Assembly (NCBI GenBank): GCA_946187345.1
Contig: CAMHQD010000017.1
Location: forward strand, 1 to 49,530
Direction of reading: 5' to 3'
DNA length: 49,530 nt
DNA from: an uncultured Porphyromonadaceae bacterium
GTDB taxonomy: Bacteria; Bacteroidota; Bacteroidia; Bacteroidales; Muribaculaceae
Part shown: piece after piece, positions 1-49,530 of the stretch
Numbering within the stretch: the first letter of the stretch is position 1
How the letters are laid out: every line of letters starts with the position of its first letter
The notes under the pieces: generated by a model
Seen by the model: only the letters and a program-made list of their open reading frames with translations
What the model was told of the DNA's origin: nothing
The model's database searches: none
Program-made: the position numbers and the translations under genes

Positions 1-537
1 GTGCATGACAAGAAGATTCACAGTTATTGGACGCATCCCAATCACTGGGACAACTGTGCCGCCGACGATTCGATAATCGGCTACCTCAGTCGCCACAATA
101 TCAAGGCGGTGGCTTTGCTGCCGATGTGCCACCGCGCTGACCGTGACGGCTGCATCGCTTGGCGCGACTGCTGGGACGACGTTAAGGTGATGATTGACGA
201 TCTCGTGAGCAGGGGATTGGTTGACCCCAAGCGCGTCTATCTGGCCGGCTCGTCGGACGGCGGGCGCGGCACATGGGACTATGCCGCCGAGCACCCGGAG
301 GTGTTTGCCGCGGCAATCTCGATGTCGTGCAGCGAGCCGCGCATGGTGTCGATACCGGTCTACTTCTTCGGCACGGCCAGCGAGATGGACTGCACTCAGC
401 GTGTGGAGGAGTTGCGGCGCGAGGGCGCCTCCATCGTGCGGTATGAGTACTGCAAGGAGTTCCGTCACGGCGGTGACGCGGCGCGCTGCGACGACGCGTT
501 GCTCACTGAGTTTTTCGGCCACACAAAAAGATTGTAG
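1..537 (+). CDS. alpha/beta-hydrolase (esterase-like), 5' partial
   Basis: This is the C-terminal part of an alpha/beta-hydrolase-fold enzyme, cut by the window edge; the GTG at position 1 need not be the true start. The nucleophile elbow GSSDGG is at residues 83-88 of the visible part, with the likely catalytic Ser85. It follows the strand-turn VDPKRVYLAG that is typical of esterase and polyhydroxybutyrate-depolymerase-like hydrolases. Candidate acid and base are Asp130 and His156 (FRHGG). The N-terminal region that carries the oxyanion-hole motif is missing, so the gene begins upstream. Substrate cannot be told from sequence; a carboxylesterase acting on plant or host esters is plausible in a gut Bacteroidales but is inference. 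A sigma-54 promoter begins 6 bases after its stop codon and serves the next transcript. Confidence 0.7.
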   Translation: MHDKKIHSYWTHPNHWDNCAADDSIIGYLSRHNIKAVALLPMCHRADRDGCIAWRDCWDDVKVMIDDLVSRGLVDPKRVYLAGSSDGGRGTWDYAAEHPEVFAAAISMSCSEPRMVSIPVYFFGTASEMDCTQRVEELRREGASIVRYEYCKEFRHGGDAARCDDALLTEFFGHTKRL

Positions 538-543
538 ATGTTG

Positions 544-559
544 TGGCATGGTTTTTGCA
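544..559 (+). promoter_or_regulatory. sigma-54 (RpoN) promoter, -24/-12
   Basis: TGGCATG, four bases, then TTGCA matches the RpoN consensus TGGCAYR-N4-TTGCW, with GG (545-546) and GC (557-558) at the required spacing. It lies directly after the hydrolase stop codon and points at the gene starting at 718. The expected transcription start is near 570. No enhancer-binding-protein site could be recognised upstream. Confidence 0.7.
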
Positions 560-595
560 TATAGAGGGTGCAGTAGTTTCTTAATTTGATATTAT

Positions 596-625
596 ATGAA
601 AAAAAGAGCACGCCCTTTAGGGTGA
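596..625 (+). CDS. possible 9-codon leader peptide
   Basis: ATG to TGA encodes MKKRARPLG, a very basic nonapeptide. It sits between the sigma-54 promoter and the terminator-like hairpin at 654-706, which is where an attenuator leader peptide would be expected. There is no ribosome-binding site and no run of a single regulatory amino acid, so translation is speculative. Confidence 0.2.
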   Translation: MKKRARPLG

Positions 626-653
626 AATAGTGAGCAATCTCTGATTAAAAGAG

Positions 654-706
654 GTGTGTAACAGTTCTCGGGCCATTGCGGCCGGGGATTGTTACACACT
701 TTTTTT
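654..706 (+). terminator. terminator/attenuator hairpin
   Basis: A perfect 10-bp stem, GTGTGTAACA (654-663) with TGTTACACAC (690-699), encloses a GC-rich 26-base loop and is followed by seven Ts (700-706). This is a textbook intrinsic terminator, yet it lies downstream of a promoter and only 11 bases before the start codon at 718. It would either attenuate that gene or end a small RNA of about 135 nt. Confidence 0.65.
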
Positions 707-717
707 ACAGAGAGATC

Positions 718-1122
718 ATGGACAAGTTTGGATTTTTGGGACGGGTGGCCGGTGTGTCGCCCGATGGCACGCTCACAATGATGGGCGTGCGGGAGTTTGC
801 CGAGGCTCGCGTCGAGCGCGAGCGTGAGTTGGCCCGGGTGCCGATAGGGGAGCGCGTGGCGGGCTACTATCGACTGGGACAAACCGCCGAGGCTATCGGT
901 TTGGTACACACGGCGGTGGAACTTTACCGCCGCTCGGTGAACATTGCTCTCAAGGCCGATTGCAAGGGCAACCGCTTCCGCTACGTTGCCGAGGCCGAGC
1001 GGGCCGCCTCGGCCGCCGACAGGCTGCTGCGGTCGGTGGGAATGAGTGAATTGGCGACTTTGCGTCGCTACGTGCGAGAGGTCTACGACGCTATCCGCAG
1101 CGACCGCTACGACATCTCATAG
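718..1122 (+). CDS. hypothetical protein, sigma-54-driven
   Basis: A 134-residue soluble protein starting MDKFGFLGRVAG. No signal peptide or membrane segment is visible, and I do not recognise the family. It is rich in Arg, Glu and Ala. The central helices (residues 55-75, YYRLGQTAEAIGLVHTAVEL) have a tetratricopeptide-like look, so a small helical protein is likely. A longer reading frame extends to 676 but would run through the terminator hairpin, so the ATG at 718, just past the T-run, is preferred. Control by RpoN plus an attenuator-like hairpin is inferred from the upstream sequence. The TAG stop (1120-1122) opens directly into a TAGCATG heptamer array. Confidence 0.6.
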   Translation: MDKFGFLGRVAGVSPDGTLTMMGVREFAEARVERERELARVPIGERVAGYYRLGQTAEAIGLVHTAVELYRRSVNIALKADCKGNRFRYVAEAERAASAADRLLRSVGMSELATLRRYVREVYDAIRSDRYDIS

Positions 1123-1158
1123 TCGTGTAGCATGTAGCGTGTAGCATGTAGCATGTAG
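1120..1158 (+). repeat. TAGCATG heptamer array
   Basis: Four TAGCRTG units (1128-1155) plus a terminal TAG, preceded by the octamer TAGTCGTG whose TAG is the stop codon of the preceding gene. This is one of at least seven copies of this family in the window. Confidence 0.85.
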
Positions 1159-1182
1159 GGCCTGGCCGCCCACGACAAGTGG

Positions 1183-1234
1183 AGCCCCGTAGGGGCGACA
1201 GGTATCAGGTGAAATCTGTCGCCCCTACGGGGCT
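1183..1234. repeat. 19-bp GC-rich palindromic (REP-like) element
   Basis: AGCCCCGTAGGGGCGACAG (1183-1201) and its exact reverse complement (1216-1234) surround a 14-base spacer. Each arm also contains the self-complementary-looking CCCCGTAGGGG. Related copies lie at 7313-7360 and 16903-16953. A partial relative (CCCCTGACGGGG) follows near 1305. The element lies between two convergent genes, where it could also act as a bidirectional terminator. Confidence 0.8.
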
Positions 1235-1353
1235 TCAATGATTTAAGTTTCAATTATCTGTTGCGTGGGTTACGCTTCGCTTCACCCCCGCCTATGGGCT
1301 GTCGCCCCTGACGGGGCTCTCGTTGCCGCGTGCGGCCAGGCCTTGGCCAGACC

Positions 1354-1384
1354 CTACGTGCTACATGCTACACGCTACATGCTA
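1354..1384 (-). repeat. TAGCATG heptamer array (minus orientation)
   Basis: Read on the minus strand: TAG, CATGTAG-type units, four heptamers with one-base variants. The first TAG (1382-1384) is the stop codon of the LRR-dockerin gene, so the array begins on the stop codon itself. Confidence 0.85.
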
Positions 1385-4300
1385 ATGGGTGAGGATGTAC
1401 TCGAGGATGGCGTTGACGTCGCCCACGTCGACGCCGGTGTCGCCGTTAACGTTGAACTTGTCGTCGGTTTTGCCGGCGAGGATGGCCTCGAGCACGGCGT
1501 TCACGTCGCCCACGTCAACCTTGGTGTCGCTGTTGACGTCAAACTTGTTGCCGCCGGAGGCAAACTCGAGCGTCCACTCGTCGATCTCGAGTGCTGGGTC
1601 GCTGTCGCCGATGAATAGCAGCGCGCTGCCGCCGGGCACGAACTTATCGCTTGTGGGATGCTTGAACAGTGACGCCTCGCTGTCCCAATACCAACGCTTC
1701 AACTCATCGGCAGGTGTGTAGGTTGAGCCCACCCAGTTCCTTGTGAGGTAGTTGTCCCAATTTTGTGGCAGGTCCATGCCGCTAACGTCGCCCTCGAACG
1801 GCTCAAGTTTGTAGATTTGTCCCTTCGTGAGGCCCGTGAGCACGACGCCGTTCTCGTTGTAGTTCACATTGTCGGCTATGAGTTTGGTGGTCTTGAGCGT
1901 TTTCTTGCTCTCGTCATAGCCGGTCACGGCGTGGGCCTCAAAGCCGAGTTCCTCGCCCAGTGTGGCGTAGTCGACCCACTCGAGGTAGCAACTGACGGGC
2001 TGCACCTCGCCCTCGGCGCGGATGAACGGGCGCAGTTGCGCGGCATACTCGCCGTCATTCATGTCCCAGTCCAGGCAGTAGTCATAGGCTTTCTTGAAGT
2101 AGGCATTGTCGATGTAGAACTTGAAACCGTCCTTGTTGTGGTCAAAGATATAACTGTCGTCGAAATCTGTGCTCATGTCAAGCGGCGTGAGTATGGTCAC
2201 CGACGGACAATTGGGCATCTCGGTGAATGCTTGCTCGCCAATGATGATTGGGTTGTTGAAGGTCAAGTCGTGCTGCACGGCGCAGCCTTCGAAGGCGTGG
2301 TGGCCAATCGTGAGGATGGAGGCGGTGGGACCGGATATCTGTTCCATAACTGTCGTGCCGGCAAGCACGCTATCGCCCAGTTCCACCATGAGGAACTTCT
2401 TGCCGGTGATGCGGTCGGTCTCGATGTAGTCAATTGTAAATTCCTCGGCTGCCTTTATATTCGGGTGGTAGACGTAGGACGCCCAACCATCGTAGTGGGT
2501 CTTCACGCCGGTTTCGGGGTCGGTGAAGTCGCCGGTGATTGTAGCCATCACGCTCATGTGGTAATAGTTGCTATAGTTGTTTCCCCAGATAAAGTCGAAC
2601 GCGCCCGCCTCAACATTCTTGCCGGCGCCGATAATCTTCTTCCATTGCTCAACTTGACCCACCGGAACACGCGTCACCTGGTTGGAAGCCGCTGCCGACA
2701 ACGCGAAATCGCTACTTAGACGCTTGGTGGGGAGGTTGATATTCAAATCCTGCATGCCGTAGCAGGCCGAGGCAAAGTGCTTGCCGAGTGTGGTGACCGA
2801 ACTCGGTACCACCATGCGAGAGATGCCGTTGCAGTTATAGAACGCGTAGTCGCCAATCTTTTTTATGCCATAAGGCAAAATCACGTCACCCTCAATCTTG
2901 GCGTAAATGAAAGCGTTCTCTCCAATGCTCTCGAGCGAACTTGGGAAATGGAACTGATGCAAATAGTTGGCACTGCTTGCCGCGAATGCATAGTCGCCAA
3001 TGTTCTTGATGTTGGGCAGATTGACCGAGGAGATGTTGGAGTTGCTATAGGCCGCCCACGATGCGATGTCGCTTACCAACCATCCCCCGCTGATGGAGAA
3101 CAAGGTGCCCGAATTGGGGAACGCGTACTCGCCCAGCGTGGTCACGCCATAACACTTGCCACGATAACTGACAGTGGTGGGGATTTTGATGTCGGCCTTA
3201 ATGGTGGTGGCGACACCGCTTTGCAACCGGACAGTGCCATTGGCGTCGTGCTGCTCATCGTCCTCGTCTTGATAAGACATATTGTTGCTGTCCAATATCG
3301 AGTAGTAGGCAGTGCCGTAGCCGGAGAGCGCTTGCGAGAAGTCGTAGGCAAACACGTTGTTAGCGTTGTAACTCTTGAAGCCTGTCCAGCCGGCAGTCTT
3401 ATAGTCAGCCTCCTTATTGTAAGGCACGTGCAGGTTGACGTTGGGCACGATGGTGGGTGCCGACGACGAGCCGAACACTTGCGACATCGACATCGCCGGA
3501 GGGGTGTTCTTGTTGATATATAGGTCGGTCAAGGCAGTGCAACCCTGCAGGAAGTTATTGCTGTATGACGTCACCGAGCCGGGGAAAGAAATATTCTTCA
3601 AGGCGGAGGCTCTCAGGAAGGCATACGAGTTGATTGAAGTGACGCCGTAAGGAATCTCAAGTTCCGTAATCCTGTAGCAATCCTGGAACGCGTACGCCGC
3701 GATGGTAGTGAGATTGTCGGTGAAAGTGATGAGGGAGCGGCCCTCGGGCTGGCGAATGAGGCGTGTCTTGTCCTTGCTGTAGAGCGTGCCGTAGACAGAG
3801 GTGTAGGTAGGATTGTCGGCATGCGGAGCGATGGAGATGAGGCTCTTGGCGCCGTCGGCGGCGTAGTTAAAGGCGGTCAACGAGGCCGGCAGGCTCAGTT
3901 GGGTGAGCGGCGTGCCGCTGACGATGCTGTTGCCCAATGTGGTGATGCCCTCGTTGAGGGTGAACGTCGTGAGGTTTGAGCACCCGGAGAAGGCCTCATA
4001 TTTCACTTCGTTGCCGTAAACGTTGGCCGTGGTGAGGCCGGTGCAATTCTTGAAAGCATTCTGGCCGATTACCTCGAGGTTAGGGCAGTTCGACAAGTTT
4101 ACGCTTTTGATGGACGTATTGCCGTAGCAACAATTTGCCGCGATATTGGTCACCTTGAACCTTATGGTGTTTGGCAACGTGCCATCGGCCGGACTGAAGT
4201 CGGAGGTGCTCTCATTGGCACCGGTGATCATCATCTTGCGCTGGACGCTCGAATTCTTGCTAAACGGACGGACATCTTGTTCCTCAATGCAGCCGTAGTA

Positions 4301-4909
4301 GTAGCGGCCGGTGCCATAGTTGATGCCGAAGTCGTGGCAATCACTATCGGTGACGACGTTGGTGAACATCGTGAAACCCGTCAAGTTCTTGTAACTGGAC
4401 GTTGACACGTCACACCCGTTGGGAATGTGCAGCGTCATGCCCGAGTTGTTGGGGAAGATGTTGGCGTTGATGGCCTTGGGGTGAACACTCGAGTAGTAAA
4501 CTTCCTTGAGGCTGGTGCAGCCGGCAAAGACGCTGTTATACATCGCACTCGCCGAACTCGGTATGTGCACTGTTGCCAAGTTGGTGCAGCCCGCGAATGC
4601 CTCGTTCATGATGTAGGTGGTTCCCCAAGCGATTGACAAGTAGATGAGCCTTGTGTTGCCCTTGAACGCTTGAGAGTTAATCTGGGCGATGCGATACTTC
4701 GTGCCGTTGTACTCAACGTAGGTCGGGATGCTGATAGAGGATGAGGCGGCGCCGGTGGTGCTCACTCCGAGCACGTAGGCGTCCTCGCTGGACAAGTCAA
4801 TCTTGTAATTGAGGTTGCCGCGCTCAAAAGTCACCGTTTCGGCACCGGCGGCAAGGGCCGTCAGCAGCGCGAGCAGAATGGACAGAAATGAGTAACGAAT
4901 TGTTTTCAT
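1382..4909 (-). CDS. BspA-like leucine-rich-repeat surface protein with dockerin-like C-terminus
   Basis: A 1175-residue secreted protein. The chosen start gives a clean signal peptide (MKTIRYSFLSILLALLTALA, cleaved near AAGAET); the frame extends 26 codons upstream without a better start. Most of the protein is BspA/Treponema-type LRR_5 repeats (patterns such as AFxxCxxLTxxxIP and SVTTLGKHF). The last ~55 residues are a dockerin-like EF-hand pair with two copies of the Ca-binding segment DVNxDxxVDVGDVNAxL. Such proteins are usually extracellular adhesion or ligand-binding proteins in Bacteroidales; the ligand is unknown. The stop codon is the first TAG of a TAGCATG array. It is divergent from the M13 peptidase gene. 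Confidence 0.85.
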   Translation of the reverse strand: MKTIRYSFLSILLALLTALAAGAETVTFERGNLNYKIDLSSEDAYVLGVSTTGAASSSISIPTYVEYNGTKYRIAQINSQAFKGNTRLIYLSIAWGTTYIMNEAFAGCTNLATVHIPSSASAMYNSVFAGCTSLKEVYYSSVHPKAINANIFPNNSGMTLHIPNGCDVSTSSYKNLTGFTMFTNVVTDSDCHDFGINYGTGRYYYGCIEEQDVRPFSKNSSVQRKMMITGANESTSDFSPADGTLPNTIRFKVTNIAANCCYGNTSIKSVNLSNCPNLEVIGQNAFKNCTGLTTANVYGNEVKYEAFSGCSNLTTFTLNEGITTLGNSIVSGTPLTQLSLPASLTAFNYAADGAKSLISIAPHADNPTYTSVYGTLYSKDKTRLIRQPEGRSLITFTDNLTTIAAYAFQDCYRITELEIPYGVTSINSYAFLRASALKNISFPGSVTSYSNNFLQGCTALTDLYINKNTPPAMSMSQVFGSSSAPTIVPNVNLHVPYNKEADYKTAGWTGFKSYNANNVFAYDFSQALSGYGTAYYSILDSNNMSYQDEDDEQHDANGTVRLQSGVATTIKADIKIPTTVSYRGKCYGVTTLGEYAFPNSGTLFSISGGWLVSDIASWAAYSNSNISSVNLPNIKNIGDYAFAASSANYLHQFHFPSSLESIGENAFIYAKIEGDVILPYGIKKIGDYAFYNCNGISRMVVPSSVTTLGKHFASACYGMQDLNINLPTKRLSSDFALSAAASNQVTRVPVGQVEQWKKIIGAGKNVEAGAFDFIWGNNYSNYYHMSVMATITGDFTDPETGVKTHYDGWASYVYHPNIKAAEEFTIDYIETDRITGKKFLMVELGDSVLAGTTVMEQISGPTASILTIGHHAFEGCAVQHDLTFNNPIIIGEQAFTEMPNCPSVTILTPLDMSTDFDDSYIFDHNKDGFKFYIDNAYFKKAYDYCLDWDMNDGEYAAQLRPFIRAEGEVQPVSCYLEWVDYATLGEELGFEAHAVTGYDESKKTLKTTKLIADNVNYNENGVVLTGLTKGQIYKLEPFEGDVSGMDLPQNWDNYLTRNWVGSTYTPADELKRWYWDSEASLFKHPTSDKFVPGGSALLFIGDSDPALEIDEWTLEFASGGNKFDVNSDTKVDVGDVNAVLEAILAGKTDDKFNVNGDTGVDVGDVNAILEYILTH

Positions 4910-4945
4910 AAGCAATATGTTTAGTTGTGAATAAAATGCGAACTG

Positions 4946-4980
4946 CAAAAATAAACAAATTTTCTTAATAATCTTACAAA
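4946..4980 (-). promoter_or_regulatory. putative Bacteroidetes-type promoter of the LRR gene
   Basis: On the minus strand TATTTTTG (4946-4953) fits the -7 element TAnnTTTG and lies about 37 bases before the start codon. The nearest TTTG (4977-4980) is 23 bases upstream, a little more than the usual 19-20, so the -33 match is imperfect. Confidence 0.4.
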
Positions 4981-5068
4981 TATTCACGTTTTTTTGGCGC
5001 GCCGCGAGTTTTTAAGGCTTTCGGCGAGTTTTTAGGAGGAATTGCAACAAAATGTGGCGAAACTTTTA

Positions 5069-5076
5069 TACCTTTG
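5069..5076 (+). promoter_or_regulatory. putative -7 element of the M13 peptidase gene
   Basis: TACCTTTG fits TAnnTTTG. No well-spaced TTTG is present upstream (a TTG lies 24 bases away), so this is tentative. It would give a leader of roughly 115 nt that ends in the GGTNAAC array. Confidence 0.3.
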
Positions 5077-5156
5077 TGCCCACAAAGCCGCCACGAGGTG
5101 GCTGCGCACCGGACGGAGGCGGAATGTATGCCGCCATAGCGTGCGGTATGGCCAAT

Positions 5157-5184
5157 AGTCAACGATAAACGGTCAACGGCAAAC
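5157..5184 (+). repeat. GGTNAAC heptamer array before the M13 peptidase start
   Basis: Four degenerate heptamers (AGTCAAC, GATAAAC, GGTCAAC, GGCAAAC), followed by CTTTATA and then the ATG 15 bases after the last unit. The same layout recurs before atpC, atpB, atpH and atpG. Confidence 0.8.
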
Positions 5185-5199
5185 CTTTATATTAATGAT

Positions 5200-7218
5200 A
5201 TGAGAAAAAAACTATTTCTGATGATGGCAGTCACTGCTATGACGGTCGCCGCGCAAAGCGGTGGAGTAAACCGCGCCGACATGAACCTGAATGTCAGTCC
5301 GGGCGAGGATTTCTATGAGTACGCCGGTGGCGGCTGGATGGCCGCGAACCCGCTCAAGCCCGAGTATTCGAGTTATGGAGTGTTTAACGACCTGGCCGAG
5401 AACAACCGCAAGCAGTTGCGCGACCTCTTTGCCGAACTTGCCACGCAGCGCCACGAGCGCGGCAGCGTGGGGCAGAAAGTGACCGACCTCTACGCTCTGG
5501 CGATGGACAGCGTGCGCCTCAACGCTGAGGGTGCCGCGCCGCTCAAGGCCGATCTGGCCGCTATCGCCGCGTGGAAGCGCAAGGGCGGTGACCTCACCGC
5601 GTTTGTCGCCCGAGAGCACCTCGCCAACGGCAACCCCTTCTTTGGCATCGGTGTTGAAACCGACCTCAAAAACAGCGACATGAATGTGATGTGGTTGAGC
5701 GCCGGCACAACCGGTCTGCCCGACCGCGACTACTACCTCAACACCGACGCCGACAGCCGCAAGATCCAGCAGCAATACCGCGACTATCTCGAGAAGATGT
5801 TCATGCTCGCCGCCGGCTACAAGAAGAAGGACGCCAAGGTCGCCGCCACGACCATCTACGACATCGAGTATAAGTTTGCCCAGGCCAAACTCGACCGTGC
5901 CGCGGCCCGCGACTACACCAAACTCTACAACCTGCGCACGGTGGCCGACCTGCAGCGCGACTATCCCGCCATCGACTGGCAGCGTTACTTTGACCTGATG
6001 GGAGTGAAGAACCTCACCACCATCATCCTCACCGAGCCCGCCGTGATGGAGGTGGCCAACGGCCTGATGGCTACCCTCACCGACCGCCAACTGCGTGACT
6101 ACGTCACCGGCGAACTCATCACGGGCAACACCGGCTACCTGAGCGACGAGATTGGCGAGGCGTCATTCGACTTCTACGGCCGCACCCTGAGCGGACAGAA
6201 GGAGCGCCGCCCGCGCTGGAAGCGCGCCCTGGGCATCCCCAACGGACTGCTGGGTGAGGCCGTGGGCGAGATGTACGTGCAGCGTTACTTCGCCGGCGAG
6301 AGCAAGCAGCGCATGATGCAACTCATCACCGCCCTGCGCAAGTCGCTGGCCCAACACATCGCGTCGCTCACGTGGATGAGCGACACAACCAAGGTGAACG
6401 CTCTGGTGAAACTCAACTCGTTCACCGTCAAAATCGGCTATCCCGACAAGTGGCGCGACTATAGCGGCCTGACCGTGGACCCGTCACTGTCGCTATACGA
6501 GAACATCAAGGCCGCGCGCGTGTTTGAGACGCGCCGCAACCTTGACAAGTGCGGCAAGCCGGTCGACAAGGACGAGTGGGGTATGACACCGCAAACGGTG
6601 AACGCCTATTATAACCCGACGACCAACGAGATCTGCTTCCCGGCCGCCATCCTGCAGCCGCCCTTCTTTGATGTCAACGCCGACGATGCCACCAACTACG
6701 GCGCCATCGGTGTGGTGATCGGCCACGAGATGACCCACGGCTTTGACGACCAGGGCCGCAACTTCGACGCCGCCGGCAACATGACCGACTGGTGGACCGA
6801 GGGCGACGCGGCGCGCTTCACCGAGGCGGCCGAGAAATTGGCGGCACAGTTTGACCAACTCATCGTCGTGGGCGAGCAGCACGCCAACGGCCACCTGACG
6901 CTGGGCGAGAACATCGCCGACCAGGGCGGCCTGCGCATCGCCTTTGACGCCTTCCGCCAGACGCAGCAGTTCAAGGCTGGTAAGGAGGTGGACGGTTTCA
7001 CTCCGGCTCAGCGGTTCTACTTGAGTTACGGCCGCATCTGGGCCGAGAACAACACCGACGAGGCGATTTACCAGCAGACCAAGAGCGACCCGCACTCGAT
7101 TGGGCGTTACCGCGTGAACGCCACCCTGCGCAATATCGACACGTTCTTTGAGGCCTTCGGCATCCACGAGGGCGACAAGATGTGGCTCGCTCCCGACCAG
7201 CGCGCCATCATCTGGTGA
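5200..7218 (+). CDS. pepO: M13 family zinc metallopeptidase (PepO/neprilysin-like)
   Basis: A 672-residue secreted endopeptidase, full length for the M13 family. An N-terminal signal peptide (MRKKLFLMMAVTAMTVAAQS) has no lipobox Cys, so a periplasmic location is expected. The zinc site is complete: HEMTH at 509-513 and the third ligand in GENIAD (Glu570, with Asp574). The upstream substrate-binding signature NAYYNP and the C-terminal conserved tail ending in IIW are also present. M13 enzymes cleave short peptides on the amino side of hydrophobic residues. The gene stands alone, divergent from an LRR gene and convergent with the M48 operon. Its leader carries a heptamer array shared with the ATP synthase genes. 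Confidence 0.92.
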   Translation: MRKKLFLMMAVTAMTVAAQSGGVNRADMNLNVSPGEDFYEYAGGGWMAANPLKPEYSSYGVFNDLAENNRKQLRDLFAELATQRHERGSVGQKVTDLYALAMDSVRLNAEGAAPLKADLAAIAAWKRKGGDLTAFVAREHLANGNPFFGIGVETDLKNSDMNVMWLSAGTTGLPDRDYYLNTDADSRKIQQQYRDYLEKMFMLAAGYKKKDAKVAATTIYDIEYKFAQAKLDRAAARDYTKLYNLRTVADLQRDYPAIDWQRYFDLMGVKNLTTIILTEPAVMEVANGLMATLTDRQLRDYVTGELITGNTGYLSDEIGEASFDFYGRTLSGQKERRPRWKRALGIPNGLLGEAVGEMYVQRYFAGESKQRMMQLITALRKSLAQHIASLTWMSDTTKVNALVKLNSFTVKIGYPDKWRDYSGLTVDPSLSLYENIKAARVFETRRNLDKCGKPVDKDEWGMTPQTVNAYYNPTTNEICFPAAILQPPFFDVNADDATNYGAIGVVIGHEMTHGFDDQGRNFDAAGNMTDWWTEGDAARFTEAAEKLAAQFDQLIVVGEQHANGHLTLGENIADQGGLRIAFDAFRQTQQFKAGKEVDGFTPAQRFYLSYGRIWAENNTDEAIYQQTKSDPHSIGRYRVNATLRNIDTFFEAFGIHEGDKMWLAPDQRAIIW

Positions 7219-7238
7219 GGCGCCGTGTAGCAGCGGGT

Positions 7239-7499
7239 GCCCTGTCAGGGGCGACAGTTCGTAGGCGGGGGCGTTAGCCCCCGTGACAACGCGAATATAA
7301 ATCGATTATTAACCCCGTAGGGGCGACAGGTCTCCGACGAAATCTGTCGCCCCTACGGGGCTAATAATAGTGAAGAGTGACTCATAATACGGGGGCTGTC
7401 GCCCCCGCCTATGGGCTGTCACCCGCTATCGCGGGTTTCCCGTCGCGGATTGCGGCCAGGCCAAGCCCTACGTGCTACATGCTACATGCTACATGCTCA
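7239..7499. repeat. composite GC-rich palindrome cluster plus TAGCATG array
   Basis: The 278-base convergent gap holds only repeats. In order: CCTGTCAGGGGCGACAG, then a GGCGGGGGC/GCCCCC palindrome; CCCCGTAGGGGCGACAG (7313-7329) with its exact inverse (7344-7360), 14 bases apart; a CCCGCTATCGCGGG hairpin; GCGGCCAGGCC; and a minus-oriented TAGCATG array (7468-7499). The array's first unit carries the TGA stop of the M48 gene as TGAGCATG. The same module order is seen at 1165-1384 and 16737-17055. Confidence 0.75.
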
Positions 7500-8288
7500 C
7501 TTGGCGTATTGTTTCTTGACCTCGGGGAGCCAGCCTTGGATGTCCTTGATGCGGGTGGAGTGGCTGGGGTGTGAACTGAGGAACTCCGGCGTGGAACTGG
7601 AACTGTTGGCGGCCATCTTCTGCCAGAAGGTGACGGCGCAGTCAGGATTGTAGCCGGCGATGGTCATCAGCACAAGGCCGATTTTGTCGGCCTCGCTCTC
7701 GTGCTTGCGCGAGAAGGGTTGCATCACGCCGTATTGCGCGCCCAGGCCATAGACCTGTTGGGCGATTTGCTGGGTGGCGTAACTCTTGCTGCGGGTCGCC
7801 ATGCTAACGGCTGCCGCGCCATACTGGGCGAGCACCTGCTGGCTCATGCGCTCGTTGCTGTGCTTGGCCACGGCGTGCGCCACCTCGTGACCCATAACAA
7901 CGGCGAGTTCGTCATCACTGCCCACGAGTTTCATGATGCCCTCATAGACAACAATTTTGCCGCCGGGCATACACCAGGCGTTCACCTCGTCGCTCTTGAC
8001 CAGATTGAACTCCCACGCGAAGTTTTTCACCTCGTCGGCGAGGCCGTTGGCCTTGAGGTAGGCCTCGGTGGCGGCGGCGATGCGTTTGCCCACACGCGTC
8101 ACCTGGGCACTCTGGGTCGTCTTGGTGCTCTTGGTGGCGCTTTGCATGAACGAGGCGTAACTCGTCAGGCTCGACTGGAGCACCTCGCTGTCGTTGACCA
8201 GATTGAGTTGGCTGCGTCCCGTGATGGGGACGGTGCTGCAGGCGGAAATCATCACCGCCGCGGCAAAAAGAAAAATAGTCTTTTTCAT
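7497..8288 (-). CDS. M48 family metallopeptidase lipoprotein
   Basis: A 263-residue lipoprotein peptidase. The N-terminus MKKTIFLFAAAVMISACS has a lipobox with Cys17. The metal site is HEVAH (134-138) with the third ligand in ESEAD (Glu197), and the protein ends with the conserved SSHPSHSTRI region. No membrane helices other than the signal are present, so it resembles the periplasmic LoiP/YcaL/BepA branch rather than HtpX. Members degrade misfolded outer-membrane proteins; the exact substrate here is unknown. It is the last gene of the minus-strand run trmB-mrp-M48, 66 bases after mrp, with a TAGCATG array between them. Confidence 0.88.
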   Translation of the reverse strand: MKKTIFLFAAAVMISACSTVPITGRSQLNLVNDSEVLQSSLTSYASFMQSATKSTKTTQSAQVTRVGKRIAAATEAYLKANGLADEVKNFAWEFNLVKSDEVNAWCMPGGKIVVYEGIMKLVGSDDELAVVMGHEVAHAVAKHSNERMSQQVLAQYGAAAVSMATRSKSYATQQIAQQVYGLGAQYGVMQPFSRKHESEADKIGLVLMTIAGYNPDCAVTFWQKMAANSSSSTPEFLSSHPSHSTRIKDIQGWLPEVKKQYAK

Positions 8289-8326
8289 TTTTAGTTATAT
8301 CGTTGTTTTTTCGATTTTTCGAGTGG

Positions 8327-8357
8327 CTACATGCTACGTGCTACATGCTACATGCTA
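8327..8357 (-). repeat. TAGCATG heptamer array between mrp and the M48 gene
   Basis: Four heptamers (three CTACATG and one CTACGTG as read on plus) followed by CTA. On the minus strand the first TAG (8355-8357) is the mrp stop codon, so the array starts on the stop codon. Confidence 0.85.
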
Positions 8358-9455
8358 ATGTGTGCGAACCTTTTTGGTTGGGGGCAGGGTGGCGTTGCGG
8401 CGGTCGACGGCGTCGACCACGGCGCGCGCGAGGTTGTAAAATGCTTGGCCGCTGACGCTGTTCTGGAGCACGACAGGTACCCCGTCGTCACCGCCCCGGC
8501 AGATGCTCGCCACGAGCGGCACCTGCGCGAGCAGTTCCACGCCCAGGGCGTCGGCAAGATTGCGGCCGCCGTCGCGTCCGAAGATGAAGTATTGCTCGTC
8601 AGGGTGGGCGGCCGGCGTGAACCACGACATATTCTCGACGATGCCCAGCACCGGCACGTTCACCTGCTCGCCGAGGAACATATTCACACCCTTGCGTGCG
8701 TCGGCCAGAGCGACGTCTTGCGGGGTGGTGACGACCACGGCGCCGGTCATGGCGAGCGTCTGCACCAGGGTGAGGTGGATGTCGCTCGTGCCCGGCGGCA
8801 TGTCGATAATGAAGTAGTCCAGTTCGCCCCAGTCGGCCTCGGTGATGAGTTGGCGCAGGGCGTTGCTGGCCATGGCGCCGCGCCAGAGCACGGCTTTCTC
8901 TTTGTCGACGACAAAGCCGATGGAGAGCAACTTCACGCCATGCTTCTCTATTGGCAGAATGAGGTTGCGGCTTGTGGCCTCGTCGCGACGCATATAGAGT
9001 TGCTCGTCTTCCACGCCCAGCATCTTGGGTACGCTGGGTCCGAAAATGTCGGCGTCGAGCAAGCCCACTTTGTAGCCCAGTTGCGCCAGCGCCACAGCGA
9101 GATTGACGGCGACGGTGCTCTTGCCCACGCCGCCTTTGCCGCTGCTCACGCCGATGATGTTCTTCACACCGGGTAGCGCCGGCTCCTCTTGTTGCGGCGG
9201 GGCGGCTTGCTGCCGTGTGGCCACGTTGATGGTGGCTTCGGCGCCGAGTTTCGCCTTGAGGGTGGCGGCGGCGCTGGCGGTGACGCTCTTGATAAACGGG
9301 TCGGTGTCGCGCTCAAACACGATGGTGAACGACACGTTGTCGCCATCAATGCGGATGTCGTCGGCCACCATGCCCAGTTCGACGATATTCTTGCCGCTGC
9401 CCGGGTATCGCACCAGGGTCAGCGTGTCGGTAATCAATTTCGGATATAGTTGCAT
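8355..9455 (-). CDS. mrp: Mrp/ApbC family iron-sulfur cluster carrier ATPase
   Basis: A 366-residue protein with an N-terminal MIP18/DUF59 domain (about residues 1-80) and a MinD/ParA-type ATPase domain. The deviant Walker A motif is GKGGVGKS at 106-113, followed by LLDADIFGPS and the MPPGTSD signature. Family members bind and transfer 4Fe-4S clusters to apoproteins. The C-terminal CxxC that holds the cluster in E. coli ApbC is replaced by NMSWFTPAAHPDEQY, as I recall for other Bacteroidetes homologues. It lies 42 bases after trmB in the same direction. Its product could serve the complex I subunits encoded elsewhere in the window, but that is inference. Confidence 0.9.
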   Translation of the reverse strand: MQLYPKLITDTLTLVRYPGSGKNIVELGMVADDIRIDGDNVSFTIVFERDTDPFIKSVTASAAATLKAKLGAEATINVATRQQAAPPQQEEPALPGVKNIIGVSSGKGGVGKSTVAVNLAVALAQLGYKVGLLDADIFGPSVPKMLGVEDEQLYMRRDEATSRNLILPIEKHGVKLLSIGFVVDKEKAVLWRGAMASNALRQLITEADWGELDYFIIDMPPGTSDIHLTLVQTLAMTGAVVVTTPQDVALADARKGVNMFLGEQVNVPVLGIVENMSWFTPAAHPDEQYFIFGRDGGRNLADALGVELLAQVPLVASICRGGDDGVPVVLQNSVSGQAFYNLARAVVDAVDRRNATLPPTKKVRTH

Positions 9456-9459
9456 TTTT

Positions 9460-9492
9460 GGTTGAGGGGTTGAGAGTTGAGGGGTTGAGGGG
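9460..9492 (+). repeat. GGTTGAG array between trmB and mrp
   Basis: Four 7-8 base units (GGTTGAG, GGGTTGAG, AGTTGAG, GGGTTGAG) fill most of the 42-base trmB-mrp gap and stop a few bases before the mrp start codon on the minus strand. Confidence 0.8.
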
Positions 9493-9497
9493 AAATG

Positions 9498-10253
9498 TTA
9501 TAGAGACGGTTGGTTGCGGTGGAAGGAGCGGTAGGTGTCGAGCGGGATGTCGATGTCCGGCTCGGCGAGGTCGCCGCGGTGGGGGAGCGCGAGGCGCAGG
9601 TATTTGATTGTGAGGCCGCGCGCGAGCCACTGGCGTTCGTAGTAGGTTTTGATGTCGAGCAGCCCGTCGGGCAGGTCGAGGCTGTCGCCGTCGCGATAGA
9701 GGTCATCGGTGTCGATAAGCACGGGCAGGTTGTTGAGGCGTGCCATCTCGCGGGTGTAGGTGTAGAGGAATGGACTGTCGGTCTTGAGGTTGACGATGCC
9801 GCCGTCGCGCAGCACGCGTCGGTAGCCGTTCATCATTCTGGTGCCGGTGAGTCGCTTGTTCACCTTCTTCATCTGCGGGTCGGCAAAGGTTATCCACAGT
9901 TCGTCCACCTCGTCTGGAGCGAACAGGCGGTCGAGCAGGTCGATGTCGGTGCGCAGGAAGGCGACGTTAGGCAGTCCCATCTCGGTGACTTGCTTCGCGC
10001 CGGTCCACATGCGCGCGCCCTTGACGTCGATGCCCACGTAGTTACATTCCGGGAAGCGTTGCCCCAAGCCCACGGCGTACTCTCCCTTGCCGCAGCCCAA
10101 CTCGAGCACGAGCGGCCGGTCGTTGTGGAAGGCGAGTTCGCGCCAATGGCCACGCAAGGGGCAGGCTCCCTCGGCGAGAGTTTGGTAGGGGAATTGATAG
10201 ACACACTGCATGGTGTCCATCTCGGCAAATTTCTTCAGTTTGTTCTTACCCAT
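9498..10253 (-). CDS. trmB: tRNA (guanine-N7-)-methyltransferase
   Basis: A 251-residue SAM-dependent methyltransferase that makes m7G46 in tRNA. The SAM-binding loop LELGCGKGEYAVGLG follows a region typical of Bacteroidetes TrmB (CVYQFPYQTLAEG, LRGHWRELAFHNDRPLVLELG). The catalytic and substrate motifs ELWITFADPQMKK (usually FPDP), KRLT and LKTDSPFLY are present. The start MGKNKLKKF was chosen; the frame runs upstream another 51 codons, but that part is encoded by GGTTGAG repeat DNA. It is followed closely by mrp. Confidence 0.88.
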   Translation of the reverse strand: MGKNKLKKFAEMDTMQCVYQFPYQTLAEGACPLRGHWRELAFHNDRPLVLELGCGKGEYAVGLGQRFPECNYVGIDVKGARMWTGAKQVTEMGLPNVAFLRTDIDLLDRLFAPDEVDELWITFADPQMKKVNKRLTGTRMMNGYRRVLRDGGIVNLKTDSPFLYTYTREMARLNNLPVLIDTDDLYRDGDSLDLPDGLLDIKTYYERQWLARGLTIKYLRLALPHRGDLAEPDIDIPLDTYRSFHRNQPSL

Positions 10254-10260
10254 TCTTTTT

Positions 10261-10431
10261 TGAAAGGTTGAGGGGTTGAGTGAAAGGTTGAGAGGTTGAG
10301 GGTTGAGTGGTTGAGCCTCGCGCTGGCGCGCTCGGGGATAATAGTCTTGTCGTCGCAGGCGGCCAGGCCCTACATTTTTTCCCATTTGCAACAGCAAATG
10401 GCTCAACCCTCAACGCTCAACCCTCAACCTC
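10261..10431. mobile_element. MITE-like element: inverted GGTTGAG arrays around a two-hairpin core (copy 1)
   Basis: Starts with TGAAAGG, carries GGTTGAG-type heptamers (10261-10316), then a core with CTCGCGCTGGCGCGCTCGG and CATTTGC-AACA-GCAAATG hairpins, then the inverse CTCAACC array (10401-10431). The core and both flanks match the nuoK-nuoL element at 32355-32481. The right array overlaps the last codons of the LRR gene: its TGA stop (10424-10426) is the first TGA of the array as read on the minus strand. No coding capacity. Confidence 0.65.
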
Positions 10432-11641
10432 TCAGGATGATGGTGAGGATGGCGTTGACGTCGCCCACGTCGATGGTGCCGTCGTTGTTGACGTCGGCGC
10501 GGTCGTGCAGGTCGGCATCGGCGGTACCGCCGGAGAGGATGATGGAAAGCACGGCGTTGACGTCGCCCACGTCCACATTACCGTCCTGATTGACGTCGCC
10601 CTTGACGGCATCCTCCACGATGGTGAAGATGCGCCATTGGGCCGCGTTGCTATAATCGTCGAGGGTGCCGGCGGGCACACGCAGCGTGACGTGCTCCTGG
10701 TCGACAATCCACCACACGTCTTCGCCCAGGGCGGGCACGGTCTTGGCGCGGGTGACGATGGTCTGCAGTCCGCGGTTATTGGCCATAGCGTAGTTGCCGA
10801 TATATTCGACGGTGGCCGGAATTTCGAGAGTGGTGATTTCACGGGCATTGAACAGGGTGCCGTCGCCCACGTTTACCACCGCCGGAGGCAGGACGGCGGC
10901 CTTTATCGGCGCGCCGACGGCCGTCCAGCCGTCGATGGTGGTGAGGCCGGTCAGTTTGCTCATGTCGAGCGCGGTGATGGCTGTGCCGGCGAGCGCTCCC
11001 TCGCCGAGGCGCGTCAGGCGGTTGCCGAGGTTGACGGTGGCCAGTGCCTGGCAGTCGGCCATCGCGTGGCGGCCCACGCTGCGCAGGCGGCTGCCGCTCT
11101 TCACGGTGACGCTCTCGAGCGACGAGCAATAGGCGAAGGCTCCGTCGTCGATGACGCTGACGGCGGCCGGCAACTCGATCTTCTCGAGCGCGGTGCAGCC
11201 GGCGAAGGCATACGGGCCGATGCTGTCGAGCGTCTCGGGCAGGGTGATAGCCTTGAGACTTGTGCAGCCCGCCAGAGCCGCCTCGCCGATGACGCGCAGC
11301 GACTGCGGCAGCACGAGCGACGTGAGCGGTTTGGCCATCAGTGACACGGTGGGCAGGGCGTCGGCCTCAAAGTCGTGTTGCATGGCTATGGTCGGCGTGC
11401 CGGCGTTCTTGTAGGGCACGATGTCGACACCGCCCAGGTCGAGGGTGGTGAGTGCCGGCATCGAATCGGCGATAAAGCGGAAGTCGCGGGCATCGAGAGT
11501 GCCGACGACGCTGAGGTCGGTGAGTGTCGCCACCGTCGTGCCGTCAAGGTCGGCGCGCAGCCGTCCGGCCGTGGTGGAGACGTTGACGGCCTGCAGGCTC
11601 AGGGCCGCGGCAAACGCCATCGTGAGAAACTGAAGTCTCAT
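10424..11641 (-). CDS. LRR_5 (BspA-like) secreted protein with dockerin-like C-terminus
   Basis: A 405-residue protein with signal peptide MRLQFLTMAFAAALSLQA. LRR_5-type repeats (IGEAALAGCTSLKAITLP, IGPYAFAGCTALEKIELP, and so on) cover about residues 85-340. The C-terminal ~55 residues are a dockerin-like doublet with DVNQDGNVDVGDVNAVL and DVNNDGTIDVGDVNAIL, nearly the same as in three other proteins of this window. It is probably exported to the cell surface; the partner is unknown. The last three codons (AGA GGT TGA) are themselves repeat units. Its promoter is well formed (11686-11716), and it heads the run LRR-trmB-mrp-M48, although the repeat element after it may separate the transcripts. 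Confidence 0.82.
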   Translation of the reverse strand: MRLQFLTMAFAAALSLQAVNVSTTAGRLRADLDGTTVATLTDLSVVGTLDARDFRFIADSMPALTTLDLGGVDIVPYKNAGTPTIAMQHDFEADALPTVSLMAKPLTSLVLPQSLRVIGEAALAGCTSLKAITLPETLDSIGPYAFAGCTALEKIELPAAVSVIDDGAFAYCSSLESVTVKSGSRLRSVGRHAMADCQALATVNLGNRLTRLGEGALAGTAITALDMSKLTGLTTIDGWTAVGAPIKAAVLPPAVVNVGDGTLFNAREITTLEIPATVEYIGNYAMANNRGLQTIVTRAKTVPALGEDVWWIVDQEHVTLRVPAGTLDDYSNAAQWRIFTIVEDAVKGDVNQDGNVDVGDVNAVLSIILSGGTADADLHDRADVNNDGTIDVGDVNAILTIILRG

Positions 11642-11685
11642 AGTGTTTTATCTTGAAGAAAGGTGTATATTTTCGTTTTAACTTG

Positions 11686-11716
11686 CAAAGTTAGTGATTT
11701 TTCTTGGAATGTCAAA
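11686..11716 (-). promoter_or_regulatory. Bacteroidetes-type promoter of the 405-residue LRR gene
   Basis: Minus strand: TTTG (11713-11716), 19 bases, TAACTTTG (11686-11693), an exact match to TTTG-N19/20-TAnnTTTG. It lies 44 bases before the start codon. Confidence 0.65.
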
Positions 11717-11763
11717 TAGAGATGATGATTTTAGCGAGAAATCGCTCCCGCCACCGGCAATTG

Positions 11764-11808
11764 AGAGCTCTAAGAGTTCTGAGAAATCTGAGAGTTCTAA
11801 GAGTTCAT
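11764..11808 (+). repeat. 9-base AGAGTTCTA array in the divergent LRR gap
   Basis: Five degenerate nonamers (AGAGCTCTA, AGAGTTCTG, AGAAATCTG, AGAGTTCTA, AGAGTTCAT). The 314-base gap 11642-11955 otherwise holds only the two divergent promoters. Confidence 0.75.
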
Positions 11809-11889
11809 AGAAGACTTGGTTTTTGTGATAGAATATTACAATTTAGTGGAAATTTTTTGAAAAATGTCACTTTGTTGAGAAAAAAGTTG

Positions 11890-11897
11890 TATATTTG
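11890..11897 (+). promoter_or_regulatory. putative -7 element for the 1585-residue LRR gene
   Basis: TATATTTG fits TAnnTTTG, about 58 bases before the ATG. The nearest TTTG (11871-11874) is only 15 bases upstream, so the -33 is not well placed. Confidence 0.4.
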
Positions 11898-11955
11898 CCC
11901 TATTAATTCATTTTGGACCATTTCACGAAAATTACAAACCAATCAATATTGACCT

Positions 11956-14900
11956 ATGAATCGTAAAACAATGGTAAAGATGTGGGTGGCGGCCGTGGTG
12001 GCCGTCGCGACAGCACTGCCCTCGGCCGCCGACGTGACCATCAACGTCAAGGCCACGACCGCGCCGTACCTGTACGTGTGGGACGCGTCGGACAACCATC
12101 CCAACGGCGACTTCCCCGGCACGCAGTTGAGTGAGACAAAGGTTCACAACGGTGTGACCTACTGGACCAAGACCTTTAGTGGCGAAACTGAGCTGAACGC
12201 CATCTTTAACGCCGGCAGCAGTGCTTCCCAAACAGGCGACTACACCGGCCTGACGGGTGACGTCTACTTCGAGTACGAAGTTGGAACTGACGGAAAAGGA
12301 CGCGCATGGGGAGTAATGCCCAGTGGTGTCGTTTATGAGAGTAGCGGCTATTATGTCTACTATGTTGATATTTATGGCTGGGGAAAGGCAAATGCTTACG
12401 TCTGGGGCGGTGCTTATAGTAATGCCTGGCCCGGTGAGGCAATGACCTATGTTGCAGACGATGAGGCTGGATTTGGAGTGTACAAAATCAAGTTTCAAAA
12501 CGCCGGCGGTGCCCCGCAAAATATAATCTTTAACGATGGCGACGGCAACCAAACAGGCGATGGCTCCTATACCAATGGTGGGTATTATCTGAATCTCAAG
12601 GACGGCACCTCGGATCCGAATAATCGTTCTTATATATTTGAGTCATATAAGACGCTCGACAACAGCCGGTTGGCAATCACTTCGGGTAACTTCTCGGACA
12701 GCAACTTCCGTGCGGCCATTGGTGAAGCCCTCGGCATCACTCTCGACAGCAACAACGAGAATGCTACCCAAGCGTTTACGGCCTCCGACGTCGAAGTTCT
12801 CGATGTGACCGGCAAGGGCATCAGCTCGCTCAGCGGCATCGCCAACTTCACCAACCTCAAGGAACTCTACGCCGGCGAGAACAGCATTTCGTCAACAACT
12901 CTTATTGATATGAGTGCTTTAACTGAATTGGAAGTGCTTGATGTCCATGACAATAGCTCCTTACAAGGATTCAATACTACTTCAGGTTCGCATAAGGCTA
13001 ATTGTATTCTTATTCCAAATTCCACAAAATTAAAATATTTGGATTATAGTAACTGTGATTTGGAGTATTGTTTGGCTCTTACTACATGGAATATCACGAC
13101 TTTAGAATCGATAAATATATCAGATAATCCGGGTCTTGGTTGGACGGGATTCGTAAATAATCAAGCAGCTTTGAAGCATCTTGATTATCATAATTGTGGT
13201 CTTACTACACATAGTTTTACGTCGGATAAGTTACAATCTCTTGAGTACTTGAATTTAGGGAGTAATTCATTTTCATCGGAGTTGACCATTCCAAGTGGGT
13301 TGCCTAATTTGGAACTTCTTGATGTTAGCGATAATGCAAGTATGACTAAGTTGACAGCCACTAATATGAGCAGTCTTGTGAGTGTCGATTTGACGGGTTG
13401 TGCTAAGTTGACTCAAGTTGTGTTGGATAACACTGCAATGACATCGTTGCCAACCTTGCCTACCATTAATACAAGCGGCTCAACGCTTGGCATTGTGATG
13501 AGAGGATGTCAATTCCCATCTACAACTAAGATTGCACTTAACCGCGATTATAACATTAAACTTGACTTGAGCGAAAACTCTCAAATCGTAAATCTTGACT
13601 TGAGCGATAACCCTCATTTGCGCGTGTTGATGCTTAAAGATCTTACTGCATTGAAGACTCTTAATCTTGCAAATGATGTGAATATACGGCAAATTGGCCA
13701 AAACTATGCAACTTATACTAATCCAACGAGCGGAAACAATTGGTTAGCTGATGGAAACGGAGTGCTTTACATCAGCGAGAGCACAGCACTTGAAGAGTTG
13801 AATGTGAGCAACTGTTATTGGACGGCTTCCGGTCTTTCATTAAAAGTCAATTACCCAAGCTTGCGAGTGATTGACGCGAGCAATAATTCCCGCATCACAT
13901 CAATTGTTAACATCGCCAACGCGCCAAATCTGGAAACGCTCGACGTGCACGGCTGCGCCGCCTTCTCGTGGCTGACGCAGCGCTCGACGTTGACTGGTTC
14001 AAATCATCAGCACCTCACGTCGTTAGACTTCAGCGACTGCGACATCAGCGTCAGCCCCGTGGAGGTGAGCGACTTCCCCGCGCTCACTACGCTTAACATC
14101 GCCGACAACGACAAGGTCACCGAGGCGAAACTCGGCAACAACGCGCTCACGAGCCTCGACATCAGCGGGTGCGAGAAGTTGGCGACGCTTGACGTGAGCG
14201 ACAACGAGTTCTCGAACATCAACTTCCTCAATGTGCAGGACTGCGCGGTGACCGACCTCGACATCAGTCGCAACAATATATCGTCGCTGAGCGGCATCAG
14301 CAACGCGTCGCTGGTGACGCTGCGCATCAACGGCAGCGGCCTGACGAGCCTCGCCGGCGTGGAGGACTTCTCGTCGCTCAAGACACTTTACGCCAATAGC
14401 AATGCCTTCAGTGGCGCGTTGTCGCTGAGCGGCACGCAACTGGAGCAAATCGACCTGAGTTCCAACACCGGTATCACCTCGCTCGATGCAAAGAACAACA
14501 GCCTCAACTCGATGCTGCTGCAAGGCTGCACGGGGCTAACGACGCTCGACGTGAGCGGCAACAAGTTTGTGACCACCGGCACGGGCGCCACTCTCTCTAC
14601 CGGAATGCTCAACATCAGCAATCTCGCCCTGACCGAGTTGAACCTGAGCAACAATGAGTTCACGACCATCGGCGCCAATAGTTCGCTGGCGGGCATGGCA
14701 AACACGTTGACCAAACTGGAGGCCCGCAACAACAAGTTCACTGACTTCCGCAACGGCAAGGCGTTCCCGAAGGTGAGTAACTACAGTTACGTCGACGAGG
14801 ACGGACATAGTTACACGGTGACGCGCGCCTCAAAGGACGCCCAGACGTCTTACAACCACATCAGTGACCTCGCCGCGCTCGAGTGGCTCGACCTGAGCGG

Positions 14901-16713
14901 CAACCAGAAGTTGGACAGCGTGTGCGTGTTCTTCAACTCCGCGTTGAAGCATCTTGACCTGAGCGACTGCCATGACCCGAATCAGTACGGCCTCGAGACG
15001 CGCGAGATCCGCGACAAGGAGACAAGCAACCAACTCGGACTGATGCTGTATAAGCACACCGACAATGTGCACGGCGGCCTCTACTCGCTCAACCTGATGG
15101 CCAACAAGAACCTGGAGTGGCTCGACATCAGCCGCACGGCCATCCACGAGACTGCCCTCACCGCCATCTCGTGTGAGGCGTCCTACAGCAGCCGCGGCGG
15201 ATATGTCTACATCCACGAGACACCCAACCTCGAGACGTTTATCTGTAACGACAACGGCATGAACTCGCTGGGTCTTGCCGCTAACACCAAACTCAAACAC
15301 GTGGAGGCGCAGCGGATGAACGGCCAGAGTTACATCATGCGTGACAACGGCGCCAATCCGGGCAACATCAACCTGCACGCCAATGTGAACGGCAACAGCA
15401 ACTCGATTGAGTACTTCGACGTGTCGAACAGCGGCTTCTACGAGGTGGGCGTCGCCTCGGCCTGCCAGACGGCGGCTATCAAGACGCTCATCGTTGACGG
15501 TAACCCGCTGGGCGGCCTCAGCGCGAGCAACACCGCCGGCATCAACCTGCGCAACGGCGACGCGCTCACCGACTGCCGCACGCCTGACCTCGAGACCCTC
15601 AGCGCCAAGAACTGCGCCGAACTCACCGAGGTGAACGTCAACTACTGCCAGAAACTGACCGACGTCGACCTCACCGGCAGCCAGAAGGTTAAGTCGCTCA
15701 AGATGATGAACTGCGTGGGCCTCACCGAGGTGCCGTCGCTCGACAAGCCCGAAATCCTCGAGACGCTGATGTGTGGCTACAACACCAATCTGAACGACCT
15801 CGTCGTGACCGGCTATCCGGCGCTGAAGACGCTCAACTGCCAGAACAATGCCATCGAGGAACTCGACCTGAGCGAGAATCCGGCATTGGTTGACCTCTAC
15901 GCGAGCACCAACAGTATTGATGAACTGAAAATCTCCAGCACGGCGATCATGAATGTCGCTGTTGACCATAACGGCATGTTCAAGTTAGACATCGGCACGG
16001 CTCCCTATCTGATGAACCTCGACTTCAGCGACAACCACATCTGCGCCATCGACCTGAGCCGTGCCGGCAATATGATTGTTGATGTGAACGCAGCCAACAA
16101 CAGCCGCACCATTAAGGCCAACTCTGTGACCTACGTTCAGGATAAGGGCGGTGAGCCGGTGACCCTCTACTTCTTCCAGTTGGACAATAGTGCCAACGCG
16201 CAGACCTATAATACGCTGTCGATTCTCGACGCCACGTGCCTCGAGGCGGGCTGGGCGGCCCACTCGATGGCTGACGACGGCTTTGTGATTGCCAACGCGA
16301 CCTTCTCGGGCACGGTGGCCGGCAGCCGTCAGAACCGCGTGGCCAGCACAGCAGACCCGTCGAGGTTGGTTGCCGACAATATCTACGGTACCATCGTGCC
16401 GCTTGGCGACAGCGCGGATGCTGTGGGCTATACCTATGCCACCGGCAACTCGACGGTGCCCACCGTGAGCCTGGGCGTGAACTGGGAGTCGACGAGCACG
16501 CCGACGGCAGTCGTTGACCTGAGCGCCGACGCGCTGAGTGTGCGCGGCGAGCAGGGTTCCATCTGCGTGCAGTCGCCAGAGGCTACTCAACTGGCCGTGT
16601 ATGACGTGAGTGGCCGCCTGGTCATCGTGGCCGACGTTGATGCCGGCGAGAGCCGCATCGCGCTCGAGCCGGGCGTCTACGTCGTGGCTGGCGTTAAGGT
16701 CGCCGTCCGATGA
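11956..16713 (+). CDS. large secreted LRR protein with starch-binding-like modules and T9SS-type tail
   Basis: A 1585-residue protein. Signal peptide at 1-25. Two modules resembling CBM26 starch-binding domains follow: about 27-106 (APYLYVWDASDNHPNGDFPG) and 132-214 (AYVWGG..AWPGEAMTYV..IIFNDGDGNQTGD). From about 255 to 1400 there are irregular leucine-rich repeats of the L..LDVSxN..L type. The C-terminal ~75 residues (LAVYDVSGRLV ... LEPGVYVVAG) match a type IX secretion type A sorting domain, unlike the dockerin tails of the other LRR proteins here. It is likely anchored at the surface and may bind alpha-glucans; no catalytic domain is visible. Residues ~315-655 are encoded by strikingly A+T-rich DNA compared with the rest of the gene. 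Confidence 0.8.
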   Translation: MNRKTMVKMWVAAVVAVATALPSAADVTINVKATTAPYLYVWDASDNHPNGDFPGTQLSETKVHNGVTYWTKTFSGETELNAIFNAGSSASQTGDYTGLTGDVYFEYEVGTDGKGRAWGVMPSGVVYESSGYYVYYVDIYGWGKANAYVWGGAYSNAWPGEAMTYVADDEAGFGVYKIKFQNAGGAPQNIIFNDGDGNQTGDGSYTNGGYYLNLKDGTSDPNNRSYIFESYKTLDNSRLAITSGNFSDSNFRAAIGEALGITLDSNNENATQAFTASDVEVLDVTGKGISSLSGIANFTNLKELYAGENSISSTTLIDMSALTELEVLDVHDNSSLQGFNTTSGSHKANCILIPNSTKLKYLDYSNCDLEYCLALTTWNITTLESINISDNPGLGWTGFVNNQAALKHLDYHNCGLTTHSFTSDKLQSLEYLNLGSNSFSSELTIPSGLPNLELLDVSDNASMTKLTATNMSSLVSVDLTGCAKLTQVVLDNTAMTSLPTLPTINTSGSTLGIVMRGCQFPSTTKIALNRDYNIKLDLSENSQIVNLDLSDNPHLRVLMLKDLTALKTLNLANDVNIRQIGQNYATYTNPTSGNNWLADGNGVLYISESTALEELNVSNCYWTASGLSLKVNYPSLRVIDASNNSRITSIVNIANAPNLETLDVHGCAAFSWLTQRSTLTGSNHQHLTSLDFSDCDISVSPVEVSDFPALTTLNIADNDKVTEAKLGNNALTSLDISGCEKLATLDVSDNEFSNINFLNVQDCAVTDLDISRNNISSLSGISNASLVTLRINGSGLTSLAGVEDFSSLKTLYANSNAFSGALSLSGTQLEQIDLSSNTGITSLDAKNNSLNSMLLQGCTGLTTLDVSGNKFVTTGTGATLSTGMLNISNLALTELNLSNNEFTTIGANSSLAGMANTLTKLEARNNKFTDFRNGKAFPKVSNYSYVDEDGHSYTVTRASKDAQTSYNHISDLAALEWLDLSGNQKLDSVCVFFNSALKHLDLSDCHDPNQYGLETREIRDKETSNQLGLMLYKHTDNVHGGLYSLNLMANKNLEWLDISRTAIHETALTAISCEASYSSRGGYVYIHETPNLETFICNDNGMNSLGLAANTKLKHVEAQRMNGQSYIMRDNGANPGNINLHANVNGNSNSIEYFDVSNSGFYEVGVASACQTAAIKTLIVDGNPLGGLSASNTAGINLRNGDALTDCRTPDLETLSAKNCAELTEVNVNYCQKLTDVDLTGSQKVKSLKMMNCVGLTEVPSLDKPEILETLMCGYNTNLNDLVVTGYPALKTLNCQNNAIEELDLSENPALVDLYASTNSIDELKISSTAIMNVAVDHNGMFKLDIGTAPYLMNLDFSDNHICAIDLSRAGNMIVDVNAANNSRTIKANSVTYVQDKGGEPVTLYFFQLDNSANAQTYNTLSILDATCLEAGWAAHSMADDGFVIANATFSGTVAGSRQNRVASTADPSRLVADNIYGTIVPLGDSADAVGYTYATGNSTVPTVSLGVNWESTSTPTAVVDLSADALSVRGEQGSICVQSPEATQLAVYDVSGRLVIVADVDAGESRIALEPGVYVVAGVKVAVR
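12895..13915 (+). other. A+T-rich in-frame segment inside the LRR gene
   Basis: About 1 kb of the reading frame has markedly lower G+C. For example 13021-13080 has 17 G/C of 60, against 38 of 60 at 14101-14160. The reading frame and the LRR pattern continue unbroken. The edges are fairly sharp, near the codons for Ser-Thr-Thr-Leu (left) and Ala-Asn-Ala-Pro (right). This suggests replacement or insertion of LRR units from a foreign or differently evolving source. Confidence 0.6.
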
Positions 16714-16736
16714 GAAATGTAGGGCCTGGCCTTGGC

Positions 16737-16878
16737 CTGGCCACCCTGCGTCAACGAGAGCCCCGTCAGGGGCGCCAGCCCATAGGCGGGGGCGCCAGCC
16801 CCCGTAACTGGCCGCCCTGCGTCAACGAGAGCCCCGTCAGGGGCGACAGTCCATAGGCGGGGGCGCCAGCCCCCGTAA
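16737..16878. repeat. 71-bp direct tandem duplication of GC-rich palindromes
   Basis: Copies 16737-16807 and 16808-16878 differ at about three positions. Each contains CTGCGTCAACGAGAG, CCCCGTCAGGGGCG and GGCGGGGGCGCCAGCCCCC, the same modules as in the gaps at 1165-1384 and 7219-7499. The 414-base gap 16714-17127 is made of these repeats, the palindrome at 16903, a TAGCATG array and the toxin-antitoxin promoter. Confidence 0.8.
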
Positions 16879-16902
16879 AAAGGAAACTTCTCATTACCAA
16901 AT

Positions 16903-16953
16903 AGCCCCGTAGGGGCGGCAGTCTCCGCATGTTTCTGTCGCCCCTACGGGGCT
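16903..16953. repeat. 19-bp GC-rich palindromic (REP-like) element
   Basis: AGCCCCGTAGGGGCGGCAG and CTGTCGCCCCTACGGGGCT, separated by 13 bases. Arms pair at 18 of 19 positions plus one G-T. TTT follows. Third full copy of the element at 1183-1234. Confidence 0.8.
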
Positions 16954-17031
16954 TTGATTGAAAAATCACGCAATAGTCACGGGGCTCTCACCCGCTATCG
17001 CGGGTCACCCGTCGCGGATTGCGGCCAGGCC

Positions 17032-17055
17032 CTACATGCTACATGCTACATGCTA
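17032..17055 (-). repeat. TAGCATG heptamer array (minus orientation)
   Basis: Three CTACATG units and a CTA as read on plus, directly after GCGGCCAGGCC, as in the 1354 and 7468 arrays. Here no minus-strand gene ends at it; instead the toxin-antitoxin promoter begins two bases later. Confidence 0.8.
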
Positions 17056-17056
17056 A

Positions 17057-17088
17057 TTTGCAAATGTCGCTATTTTTTTGTTACTTTG
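17057..17088 (+). promoter_or_regulatory. promoter of the toxin-antitoxin operon
   Basis: TTTG (17057-17060), 20 bases, TTACTTTG (17081-17088). The -7 differs from TAnnTTTG at one position. The leader to the antitoxin ATG is about 33-35 nt. Confidence 0.5.
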
Positions 17089-17127
17089 CACCCAAGAAAG
17101 CAAATATTAATCCAAATAGTTGTTATT

Positions 17128-17334
17128 ATGTCTGAGATAATTGTGCAAGTCGAGGATTCGAGTTTATTGCCTTCGTTGCGAAAGGCGATTGCGATGCTGC
17201 GTGGTGTTGTTGGCGTTAAAGTTCCTCGAGCGCCTCGTAAGTCCGGTGTTGAACTTGGTTTAGAGGATGTCAAAGCCGGCCGCATTCATGAAGTTAAAGA
17301 TGTAGATGAATTATTTGAGCAACTTGGTATATGA
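17128..17334 (+). CDS. putative type II antitoxin
   Basis: A 68-residue protein overlapping the YafQ-type toxin gene by four bases (ATGA), the usual antitoxin position. The N-terminal half (IIVQVEDSSLLPSLRKAIAMLRGVVGVKV) looks like strand-helix-strand, not the ribbon-helix-helix of DinJ/RelB. The C-terminal part (LEDVKAGRIHEVKDVDELFEQLGI) is the likely toxin-wrapping tail. Antitoxins of this shape are common in Bacteroidetes. It probably represses its own promoter, as is usual for such pairs, but no operator could be defined. The long frame extending upstream to 16954 is repeat DNA; the ATG at 17128 fits the promoter. Confidence 0.65.
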   Translation: MSEIIVQVEDSSLLPSLRKAIAMLRGVVGVKVPRAPRKSGVELGLEDVKAGRIHEVKDVDELFEQLGI

Positions 17335-17612
17335 GTTACAAGATTCAATATACGACACGTTTTAAGCGCTCCGTAAAAAAGTGTGCCAAGCGTGGCCTTG
17401 ATATGAGTCGCTTACGCAATGTTATCTCACAACTTGCCGCTTCCGGAACATTACCGGCTCAATATAAACCTCACAAATTAACAGGGACCCTGTCAGGATG
17501 TTGGGAATGTCACATTCAACCCGATTGGCTACTCGTGTGGCGTCAGGATAATGACGTACTATTGTTGATTTTTATCGATACTGGAACACATTCGGATTTA
17601 TTTGATAAATAA
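17331..17612 (+). CDS. yafQ: YafQ family type II toxin (mRNA interferase)
   Basis: A 93-residue RelE/YafQ-superfamily toxin. The residues known to be catalytic in E. coli YafQ are all present at matching positions: His48, His61, Asp65-Trp66, His87 and Phe91 (motifs KPHKLTG, CHIQPDWLLVW, DTGTHSDLF). It should cleave mRNA at the ribosome. The ATGA overlap with the antitoxin implies translational coupling. It is followed after 6 bases by a secreted-protein gene and then tatA-tatC, so its promoter may also feed the Tat genes. All key residues are intact, so it is probably active. Confidence 0.88.
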   Translation: MSYKIQYTTRFKRSVKKCAKRGLDMSRLRNVISQLAASGTLPAQYKPHKLTGTLSGCWECHIQPDWLLVWRQDNDVLLLIFIDTGTHSDLFDK

Positions 17613-17618
17613 GAAGTT

Positions 17619-18206
17619 ATGAGACGGATGTTAATGTTGCTGGTGGCGGCGATGGCGTTGACGGCGACGGCCGGCAACGCGGTGGAGCGGCGTTTGGCGC
17701 AGATACGGCAGGCCTACGACGCGCGCTTGGCGATAATGGCCAATAAACCGTTTGAAGACCAGCCGTTTGACGAAATGACGGTGACCTTTGCCGACAACCG
17801 GGCCGGCATGGGCCTGAGCGAGAGCGCTATGACCTATCACTTCATCGGAGAGGAGCCCGCCGACGACACCGGCGAGCATCCGCGCGTGCTCTACTTTGTG
17901 CAGGGCACCCTCAGCCACGCCATGGGCTCCTATAACCATTACATTGAACTGCTGTACGATGCCGAAACGGGTGCGCCGATGTTCGCGCTGGTGAAATTGC
18001 AGTTTAACGATGACACTTCCACCGAGCACTCGTTGCGCGTCTACCTCGGTGAGAACGGCCGCGTGATCAAGACGGTGCCTGCCGACTCCGGCGACTTCTT
18101 CCGACGGGTGGAGCAGACGGCGTTTGTGACCGAGTTGACCGGCCTCGATGCCGTGTTGCGCCTCTTTGACCACCATCGCGCCGTCTTCAACACAGTCTTG
18201 AAATAA
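17619..18206 (+). CDS. secreted hypothetical protein
   Basis: A 195-residue protein with a signal peptide (MRRMLMLLVAAMALTATAG). The mature part alternates strands (MTYHFIGEEP, RVLYFVQGTLSH, YIELLYDAETGAPMFALVKLQ) and ends in helices. It resembles small periplasmic proteins of unknown function in Bacteroidales; I recognise no named domain. It starts 6 bases after the toxin stop and ends 48 bases before tatA, so co-transcription with both is likely. There is no twin-arginine motif of the SRRxFLK type; the two arginines at the start (MRRMLML) are not followed by the consensus. It is probably a Sec substrate. Confidence 0.6.
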   Translation: MRRMLMLLVAAMALTATAGNAVERRLAQIRQAYDARLAIMANKPFEDQPFDEMTVTFADNRAGMGLSESAMTYHFIGEEPADDTGEHPRVLYFVQGTLSHAMGSYNHYIELLYDAETGAPMFALVKLQFNDDTSTEHSLRVYLGENGRVIKTVPADSGDFFRRVEQTAFVTELTGLDAVLRLFDHHRAVFNTVLK

Positions 18207-18225
18207 ATAACTAAGAGTTCTAAAC

Positions 18226-18254
18226 TAACGACTAATAACTAATAACTAACGACT
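18226..18254 (+). repeat. TAACGAC/TAATAAC heptamer array abutting tatA
   Basis: TAACGAC, TAATAAC, TAATAAC, TAACGAC, then T and the tatA ATG. The array ends one base before the start codon, exactly as before nuoM. Confidence 0.85.
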
Positions 18255-18464
18255 ATGATACTCGGATTATTCGGAAACATAGGTACGCCCGAACTGCTGC
18301 TCATCGGGTTTATCGTACTGCTGCTGTTTGGCGGCAAGAAACTGCCGGAATTGATGCAGGGTCTCGGCAAAGGTGTGCGTGGCTTCAAAAAGGGCCTCAA
18401 CGACGTCAAGGAAGAGATTGACCGTCCCGTTGACACCCCCGACGACAAGGAAGATGCCAAATGA
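18255..18464 (+). CDS. tatA: Sec-independent protein translocase TatA
   Basis: A 69-residue TatA/E-type protein: N-terminal membrane segment ([23 protein letters not shown]) with the FG-K-LPEL hinge, an amphipathic helix ([20 protein letters not shown]) and an acidic tail. It forms the pore for folded, twin-arginine-signal proteins. It is followed by tatC after an unusually long, repeat-filled 384-base gap. No tatB is seen, as expected for Bacteroidetes, where TatA-TatC systems are usual. Confidence 0.92.
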
Positions 18465-18480
18465 TTTTTGAAATTTATAT

Positions 18481-18825
18481 CCCGTGAATTTTCGTGAATT
18501 TCCGTAAAATATTTTATTTCACCTAAATTCCGCAACTCGATATTTATCTCTCGAGAATTCTCGAAAATTTCCGAAAAAATATTGTATCTCGTAAATTTTC
18601 GTAAATCTACGTAAATTTAATTTGGTGATAATATTCTGTGAATAAAATATTTACGACAATTTACGCAAATTTACGAGAAAATTATTTTCGATAATTTTCG
18701 GAAATTTTCGTGAGAATTTTCAAGGTTGCGTATTTTAGGTTGTACTCAACAGAGGCCAAAGCCCCCTCCTTTAGGGGGGGAGCACGTTCCTTATTTATTC
18801 ACGATAATTCACGGAAATTCACGGG
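18481..18825. repeat. nested palindrome of 10-base CGTGAATTTT-type arrays between tatA and tatC
   Basis: Three nested inverted arrays. Outer: CCCGTGAATTTTCGTGAAT (from 18481) against ATTCACGGAAATTCACGGG (to 18825). Middle: CTCGAGAATTCTCGAAAATT (from 18550) against AATTTTCGGAAATTTTCGTG. Inner: CTCGTAAATTTTCGTAAAT (from 18588) against ATTTACGCAAATTTACGAG (to 18677); over 29 bases the inner arms match at 25. The right half also holds a CCCCCTCC/GGGGGGG hairpin (18762-18780). No gene is visible in this 384-base gap. Confidence 0.7.
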
Positions 18826-18848
18826 AGACAAATTCGTGATGAAAAATC

Positions 18849-19634
18849 ATGGATGGTGAGATGTCGTTTTGGGACCACTTGGAGGCGTTGCGCGGCGTGT
18901 TGCTGCGCATCGTCGGTGTGGTCGTTGTGCTCACCATGGTGTCGTTCTCGCTGATGCCGCAGGTGTTTGACACGGTAATCCTCGGACCGACCCACGGCGA
19001 CTTTGTGCTCTATCGGTTGTTTGAGAGGATGACCGCCGCCGTGCCGTGGTTGCCGCAGTTCACCACCGAGGGGTTTGAGTATCGGCTGATGACAATCGAG
19101 GTGCCGAGCCAATTTTTTATTCACTTGAGCACGAGTGCCTATCTGGCGGTGCTGCTGGCGCTGCCGGTGGCGGTGTGGCTGTTGTGGGGGTTTGTGGAGC
19201 CGGCGCTCTACGACAACGAGCGCGGCAGCGTGGCCACGGCGATGGGCATGAGCACGCTGATGTTCTATCTGGGAATGGCAGTGGGATATGTGTTGGTGTT
19301 TCCCGTCACGTTCCGCTTCTTGGCTGAGTATCGCGTGAGCGAACTGGTTGACGCGCGTTTCACGCTCGATAACTACTTGGAACTGATGGTGACATTGCTG
19401 CTGGTGATGGGGCTGGTGTTTGAGTTGCCGCTGCTGTGCTGGCTGCTGGGGCGTTTGGGCATTTTGCGCCGCGAGTTCTTCGGCAAGTGGCGTCGCCACG
19501 CTGTGGTGGCGCTGCTGGTGTTGGCGGCTCTGGTGACGCCCACGGGCGACCCGTTCACGCTACTGGTGGTGTTCCTGCCCATCTATCTGCTCTATGAGGC
19601 CAGCGCCTGGCTGGTGCCGCCCGGTAATTTATAA
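18849..19634 (+). CDS. tatC: Sec-independent protein translocase TatC
   Basis: A 261-residue protein with six hydrophobic segments, the receptor for twin-arginine signal peptides. Conserved features: the N-terminal SFWDHLEALR, the FVEPALYDNER loop, the F-V-FPVTFRFL segment, VFELPLL, and RRHAVVALLVLAALVTPTGDPFT. The usual H-L-x-E-L-R signature reads HLEALR, so the conserved glutamate is Ala here and a Glu sits one place earlier. The ATG at 18849 follows directly after the palindromic repeats. The nuo promoter lies 108 bases after its stop. Confidence 0.92.
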   Translation: MDGEMSFWDHLEALRGVLLRIVGVVVVLTMVSFSLMPQVFDTVILGPTHGDFVLYRLFERMTAAVPWLPQFTTEGFEYRLMTIEVPSQFFIHLSTSAYLAVLLALPVAVWLLWGFVEPALYDNERGSVATAMGMSTLMFYLGMAVGYVLVFPVTFRFLAEYRVSELVDARFTLDNYLELMVTLLLVMGLVFELPLLCWLLGRLGILRREFFGKWRRHAVVALLVLAALVTPTGDPFTLLVVFLPIYLLYEASAWLVPPGNL

Positions 19635-19642
19635 TTGCCGTC

Positions 19643-19685
19643 TTAGGACTCTAAGAGTTTTAAGAGTCTTAAGAAAACTAAGAAA
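19643..19685 (+). repeat. 9-base TAAGAGTTT array
   Basis: Four to five degenerate nonamers (TAAGAGTTT, TAAGAGTCT, TAAGAAAAC) directly after the tatC stop codon. Confidence 0.75.
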
Positions 19686-19741
19686 CGGCCACAAAAAATC
19701 GGCTTGTTTCTTTTTCACGATAATCTTTTTTTGGTGGGAAG

Positions 19742-19773
19742 TTTGTTGGGTTGCGGATTTTTTGGTAATTTTG
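19742..19773 (+). promoter_or_regulatory. promoter of the nuo-atp operon
   Basis: TTTG (19742-19745), 20 bases, TAATTTTG (19766-19773), a perfect Bacteroidetes vegetative promoter. Start of transcription is expected near 19780, giving a leader of about 140 nt that contains the TAGCATG array at 19844-19871. No comparable promoter was seen in the short gaps further down the cluster. Confidence 0.65.
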
Positions 19774-19843
19774 CAACGCGATAGAGGCTTCTCGCGCTTG
19801 CCTCGCTGCCCGAAGCCGGGTTAACGCGGTGATAGCGAGATGA

Positions 19844-19871
19844 TAGCACGTAGCATGTAGCACGTAGCATG
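19844..19871 (+). repeat. TAGCATG heptamer array in the nuoA leader
   Basis: TAGCACG, TAGCATG, TAGCACG, TAGCATG, then CAGCA. Lies in the expected 5' untranslated region of nuoA, 52 bases before the ATG. Confidence 0.85.
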
Positions 19872-19923
19872 CAGCAAAAGGCAGTTAATTGAGACAAAAC
19901 TACATATCTATCAATACTGATTT

Positions 19924-20298
19924 ATGGATATATCAATATTCGGTATTCAGGGTACGACGCTCGCCGTGACGGCCGCCTTAACAGCTGTGGTTCTCGTGGT
20001 GGGTGCGCTCGTCATTGCCCGGTTGGTGGGCCCTCGCAGTTACACGCAGATGAAGGGTGAGCCTTATGAGTGCGGTATCCCGTCGCGTGGCGACTCGATG
20101 GCGCAGTTTCATGTGGGTTACTACTTGTTTGCGATTCTGTTCTTGATGTTCGACGTCGAGACGGTGTTTCTCTTCCCGTGGGCGGTGATTTGCCGCACGT
20201 TGGGCGACAGCGCGCTGCCGGCGGTGGGCACCTTCCTTGTTATTCTTGCATTGGGCCTGGCCTACGCCTGGCGGAAAGGAGCGTTGCGATGGAAGTGA
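19924..20298 (+). CDS. nuoA: NADH-quinone oxidoreductase subunit A
   Basis: A 124-residue membrane subunit of complex I with three hydrophobic helices. The signatures GEPYECGIPS (loop, conserved Cys) and FLMFDVETVFLFPW (second helix) are clear. It sits at the join of the peripheral and membrane arms near the quinone site. It overlaps nuoB by 10 bases, so the two are translationally coupled. First gene of the block; the promoter is at 19742. Confidence 0.95.
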   Translation: MDISIFGIQGTTLAVTAALTAVVLVVGALVIARLVGPRSYTQMKGEPYECGIPSRGDSMAQFHVGYYLFAILFLMFDVETVFLFPWAVICRTLGDSALPAVGTFLVILALGLAYAWRKGALRWK

Positions 20299-20885
20299 AA
20301 ATCAAGAGCATGAAGCACGAGGACTTCAAGGACAACGAGTATATCGACGGCCTCGTGGAGCAGTTGCGTGCCTCCGGCACCAACATCGTTGTGGGCAAAC
20401 TTGACCAACTGATTAACTGGGGTATCAGCAACTCGCTGTGGCCGTTCTGCTTCGGCACGAGTTGCTGCGCGATTGAGTTTATGTGCTTGGGCGCCGCGCG
20501 CTACGACATGGCACGTTTCGGCTTTGAGGTGGCTCGCAACAGCCCGCGTCAGGCCGATTATATTATGTGTCAGGGCACCATCACCTATCGCATGGCTCCG
20601 GTGTTGAAGCGCCTTTACGAGCAGATGGCCGAGCCGAAGTATGTGATCGCGTGTGGCGGCTGCGCCGTCAGTGGCGGTCCGTTCAAGAACAGTTATTGTG
20701 TCGTCAAGGGTATCGATGAGATTATCCCGGTGGACGTGTATGTGCCAGGCTGCCCGCCGCGTCCCGAGGCGTTCTTCTACGGCCTGATGCAGTTGCAGCG
20801 CAAAATCAAGGTGCAGAAATACTTCGGTGGCGTGAACCGCAAGGAGAAGTTTGACGAGGCCCTCGCGCAACCCGAAAGCATGTAG
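20289..20885 (+). CDS. nuoB: NADH-quinone oxidoreductase subunit B
   Basis: A 198-residue iron-sulfur subunit that carries cluster N2, the immediate electron donor to quinone. The four ligands are Cys59-Cys60 (GTSCCAIEF), Cys125 (GGCAVSGG) and Cys155 (VPGCPPRPE). The ATG at 20289 overlaps the end of nuoA; the frame is open further upstream, but this start fits the family. The last codons AGC ATG TAG are repeat units: the stop codon is the first TAG of a TAGCATG array. Confidence 0.95.
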   Translation: MEVKIKSMKHEDFKDNEYIDGLVEQLRASGTNIVVGKLDQLINWGISNSLWPFCFGTSCCAIEFMCLGAARYDMARFGFEVARNSPRQADYIMCQGTITYRMAPVLKRLYEQMAEPKYVIACGGCAVSGGPFKNSYCVVKGIDEIIPVDVYVPGCPPRPEAFFYGLMQLQRKIKVQKYFGGVNRKEKFDEALAQPESM

Positions 20886-20927
20886 CATGTAGCATATAGC
20901 ATATAGCATGTAGCATGTAGCATGTAG
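20883..20927 (+). repeat. TAGCATG heptamer array starting on the nuoB stop codon
   Basis: Six TAGCATR units plus a final TAG, 20883-20927. The first TAG is the nuoB stop. With period 7 the array puts TAG and ATG in all three frames. Confidence 0.9.
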
Positions 20928-20946
20928 TTAATAACCACAACCTCTA

Positions 20947-20980
20947 TACTTCGTACTTTGTACTTCGTACTTCGTACTTA
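20947..20980 (+). repeat. TACTTCG heptamer array before nuoCD
   Basis: TACTTCG, TACTTTG, TACTTCG, TACTTCG, TACTTA; ends 11 bases before the nuoCD start codon. Confidence 0.85.
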
Positions 20981-20991
20981 ATTTATTCAAC

Positions 20992-22638
20992 ATGGACGAG
21001 TTGAAAGACAAGATATTGGCGTTGTGCCCCCAAGCGGAGGCCGACACGAGCGGCGAGTTGCTGCTGGTGACGGTGCCCGATGCCGCGTGGCACGCGCTGG
21101 CCGTGGCGCTCAAGGAGCAACTGGGCTTCGACTACCTTACCGCCCTGGTGGGTATGGACTGGAAGACGTCGCTGGGCTGCTACTATTACTTGACCAATAG
21201 CGCGACGCAAGAGATGCTCCACGTGCGCGTCGAGACCGCCGACCGCAAGCAGCCCGTGCTGCACAGTGTGGCCGACGTGTGGAGCGTGGCCAACTTCCAG
21301 GAGCGCGAGGTCTACGACTTCTACGGCATCGCCTTCATCGGTCACCCCGATATGCGCCGCTTCTTCCTGCGCAACGACTGGGTGGGACACCCCCTGCGCA
21401 AGGACTACGACGCGAGCGACGAACTAAATCCGCTGCGCCTCACCGACGAGCAAAACGAGGACGACACGCAGCGCTGGGTCGAGGACGGGAAAGGTCGCGT
21501 GACCGTGGTCAAAGACAAGGTGTTCGCTGACGATGAGTATGTGATCAACGTCGGTCCGCAGCACCCCAGTACCCACGGCGTGATGCGCTACCGCGTGAGC
21601 CTCGACGGCGAGGTGGTGAAGAAGGTGGACGTCGTCAGCGGCTATATCCACCGTGGCATCGAAAAACTGTGTGAGAACCTCACTTACATGCAGACGCTGC
21701 TCTACACCGAGCGTATGGACTATATGAGCGCGATGCAGAACCGCCACTGCCTGTGCTTGTGCCTGGAGAAGGCCCTCGGCATCGAGGTGCCGCGCCGCGC
21801 CGAACTCATCCGCCTGATGATGGACGAGTTGATGCGCCTGAGCAGCCACCTGCTCAGTTACGGCTGCTTGACGATGGACCAGGGCGCGACCACGGCGTTC
21901 TTCTACGGCTTCCGTGACCGCGAGTTGATTTATGATATTTTCGACAAGACTTGCGGCGCGCGCATGTCGATGAGTTACCATACCATCGGCGGTGTGGTGG
22001 CCGATGTTCATCCCGACTTTGTGGCCGACGTGCGCCACGCCTGCGACGTGATCGAGAAGAACCTGGCGGAGTATCACCAGTTGTTCACCGGCAATGTGAT
22101 TGCCCGCAACCGTATGGTGGGCGTGGGACTGTTGAGCCGCGAGCAGGCGTTGGACTACGCCATTACAGGCCCGAGCGGCCGCGCCAGCGGCGTGAGTTGC
22201 GACGTGCGCAAGAAGCACCCCTACTCGCTCTACTCTGAGTTTGAGTTTGACGAGGTGACGCGCACCGAGGGCGACTCAATGGCGCGCTATATGGTGCGTA
22301 TGGATGAGATGGTGCAAAGCATCAAGATTTTGCGTCAGGCCTGCGATAAACTGGAGGCCGAGGAAGGCAATGAGTATTGCGCCAAGGTGCCCAAGGTGAT
22401 TAAGTTGCCCGAGGGACACTGGTATCAGCAAGTGGAGGCCAGCCGCGGCGCCTTTGGCGTCTATGTGGAGGCTGACCAGGAGAGCAAGCCCTTCCAGAAG
22501 CCTTATCGCATGCACTTCCAGAGTCCGTGCTTCAACCTGGTGGGAGTGGTGGACCTCACGTGCCGCGATAATCTGGTGGCGGACTTGATTACCATCACGG
22601 CATCTATCGACTTTGTGATTCCTGATATCGACCGCTAA
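20992..22638 (+). CDS. nuoCD: NADH-quinone oxidoreductase subunits C and D, fused
   Basis: A 548-residue natural fusion. Residues 1-150 are NuoC (30-kDa subunit; EREVYDFYGI at 104-113 and the signature HPLRKDY at 133-139). A ~35-residue acidic linker leads to NuoD (49-kDa subunit) from about 182 (INVGPQHPSTHGV, DVVSGYIHRGIEK, DQGATTAFFYGFRDRE, GPSGRASGVSCDVR). NuoD forms the quinone pocket with NuoB. C-D fusion is also known in E. coli and is usual in Bacteroidales. It lies between repeat arrays upstream and nuoH 16 bases downstream. Confidence 0.95.
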   Translation: MDELKDKILALCPQAEADTSGELLLVTVPDAAWHALAVALKEQLGFDYLTALVGMDWKTSLGCYYYLTNSATQEMLHVRVETADRKQPVLHSVADVWSVANFQEREVYDFYGIAFIGHPDMRRFFLRNDWVGHPLRKDYDASDELNPLRLTDEQNEDDTQRWVEDGKGRVTVVKDKVFADDEYVINVGPQHPSTHGVMRYRVSLDGEVVKKVDVVSGYIHRGIEKLCENLTYMQTLLYTERMDYMSAMQNRHCLCLCLEKALGIEVPRRAELIRLMMDELMRLSSHLLSYGCLTMDQGATTAFFYGFRDRELIYDIFDKTCGARMSMSYHTIGGVVADVHPDFVADVRHACDVIEKNLAEYHQLFTGNVIARNRMVGVGLLSREQALDYAITGPSGRASGVSCDVRKKHPYSLYSEFEFDEVTRTEGDSMARYMVRMDEMVQSIKILRQACDKLEAEEGNEYCAKVPKVIKLPEGHWYQQVEASRGAFGVYVEADQESKPFQKPYRMHFQSPCFNLVGVVDLTCRDNLVADLITITASIDFVIPDIDR

Positions 22639-22654
22639 TAAAACGAACAACGAT

Positions 22655-23737
22655 ATGTTTGATTTGACAATAGTGACTAACTGGGTGCACGATTTGCTGA
22701 CGGGGTGGATGCCCTCGATGCCGTGGCTGGTGACTACCATCGAGTGTGTGCTGGTGGGGCTGTTCCTGCTGGTGGCCTACTCGGTGATTGCGATGATTTA
22801 CATCATGTATGAGCGCTGGGTGTGTGCCTGGATACAGTGCCGCTTGGGCCCGAACCGTGTGGGTCCGAAGGGAACCCTGCAGATTTTTGCCGACGTGATC
22901 AAGATTCTGCAGAAGGAGATTATCCGCCTGTGGAGCACCGATAGGTTCTTGTTCTACCTGGCGCCGTTCCTGGTTGTGACGGCGAGCGTGCTGACGTTCG
23001 CGTGTCTGCCGTGGGGCAAGGGCTTCCAGATTATTGACTTCAACATCGGCGTGTTCTTCATCGTGGCCGTGTCGGGCATCGGTGTGCTGGGCGTACTGCT
23101 GGCCGGCTGGTCGAGCAATAGCAAGTATTCGCTGCTGGGCGCGATGCGCTCCGGCGCCCAGATGATCAGTTACGAGTTGAGCGTGGGCTTCAGCGTGCTG
23201 ACGATTGTGTGCCTTGCCGGCACAATGAGCATCACCGGCATCGTTGAGGCGCAGGCCGACGGATGGTTCCTTTTCAAGGGGCACCTGCCGGCACTGCTCG
23301 CGTTCATTATTTATATTATAGCGGCAAATGCCGAGAACAACCGCGGCCCGTTTGACTTGCCCGAGGCCGAGCATGAGTTGACGGCCGGTTACCACACCGA
23401 GTATTCAGGTATCCACTACGGCCTGTTCTATCTGGCCGAGTACCTGAACCTGTTTGTGGTGAGCGGCATCGCGGCGCTGTTGTTCCTGGGCGGATGGATG
23501 CCGTTGCACGTGCCGGGCTGGGAAGGCTTCAACACCGTGATGGACTATATCCCGAGCACGTTGTGGTTCCTGGGCAAGGCGTTCTTCATGACGTTTGTGT
23601 TCATGTGGATCCGCTGGTCGTTCCCGCGCGTGCGCATCGACCAACTGTTGGCTCTCGAGTGGCGCTACCTGATGCCCATCGGCCTGGTGAACCTGGTGGT
23701 GATGGCCGTGGTGGTGACCCAAGGTTGGCATTTCTAA
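22655..23737 (+). CDS. nuoH: NADH-quinone oxidoreductase subunit H
   Basis: A 360-residue membrane protein with about eight helices, forming part of the quinone channel and its link to proton pumping. Characteristic parts: ERWVCAWIQCRLGPNRVGPKG, the acidic loop ENNRGPFDLPEAEHELTAGYHTEYSG, and the C-terminal MWIRWSFPRVRIDQLLALEWRYLMPIGL. The ATP synthase genes begin 39 bases later, with an AATCGAA repeat array in the gap, instead of the expected nuoI. Confidence 0.95.
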   Translation: MFDLTIVTNWVHDLLTGWMPSMPWLVTTIECVLVGLFLLVAYSVIAMIYIMYERWVCAWIQCRLGPNRVGPKGTLQIFADVIKILQKEIIRLWSTDRFLFYLAPFLVVTASVLTFACLPWGKGFQIIDFNIGVFFIVAVSGIGVLGVLLAGWSSNSKYSLLGAMRSGAQMISYELSVGFSVLTIVCLAGTMSITGIVEAQADGWFLFKGHLPALLAFIIYIIAANAENNRGPFDLPEAEHELTAGYHTEYSGIHYGLFYLAEYLNLFVVSGIAALLFLGGWMPLHVPGWEGFNTVMDYIPSTLWFLGKAFFMTFVFMWIRWSFPRVRIDQLLALEWRYLMPIGLVNLVVMAVVVTQGWHF

Positions 23738-23740
23738 AAC

Positions 23741-23764
23741 AATCGAATAATCGAACAATCGAAA
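23741..23764 (+). repeat. 8-base AATCGAAN array between nuoH and atpD
   Basis: AATCGAAT, AATCGAAC, AATCGAAA; begins 3 bases after the nuoH stop and ends 12 bases before the atpD start. It fills the exact junction of nuo and atp genes. Confidence 0.85.
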
Positions 23765-23767
23765 TAA

Positions 23768-25282
<1,515 letters not shown>

Positions 25283-25358
25283 TTCTAATTCTAAGAATTC
25301 TAAGAATTCTAAGATTTCTAAGAATTCAAAGAGTTAGTAATACGGTCAACGGTAAACC
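25283..25358 (+). repeat. TTCTAAGAA nonamer array plus two GGTNAAC units between atpD and atpC
   Basis: TTCTAAGAA-type units with period 9 run from the atpD stop to about 25330. GGTCAAC-GGTAAAC follows at 25344-25357, 16 bases before the atpC ATG. Two different families are juxtaposed in one gap. Confidence 0.8.
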
Positions 25359-25373
25359 TTTCATAATAAGACG

Positions 25374-25610
25374 ATGACACTCAAGATTATATCTGCCGAA
25401 CAGGTGGAGTTTGACGGCGAGGTGTCGCAGGTGACGCTGCCCGGCGAGTTGGGCAGTTTCCAGGTGCTTCGCGGCCACGCGGCGATGATTGCCGCGTTGC
25501 AGCCCGGCACGGCGACCTACACTCCGGTTGACGGCGCGACAGTGAGCCGTGACATTGCCGGCGGTGTGGCCGATGTGAAGAACGATGTGGTGAGCGTGTG
25601 CCTCTTCTGA
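25374..25610 (+). CDS. atpC: F1Fo ATP synthase subunit epsilon (short form)
   Basis: A 78-residue protein with only the N-terminal beta-sandwich domain (LKIISAEQVEFDGEVSQVTLPGELGSFQVLRGHAAMIAALQPG). The C-terminal helix pair that inhibits ATP hydrolysis in E. coli (total about 138 residues) is absent. Short epsilon subunits are known in Bacteroidetes, so this is probably not a truncation. It links gamma to the c-ring. Confidence 0.9.
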   Translation: MTLKIISAEQVEFDGEVSQVTLPGELGSFQVLRGHAAMIAALQPGTATYTPVDGATVSRDIAGGVADVKNDVVSVCLF

Positions 25611-25636
25611 GGTGTGTGCCTTGCCCGACAACAAAT

Positions 25637-25688
25637 TTCGTTTTTCGTTTTTCGTTTTTCGGTAAACGGTTAACGGTCAACGGTAAAC
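25637..25688 (+). repeat. CGTTTTT and GGTNAAC heptamer arrays between atpC and atpB
   Basis: Three CGTTTTT units (25639-25659) run directly into GGTAAAC, GGTTAAC, GGTCAAC, GGTAAAC (25661-25688). The atpB ATG follows 15 bases after the last unit. Confidence 0.9.
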
Positions 25689-25703
25689 TTTTCACAAAAG
25701 ATA

Positions 25704-26780
25704 ATGAAGAAACTGATTCCTGCAATAGTGGCGCTGGTGATAGTGGCGCTGATGGCGTTGGGCTATCACCATAGCGGGCAGCATCCCGAGGAGGCGTCCG
25801 AGCCGCTGAACGTCAAGGCGACCCTCTTCGGTCACTTGGGCGACGCCTACGGCTGGGAAGTGCCGTTCAACCACAGCACCCGCATTCCGTTGCCGGTGAT
25901 TGTGCGCGACCATGCCGGCTCGTGGCACGTGTTCAGCAGCGACCGCGTGACCGCTGGCGCCACCTACGATCGCTTCAAGATTGTCAGTGACCCCGACAGC
26001 GAACTCAGCGGCAAGATTGTTGAGGTGCTTGGCGATGGTCGCGAGGTGCGTCCGTGGGACTTGTCGATTACCAAGAATGTGGCGTGCATTTTCATCGCGG
26101 CATTGATTGTGATCGCGGTGGTGATGTCGCTGCGAAGGTGGTATGACCGCGAGGGCATGAAGGCCCCGCGCGGCGGCCGCGGCTTTGTGGAGTTGATAGT
26201 GGACTTTGTCTACTTCGACACCATCCGCCCCATCATGGGCAAGCACGCGCCACGGTTTGCTCCCTACTTGTTGACGGCGTTTTTCATGATTCTGACGCTG
26301 AACCTGTTGGGACTGATTGTGATTTTCCCCGGCGGAGCCAACGTCACGGGCAATATCTCCGTGACAATGGTTTTGGCGCTGTGCACGTTTGCCTTGACGA
26401 CATTCAACGGCACTCGCGAGTATTGGAAGGAGATTTTCTGGCCTGAGGTGCCGGTGTGGCTCAAGTGCCCGGTGCCCCTGATGCCGTTTATCGAGTTCCT
26501 GGGCATCTTCACCAAGCCGTTGGCGCTGATGATTCGATTGTTCGCCAATATGATGAGTGGCCACATGGTGGTGATTGTGTTGGTGACGTTTATCTTCCTG
26601 TTCGCCCAGATGTTCGGCACGGCCGTGGGTGGCATGACGGTAGTGTTCTCGATGGCGTTCTCGCTGTTTATGCTGCTGCTCGACACACTGATCAGCTTTA
26701 TCCAGGCCTATGTGTTCACGCTGCTCTCGGCGCTGTTCATCTCGATGGCGCTCGTTGAGCCTCACCACGTTAGTGAGTAG
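25704..26780 (+). CDS. atpB: F1Fo ATP synthase subunit a
   Basis: A 358-residue membrane subunit forming the proton half-channels. Relative to E. coli (271 residues) it has a long N-terminal extension with a signal-like hydrophobic start (MKKLIPAIVALVIVALMALG) and a ~90-residue periplasmic stretch, typical of Bacteroidetes. The essential arginine is in KPLALMIRLFANMMSGH. The following helices (VVIVLVTFIFLFAQMFG, AFSLFMLLLDTLISFIQAYVFTLLSALFI) match the family. It ends 48 bases before atpE. Confidence 0.95.
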   Translation: MKKLIPAIVALVIVALMALGYHHSGQHPEEASEPLNVKATLFGHLGDAYGWEVPFNHSTRIPLPVIVRDHAGSWHVFSSDRVTAGATYDRFKIVSDPDSELSGKIVEVLGDGREVRPWDLSITKNVACIFIAALIVIAVVMSLRRWYDREGMKAPRGGRGFVELIVDFVYFDTIRPIMGKHAPRFAPYLLTAFFMILTLNLLGLIVIFPGGANVTGNISVTMVLALCTFALTTFNGTREYWKEIFWPEVPVWLKCPVPLMPFIEFLGIFTKPLALMIRLFANMMSGHMVVIVLVTFIFLFAQMFGTAVGGMTVVFSMAFSLFMLLLDTLISFIQAYVFTLLSALFISMALVEPHHVSE

Positions 26781-26816
26781 ATAAAGAAATAATAACAAAC
26801 AACAATAACATTTTAA

Positions 26817-27071
<255 letters not shown>

Positions 27072-27083
27072 CACCCGAGCGCC

Positions 27084-27581
27084 ATGCAACTGTTTACGCC
27101 TGAATTTGGACTGGCGTTCTGGATGTTTGTGGCCTTCCTGGGGCTGTACTTCATCCTTGCCAAGTGGGGCTGGCCTGCCATCATCAAGATGATGGAGGAT
27201 CGTGCCGACCTCATTGACAAGGGTGTGGCACTGTCCCGGGAGGCGCAAGCCCAATTGGATGGCGCCAAGGCCGAGCGCGACAAGTTGATTGCCGAGGCAC
27301 GCGTTGAGCAGGCCGAGATCCTTCGCGAGGCGGCCAAGATGCGCAATCAGATTGTGGAGGATGCCAAGGCTCAGGCCACCGAGGAGGCCCAGAAGGTCGC
27401 CGAGCAGGCCCAACTGCGCATCGAGCAGACGCGCAAGGAGTATGAGCACCAGATGCGGCTTGAGGTGACAGAGGTCGCCCTGCAGATTGCCGAGAAGGTG
27501 CTCCGCCACCAGATGGAGAACGACAAGGCCCAGCAGGCCCTGGTCGAGAAATACCTCGCCGAGGCCGAGAACAAGAATTGA
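27084..27581 (+). CDS. atpF: F1Fo ATP synthase subunit b
   Basis: A 165-residue peripheral stalk subunit: one N-terminal membrane helix (FGLAFWMFVAFLGLYFILAKWGW), then a long, charged, Ala-rich coiled coil (residues 35-140). It dimerises and binds delta to hold F1 against rotation. It starts 12 bases after atpE; the next gene is separated by a 125-base repeat-filled gap. Confidence 0.95.
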   Translation: MQLFTPEFGLAFWMFVAFLGLYFILAKWGWPAIIKMMEDRADLIDKGVALSREAQAQLDGAKAERDKLIAEARVEQAEILREAAKMRNQIVEDAKAQATEEAQKVAEQAQLRIEQTRKEYEHQMRLEVTEVALQIAEKVLRHQMENDKAQQALVEKYLAEAENKN

Positions 27582-27589
27582 AAGTGTGT

Positions 27590-27694
27590 TATGAAAGGTT
27601 GACCGTTGACCGTTGACCGAAGACGGAAGACGCAAACGATAGGCGACAGACAAAAACCGGTAAACGGTTAACAGTAAACGGTAAACCTTTCACA
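27590..27694. repeat. inverted heptamer arrays between atpF and atpH
   Basis: Left: TGAAAGG, then GACCGTT, GACCGTT, GACCGAA, GACGGAA, GACGCAA (27601-27635). Right: GGTAAAC, GGTTAAC, AGTAAAC, GGTAAAC (27659-27686), then CTTTCA. The ends pair as TGAAAGGTTGACCGTTGAC with GTAAACGGTAAACCTTTCA (near-perfect), so the gap can fold into one hairpin. The atpH ATG follows 20 bases after the last unit. Confidence 0.85.
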
Positions 27695-27706
27695 AAAAGA
27701 ATTACA

Positions 27707-28249
27707 ATGAACGACGGATTGTTGCCCAGGCGGTATGCCAAGGCGCTATATAAGTTGGCTGTCGAGCGCGGCGATGACAAGGTGATCTATGACCAGTTGC
27801 GGGAGTTGACCTTCCGCGACACGTCGGTTGACCTGCTCAAGCGCGTGGTGATGAACCCCGAGATTTCGCCGGAGAAGAAGGGTGCCGTGATATTGCAATA
27901 TATAGGCGGCAACCCCGGCAGTTCGCTCGACGAGTTCCTGCTGATGGTGATCAAGAACAACCGCGCTAATATGTTGAGTGCCATCGGATGGTGCTATTTG
28001 CAACTCTATCGCGAGGCCCACAACATCGCTAATGTGGAAATTGTCACCGCCAGCGAACTGCCCTCGCCCGAGGTGGAGCAGATTATCGCGTTGGTCAAGA
28101 AGCGTTTGGGCGACGTGACGCTGGAGATCACCCAGCAGGTGGATCCTCAGTTGATAGGCGGCTTTACGGTGACAATCAATGACTTGCAACTTGACGCGAG
28201 CGTGCGCAACGAACTTCGTCAACTGCGGCTGCATTTACTCAACAAGTAG
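27707..28249 (+). CDS. atpH: F1Fo ATP synthase subunit delta
   Basis: A 180-residue OSCP/delta-type subunit. The N-terminal helical domain starts LLPRRYAKALYKLAVERG, and the C-terminal part (ANVEIVTASELPSPEVEQIIALVKKRLG, VDPQLIGGFTVTINDLQLDASVRNEL) is the conserved signature region. It clamps the top of F1 to the b stalk. Confidence 0.95.
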   Translation: MNDGLLPRRYAKALYKLAVERGDDKVIYDQLRELTFRDTSVDLLKRVVMNPEISPEKKGAVILQYIGGNPGSSLDEFLLMVIKNNRANMLSAIGWCYLQLYREAHNIANVEIVTASELPSPEVEQIIALVKKRLGDVTLEITQQVDPQLIGGFTVTINDLQLDASVRNELRQLRLHLLNK

Positions 28250-28304
28250 AGACAATCACAGCCGCGCCGCCCGGGCGTCGTGGCACAAATGAATAACGAT
28301 AACA

Positions 28305-29876
28305 ATGATACATCCGAGTGAAATTTCCGACATACTGAAACTGCAACTCAGCGAGCACGACCTCTCCAAGACGTTTGAGGAGGTGGGCACTGTGCTCGAG
28401 GTGGGCGACGGTGTGGCTCACGTGTTTGGTCTGGACAATGTCGAGGCCAACGAGTTGGTGGAGTTTGAGAACGGTGTGACGGGCGTGGCGATGAACCTCG
28501 AGGAGAGCGACGTGGGCGTGATATTGCTCGATAACGTCGACTCGGTGACCGAGAAGATGAAGGTGCGCCGCACGCGTGAGATTGCCAGCATCCCGGTGGG
28601 TGAGGGCCTGATGGGGCGCGTTATCAACGTGCTTGCCGCGCCGCTGGACGGCCACGGCCCGATTGAGGGCGAGCGCGTGCGCCTGCCACTGGAGCGCAAG
28701 GCTCCCGGCGTGATTTTCCGTCAGCCGGTGAAGCAGCCGTTGCAAACGGGTCTCAAGGCCATCGACTCGATGATTCCCATCGGTCGCGGTCAGCGAGAAC
28801 TTATCATCGGCGACCGCCAGATTGGCAAGACAGCCATCGCCATCGATACAATCATCAACCAGAAGGCTGAGTATGAGGCCGGTCGGCCGGTCTACTGCAT
28901 CTATGTGGCCATCGGCCAGAAGGCTTCCACCGTGGCGGCCCTCGTTGCCAAACTCACCGAGGCCGGCGCGATGCCCTACACCTGTGTGGTGGCGGCGACG
29001 GCGAGTGACTCGGCTTCGATGCGCTACTACGCGCCGTTTGCCGGCGCCGCCATCGGCGAGTACTTCCGCGACACCGGCCGCGACGCGCTGGTGATTTACG
29101 ATGACCTGTCGAAGCATGCTGTGGCTTACCGCGAGATCTCGCTGATCCTCAAGCGCCCCAGTGGCCGCGAGGCATATCCGGGCGACATCTTCTACCTGCA
29201 CAGCCGCTTGCTGGAGCGTGCCGCCAAGATTAACGACAACCAGGACGTGGCCAGCGTGATGAACGACCTGCCAGAGGCTCTGAAGACACGTGTCAAGGGC
29301 GGAGGCTCGCTCACCGCACTGCCCATCATCGAGACGCAGGCCGGCGACGTGAGCGCCTATATCCCGACAAACGTGATTTCGATTACCGACGGTCAGATTT
29401 ACCTCGAGTCGGCCCTGTTCAACGCCGGTATCCGTCCGGCCGTGAACGTGGGTATCTCGGTGAGCCGTGTGGGTGGTAACGCCCAAATCAAGTCGATGAA
29501 GAAGGTTGCCGGCACGTTGAAGATTGCCCAGGCGCAGTATCGCGAGTTGGAGGCGTTCACCAAGTTCGGTGGCGACATCGACCCGGTGACGGCCCGCACC
29601 ATCGACACCGGCCGCAAGAACGAGCGCCTGCTCGTGCAGCCGCAATACCGTCCGATGCTCGTCGAGGAGCAGGTGGCTATCATCTATTGCGGTGTGAACG
29701 GCCTGCTGCAGCGCGTGCCGCTGGACAAGGTGACCGAGTTTGAGGCGTTGTTCCTTGACTACCTGCGTGCCAACCACCGTGCCGATGTGCTTGACGTGCT
29801 GCGCGGCGGCGTGATCAACGACGACGTGACCGCCAAGTTGCGTGCCGCCGCCGAGCATATCGCCGGCAGTTTCTGA
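28305..29876 (+). CDS. atpA: F1Fo ATP synthase subunit alpha
   Basis: A 523-residue non-catalytic nucleotide-binding F1 subunit. The P-loop GDRQIGKT is at 169-176; [51 protein letters not shown] and [11 protein letters not shown] are as in the family. The 55-base gap after atpH is GC-rich and lacks a clear array, unlike most junctions here. Confidence 0.97.
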
Positions 29877-29897
29877 GAGCGATTTGTCCTCACCCAA

Positions 29898-29917
29898 CCC
29901 CCTCCTAACGGAGGGGG
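29898..29917. repeat. CCCCCTCC hairpin between atpA and atpG
   Basis: CCCCCTCC (29898-29905), TAAC, GGAGGGGG (29910-29917): a perfect 8-bp stem without a T-run, so not a good terminator. A relative lies at 18762-18780. Similar CCCCCTCC-TTTA-type hairpins are, to my knowledge, dispersed in many Bacteroidetes genomes. Confidence 0.7.
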
Positions 29918-29949
29918 CTCGCGGTAGAGGCACAAAACTAATAGAAATC

Positions 29950-29984
29950 GGTCAACGGTCAACGGTAGACGGTCAACGGTAAAC
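29950..29984 (+). repeat. GGTNAAC heptamer array before atpG
   Basis: GGTCAAC, GGTCAAC, GGTAGAC, GGTCAAC, GGTAAAC, then TTTTTATAAC; the atpG ATG is 15 bases after the last unit. Confidence 0.9.
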
Positions 29985-29999
29985 TTTTTATAACAAACA

Positions 30000-30878
30000 A
30001 TGGCAACACTGAGAGAATTGAAGAGCCGCATCGGCTCGGTGGCCTCGACGCAAAAGACGACGAGCGCCATGAAGATGATATCGTCGGCCAAACTCCGCAA
30101 GGCCGCGCTTCAACTGAACCAGTTGACGCCTTACAGCGCGATGGTGCGTGAGGTGATTAGCCACCTGCTCGTGACGGACGGCGAGTTCAGTTCGCCGCTG
30201 ATTGAGCAGCGTGAGCCGGCAAGCGTGGCCGTGGTGGCGTTGGGTAGCGACGATGGCCTGTGTGGCGCCTTCAACATCAATATCTTCAAGCGCGTGCTTG
30301 AGGTCATCAAGGAGGCCAAGCGCGCCGGCGCGCGGCGTGTGACGCTCATCCCCATGGGGCGCAAACTCACCAAGGCTGCGCTCAAACTCCAGATGGACGA
30401 TGTGGAGGTGAAGACGGTGGAGTTGAACACGCGCAACGGCGCGCAGCAACTGCAACCGTTCACGGCGATGCTTGTCGACGGCTTTACCGGTGGCGAGTTT
30501 GACCGCGTGGAAGTGGTGTATATGCACTACCGCAGCACGAGCCGCCAGTCGTTGGAGTGCTCGCGGTTGCTGCCGGTGTCGGTCGAGGCGCTCGCCGGCC
30601 AGATGGACGCCCGTGCCGCTAACAGTCCCTGCTTGTTTGAGCCGAGTGCCGAAGCGATTTTCCGTGCCGTGCTGCCCTTGTTTATTCGCGCCACAGTGCA
30701 GAATATCTATGGCCATAGCGCGGCCAGCGAGCAGGCGACGCGCGTGATGGCGATGCAGACGGCCAGCGACAACGCCGCCGAGTTGCTCGACGCTCTCAAC
30801 CTCGAGTACAATAAACTGCGTCAGCAGGGCATCACCACCGAGTTGCTCGATATCCTGGGCGGTCAGGTGGACCGATAG
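30000..30878 (+). CDS. atpG: F1Fo ATP synthase subunit gamma
   Basis: A 292-residue rotor shaft subunit. N-terminal coiled-coil helix (LRELKSRIGSVASTQKTTSAMKMISSAKLRKA), Rossmann-like middle (VVALGSDDGLCGAFNINIFKRV), and C-terminal helix (SEQATRVMAMQTASDNAAELLDALNLEYNKLRQQGITTELLDILGG), all diagnostic. It is the last ATP synthase gene; nuoI follows after 38 bases. Confidence 0.96.
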   Translation: MATLRELKSRIGSVASTQKTTSAMKMISSAKLRKAALQLNQLTPYSAMVREVISHLLVTDGEFSSPLIEQREPASVAVVALGSDDGLCGAFNINIFKRVLEVIKEAKRAGARRVTLIPMGRKLTKAALKLQMDDVEVKTVELNTRNGAQQLQPFTAMLVDGFTGGEFDRVEVVYMHYRSTSRQSLECSRLLPVSVEALAGQMDARAANSPCLFEPSAEAIFRAVLPLFIRATVQNIYGHSAASEQATRVMAMQTASDNAAELLDALNLEYNKLRQQGITTELLDILGGQVDR

Positions 30879-30884
30879 TTGAAT

Positions 30885-30912
30885 GCATAATTCATAATGC
30901 ATAATTCATAAT
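30885..30912 (+). repeat. KCATAAT heptamer array between atpG and nuoI
   Basis: GCATAAT, TCATAAT, GCATAAT, TCATAAT, then TAAA and the nuoI ATG four bases later. A minus-strand relative lies at 44902-44933. Marks the second nuo/atp junction. Confidence 0.9.
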
Positions 30913-30916
30913 TAAA

Positions 30917-31483
30917 ATGAGCATAAAGGAGTATTTCGCTTCGATTTTCTCGGGCCTATGGAGCCTGCTGCAAGGAATGGCGGTGACCGGAAAGGAATTG
31001 TTCACGCCCAAGGTGACCGAGAAGTATCCAGAGAATCGCGCGACGCTGCAGATTCCCGAGCGGTTCCGCGCGACGCTGCGCTTTGTCTATGACGAGCAGG
31101 GGCATCACAAGTGTATCGTTTGTGGCAGTTGCGAGCGCAACTGTCCCAACGGCACCATCAGCATCACCAGTCATATGGAGACGCTGGCCGAGACGTTGCC
31201 CAACGGTAAGCCCAAGACCAAGAAGAAACTGGACAAGTATCTCTATGACCTGGGGAGTTGCACGTTCTGCGACTTGTGTGTGATCTCGTGCCCCACGGGT
31301 GCCATCGAGTTCAGCAATGACTTTGAGCAGGCGGTGTTCACGCGTGCCAAACTTGTCAAGCAACTCAATGACCGTCCCGAGCCGGAGGAGGCTCCCAAGC
31401 CCGCCGTCAAGCCTGCCGCCGAGGAGCCGAAGCCTGTCGCCGAGGCCGAAAAACCGAATAACGAACCAAAAGAAACTGCGTGA
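30917..31483 (+). CDS. nuoI: NADH-quinone oxidoreductase subunit I
   Basis: A 188-residue ferredoxin-like subunit with two 4Fe-4S clusters (N6a, N6b): Cys66, 69, 72, 76 (CIVCGSCERNCP) and Cys115, 118, 121, 125 (CTFCDLCVISCP). The C-terminal tail (about 150-188) is rich in Pro, Glu, Lys and Ala. In an enzyme without NuoEFG it would be the entry point for electrons, possibly from ferredoxin or flavodoxin; that is inference. The stop overlaps a possible GTG of nuoJ. Confidence 0.95.
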   Translation: MSIKEYFASIFSGLWSLLQGMAVTGKELFTPKVTEKYPENRATLQIPERFRATLRFVYDEQGHHKCIVCGSCERNCPNGTISITSHMETLAETLPNGKPKTKKKLDKYLYDLGSCTFCDLCVISCPTGAIEFSNDFEQAVFTRAKLVKQLNDRPEPEEAPKPAVKPAAEEPKPVAEAEKPNNEPKETA

Positions 31484-31485
31484 CA

Positions 31486-32004
31486 ATGGAATCTGTAGGT
31501 AATATATTAGTGTACTGCGTGGTTGCGTTGGTGATTATCGTGTGCTCGGTGCTCACGGTGACCACCCGCAAGATATTGCGCTCGGCAACCTATCTGCTCT
31601 TCACTCTCTTCGCCACGGCAATTCTCTATTTCCAACTTGACTATCCGTTGCTTGGAGCGGTGCAGATTGCCGTTTATGCCGGTGGCATTGTGGTGCTGTT
31701 TGTTTTTGCCATCCTGCTCACCCACAAGCCCGGCGAGGATGCCGATGCGCTCAAGACGCATCGCCGCGTGTTGGGCTCTGTGGCGGCGTTGCTCACCGTG
31801 GCGTTGCTTGGCGGCGCTCTGTTCACCTTCGCGCCGCTGTGTGGCAAAGCGCTGCCGGCCGACATGGCCGACGTGAGCATCGAGAATATCGGCCATTTTC
31901 TGCTGAGTACCGACAAGTTTGGCTACCTGCTGCCGTTCGAGGCCATCAGCGTGCTGCTGCTGGCGTGCATCATCGGTGGTGTGGTGATTGCCCGTCGCCG
32001 CTAA
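31486..32004 (+). CDS. nuoJ: NADH-quinone oxidoreductase subunit J
   Basis: A 172-residue membrane subunit with five hydrophobic helices. The family part ATYLLFTLFATAILYFQLDYPLLGAVQIAVYAGGIVVLFVFAILLT contains the conserved pi-bulge region. The ATG at 31486, two bases after the nuoI stop, is chosen over a GTG at 31480 that overlaps nuoI. Its stop TAA (32002-32004) is the first triplet of a TAACGAC array. Confidence 0.94.
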   Translation: MESVGNILVYCVVALVIIVCSVLTVTTRKILRSATYLLFTLFATAILYFQLDYPLLGAVQIAVYAGGIVVLFVFAILLTHKPGEDADALKTHRRVLGSVAALLTVALLGGALFTFAPLCGKALPADMADVSIENIGHFLLSTDKFGYLLPFEAISVLLLACIIGGVVIARRR

Positions 32005-32035
32005 CGACTAACGACTATCGACTAATAACTACGAT
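32002..32035 (+). repeat. TAACGAC heptamer array from the nuoJ stop to the nuoK start
   Basis: TAACGAC, TAACGAC, TATCGAC, TAATAAC, TACGAT, then the nuoK ATG. The first TAA is the nuoJ stop codon and the last partial unit touches the nuoK ATG, so the whole junction is array. Confidence 0.9.
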
Positions 32036-32347
32036 ATGGAACTGAACGTGTTAATGTATCTGGTGCCCGCCATTGTGATGTTTGGCTGCGGTGTGTACGG
32101 CTTCCTGACGCGCAAGAACATGATTGCGATCATGATTTCGTTGGAACTGATGCTCAACGCCGTGGACATCAACTTTGTGGTGTTTAACCGCTACTTGTTT
32201 CCGGGCCAGATGGAGGGAATGATGTTCACGCTGTTTGCCATCGCGATTGCGGCGGCCGAGACGGCGCTGGCGCTGGCAATCATCATCAATGTGTACCGCG
32301 CTGTGCGCAATGTTGACATCAGTGAAATCTCGAAATTGAAATTCTAA
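32036..32347 (+). CDS. nuoK: NADH-quinone oxidoreductase subunit K
   Basis: A 103-residue three-helix membrane subunit, Mrp/MnhC-related. The conserved charged residues in the second and third helices are seen in ISLELMLNAVDINFV (Glu) and AIAAAETALALAIIINVYR (Glu). It contributes to the proton path between NuoJ and NuoN. Confidence 0.95.
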   Translation: MELNVLMYLVPAIVMFGCGVYGFLTRKNMIAIMISLELMLNAVDINFVVFNRYLFPGQMEGMMFTLFAIAIAAAETALALAIIINVYRAVRNVDISEISKLKF

Positions 32348-32354
32348 ATTATAA

Positions 32355-32481
32355 TGAAAGGTTGAGAGGCTAAGGGTTGAGAGGTTGAGCCTCGCGCTAT
32401 CGCGCTCGGAAATACTGCATTTCTTCCCATTTGCGTCAGCAAATGGCTCAACCTCTCAACTTCTAAACGCTAACCCTTTCA
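32355..32481. mobile_element. MITE-like element between nuoK and nuoL (copy 2)
   Basis: Bounded by TGAAAGG (32355-32361) and CCTTTCA (32475-32481). Inside, GTTGAGAGGTTGAGCC (32376-32391) is the exact inverse of 32445-32460. The core holds CTCGCGCTATCGCGCTCGG and CATTTGC-GTCA-GCAAATG hairpins, as in the copy at 10261-10431. There is no reading frame of its own; it sits inside the operon without separating it visibly. Confidence 0.7.
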
Positions 32482-32501
32482 AGATTAACAAAGGAATAAT
32501 T

Positions 32502-34505
32502 ATGCCATTTAGTTACTCTATAGCAGTGGTGGCACTGCCACTGTTGATGTTCCTGGTGCTGGGCCTGCTTGACGACCGTTTGGGTCGCCGCACGGCGGGT
32601 GTTATCGGCACTGTGGCGATGCTGGTGACCACCGTGCTGGCCTACGGCGTGGCGCTGACCTACTTTTTCGGCACCGGTCAGGGTCAGATTGTTGACGGCA
32701 TCCGCCAGACGGTGACCGTCTGGAACCCGGCTTGGCTCACGTTCACCGAGGATTTGGTGGTGCGCATGGGCATCGCTCTCGATCCCATCGCGGCGATGAT
32801 GCTTGTGGTGATTACCACGGTGTCGCTGATGGTGCACCTCTACAGTTTGGGCTACATGAGCAACCACGAGGGCGAGCCGGAGAAGGGCTACCAACGCTAC
32901 TACGCGTTCCTGGGCCTGTTCACGTTCTCGATGCTGGGCTTGGTGGTGGCCACCAACATCTTCCAGGTGTTCATCTTCTTTGAGATGGTGGGTGTGTCGA
33001 GTTATCTGCTCATCGGCTTCTACTACACCAGTCCGGCGGCGGTGCACGCGAGCAAGAAAGCGTTTATCGTGACGCGACTTGCCGACCTGTTCTTCCTGCT
33101 GGGCATCTTGATACTGAGTTTCTACACGGGCACGTTCGACTTCGAGAGCCTCGTGGGTACCGGCGGCGCGGCCGCGCGCGTCGCGCAGGGTTCGGCCCAC
33201 GGCGGCACATTCATGGGCATCTCGATTATGGCGTGGGCGCTGACGTTCATCTTCATTGGTGGCGCCGGCAAGAGTGCGATGTATCCGTTGCACATTTGGC
33301 TGCCCGACGCTATGGAGGGTCCGACGCCCGTGTCGGCGTTAATCCACGCCGCGACGATGGTTGTGGCCGGTGTGTATCTGGTGGCGAAGTTGTTCCCGCT
33401 CTATGTGCTCGAGCAGGGCGCGATGGACGTCATCGCGGTGGTTGGTGCCTTCACGGCGTTCTATGCCGCGGCGATTGCCTGCACCCAGAGCGACATCAAG
33501 CGTGCGTTGGCCTTCTCGACCATCTCGCAGATCGCGTTCATGATGACGTCGCTCGCGGTGAGTTCGTCCGATGTCGCGCTCGCGGTGAGTCCGTCTGATG
33601 CGCTCATCGAGATTCACGGGGGCCGCGGCCTGGGCTATATGGCATCAATGTTCCACCTGTTCACCCACGCCATGTTCAAGGCGTTGTTGTTCCTGTGTGC
33701 CGGCGCGATTATCCACGCCGTGGGCAGTAACGAGAACAGCGCGATGCACGGCCTGCACAAGCACATGCCCATCACGAGCATTGCCTTCTTGATTGGCTGC
33801 TTGGCAATCGCGGGTATTCCGCCATTTGCGGGTTTCTGGAGCAAGGACGAGATTTTGGTGGCCTGCTATGCCAAGGGGCTCGGCTGGGGCCTGTGGATGA
33901 CGATGGTGGCCGGCTTGACGGCATTCTATATGTTCCGCCTTTATCTGCTCATTTTCTTCTGGAGCGACCACAAGCAGCATGGCCATCACGCGCCGGCCGA
34001 CGCCCATTGGACGATGACCGTGCCGCTGATTATTTTGGCTGCGATCTCGGTTGTGGCCGGCTTTGTCCCCGCCCATGATATGGTCACTTGGGACGGCAAG
34101 CCGTTGCACACCCAGTTGGATTGGACGGTGGCCGGCTCGAGCGTGCTCGTGGCCTGCCTGGGCATCGGCCTGGCATGGCGCCTCTACTACAAGGAGAACG
34201 ACGCTCCCGAGCGTATGAAGGCTGCCGCCAGCGGCCTGTGGACCGCGGCTTATCACCGCTTCTATATGGACGAACTTTACCAGTTCATCACCCACAAGGT
34301 GATTTTCCAGTGCGTCAGCAAGCCCATCGCGTGGTTTGACCGCAAGGTGATTGACGGCACGATGAATTTGATGGGCACTGTGACGCAATATTGCGCCGCG
34401 ATGGTGCGCCCGCTGCAGAGCGGCAAGGTTCAGGCCTATGTGCTCACCTATCTCATCGGTGCCCTGGTGCTCGCCGCCGCCCTGATCGCGTGTGTGTTAA
34501 TATGA
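32502..34505 (+). CDS. nuoL: NADH-quinone oxidoreductase subunit L
   Basis: A 667-residue antiporter-like proton-pumping subunit with many membrane helices and the long C-terminal lateral helix. Motifs: SVSLMVHLYSLGYM-type segment (VTTVSLMVHLYS), FFEMVGVSSYLLIGFYY, GAGKSAMYPLHIWLPDAMEGPTPVSALIHAATMVVAG, and HLFTHAMFKALLFLCAGA. The start MPFSYSIAV was chosen; the frame runs upstream into the repeat element. An extra stretch SSSDVALAVSPSDALIEIHG follows FMMTSLAV and comes from a 27-base tandem duplication. The stop TGA lies in a TGAAAGG repeat start. Confidence 0.94.
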   Translation: MPFSYSIAVVALPLLMFLVLGLLDDRLGRRTAGVIGTVAMLVTTVLAYGVALTYFFGTGQGQIVDGIRQTVTVWNPAWLTFTEDLVVRMGIALDPIAAMMLVVITTVSLMVHLYSLGYMSNHEGEPEKGYQRYYAFLGLFTFSMLGLVVATNIFQVFIFFEMVGVSSYLLIGFYYTSPAAVHASKKAFIVTRLADLFFLLGILILSFYTGTFDFESLVGTGGAAARVAQGSAHGGTFMGISIMAWALTFIFIGGAGKSAMYPLHIWLPDAMEGPTPVSALIHAATMVVAGVYLVAKLFPLYVLEQGAMDVIAVVGAFTAFYAAAIACTQSDIKRALAFSTISQIAFMMTSLAVSSSDVALAVSPSDALIEIHGGRGLGYMASMFHLFTHAMFKALLFLCAGAIIHAVGSNENSAMHGLHKHMPITSIAFLIGCLAIAGIPPFAGFWSKDEILVACYAKGLGWGLWMTMVAGLTAFYMFRLYLLIFFWSDHKQHGHHAPADAHWTMTVPLIILAAISVVAGFVPAHDMVTWDGKPLHTQLDWTVAGSSVLVACLGIGLAWRLYYKENDAPERMKAAASGLWTAAYHRFYMDELYQFITHKVIFQCVSKPIAWFDRKVIDGTMNLMGTVTQYCAAMVRPLQSGKVQAYVLTYLIGALVLAAALIACVLI

Positions 34506-34539
34506 AAGGTTTAGAGGTTTAGAGGTTTAGAGGTTTAGC
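34503..34539 (+). repeat. 8-base GGTTTAGA array after nuoL
   Basis: The nuoL stop TGA begins TGAAAGG, followed by four GGTTTAGA-type octamers (34508-34539). Same TGAAAGG opening as the elements at 10261, 27590 and 32355. Confidence 0.85.
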
Positions 34540-34546
34540 GAATTTC

Positions 34547-34596
34547 TAACATCTAACATCTAACATCTAATATCTAACGACTATCGACTAACGACT
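34547..34596 (+). repeat. TAACATC/TAACGAC heptamer array abutting nuoM
   Basis: TAACATC three times, TAATATC, TAACGAC, TATCGAC, TAACGAC, then T and the nuoM ATG. Seven units in exact register; same ending (TAACGAC-T-ATG) as before tatA. Confidence 0.92.
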
Positions 34597-36126
34597 ATGA
34601 CGATATTCAACAATATACTCATCTACTTTGTCATCATCCCGCTGCTCACGCTGGGAGGATTGGCATTGTGTACCAACGCCGGGCGCGGCATACGCGCCAT
34701 ACGCGCTGTGGCCGTGACGGGAGCAACCGCATTGGTGGCTCTGGCGGCTTATCTGGTCTACTACTTTGTGACGGAGCGTGCCGCCGGAGTGCAAGACGCG
34801 ATGCTGCTGCGCAGCGACGTGATGTGGTACGAGCCGTTCAACATCAAACTCGCCCTGGGCGTTGACGGCGTGAGCGTGGTGATGATTGCCTTGAGCGCCA
34901 TCATCGTCTTTGCCGGCGTGTTTGCCTCATGGAAGATGAATCCGCTGCCCAAGCAGTTCTTCCTGTGGTTCTTCTTGCTGTCGACCGGTGTGTTTGGCTT
35001 CTTCATCTCGATTGACTTGTTCACGATGTTCATGTTCTATGAGGTGGCTCTGATTCCGATGTATCTGCTCATCGGCGTGTGGGGCAGCGGCAACAAGACC
35101 TATAGCGCGATGAAGTTGACGCTGATGCTCATGGGTGGCAGCGCGCTGCTCATGCTCGGCATCATCGGCATCTATTTCCACTCGGCTCCCGAGGGTTCGC
35201 CGCTGACGATGAATATCCTCGAGATTGCCGAGGCCAACGCCATTCCGCACTCGTGGCAGATGTATCTGTTCCCGTTGACGTTTGTCGGCTTTGGTGTGCT
35301 GGGCGCGATGTTCCCGTTCCACACATGGTCGCCTGATGGTCACGCGTCGGCTCCGACGGCGGTGTCGATGTTGCACGCGGGCGTGCTGATGAAGTTGGGC
35401 GGCTACGGCTGCTTCCGCATCGCCATCTGCCTGATGCCGTTCGCCGCCAACGAGTTGGCGTGGATTTTCCTGCTGCTGACGGGCATCAGCGTGGTCTATG
35501 GCGCTTTCAGCGCGTGTGTGCAGACCGACTTGAAGTATATTAACGCCTATAGTTCCGTGAGCCACTGCGGTATGGTGCTATTCGCCATCCTGATGTTCAA
35601 CACCACGGCGATGACCGGCGCGGTGCTGCAGATGTTGAGCCACGGCTTGATGACGGCACTCTTCTTCGCGCTCATCGGTATGATTTACGGCCGCACCCAC
35701 ACCCGCGACATCCAGAAGATGGGTGGCCTGATGCAAATCATGCCTTATCTGGGCGTGGGCTACGTGATAGCCGGTATGGCATCGTTAGGCTTGCCGGGTC
35801 TGAGCGGTTTTGTGGCCGAGATGACGATTTTCGTGGGCTCGTTTATGCACGAGGATACGTTCCGCCGCGTGCTCACAATCGCCGGAACGAGTTCGATTGT
35901 GATTACCGCGGTCTATATCCTGCGTGTGGTTGGCAAACTGCTCTTCGGCCCGGTGGTCGATGAGCATCACCGCCAGTTGACCGACGCCACGTGGGAGGAA
36001 AAACTGAGCACGGCCACGCTCATCGTGTGTGTGGCGGCAATCGGCTGCTTCCCCAACTTCTTTGTTGACATCATCAGCGGCAGTTTTGAGCCGGTAGTGA
36101 AGGCCCTTAGCGCCGCCGCGATGTAA
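34597..36126 (+). CDS. nuoM: NADH-quinone oxidoreductase subunit M
   Basis: A 509-residue antiporter-like proton-pumping subunit. Motifs: DLFTMFMFYEVALIPMYLLIGVWG, FPFHTWSPDGHASAPTAVSMLHAGVLMKLGGYG, and the central lysine/histidine helix region DLKYINAYSSVSHCGMVLF ... MLSHGLMTALFFALIG. Length and motifs are standard. A 45-base gap to nuoN contains a weak CATAGAAACCATAGAAATCC repeat. Confidence 0.95.
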   Translation: MTIFNNILIYFVIIPLLTLGGLALCTNAGRGIRAIRAVAVTGATALVALAAYLVYYFVTERAAGVQDAMLLRSDVMWYEPFNIKLALGVDGVSVVMIALSAIIVFAGVFASWKMNPLPKQFFLWFFLLSTGVFGFFISIDLFTMFMFYEVALIPMYLLIGVWGSGNKTYSAMKLTLMLMGGSALLMLGIIGIYFHSAPEGSPLTMNILEIAEANAIPHSWQMYLFPLTFVGFGVLGAMFPFHTWSPDGHASAPTAVSMLHAGVLMKLGGYGCFRIAICLMPFAANELAWIFLLLTGISVVYGAFSACVQTDLKYINAYSSVSHCGMVLFAILMFNTTAMTGAVLQMLSHGLMTALFFALIGMIYGRTHTRDIQKMGGLMQIMPYLGVGYVIAGMASLGLPGLSGFVAEMTIFVGSFMHEDTFRRVLTIAGTSSIVITAVYILRVVGKLLFGPVVDEHHRQLTDATWEEKLSTATLIVCVAAIGCFPNFFVDIISGSFEPVVKALSAAAM

Positions 36127-36171
36127 ACATAGCATCATAGAAACCATAGAAATCCTAGTAAAAATAACGAT

Positions 36172-37629
36172 ATGGATTATTCCCAGTTCTTAATGATGCC
36201 GCAGGAGATTGGCCTGCTGACGGTTTTCCTGTTGGTATTCATCTATGATACCTTTATGCCCGAGCGCTCACAGCGCGCTTTGCCGGCGTTCACGGCCATC
36301 ATTTTCGGTATCTTCACCGCGCTGACGATGTGCCCGTGTCTGGCCAAGGGAGGTCAGGCCTTTGGCGGCATGTTTGAGGCAAACGACGCCACATGGGCTA
36401 TCAAACTCATTTTAAGTGTCGGCACGTTCCTGGTGCTGCTGATGGCGACGAAGTGGAGCAACTCGGAGTTCATCAGCGTGCGTCGCGGCGAGTTTTACGA
36501 GTTGCTGCTGCTCACACTGTTTGGCATGTTCCTGATGGTGAGCGCGCGCCACTTCCTGTTGTTTGTCATCGGCTTAGAGACGGCTTCGCTGCCCATCGCC
36601 GCGTTGGCGGCCTTTGAGAAACGTCGTTACGAGAGCCATGAGGCGGCCGCGAAATATCTCTTCACCGCCATCTTCTCGAGCGCGATTCTGCTGATGGGCA
36701 TATCGTTAGTGTATGGCATCGGTGGCACGCTCTACTTCAACGAACTGGCGGTGGCTCTGACCATCGGCCGCAGCGCGTTGCTCATCACGGCGTTGGCGTT
36801 TGTCATCGCCGGCGTGGGCTTCAAGTTGTCGCTCGTGCCGTTCCATTTGTGGACGGCAGACGTTTATCAAGGCGCTCCGACGGCTGTCACGGCTTATCTC
36901 TCGGTGATCAGCAAGGGTGCCGCGGCATTCTCGTTCCTGATTATCTTGGCGCAGGTGTTCGGCGCGGCTTACTCTGACGTGTGGCAGTGGATGCTCTACG
37001 CGTTGATTATCCTCACCATCACCATCGGCAATCTCTTTGCCATGCGTCAGCGCAACCTCAAACGTTTCCTCGCCTTCTCGTCGATTTCGCAGGCCGGCTA
37101 CATCATGCTGGGCGTTATCGCGGGCAATGCCGTGGGTATGGCGTCGCTGATGTTCTACGTGCTGGTGTATGTGTTCAGCAACCTGGCTGCCTTTGGCGTT
37201 ATTATGGCTGTTGAGCGCGAGAGCGGCAAGACGACCATCGACGACTATAACGGCCTGTTCCGCACCAACCCGTGGTTAGCGTTCACGATGATGCTGGCGA
37301 TGTTCTCGCTGGGTGGTATTCCGCCGTTTGCGGGTTTCTTCAGCAAGTTCTTCATCTTTGTGGGCGCGTGCCAGACGGGCAGTGTGGCTATCTACGTGCT
37401 CGTGTTCATCGCGTTGTTGAACACCATCATCTCGCTCTACTACTATCTGCTGGTGGTCAAGGCTATGTTCATCAGTCAGGACGACTGTGTTGTGCCGGCC
37501 TTCAAGAGCGCGTGTGGCGAGCGTCTGGCGATGGTGCTCTGCGTGCTGGGCATCGTGTTCATCGGCTTGGCAAGTTGCCTCTACGCCGGCTTGAACGAGG
37601 CAAGCGCTGCCGCCTTCCCCGCCTTCTGA
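36172..37629 (+). CDS. nuoN: NADH-quinone oxidoreductase subunit N
   Basis: A 485-residue antiporter-like proton-pumping subunit, last gene of the block. Motifs: FLLFVIGLETASLPIAALAAFEKR, GVGFKLSLVPFHLWTADVYQGAPTAVTAYLSVISKGAAAF, LKRFLAFSSISQAGYIMLG and FSLGGIPPFAGFFSKFFIF. It is followed after 32 bases by a strong terminator. Confidence 0.95.
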   Translation: MDYSQFLMMPQEIGLLTVFLLVFIYDTFMPERSQRALPAFTAIIFGIFTALTMCPCLAKGGQAFGGMFEANDATWAIKLILSVGTFLVLLMATKWSNSEFISVRRGEFYELLLLTLFGMFLMVSARHFLLFVIGLETASLPIAALAAFEKRRYESHEAAAKYLFTAIFSSAILLMGISLVYGIGGTLYFNELAVALTIGRSALLITALAFVIAGVGFKLSLVPFHLWTADVYQGAPTAVTAYLSVISKGAAAFSFLIILAQVFGAAYSDVWQWMLYALIILTITIGNLFAMRQRNLKRFLAFSSISQAGYIMLGVIAGNAVGMASLMFYVLVYVFSNLAAFGVIMAVERESGKTTIDDYNGLFRTNPWLAFTMMLAMFSLGGIPPFAGFFSKFFIFVGACQTGSVAIYVLVFIALLNTIISLYYYLLVVKAMFISQDDCVVPAFKSACGERLAMVLCVLGIVFIGLASCLYAGLNEASAAAFPAF

Positions 37630-37661
37630 CCATAGGGTACAGTACCGTACAGAATAGAGAG

Positions 37662-37696
37662 ACCGCGAATTACGCCAAATCAGCGTAATTCGCGGT
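37662..37696 (+). terminator. terminator of the nuo-atp operon
   Basis: A perfect 13-bp stem, CCGCGAATTACGC (37663-37675) with GCGTAATTCGCGG (37683-37695), extended by an outer A-T pair. It has a 7-base loop and is followed by TTTGTAATT. The rest of the 339-base gap (37697-37968) contains no gene that I can see, only the promoter-like site at 37892. Confidence 0.75.
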
Positions 37697-37891
37697 TTGT
37701 AATTAAAAGGGCCTTGCCGGTGCTTGGAAAATCTATCAAAAATCTTTTAATGTGCTTTATTTGTTGACTTTAAATGCCGGAGGCTGCCGGGCCCTAAATT
37801 AGACACCGTTAGCGGCTGCAGAGGCCAAGTCGCCCGTCATCGTGTATCGGAAATATTAACTTTTTTTAATGGGAGGACGGTGATTTTTTTG

Positions 37892-37899
37892 TATTTTTG
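37892..37899 (+). promoter_or_regulatory. putative -7 element of the FGE-fold gene
   Basis: TATTTTTG fits TAnnTTTG, but no TTTG is present 19-20 bases upstream. Transcription would start near 37906, which allows either the ATG at 37927 or the one at 37969. Confidence 0.4.
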
Positions 37900-37968
37900 T
37901 GAGGTGAATGTGGATAATTTCCGAGGATGAAACAGAAGTGTCTCATTGTTAATGCAATATGTTATTCT

Positions 37969-38883
37969 ATGAGAAAGGTAATCTTGATGATAATCACAGT
38001 TGCCGTAAGTCTGGCGGCCTCGGCTATAGACCCTGACCTGAACGGCGACGGCCACGTGAATCGCGCCGACTACAACCTGCTGGCCACGGCATTGGTGAAC
38101 GGCACGTACAATGCCGCCTATGACTTCAACGGCGACGGCGTCCTCGATGTCGCAGATACCAATCAATTGCTTAAGCAGACCCCTGCCATCGGTAAAGTGT
38201 TTACTGTGAATGGCGTCTCATTCACGATGGTGGCGGTTGAAGGTGGCACGTTCACGATGGGGGCGACCGCCGAGCAGGGCGGCGATGGCAAAAACGATGA
38301 GAGGCCGGTGCATCAAGTGACCTTGAGCGACTATTGGTTAGGCGAAACGGAGGTGAGCGAAGGCTTGTGGATGGCCGTGATGGGCAAAAATCCGAGTAAT
38401 GATCAATATGGTGGTACCTATCCGGTGGAGCATGTGTCGTGGGAAGACTGTCAGGCGTTCATCAGCAAACTTAATGAGTTGACCGGCGAGGCGTTCCGGT
38501 TGCCGACGGAGGCCGAGTGGGAGTTCGCCGCCCGAGGCGGCACGCGGAGTGAGGGCTACAAGTACTCCGGCGGCAACACCGTCGGCGATGTGGCGTGGTG
38601 TGATGGCAATAGCGGCAGCGCGAAGCATCCTGCCGCGACCAAGTCTCCGAACGAGTTGGGCCTGTGTGACATGAGTGGCAATGTGTTGGAGTGGTGTCAG
38701 GATTGGTACGGCAACTATGACAGTGCCGTGCAGTCGAACCCGACCGGCCCCGTTACAGGCTCCGCGCGCGTGTGCCGTGGCGGCAGCCGTTACAACGGAA
38801 CGAATGGATGCCGCGTGTCGTTCCGGGCGCCGCGCGCGCCATCGGTTCGGAGTTCCGACACGGGATTTCGTTTGGCACTATGA
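37969..38883 (+). CDS. secreted dockerin-like / FGE-sulfatase (C-type-lectin fold) protein
   Basis: A 304-residue protein. Signal peptide MRKVILMIITVAVSLAASA; a further in-frame ATG at 37927 adds 14 residues. Residues 21-68 are a dockerin-like EF-hand pair (DLNGDGHVNRADYNLL, DFNGDGVLDVADTNQLL). Residues 80-304 are an FGE-sulfatase/SUMF1 domain (VEGGTFTMGAT, ETEVSEGLWMAVMG, VEHVSWEDCQAFI, RLPTEAEWEFAARGG, DMSGNVLEWCQDWYG, GFRLAL). One of the two active-site Cys of true formylglycine-generating enzymes is missing (GGSRYNGTNGCRVS), so it is probably a binding protein, not an enzyme. The C-terminal GGS...CRVS.R...GFRLAL stretch resembles retroelement-diversified variable regions. Confidence 0.8.
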   Translation: MRKVILMIITVAVSLAASAIDPDLNGDGHVNRADYNLLATALVNGTYNAAYDFNGDGVLDVADTNQLLKQTPAIGKVFTVNGVSFTMVAVEGGTFTMGATAEQGGDGKNDERPVHQVTLSDYWLGETEVSEGLWMAVMGKNPSNDQYGGTYPVEHVSWEDCQAFISKLNELTGEAFRLPTEAEWEFAARGGTRSEGYKYSGGNTVGDVAWCDGNSGSAKHPAATKSPNELGLCDMSGNVLEWCQDWYGNYDSAVQSNPTGPVTGSARVCRGGSRYNGTNGCRVSFRAPRAPSVRSSDTGFRLAL

Positions 38884-38941
38884 TTAGACTAAACAAATTG
38901 CCGATGAAAATTTTGATTGACAAATCATATATCATCAAGAT

Positions 38942-41023
38942 ATGGCAGATGGAGATTTAATTAGACGGAAACTGCTGTCGTTGTTGATGGCAATGCTGAT
39001 GTTGGAAGCCGTCGCCTATGAGCGGTTGGAGGGTTACCGCGTGTATAGCGATGTGGTATATACCGATGGGGAAACGGCGACTGTGACGCTGCTGCTCGAT
39101 AACGCGGAGCCAATCGAGGGCTCGTTCTATGTGGAGGTGACTGCACCCGTGGGGTATTCTTTCATGAATAACAATGGTGTGTACGCGGTGCCGTGTGGTG
39201 TCATCGGCACTATTCATAATTACGCCTCATATACTCGATATGAACCGGAATTTTATCTGGATGAACCATATTACCAGTACTGGTTGCGGCTGCTTTTCAC
39301 ATCGGCTGACGTTGTGCCTGCCGGCACGGGTCGCGCGATTGCCACGCTGACTATGATGTACGCTCCCGGAGATTTGGAGGAGGGCAACGTGTTGTGGATG
39401 CGCAACATGACATTTGTTCGCGCCACCGACAGTGAAGTCTATAGAGGCGTTGACGCCTCGGCACGGGTGGAGCAATACTGCCCCCCGACCGCCATTAGTC
39501 TCAACAAAAGTGAGACAACGATATTTTGCGGTGACACCGAGCGCTTGCAAGCCACCACTGTGCCATCGATACCAACCTTTCAGGTGACGTGGTCATCAAG
39601 TAATCCCGCCGTAGCGGTTGTTGACGACGACGGCATGGTGACGGCGCGCAATGTGGGCACGGCTATCATCACTGCCGCCCCGGCAGGCGACACCAACCTG
39701 AGCGCGTCGTGCAAGGTGACAGTGCAACACGGTTACTTCCTGCGGTCAGACAACGTGTCGCGCGTGCGCGGTGAGATGCCCGACACTATCGACTATGCGG
39801 TGGAACTGGTGAACCGCGGTGAGGTGAGTGCACTGCAATTCAATCTGTCACTGCCCGAAGGCGTGAGTGTCGCTAAGGACGGCGATGACTATGACGTGTG
39901 GCTTGACGAGGAGCGCAAGACACGCACCCATACCATCGGGGTGATTGATAATGGTGACTGCTACACATTTTTGATCTCATCGGCGAGCAACGCGTCGCTC
40001 AAGAAGAACGATGGCGCGCTATTGCACATCCGCCTGCTGTTTGACCCGGACTTTGAGCACGGTCTGTGCGATATGAGTTTCTCCGATATCGTCGCGGTAT
40101 CGCCATCGGGGGAGCAGTTTGCAGTCAACTCTCTGACGGCCACCATATATTTCAGTTACTATCGTGGCGACGCCAATGCCGATACTGACGTTGACGCGGC
40201 TGACTATGTGATTACAGTGCGCGAGATGCTGGCAGGTACGGCACAAGAGAGCGGCCACGGCTACTTCTTTGACGCGGCAGACATTAACACCGATAATATA
40301 GTGAATGTGACCGACCTTATGGGCATTACCAATATCGTGCTTGGTCGCGCGAATAGCGATATATGCTATGCGCCGGTGGTAGTCGATAGTGATACGCTTT
40401 CTCCGCCCTCCCTAAAGGAAAATAGCCGGGCAGCGGCGGCGGAGCGCCTGTGGATTGAGGGAGTCCACATCGAGTGCGGCGGCGAGGTCTCGCTACCCAT
40501 TCGGTTAGACAATAGCGGCGAGTACACGGCTCTGCAGACTGACCTCGTGCTGCCGCCGGGCATCGAAGTGGTGAGCGAGGACGGCGAACCAGTGGTGGAC
40601 GGCTCGCGGCGTCTGTCTCGTGACCACGGATTGAGCGCCCGGATGCAAGACGACGGCTCGTTGCGCATCTTTACCGCTTCGCCCACTAACAAGCCGTTCA
40701 CCGACAACGATGGCGCCTTAATAACCGTGGCCCTGAAGGCCACCGACGCTTTTGCCGGCCGAGGCGAGTTGCGCCTGACCAATAGCCTTGTGGTGGAGGC
40801 CAATGCCTTCAAACACTCGCTTGCCGATGCCACGGTATGGATTGGCACCGTTAGCGCAATGGTGGACGTGAACGGCGACGGCAGCGTGGATGTGGGTGAC
40901 GTGAACGCCGTGCTGGGCGACATTCTGACCGGCGGCAAGACGTCACTCTATGACGTGAACTCAGACGGCACGGTTGACGTTGGCGACGTGAACGCCATCC
41001 TCGCCGAGATCCTCAAGCGGTAG
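38942..41023 (+). CDS. secreted protein with cohesin-like, BIG2 and dockerin-like modules
   Basis: A 693-residue protein with an N-terminal signal (RRKLLSLLMAMLMLEAVAYE). Residues about 35-175, 265-400 and 505-640 look like cohesin-type beta-sandwiches (for example IDYAVELVNRGEVSALQFNLSLPEGVSV; VSLPIRLDNSGEYTALQTDLVLPPGIEVV). Residues 181-262 are an Ig-like BIG2 domain (TAISLNKSETT ... VTWSSSNPAVAVVDDDGMVTARNVGTAIITA). EF-hand dockerin-like pairs are at about 406-465 and at the C-terminus (DVNGDGSVDVGDVNAVL, DVNSDGTVDVGDVNAIL). The presence of both cohesin-like and dockerin-like parts suggests a surface scaffold. It lies 58 bases after the FGE-fold gene and may share its transcript. Confidence 0.65.
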   Translation: MADGDLIRRKLLSLLMAMLMLEAVAYERLEGYRVYSDVVYTDGETATVTLLLDNAEPIEGSFYVEVTAPVGYSFMNNNGVYAVPCGVIGTIHNYASYTRYEPEFYLDEPYYQYWLRLLFTSADVVPAGTGRAIATLTMMYAPGDLEEGNVLWMRNMTFVRATDSEVYRGVDASARVEQYCPPTAISLNKSETTIFCGDTERLQATTVPSIPTFQVTWSSSNPAVAVVDDDGMVTARNVGTAIITAAPAGDTNLSASCKVTVQHGYFLRSDNVSRVRGEMPDTIDYAVELVNRGEVSALQFNLSLPEGVSVAKDGDDYDVWLDEERKTRTHTIGVIDNGDCYTFLISSASNASLKKNDGALLHIRLLFDPDFEHGLCDMSFSDIVAVSPSGEQFAVNSLTATIYFSYYRGDANADTDVDAADYVITVREMLAGTAQESGHGYFFDAADINTDNIVNVTDLMGITNIVLGRANSDICYAPVVVDSDTLSPPSLKENSRAAAAERLWIEGVHIECGGEVSLPIRLDNSGEYTALQTDLVLPPGIEVVSEDGEPVVDGSRRLSRDHGLSARMQDDGSLRIFTASPTNKPFTDNDGALITVALKATDAFAGRGELRLTNSLVVEANAFKHSLADATVWIGTVSAMVDVNGDGSVDVGDVNAVLGDILTGGKTSLYDVNSDGTVDVGDVNAILAEILKR

Positions 41024-41041
41024 TAGGCTCCCAACGGATTA

Positions 41042-41138
41042 AATCTCTCACGTAAAATCCGTGAAATTTATCGTAAAATAGCGTAAATAAAAGGTTACGG
41101 GTTTTACGTATTGATTTGCGGATTTTACCTGAGAGATT
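41042..41138. repeat. 20-bp inverted repeat around CGTAAA-type units
   Basis: AATCTCTCACGTAAAATCCG (41042-41061) and its inverse (41119-41138) match at 19 of 20 positions, with a 57-base spacer of CGTAAAAT/TTTTACG-like units. It lies just after the cohesin/dockerin gene and could end that transcript. It is similar in style to the palindrome at 18481-18825. Confidence 0.7.
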
Positions 41139-41166
41139 ATTTTCGGTGATTTATTGTGGGGTGGGG

Positions 41167-41198
41167 CTTGTGTGGATGGAATATTATCTTTAATTTTG
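41167..41198 (+). promoter_or_regulatory. promoter of the DUF4421 gene
   Basis: CTTG (41167-41170), 20 bases, TAATTTTG (41191-41198). Transcription should begin near 41205, which favours the ATG at 41227 over the one at 41212. Confidence 0.55.
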
Positions 41199-41226
41199 TG
41201 GCCGTTATTCGATGACTTGTGGCGCT

Positions 41227-42459
41227 ATGCGATTTCTTTGTTTGATAATCATCAGTCTGATGGCGGCAATGGCGGTGGCTGCCGACGGCGCGGCCGCTGA
41301 TGTATCAAAGCGGCACGGCCGCTTTGCACACGACTCGGCCGACACGGTGGCGACCGACACGGTGGCGCACCCGCGCCGCAACTTCTTCCAGCGCGTGGGT
41401 GATGACGTCAAGCGCCGTATCCACGATAAAATGAGCGAGCCCTACGACACCGTGCGCGACAAGCGCTACTGGTGGCGCGCCATGAAGCACGGCAAGATTA
41501 ACTTCAAGGACTCGACGATGGGCTACCCCAAGTTTGTCTTGTTTTGCTATAAGACTTACAAATGGGGTGACAAGGCGTTCAACAGTTACGACCCGCGCTA
41601 TGTGGTGTCGACCGGCAAGAACTGGAAGTTGACGTTGAAGAACCGGAACTGGATTGACAACTTTATAGGCGGCGATGATGAGGGGCGAGTGCGTTTCACC
41701 AGCGGCGCGTCGAGCAACATCGGTCTGTATCTGTCGTTTATGGCCGTGTCGGTGGGTTATTCGCTCGATATCGACCGTCTGTTTGGCGGCAAGGCCACGA
41801 GCGAGATGCTGGAGTTCTCGTTCACCTGCGCGCGCTTCACGGCCGAAATCCACAAGACGAGCAACACCGGCCGTATGCGCAGCCGTATCAAGTTGGGCGG
41901 CAACGACTGGCAGAAAGGCGAGAGCCTTGCCGCGGACGCCATTCGCCGCCGGACGTTGGGTGGCAGCGCGACCTATTTTTTCAACAACCGCAAGTATGCC
42001 CGCGCTGCCGCTTATTGCTTCTCGAAGTATCAACTGATTAGTGCCGGCTCGGCGCTGGCGGGTTTCTCGGTGGACAACCACGACTTCAAGATTAACGCCG
42101 ACGCTCTGAGCGAAGAGCAGGCCGCGCGTTTTGCCGATGTCGGCTTTGACCATATCCGTTACACCGACTATTGCCTGTCGGGCGGCTATGCCTACAACTG
42201 GGTTATCAGCCGCAAGTTCCTACTCAACGTCACGGGTATGGTGGGTGCCGGCGTGAAGCATATCCACAGCACGAGCGGCCGCCCGTCCGACAACAGCGGC
42301 GCGTTGAAACTCGGCGGCAACTTCGCCCTCACCTTCAACCACAAGCGCTACTTCGCCAGTCTGCAGAGCGACGTCAAGACGAGCCTCTATTTTGCAGGCA
42401 AGGGCCACTTCGGCTACACGATCGCCGACATCACGGCCGTGCTCGGCCTACGCTTCTGA
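41227..42459 (+). CDS. DUF4421-type outer-membrane-associated protein
   Basis: A 410-residue secreted protein with signal peptide MRFLCLIIISLMAAMAVA. The alternative ATG at 41212 is too close to the predicted transcription start. Conserved-looking parts are YVVSTGKNWKLTLKNRNW and a C-terminal series of amphipathic strands ending in Phe (ITAVLGLRF), which suggests a beta-barrel-like protein of the DUF4421 family found in Bacteroidetes. Function is unknown. Just after the signal peptide, the codons for SKRHGRFAH contain the palindrome CAAAGCGGC-ACG-GCCGCTTTG, which recurs twice nearby. Confidence 0.6.
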   Translation: MRFLCLIIISLMAAMAVAADGAAADVSKRHGRFAHDSADTVATDTVAHPRRNFFQRVGDDVKRRIHDKMSEPYDTVRDKRYWWRAMKHGKINFKDSTMGYPKFVLFCYKTYKWGDKAFNSYDPRYVVSTGKNWKLTLKNRNWIDNFIGGDDEGRVRFTSGASSNIGLYLSFMAVSVGYSLDIDRLFGGKATSEMLEFSFTCARFTAEIHKTSNTGRMRSRIKLGGNDWQKGESLAADAIRRRTLGGSATYFFNNRKYARAAAYCFSKYQLISAGSALAGFSVDNHDFKINADALSEEQAARFADVGFDHIRYTDYCLSGGYAYNWVISRKFLLNVTGMVGAGVKHIHSTSGRPSDNSGALKLGGNFALTFNHKRYFASLQSDVKTSLYFAGKGHFGYTIADITAVLGLRF

Positions 42460-42571
42460 CCGCCTCCCGAAAATCTTCGAGAATAAGCATCTCACGATAA
42501 ATCCGTAGTCTTCCCCCAATCCCTTCCTGAATGAGTGGCCTACGGCGGCGACAAGATGGCCTCACACCGAA

Positions 42572-42588
42572 CAAAGCGGCCGCTTTAA
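42572..42588. terminator. short palindrome between convergent genes
   Basis: AAAGCGGCCGCTTT (42573-42586) is a perfect palindrome just beyond the end of lpxA. It is one of three CAAAGCGGC-type palindromes (also 41306-41326 and 44850-44870). Without a loop or T-run its terminator role is uncertain. The gap 42460-42590 is otherwise featureless. Confidence 0.4.
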
Positions 42589-42590
42589 CG

Positions 42591-43403
42591 TCAGTCGATG
42601 AGGTCGTTGCGCGTGGGCAGGGCGACGATGTTGAGGTCGTGGGAGCGGATAAAGTCAACGATCATGTCGCGCTCGGGACACTCGGGGATGTCATGCTCAA
42701 TGCGCTTGAGGGCGTTGAACACGCTGGTGCCGCTCTCATAGATGTGGCGGTAGCAGCGGGCAATGTCGTCGATGATGTCCTCGCTCTTGTCGCCAAAGTA
42801 CTTGCTGTGGCGCATTATCATCGCGTTGACGCCGCAGTAGGCGACCGGATTATGGGCCATGACGGTGAACGGTGGCACATTGCCGCTGATGCGGCATCCG
42901 CCCTTGACCATCACCCATGAGCCGATGTCGCTGCGCGGGTGGATGAGCGCGTTGCCGGCAAGGATGGTATAACTGTTGATGTGGGCGTAGGGCGAGACCT
43001 GCGCGCCATTGCCGATCACGCAGGTGTCCTCGACAACAGCGTCGTGCATGATGTGGCTCTCGGCCATGACAAAGCATTTGTTGCCCACTCGCGTGCCGCC
43101 CTCGGCACTAATACCGCGGTTGAGGATGGTGTGCTCGCGGATAGTCGTCTCGTCGCCGACGTAGCAGAATGACGGCTCGCCGTTCCAGCGAAAGTCCTGC
43201 GGCTCGGCGGCGATGATGGCGCCGTTGTAGATCTTGCTGCGGCAGCCGATGCGCGCGCCGTTGAGCACGCTCACGTAGGGGTAGATGATGGTGCCGTCGC
43301 CAATCACGGTGTTCTTGCTGATGAAGGCGAACGGGTGGATAGTGACGTCGTTGCCGATGCGGGCATCGGGATCGACGTGGGCCAGAGGACTGATATTGCT
43401 CAT
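42591..43403 (-). CDS. lpxA: acyl-ACP--UDP-N-acetylglucosamine O-acyltransferase (LpxA-like)
   Basis: A 270-residue left-handed beta-helix acyltransferase with hexapeptide repeats (residues ~1-190) and a helical C-terminal domain. The catalytic His is His120 in SHIMHD (equivalent to His125 of E. coli, HIAHD). The substrate motif EPQDFRWNGE and the NVPPFTVMAHNPVAYCGVN loop fit LpxA. It would start lipid A synthesis. In Bacteroidales lpxA commonly follows the lpxC-fabZ fusion; this copy instead follows an efflux operon, so it may be a second, divergent copy with other acyl or sugar specificity. It is 73 bases downstream of the OMF gene, across a heptamer array. Confidence 0.85.
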   Translation of the reverse strand: MSNISPLAHVDPDARIGNDVTIHPFAFISKNTVIGDGTIIYPYVSVLNGARIGCRSKIYNGAIIAAEPQDFRWNGEPSFCYVGDETTIREHTILNRGISAEGGTRVGNKCFVMAESHIMHDAVVEDTCVIGNGAQVSPYAHINSYTILAGNALIHPRSDIGSWVMVKGGCRISGNVPPFTVMAHNPVAYCGVNAMIMRHSKYFGDKSEDIIDDIARCYRHIYESGTSVFNALKRIEHDIPECPERDMIVDFIRSHDLNIVALPTRNDLID

Positions 43404-43416
43404 AGTAACAGTTGTA

Positions 43417-43472
43417 TCTAAAATCTAAATTCTAACATCTGAAATCTAAATTCTAACATCTAACATCTAACA
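43417..43472. repeat. TCTAAMA heptamer array between the OMF and lpxA genes
   Basis: Eight heptamers in register (TCTAAAA, TCTAAAT, TCTAACA, TCTGAAA, TCTAAAT, TCTAACA three times). It starts 4 bases after the OMF stop codon as read on the minus strand and ends 13 bases before the lpxA start. The TAACATC frame links it to the array before nuoM. Confidence 0.92.
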
Positions 43473-43476
43473 TCCA

Positions 43477-44910
43477 CTACCGGCCGCCGCCGAGGGCCTG
43501 GTAGAGGTTGATAACGCTGGTGTTGATATTCATCTTGACCAGTTCGAGTTGGATTTGCGCCTGAAGGAGTTGCTGCTGGGCGGTAATCACCTCAAGGTAG
43601 GTCGCGTTGGCGAGGTTCATCAAGTCACGGTTGTAGTCCACGGCGAGTGCCATGCAGTCGCGCTGCGCCTGCACGTCGGCCAACTTACTGCTATAGGAAC
43701 TGATGGCGGCCAGAGCGTCGCTCACCTCGGCGCGCGCGTCGAGGATGCTGTAACTGAAGTTGTTGAGAGCCTGCTGCTGCGTGGCTTTGGCGGCCTTGAG
43801 CGTTGCGATATTGCGTCCGCGGTTAAAGATGGGCGCCGTGAGCGAGCCGGCAAGGTTCAGCAGCCACTTTGCCGGGTCGAATACGGTGCCGCCCACAAGG
43901 GTGCCGTAGGCTCCCGTGGCGGTGATGTTGAGTTGCGGATAGAAGTTGGCGCGCGCCACGTTGGTGGCGTAGAACGCTTTGGCGAAGTCCTGCTCGGCGG
44001 CGCGCACGTCAGGTCGCGCGGCGAGGTAGTTCATCGGCACGCCGTCGTGGAGATTGGCCGGCAGCGAGAGCGCGCCACCCAGTGTGACGGCCCACTGACG
44101 CGGCTCGGTGCCCAGCAGCAGCGACATCGTGTTCTCGGCCTGAGTGATTGAACGGTTGATGTCGGGGATGGCCGCGCGCACGCTGTGGTAGTTGGCCTGG
44201 GCCTGAACCACAGCCACCTCGGTGTAGCGTCCGGCGATCTTCATGTCGCGCATCATCTGCACGCTTTGTTCCCACAATCGCAGGTTCTCGTTGTAGATAT
44301 TCAGTTGGTTGCGCAGCGACACGAGTGTGTAGTAGGTTGTGGCAACGCCGGCGATAATCTGGCTTTGGACGGCCTGGGCGTAGGCCTCACTCTGGATAAC
44401 AGAACTCTCGGCGCTGCGCTTGTTGTTGGTGAGTTGGCCGAAGATGTCAACCTGCCAACTGACGGTGACGGGCAGTTGCCATCCCCAGTCCATGCCGTCA
44501 ATCCCGCTAATCTTGCTGCCGGCAAAGTTGGGTGAGAAGTTCACCGAAGGCAGAAAACTGAGTTTGGCCCCTTGGAGTTGGGCGCGGGCGATGTCGATGT
44601 TGAGTTTGGCGTTCTGCAAGTCTTTGTTGCTGTCGAGGGCACGCTGGATGTAACTTTGCAACAACGGGTCGGTGAACACCTGCTGCCACGGCAGGTTGCC
44701 CAAGGCTGTGCTGTCGACCGGCGCCTGGAGGGCTTCGGCGTAGTCCTTGATGATGGGCTCACCGGTAGGCGTCTCATACTTTTGGTAGAGGCCGCATGCT
44801 GTCAGCAAAGCGCAAAGCGCGAAGCACGAAGTGCGAAGCGCGACGACACCAAAGCGGCGAGGCCGCTTTGCACCGCACTCCTTTATCTGATTGATATATA
44901 AATTATGCAT
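43477..44910 (-). CDS. RND efflux outer-membrane channel lipoprotein (OprM/TolC family)
   Basis: A 477-residue outer-membrane factor with two OEP repeats (about 65-260 and 280-475). It has a lipoprotein signal, CFALCALLTACG, with Cys39. Family features include YQKYETPTGE, WQQVFTDPLLQSYIQRALDSNKDL and RPDVRAAEQDFAKAFYATNVARANFYPQLNI. It forms the exit duct for the RND pump encoded just upstream. The only in-frame start (44910) lies inside a CATAATG array, and residues ~24-35 of the signal peptide are encoded by a RAAGYRC heptamer array, so the 5' end of this gene is built from repeat DNA. Confidence 0.88.
   Translation of the reverse strand: MHNLYINQIKECGAKRPRRFGVVALRTSCFALCALLTACGLYQKYETPTGEPIIKDYAEALQAPVDSTALGNLPWQQVFTDPLLQSYIQRALDSNKDLQNAKLNIDIARAQLQGAKLSFLPSVNFSPNFAGSKISGIDGMDWGWQLPVTVSWQVDIFGQLTNNKRSAESSVIQSEAYAQAVQSQIIAGVATTYYTLVSLRNQLNIYNENLRLWEQSVQMMRDMKIAGRYTEVAVVQAQANYHSVRAAIPDINRSITQAENTMSLLLGTEPRQWAVTLGGALSLPANLHDGVPMNYLAARPDVRAAEQDFAKAFYATNVARANFYPQLNITATGAYGTLVGGTVFDPAKWLLNLAGSLTAPIFNRGRNIATLKAAKATQQQALNNFSYSILDARAEVSDALAAISSYSSKLADVQAQRDCMALAVDYNRDLMNLANATYLEVITAQQQLLQAQIQLELVKMNINTSVINLYQALGGGR
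44807..44841 (-). repeat. heptamer array inside the OMF signal-peptide codons
   Basis: On plus: AAAGCGC, AAAGCGC, GAAGCAC, GAAGTGC, GAAGCGC (five units in exact register). On minus it encodes A-L-R-T-S-C-F-A-L-C-A of the lipoprotein signal. Confidence 0.88.
44850..44870. repeat. CAAAGCGGC palindrome inside the OMF gene
   Basis: CAAAGCGGC (44850-44858), GAG, GCCGCTTTG (44862-44870), encoding residues ~14-20 (AKRPRRF). Same palindrome as in the DUF4421 gene (41306-41326) and between lpxA and DUF4421 (42572). Confidence 0.8.
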
Positions 44911-44933
44911 TATGAATTATTAATTATGCATTG
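44902..44933. repeat. ATTATGC heptamer array containing the OMF start codon
   Basis: ATTATGC, ATTATGA, ATTATTA, ATTATGC on plus. The OMF ATG (44908-44910, minus) is inside it, and the pump gene's TAG stop (44935-44937) is one base past its end. Minus-strand relative of the atpG-nuoI array. Confidence 0.88.
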
Positions 44934-44934
44934 A

Positions 44935-47900
44935 CTAAAGGTTGGGGGAATATTGTTGCATCTCATGCTCGGGGTCGGCATTGTCGGTGTCGTGCCACTT
45001 GAGCGGCTTGAAGCGCTCTTGCAGGCTTTGGAACATGACAAACAGGGCCGGCACAACGAAAATCTGGAGCACCATACCGATGAGCATACCGCCCACTGCG
45101 CCCGTGCCTAACGCGCGGTTGCCGTTGGCACCCACACCGCCGGCAAACATCAGCGGCAGCAGGCCGATAATCATAGCCAGCGACGTCATCAAGATGGGGC
45201 GCAAACGCGCGGCCGCGCCGGCGACCGCGGCACCGACGATGCTCATGCCCGTCTGACGACGCTCGAGGGCGAACTCCACAATGAGGATGGCGTTCTTGGC
45301 AAGCAAGCCGATGAGCATAATCAACGCAATCTTGAGGTAGATGTTATTGCTGATGCCGAAGATGTTGGCAAACACAAATGTTCCCATCAGACCGAAAGGC
45401 ACCGAGAGAATCACCGACCACGGCAGCAGATAACTCTCATACTGCGCGCTCAAAATCAAGTAGACAAAGAGCAGACACAGGCCGAAGATGATGGCCGTGG
45501 AGTAAGGCGAGGCCGAAGCCTCCTCGCGCGACATGCTCGAGAACTCATAGTCGTAGCCCTGCGGCAGCACCTGTGCGGCAACCTCCCGCACGGCCTGCAG
45601 AGCCTCTCCCGAACTGTACTGCGGATTAGGCTGGCCGCTGACGGTGATTGACGAGTAGAGGTTGAAGCGCGACAGCGAGGCCGGACCATAGACGCGCTCG
45701 AGCGTGATAAAGTCGGTGATGGGCTGCATGCCGCCCGACGTGCGCACCTTGATTTGGTTGAGCGTCTCGGGCGACACGCGCGCCTCGGGAGCCGCCTGCA
45801 TTATCACGCGGTAGAGTTTGCCAAAGCGGTTGAAGTTGCTGATGTACATACCGCCATAGTAGCCCTGCAGGGTGGTGAGCACGCCGTTGGTGCCAATGCC
45901 GGCCTTGGCCGCCTTGGCCTCATCGACGTTAATCATATATTGCGGATAGTTGGGGCTGAAGCCCGAGTAGGCCATCTGCACCTCCGGACGCTGGTTGAGG
46001 GCGCCCAGGAACTGCTGCTCAATCTCGAAGAAGCGGTTGATGTCGCCGCCGGTCTTGTCTTGCAACTGCACCTCAAAGCCGTTGGAGGCTCCGTAACCGC
46101 TAATCATCGGCGGAGCGAAGAACATGATTGTGCCGTCCTTGACCTTGCCCATGGCCATGCCGTAGAGTTGCTTGATCATGTCGTCACTGCTCTCGCCCTT
46201 GCCGCGCTGCTCCCAATCCTTGAGTTTGATGATGGCCATACCGTTGTTGGTGCCCTGGCCGCCCATAAAACTGTAGCCCTGCACCACAGTGCGCTGGTCA
46301 ACGGCCGGAATCGAGGCGAAGATGGTGTCGAGAGTGTTCATCACTTGGATTGTGCGCTCCTGTGACGTTGCCGGCGGCATGGTCACCGAGCACATGATGG
46401 TGCCTGTGTCCTCGTTGGGGACAAAGCCGCTCGATGTGTTGTTCATCAGGAAGGCGAGCAGGGCGACGGCCCCCACGACAAAGGCCACCGAGAGCCACCG
46501 CAGGCGGATGAACAGGTTCACGGCGCCGCGGTATTTCTTGAGCATGGCGTCAAAGCCGACGTTGAACGCCTTGTGGAAGCGCGCCACAAACGACGACGAG
46601 CCTTGTTCCTGCTCGCCGGTGTGCGGCTTGAGGAAGATGGCACACAAGGCCGGCGACAGCGTCAAGGCGTTGATGGCCGAGATGCCGATAGCAAAGGCCA
46701 TTGTGAGGCCGAACTGCTTGTAGAACGTGCCCTCGGTGCCCGGCATGAACGACACGGGAATAAACACGAGCATCATCACCAGCGTGATTGAGATGATGGC
46801 GCTGCCAATCTCGGCCATAGCGTCGATTGAGGCCTGCCGCGCGCTGTGGTAGCCCTCATCGAGTTTGGCGTGGACTGCCTCCACCACCACAATGGCGTCG
46901 TCAACCACAATGGCGATTGCCAGCACCAGAGCCGAGAGGGTGAGCAGGTTGATGGTGAAGCCCATGGCGTAGAGCAGGGCAAACGTGCCAATCAACGCCA
47001 CCGGAATGGCGATGGCCGGAATGAGCGTCGAGCGCAGGTCTTGCAGGAAGATATACACCACGATGAACACGAGCAGAAACGCCTCGAAGAGCGTCTTGAT
47101 TACCTCGTTGATTGAGGCGTTGAGGAAGGTGTTGGTGTTCATCGGCACCGAGATGACCAGGCCCTTGGGCAACTCCTTGCGCATCTCGTCAAGTTCGTTC
47201 TCAATGAGGTTGATGGTGGCCGAGGCGTTGGAGTTGGGTGCCTGGAAGAGGATACAGGTGGTGCCGTTGCTGCCGTTGACGATGTTGGCGAAACTGTAGT
47301 CGAGACGGCCGAGTTCGATGTCGGCGACATCCCTCAGGCGCAGCACGTTGTCGCCGCTGGCGCGCACGATAATATCGCCGAACTGCTCACTCTCGGCAAG
47401 GCGGCCCTTATAGCGCAGGGTATAGACAAAACTCTGGTTGCCCTGCTCGCCAAAGGCACCCGGCGCGGCCTCGATGTTCTGGTCGGCGAGTGCCGCCGTG
47501 ACCTCTGCCGGTGTCACGCCGTACTGGGCCATCTTGTCCGGCTTGATCCAGATGCGCATCGAGTAGTCGGCACCCATGTGCATCAGGTCACCCACGCCGG
47601 CCACACGCTTGAACTCCGGAATGATGTTGATGGCCATGTAGTTGTCGATAAACTCGCTGCTGAAGGTGCCGGTGGTGTCGCTCAAGGTGACACCCATCAG
47701 CATGGACGTCTGGCGCTTGATGGTCTGCACACCCACGCGGGTGACCTCACTCGGCAGCAGGCTCAACGCTTTGGACACGCGGTTCTGCACGTCGATGGCG
47801 GCCATGTCGGGGTCATAGCCTTGCTTGAAGTAGATGGTGATGCTCGCCGAACCGGTGTTGGTGGCCGACGAGGTCATGTAGGTCATATTCAACGCGCCGT

Positions 47901-48138
47901 TGATGCTCTCCTCAAGCGGCTGGATAACCGAGTTCATGACCGTCTGGGCGTTGGCGCCCTGATAGTTGGTCATCACCATGATGGTGGGCGGCGCGATATT
48001 CGGGTACTGCTCGATGGGCAGGCTCACCAAGCCGATGCCACCGAGGATGACGATGAAAATCGAAATCACGGTGGAGAGTACCGGCCTATTGATAAATGTC
48101 TTGAGATTCACTATTATAGTCGTTTGTCTATTAAACAC
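44935..48138 (-). CDS. RND efflux pump, inner-membrane permease (AcrB/MexB, HAE1 family)
   Basis: A 1067-residue 12-helix proton-driven drug exporter. The proton-relay pair is in IAIVVDDAIVVVEAV (Asp-Asp), with the matching Lys in GLLAKNAILIVEFALERR. The FINRPVLSTVISIFIVILGG start, DVQNRVSKALSLLP and the two large periplasmic loops are standard for HAE1. The likely start is the ATG at 48138; a GTG at 48111 (VNLKTFINRP) would match the common family start and cannot be excluded. It follows the adaptor gene across an 88-base gap with a palindrome and is followed by the channel gene. Confidence 0.94.
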   Translation of the reverse strand: MFNRQTTIIVNLKTFINRPVLSTVISIFIVILGGIGLVSLPIEQYPNIAPPTIMVMTNYQGANAQTVMNSVIQPLEESINGALNMTYMTSSATNTGSASITIYFKQGYDPDMAAIDVQNRVSKALSLLPSEVTRVGVQTIKRQTSMLMGVTLSDTTGTFSSEFIDNYMAINIIPEFKRVAGVGDLMHMGADYSMRIWIKPDKMAQYGVTPAEVTAALADQNIEAAPGAFGEQGNQSFVYTLRYKGRLAESEQFGDIIVRASGDNVLRLRDVADIELGRLDYSFANIVNGSNGTTCILFQAPNSNASATINLIENELDEMRKELPKGLVISVPMNTNTFLNASINEVIKTLFEAFLLVFIVVYIFLQDLRSTLIPAIAIPVALIGTFALLYAMGFTINLLTLSALVLAIAIVVDDAIVVVEAVHAKLDEGYHSARQASIDAMAEIGSAIISITLVMMLVFIPVSFMPGTEGTFYKQFGLTMAFAIGISAINALTLSPALCAIFLKPHTGEQEQGSSSFVARFHKAFNVGFDAMLKKYRGAVNLFIRLRWLSVAFVVGAVALLAFLMNNTSSGFVPNEDTGTIMCSVTMPPATSQERTIQVMNTLDTIFASIPAVDQRTVVQGYSFMGGQGTNNGMAIIKLKDWEQRGKGESSDDMIKQLYGMAMGKVKDGTIMFFAPPMISGYGASNGFEVQLQDKTGGDINRFFEIEQQFLGALNQRPEVQMAYSGFSPNYPQYMINVDEAKAAKAGIGTNGVLTTLQGYYGGMYISNFNRFGKLYRVIMQAAPEARVSPETLNQIKVRTSGGMQPITDFITLERVYGPASLSRFNLYSSITVSGQPNPQYSSGEALQAVREVAAQVLPQGYDYEFSSMSREEASASPYSTAIIFGLCLLFVYLILSAQYESYLLPWSVILSVPFGLMGTFVFANIFGISNNIYLKIALIMLIGLLAKNAILIVEFALERRQTGMSIVGAAVAGAAARLRPILMTSLAMIIGLLPLMFAGGVGANGNRALGTGAVGGMLIGMVLQIFVVPALFVMFQSLQERFKPLKWHDTDNADPEHEMQQYSPNL

Positions 48139-48145
48139 GAATTAT

Positions 48146-48219
48146 CATGAATTTCCCATAAATTTAGCCTCACGAAATTTTACGTGAAACAATACTTGGA
48201 GAATTTATGGGAATTCATG
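48146..48219. repeat. inverted repeat between the adaptor and pump genes
   Basis: CATGAATTTCCCATAAATT (48146-48164) pairs with AATTTATGGGAATTCATG (48202-48219), one base bulged, around an inner CACG/CGTG pair. It could fold in the transcript between the adaptor and pump genes. Confidence 0.7.
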
Positions 48220-48226
48220 CTGAGAT

Positions 48227-49384
48227 TTATTTCTTGGAGGCTACGGTGACGCCGTCGCGCACGAGAGTGCCAACGCCCTCAACAACAATCACATCGCCCT
48301 CCTTGAGGCCCTCGGTGACAACGTACTGTTTGCCATCGTTCTCGGGCAGCACCTTGATGGGGGTGCCGACAGCCTTGCCGTCGGCGCCCACCACATAGAC
48401 ATACTTCATGTCCTGCAACTCGTAGGTGGCCTTCTGCGGAATGAGCAGCACGTGTTCGCTGTTGACGGGAATAAGCACCTCGCCCGAGGCGCCGCTGCGC
48501 AGCATGCCGTTGTTGTTGGGGAAGAGGGCGCGCACGCTTGCCGAGCCGGTGGCCTGGTTGAGCACGCCGGCGACGGTCGACACGCGGCCCTGGTTGGCGT
48601 AGATGCTGCCGTCGCTCAATCGCAACTGCACGGTGGGCATCTGCTTGATGGCCGTCTCGAGAGAGATGGCGCCGCTATGGGTGAGGGCGATAATCTGCTT
48701 CTCGTTGAGAGAGAAGTAGGCGTACACCTCGTTAATATCGCTGATGGTGGTCAAAGCCGGCCCCGACGGACTGGCGAGCGAGCCCTCGCGGTTGGGGATA
48801 GAGCCCACGACACCGTTGCTGGGAGCCGTCACCACGCTATAGGACAGGTTCTTGCGGGCGCTCACGAGTGCGGCCCGGGCCTGGTTGAGGGTGGCTTGGG
48901 CGGCCTGCAGGTTGAGGGCAGCCGTCTCATACTGGTAACTGCTGATGATATTCTTGTCGAGCAGTTGCTTCTGGTTATTGGCGGTGAGTTGGGCGGTGGC
49001 CACCTGCGCCTCGGCGCTGGTGACGGCAGCCTGGGCCTGCTGCACGGCAGCCTGCAACTGCACCTGGTCGATGAGGAAAAGCGTCTGGCCGCGGCTCACG
49101 CGCTGACCCTCGTCGACACACACGCGGGTGATAAAGCCGGAAATCTGCGGGCGAACCTCGATGTCGGTCTTGCCCTTAATCGTTGCGGGATAGGCGTTGA
49201 CAAGGTCTATCGAGCCCATGGCGACGGTGTAAGTCTCAACCTGAACCGGCGCGCCACCCTGCGCGGCCTGACCGGCGGCGTCGCCCTTGGAGCCGCAGGC
49301 GGTGAGCAACATGAGCGCGGCCATAGCGACAGCCGGCAGGAAGTGTGTCTTGAGCGACAATTCGCTCATTTTGTTTTTAGTCAT
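48227..49384 (-). CDS. RND efflux periplasmic adaptor (membrane fusion protein)
   Basis: A 385-residue lipoprotein adaptor of the AcrA/MexA type. The signal ends in LMLLTACGS with Cys30. A lipoyl-type half motif (IEVRPQISGFITRVCVDEGQRVSRGQTLFLID) precedes a coiled-coil hairpin rich in Gln and Ala (residues ~110-175), the second lipoyl half (YSVVTAPSNGVVGSI), a beta-barrel and the membrane-proximal domain. It joins the pump to the outer-membrane channel. It is the first gene of the operon adaptor-pump-channel-lpxA. A second ATG at 49369 would also keep the signal. Confidence 0.93.
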   Translation of the reverse strand: MTKNKMSELSLKTHFLPAVAMAALMLLTACGSKGDAAGQAAQGGAPVQVETYTVAMGSIDLVNAYPATIKGKTDIEVRPQISGFITRVCVDEGQRVSRGQTLFLIDQVQLQAAVQQAQAAVTSAEAQVATAQLTANNQKQLLDKNIISSYQYETAALNLQAAQATLNQARAALVSARKNLSYSVVTAPSNGVVGSIPNREGSLASPSGPALTTISDINEVYAYFSLNEKQIIALTHSGAISLETAIKQMPTVQLRLSDGSIYANQGRVSTVAGVLNQATGSASVRALFPNNNGMLRSGASGEVLIPVNSEHVLLIPQKATYELQDMKYVYVVGADGKAVGTPIKVLPENDGKQYVVTEGLKEGDVIVVEGVGTLVRDGVTVASKK

Positions 49385-49415
49385 AATCTATCGTTTATTT
49401 TAATCTTTTGGGCTG

Positions 49416-49447
49416 CAAAATTACTACTTTTTTCCCAAATGGACAAC
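49416..49447 (-). promoter_or_regulatory. promoter of the efflux operon
   Basis: Minus strand: GTTG (49444-49447), 20 bases, TAATTTTG (49416-49423), about 32 bases before the adaptor ATG. The -7 is a perfect TAnnTTTG; the -33 has one mismatch. No regulator gene or clear operator is visible before the window ends. Confidence 0.58.
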
Positions 49448-49530
49448 CGCCGACCAATCAAAATACCGTGAAAAACCAATATTGTCCTAAATATTTTTGT
49501 CAGAAATCACGATAGTTACGGCCAGTACTA

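Follow-up and report, generated by a model that had tools for sequence, protein, structure and literature searches.

Oriented heptamer repeat arrays at gene borders in a Bacteroidales genome and its relatives

Tandem heptamers dispersed through a genome, with several different sequences in one genome, are known from Cyanobacteria as STRR; the arrays described here share both traits. A well-described relative is the TAACTGA heptamer, which forms direct repeats in Beggiatoaceae, Cyanobacteria and five Bacteroidetes (MacGregor 2015, PMC4679880). By the accessible text of that paper, TAACTGA arrays are intergenic and mostly forward, end a few nucleotides before a start codon, sometimes overlap the end of the upstream gene and are intermixed with related heptamers. 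Their lengths differ mostly by 7 nt between close Cyanothece strains, and in two Bacteroidetes they are absent at the same junction in close relatives (PMC4679880). The same source describes a range of repeating heptamers in Microcystis, discusses forward-sense stop codons, and refers to a survey that ranks heptanucleotides, for most genomes, first in abundance among long simple-sequence repeats. Such long repeats have units of 5-11 nt with an excess of heptamers, for which slippage has been proposed (Mrazek 2007, as cited in PMC4679880; PMC4060949). The heptamer GGGNATC occupies non-coding DNA between aligned genes in Xanthomonas and Nostoc, and three tandem heptanucleotides have been reported in Calothrix (PMC4692102, the latter as cited there). 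REPs are palindromes of 20-40 bp dispersed near 3' ends (PMC3733652; PMC8266576).

The window, by which we mean the whole stretch of 49,530 nucleotides that was analysed, carries arrays of short tandem units (Table 1). Its source, which we take to be a gut bacterium, has a draft assembly of 131 contigs; the comparison genome G004 is a single contig. We sampled 849.5 kb of the window's genome, with 483 gene gaps in the period-7 count, and derived expected array counts from an order-1 Markov model or from an order-2 model fitted to each gap. Relatives comprised 101 genomes of the genus (the window's own, a sister species and 99 others) and 297 genomes drawn from the family, and palindromes were counted in samples of 849.5 kb (own), 293 kb (sister) and 400 kb (G004). 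Genes were called with a simple codon-usage finder, which missed some small genes, such as a YafQ-family gene at 17331-17612.

Abundance and vocabulary of the arrays

The earlier note had staked its reading on an enrichment of period 7 in intergenic DNA, and in the sampled genome this held, with 105 period-7 arrays in the 483 gaps where 1.5 (order-1) or 4.15 (order-2 per gap) were expected. The same gaps contained 24, 25 and 50 arrays of periods 8, 9 and 10 (1.35-3.2 expected), five of period 6 and none of periods 4 and 5. With a stricter criterion, period-7 coverage was 15.8 nt/kb in intergenic and 0.5 nt/kb in coding DNA, and only 11 of 119 arrays were coding (108 intergenic), which agrees with the claim that they are largely confined to gaps. 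All the unit families that the note had named were found in the span 18204-43479, GGTTGAG there as an 8-mer array, and their shared period and position are supported; that arrays fill most gene junctions was an overstatement, since a period-7 array occupies 10 of the 25 junctions of this span and an 8-10-mer array alone 5 more, while 86 of 479 gaps in the genome sample bear arrays. Arrays also occur beyond the span, for example at 1124, 1354, 7467, 8326 and 44902. In the 400-kb sample of G004, strict period-7 coverage was 0.0 nt/kb, and a looser test found three intergenic arrays, all of low complexity.

Table 1. Repeat arrays and inverted-repeat elements in the window, compared with the sister species
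Position	Strand	Feature	Sister or relatives
1124..1384	.	Facing TAGCATG arrays (1124-1160, 1354-1384) at the stops of two convergent genes	
7467..7499	-	TAGCATG array at the stop codon of a minus-strand gene	Equal length
8326..8359	-	TAGCATG array at the stop codon of a minus-strand gene	Two units longer
10261..10430	.	Composite GGTTGAG inverted-repeat element, second copy in the window	
18224..18255	+	TAACGAC-type array, start-side, sense, ending at the tatA start codon	Adjoining 9-mer block 63 nt longer
18465..18848	.	Gap holding degenerate 10-mer arrays, TTTACGTAAA-like	
19844..19871	+	TAGCATG array upstream of nuoA	Unrelated sequence instead
20875..20929	+	TAGCATG array containing the nuoB stop codon	Two units shorter
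20947..20982	+	TACTTCG array upstream of nuoCD	
23741..23768	+	8-mer array, gap between nuoH and ATP synthase beta-like gene	
25287..25332	+	9-mer array AATTCTAAG	9 nt shorter
25634..25688	+	Joined CGTTTTT and GGTNAAC array, start-side of ATP synthase A-chain gene	Gap entirely replaced
27592..27692	+	Inverted pair GGTTGACC...GGTAAACC, ends TGAAAGG/CCTTTCA; hairpin fold, z -4.37	Unrelated content in sister; gap median 6 nt in 48 relatives
29946..29984	+	GGTCAAC array, start-side of ATP synthase gamma gene	Mostly replaced; last part of the gap conserved
30882..30915	+	KCATAAT array, gap between gamma gene and nuoI	14 nt shorter
32000..32031	+	TAACGAC array, gap between nuoJ and nuoK	One unit longer
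32355..32481	.	Composite inverted-repeat element, z -7.50: TGAAAGG-(GGTTGAG)n-hairpin-hairpin-(CTCAACC)n-CCCTTTCA	
34507..34538	+	8-mer array AGGTTTAG, stop side of nuoL	
34541..34598	+	TAACATC then TAACGAC array, into the nuoM start codon	Three units longer
43415..43477	-	TCTAAMA/TAACATC arrays, gap of two minus-strand genes	28 nt shorter

Each genome uses a small lexicon of units in many gaps. The families are thus not junction-specific: they recur in many gaps rather than each gap having its own, as the note had it, and the unit sequences form a limited set dispersed genome-wide. TAGCATG, with 23 arrays in the own-genome sample, illustrates how narrowly a word can be held. Three tandem units gave 83 overlapping matches in the window's genome, 186 in the sister, 1 in one other genome of the genus and none in the remaining 98 of the 101, and were present in 2 of the 297 genomes drawn from the family. 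Three units of AACTGAA, by contrast, were present in 72 of the 101 genus genomes (up to 350 matches) and had no match in the window's genome or the sister, in a search that is blind to a pure TAACTGA array; the TAACTGA unit is also absent among the 40 printed unit classes, which cover 107 of the 108 own intergenic arrays. TAACTGA units occur in some arrays of other species of the genus. Runs of three or more G are absent from most unit classes, and the GAGGGTT class (printed AACCCTC), which contains GGG, accounts for 5 of the 108 arrays. The arrays are like GGGNATC in being non-coding heptamers near stop codons with a set orientation and variable copy number; GGGNATC units, however, are described as G-quadruplex units with four copies preferred, and most families here lack G runs (PMC4692102, as far as its available text goes).

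Position and orientation at gene borders

The arrays follow rules of position and orientation. All 41 TAACGAC arrays had the same sense as the gene downstream, and in 31 of them the start codon stood at the array end; of 61 TAGCATG arrays, 54 shared the sense of the gene upstream and 48 had the stop codon at the array start. Both sets pool the window's genome with the sister and are partly orthologous, so these counts are not all independent. The other seven TAGCATG arrays lack a same-sense upstream gene. One orthologous pair (L189 and L213) is antisense at 16-17 nt from a 3' end, and no antisense TAGCATG array was found within the 12-nt limit of a 3' end. Near neither border lay 30 of 109 own arrays.

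Start-side units contained AAC rather than GTT by 15 to 1 (of 31) in the window's genome, 8 to 0 (of 15) in the sister, 7 to 0 (of 11) at the nuo loci of relatives and 15 to 0 (of 16) in G074, a genome with a different lexicon. Leaders of G004, a genome that lacks strict period-7 coverage, share this AAC bias. Shine-Dalgarno sequences are, to our knowledge, lacking in this phylum, and TAACGAC starts showed no clear excess of A at position -3 (16 of 31; baseline 0.44). On the stop side, units carried a sense stop triplet in 44 of 48 cases in the window's genome, against 20 antisense, and in 21 of 21 in the sister, against 12. This rule fails in G074 (17 sense and 18 antisense of 21) and at the nuo loci of relatives (11 and 10 of 17).

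TAACGAC arrays, forward and just upstream of start codons, thus lie as TAACTGA arrays do, and the two systems share intergenic heptamers and length changes of 7 nt. They differ in that related heptamers rarely or never form direct repeats in the main genome of the TAACTGA work, by its available text (PMC4679880), whereas here several families coexist and take separate start and stop roles, some of the arrays serve as hairpin arms, and the vocabulary shifts within a genus. Units of 5-11 nt above chance, a mostly non-coding location and copy changes by whole units mark the arrays as long simple-sequence repeats, which they also resemble in that heptamers are commonest and slippage is the proposed mechanism; border-specific orientation, lexicon turnover and element structure do not figure in the available descriptions of the long-repeat surveys (PMC4679880; PMC4060949).

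Turnover, palindromic elements and rival explanations

Whole gap contents were replaced at four sites within a few percent divergence. Among the 22 comparable orthologous arrays of the window's genome and the sister, whole-heptamer differences occurred at 11 and replacement at 4, and in 40 of 52 arrays neighbouring units were more similar than the set of all pairs, in 7 less so. The whole-unit differences and the likeness of adjacent units support slippage, one of the processes that had been suggested for these arrays.

Certain families supply the arms of palindromic, REP-like elements. This is often the case for arrays of GGTTGAG and GGTNAAC, in recurrent inverted-repeat elements that have TGAAAGG at their ends, and it counts against the earlier argument that unrelated units speak against a selfish element. 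The arrays might be parts of REP-, BIME- or MITE-like mobile elements moved by Y1 (RAYT-type) enzymes, with tandem growth secondary, an explanation that we consider unlikely overall. It has the TGAAAGG-ended elements on its side, and also many dispersed palindromes, one with 42, 12 and 0 matches (both strands) in the own, sister and G004 samples. Y1_Tnp genes number 8 in the window's genome and 10 in the sister and are present in 92 of the 101 genus genomes. GTAG-type REPs, by the available text of PMC3733652, lie near 3' ends and often supply a TAG stop, as TAGCATG does; GTAG plus a hairpin follows 15 of 60 TAGCATG arrays, compared with 80 of 548 intergenic GTAG sites elsewhere, and a GC palindrome, at 3 of its 9 copies in the own and sister samples, stands ahead of a TAACGAC-type array. 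However, while a palindromic body was seen in the GGTTGAG/GGTNAAC composites, TAGCATG and TAACGAC arrays showed, by eye, neither a constant flank nor a palindrome of their own, but only modules that some of them share. The arrays resemble GTAG-tagged REPs in dispersal, closeness to 3' ends, the TAG stop and the presence of Y1 genes in the genome, but those of TAGCATG and TAACGAC are not palindromes, and their link to Y1 is at most putative. No array lay near the three of eight own Y1 genes that were checked (1.5 kb around two of them, one side cut to 1.1 kb by the stretch end, and the 2.0-kb locus L232), G004 has a Y1 gene but only its three low-complexity arrays, and none of the four replaced gaps offered a clean empty site.

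Hairpin folding is not general among array gaps. Median fold z-scores of gaps with and without arrays were -2.77 and -1.7 in the window's genome and -1.33 and -0.53 in G074, and the order was reversed in the sister (-1.39 with, -2.69 without). RNA-level insulation between cistrons, also proposed earlier, is possible only for those gaps that fold into hairpins.

The strict orientation and position of the arrays could also mean that every family consists of repeated sites for its own sequence-specific regulator, binding RNA or DNA, as for the mostly forward TAACTGA arrays just upstream of starts, to which a post-transcriptional regulator was proposed to bind (PMC4679880). We regard this as improbable. 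From one species of the genus to another the lexicon is replaced, at one start the family itself is swapped (TAACGAC in the sister, GGTCAAC in the window), and the window arrays adjoin housekeeping nuo, atp and tat genes, which together make a conserved regulator per family unlikely. Independent slippage in each gap, with a polymerase favouring 7-nt steps and no copying between gaps, would account for the peak at period 7 and the whole-unit changes, and for heptanucleotide repeats a polymerase contact spanning 7 nt has been suggested (Mrazek 2007, as cited in PMC4679880); it is very improbable as the whole explanation, because a few words dominate and TAGCATG, despite its 23 own arrays, is missing from nearly all of the genus. 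Assembly artefacts, which the draft state of the window's genome and the zero strict coverage of single-contig G004 might suggest, are highly improbable because many of the arrays recur, at matching sites and between near-identical flanks, in a second assembly (G021), G074 obeys the same start-side rule with a different lexicon, and random artefacts are not expected to obey orientation.

A reading of the arrays and its meaning

The explanation that we favour, with a probability of about 0.6, sees the arrays as long simple-sequence repeats, particular to each lineage, that undergo slippage and dispersal and are kept where gene punctuation at the RNA level tolerates or favours them. The simplest mechanism for the gain and loss of units would be replication slippage or unequal exchange, and arrays would persist wherever the RNA can bear them in that sense or profits from it. 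Start-side arrays are similar to the leaders native to these bacteria, which are A/C-rich and contain AAC; at the other border TAGCATG arrays run on from the stop codon, and units of the window's genome and the sister usually carry a sense stop triplet. Complementary arm arrays could vary in length while retaining complementarity. Slippage alone fails to explain the same word in tens of gaps; copying from gap to gap might proceed by ectopic recombination or gene conversion, perhaps helped by REP-like elements, which is a guess, no dispersal step having been observed. More speculatively, and with a low probability in our view, gene borders in this genus might bear a fast-evolving heptamer punctuation at the RNA level, with lineage vocabularies, start and stop words of fixed sense, slip-tolerant hairpins between cistrons built from complementary array pairs, and a copying process that spreads the words of a lineage over its gaps and writes over older ones.

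Paludibacter is a genus of the Bacteroidales. It is among the five Bacteroidetes with TAACTGA arrays in the available text of PMC4679880, which speaks against the earlier remark that no such system was known from that order. Intergenic heptamer arrays are thus a known kind, Bacteroidetes included; a lexicon that turns over inside one genus and a grammar for both gene borders look new.

In these genomes the DNA between genes can change much faster than the genes themselves, which calls for caution in strain typing and in the annotation of promoters or leaders. Heptamer repeats here pass from a scattered curiosity to a system with many natural replicates in one genus, in which sister species either have an array in common or have swapped it at a given junction, and different vocabularies keep one start-side orientation. 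It thereby becomes testable why heptamers dominate the long repeats of bacteria, and whether the arrays affect translation or mRNA stability.

Heptamer arrays in the gaps between genes

Tandem Repeats Finder returned 58 rows in the window, with 7 as the commonest period, and lag 7 accounted for 554 nt in a lag scan, in which every other lag from 2 to 13 had 0-50 nt. The genome holding the window (2.79 Mb in 131 contigs, the window being contig 17) was sampled over 849.5 kb, comprising the window and 40 further stretches, with gene borders taken from a simple codon-usage gene model that missed the YafQ-family gene listed in the table and the frame preceding it. In this sample, period-7 coverage was 15.8 nt/kb in intergenic DNA and 0.5 nt/kb in coding DNA; coverage by periods 2-6 was near zero, and periods 8-10 were present. 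The 483 gaps held 105 period-7 arrays, where an order-1 Markov model predicted 1.5 and a per-gap order-2 model 4.15. For periods 8, 9, 10 and 6 the corresponding numbers were 24, 25, 50 and 5, period 10 forming the second peak, and periods 4 and 5 gave no arrays at all in these gaps. Since periods 2-6 are nearly absent, nothing suggests a loss of mismatch repair.

Between 18204 and 43479, 10 of the 25 junctions carry a period-7 array and 5 further ones only an array of 8-10-mers; for the sample overall, a period-7 array is present in 86 of 479 gaps. The idea put forward in the earlier note, that each junction tends to have its own family, was rejected, as the same families recur in many gaps. 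The genes tested within this span encode TatA, TatC, NuoA, NuoB, NuoCD, NuoH, F-type ATP synthase subunits, NuoI, NuoJ, NuoK and three NuoL-N type subunits, assignments that leave out the genes at 26838 and 27707. The nuoH-to-beta junction was present in 59 of 80 relatives' loci, some of them partial; most of the best 80 named NuoB matches were MAGs bearing the label Muribaculaceae, Porphyromonadaceae, Prevotellaceae or Bacteroidales, with rumen and faeces as frequent sources.

Features located by position in the window and in one further stretch (L028)
Position	Feature	Remark
16737-16878	71-nt GC-rich unit, repeated twice	contains palindrome-like GCCCCGTCAGGGGC; probably one more dispersed element of intergenic DNA
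16954-17612	126-aa reading frame without Pfam match, ahead of a YafQ-family toxin gene	toxin gene at 17331-17612
17030	TAGCATG array	adjoins the YafQ-family toxin gene region
18465-18848	long gap	degenerate 10-nt repeats of the type TTTACGTAAA/CGTGAATTT
20289-37629	nuo cluster	
23777-30878	ATP synthase genes	between nuoH and nuoI, inside the nuo cluster
27582-27706	junction between genes	gap of 125 nt
~37660-37700	inverted repeat ACCGCGAATTACGC...GCGTAATTCGCGGT	directly past the last nuo gene; terminator-like by eye
L028:1-979	37-nt direct repeats GTCTTAATCCTTTTTGGTTTAGAGAGGGGTATAGTAG	unlike spacers; CRISPR-like

Orientation at gene borders

For 41 TAACGAC arrays (21 in the window's genome, 20 in its sister species G021) a downstream gene was visible; every one of them has the same sense as this gene, and the start codon falls between -12 and +20 nt from the array end in 31 of the 41. 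TAGCATG arrays follow a same-sense upstream gene in 31 of 34 cases in the window's genome and 23 of 27 in the sister, and the upstream stop codon falls between -20 and +12 nt from the array start in 28 and 20 arrays, respectively. Antisense TAGCATG arrays within 12 nt of a 3' end were absent from both genomes; a single orthologous pair lies antisense at a distance of 16-17 nt. The 41 TAACGAC and 61 TAGCATG arrays behind these counts were in part selected for matching the pattern and are in part orthologous between the two genomes, so that the counts are not all independent.

The same borders were read for all families together, omitting arrays that were more than 60% coding, a filter not applied to the TAACGAC and TAGCATG counts. 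Beside start codons, units containing AAC in the gene's sense outnumbered those containing GTT by 15:1 (of 31) in the window's genome, 8:0 (of 15) in the sister, 7:0 (of 11) in relatives' nuo loci and 15:0 (of 16) in G074, another genome of the genus. The leaders of a further congener, G004, are also AAC-rich in sense (AAACAA, for example, 19 vs 2), which makes the arrays an echo of the native leader (for Bacteroidetes leader context, see PMC6847099). Beside stop codons, the units carried a stop triplet in 44 of 48 arrays in sense and 20 in antisense in the window's genome, and in 21 of 21 and 12 in the sister. The supply of stop triplets was rejected as a general rule, since it fails in the relatives (11 sense vs 10 antisense, of 17) and in G074 (17 vs 18, of 21), whose stop-side units favour GTT (13:2 of 21). 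A Kozak-like A at -3 was likewise discarded as a general rule at TAACGAC starts (16/31 vs a baseline of 0.44). Near neither border were 30 of the 109 arrays of the window's genome.

Arrays of GGTTGAG and GGTNAAC are frequently paired as the arms of an inverted-repeat element whose ends are TGAAAGG/CCTTTCA, and the GGTTGAG elements carry inner palindromes. Copies of the element in the window gave folding z values of -4.37 and -7.50, against 0.09, -1.07 and -0.79 for three other array gaps; gaps with arrays did not generally fold better than a random quarter of the gaps without them, and in the sister they folded worse. On these tests, a hairpin in every gap was dropped as a general rule. Inverted array pairs within one gap show a modest excess: with at most one mismatch, 7 in the window's genome (3 of which share a single array in stretch L179) vs a shuffled mean of 1.4 (maximum 5), and 1 vs 0.6 in the sister; with at most two, 7 vs 2.3 (maximum 6), 2 vs 1.2 in the sister and 6 vs 2.06 (maximum 6) in G074.

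Dispersed palindromes hit at least once 27.0 of the 148.7 kb of array-masked intergenic DNA, and one of them had 42 matches in the samples of the window's genome, 12 in those of the sister and 0 in those of G004, both strands counted. Abundant palindromes, such as CCCCCTCCTTTAGGAGGGGG, GACGGTTCTTGTGTTTC...GAGACACAAGAACCGTC and TGTAGGGGCAGAATAAATTCTGCCCCTACA, were also seen over the intergenic DNA of stretches L014, L020, L023, L027, L174 and L184. RAYT-type (Y1) transposase genes occur in 92 of 101 genomes of the genus, 8 in the window's genome and 10 in the sister, and the three checked in the former had no array nearby. According to PMC3733652, GTAG palindromes lie near 3' ends and often supply a TAG stop. 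That TAGCATG arrays are tandem GTAG heads of such REP elements is a weak proposal, GTAG plus hairpin being found at 15 of 60 TAGCATG arrays vs 80 of 548 intergenic GTAG sites elsewhere. As for a phage vehicle, exact TAGCATG in three copies was found in 0 viral contigs, and an exact 22-nt TAACGAC array in 3.

Turnover of arrays at shared junctions

Comparison with the sister, restricted to sites with sister sequence on both sides, yielded 22 heptamer sites. Eleven differ by whole heptamers (7, 14, 21, 28 or 35 nt) between near-identical flanks, 5 are unchanged in length, 2 differ otherwise (L009:14275 and L009:15885, in another stretch), and at 4 (19844, 25634, 27595 and 29946) the sister has mostly unrelated sequence while the neighbouring genes stay alike. 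The comparison began with 23 rows, of which the adjacent 43415 and 43445 were taken together as a single 28-nt change. Following the alignment, 20947 and the heptamer part of 18224 were counted as unchanged despite an automatic whole-heptamer label; the changes at 8326 and 32000 were classed as whole-heptamer ones, with an extra 1-nt difference outside the array. Three aligned sites failed the flank test and stand outside the 22: L215/L201 (7 nt), window 7467 and L214:2616 (both unchanged). One start codon shows a swap of family, with GGTCAAC in the window and a TAACGAC array in the sister.

In 40 of 52 arrays, adjacent units resemble each other more closely than the full set of unit pairs does; in 7 they are less alike. 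Taken together, the junction comparisons and the likeness of adjacent units speak for arrays growing through slippage or unequal exchange, with the molecular step itself inferred.

Arrays are mostly lacking from the corresponding nuo-atp junctions of named relatives, a few of which have arrays built from other words there. At 27582-27706, 0 of 48 relatives had an array, with a median gap of 6 nt; summed over ten junctions, the gaps measure 771 nt in the window vs 388 nt from the relatives' medians.

Heptamer words across the genus

Intergenic heptamer arrays as a kind are already known. PMC4679880 describes TAACTGA arrays in a Beggiatoaceae genome, mostly just upstream of start codons, and also in Cyanobacteria and five Bacteroidetes; strains differ in 7-nt steps, some relatives have no array at the same junction, and an earlier survey cited there has heptanucleotides as the commonest long repeats. 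G-rich heptamers near stop codons are reported in PMC4692102. By titles and abstract openings, searches of open-licence papers yielded no such arrays for this bacterial family and no turnover of heptamer vocabulary within one genus. An orientation rule that holds at both borders across families, a lexicon that is replaced from species to species inside one genus, and the comparison of arrays with the sister site by site look new.

The genus set comprises 101 genomes, including the sister (~96% DNA identity over the region) and the single-contig G004. Three copies of TAGCATG with at most 2 mismatches gave 83 overlapping matches in the window's genome, where the reversed control gave 1. The sister had 186, a single other genome had 1 and the remaining 98 had none; with 1 mismatch, 2 genomes in a set of 297 taken from the family matched. 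Three copies of TAACGAC were matched in 26 of the 101 genomes (49 in the window's, 82 in the sister and 1-11 in each of 24 others). AACTGAA, a word first noted at a relative's nuoB junction, has the opposite distribution, with matches in 72 of 101 genomes (maximum 350, in G074) and none in the window's genome or the sister. By the strict measure, period 7 covered 0.0 nt/kb of the 400 kb sampled from G004, and a looser test of the sample found 3 intergenic arrays, all of low complexity; G074 reached 17.8 nt/kb, with words of its own. From these lineage-bound word counts and the coverage in G074, it follows that the arrays are not a property of single junctions but a trait shared by many species of the genus, each lineage with its dialect.
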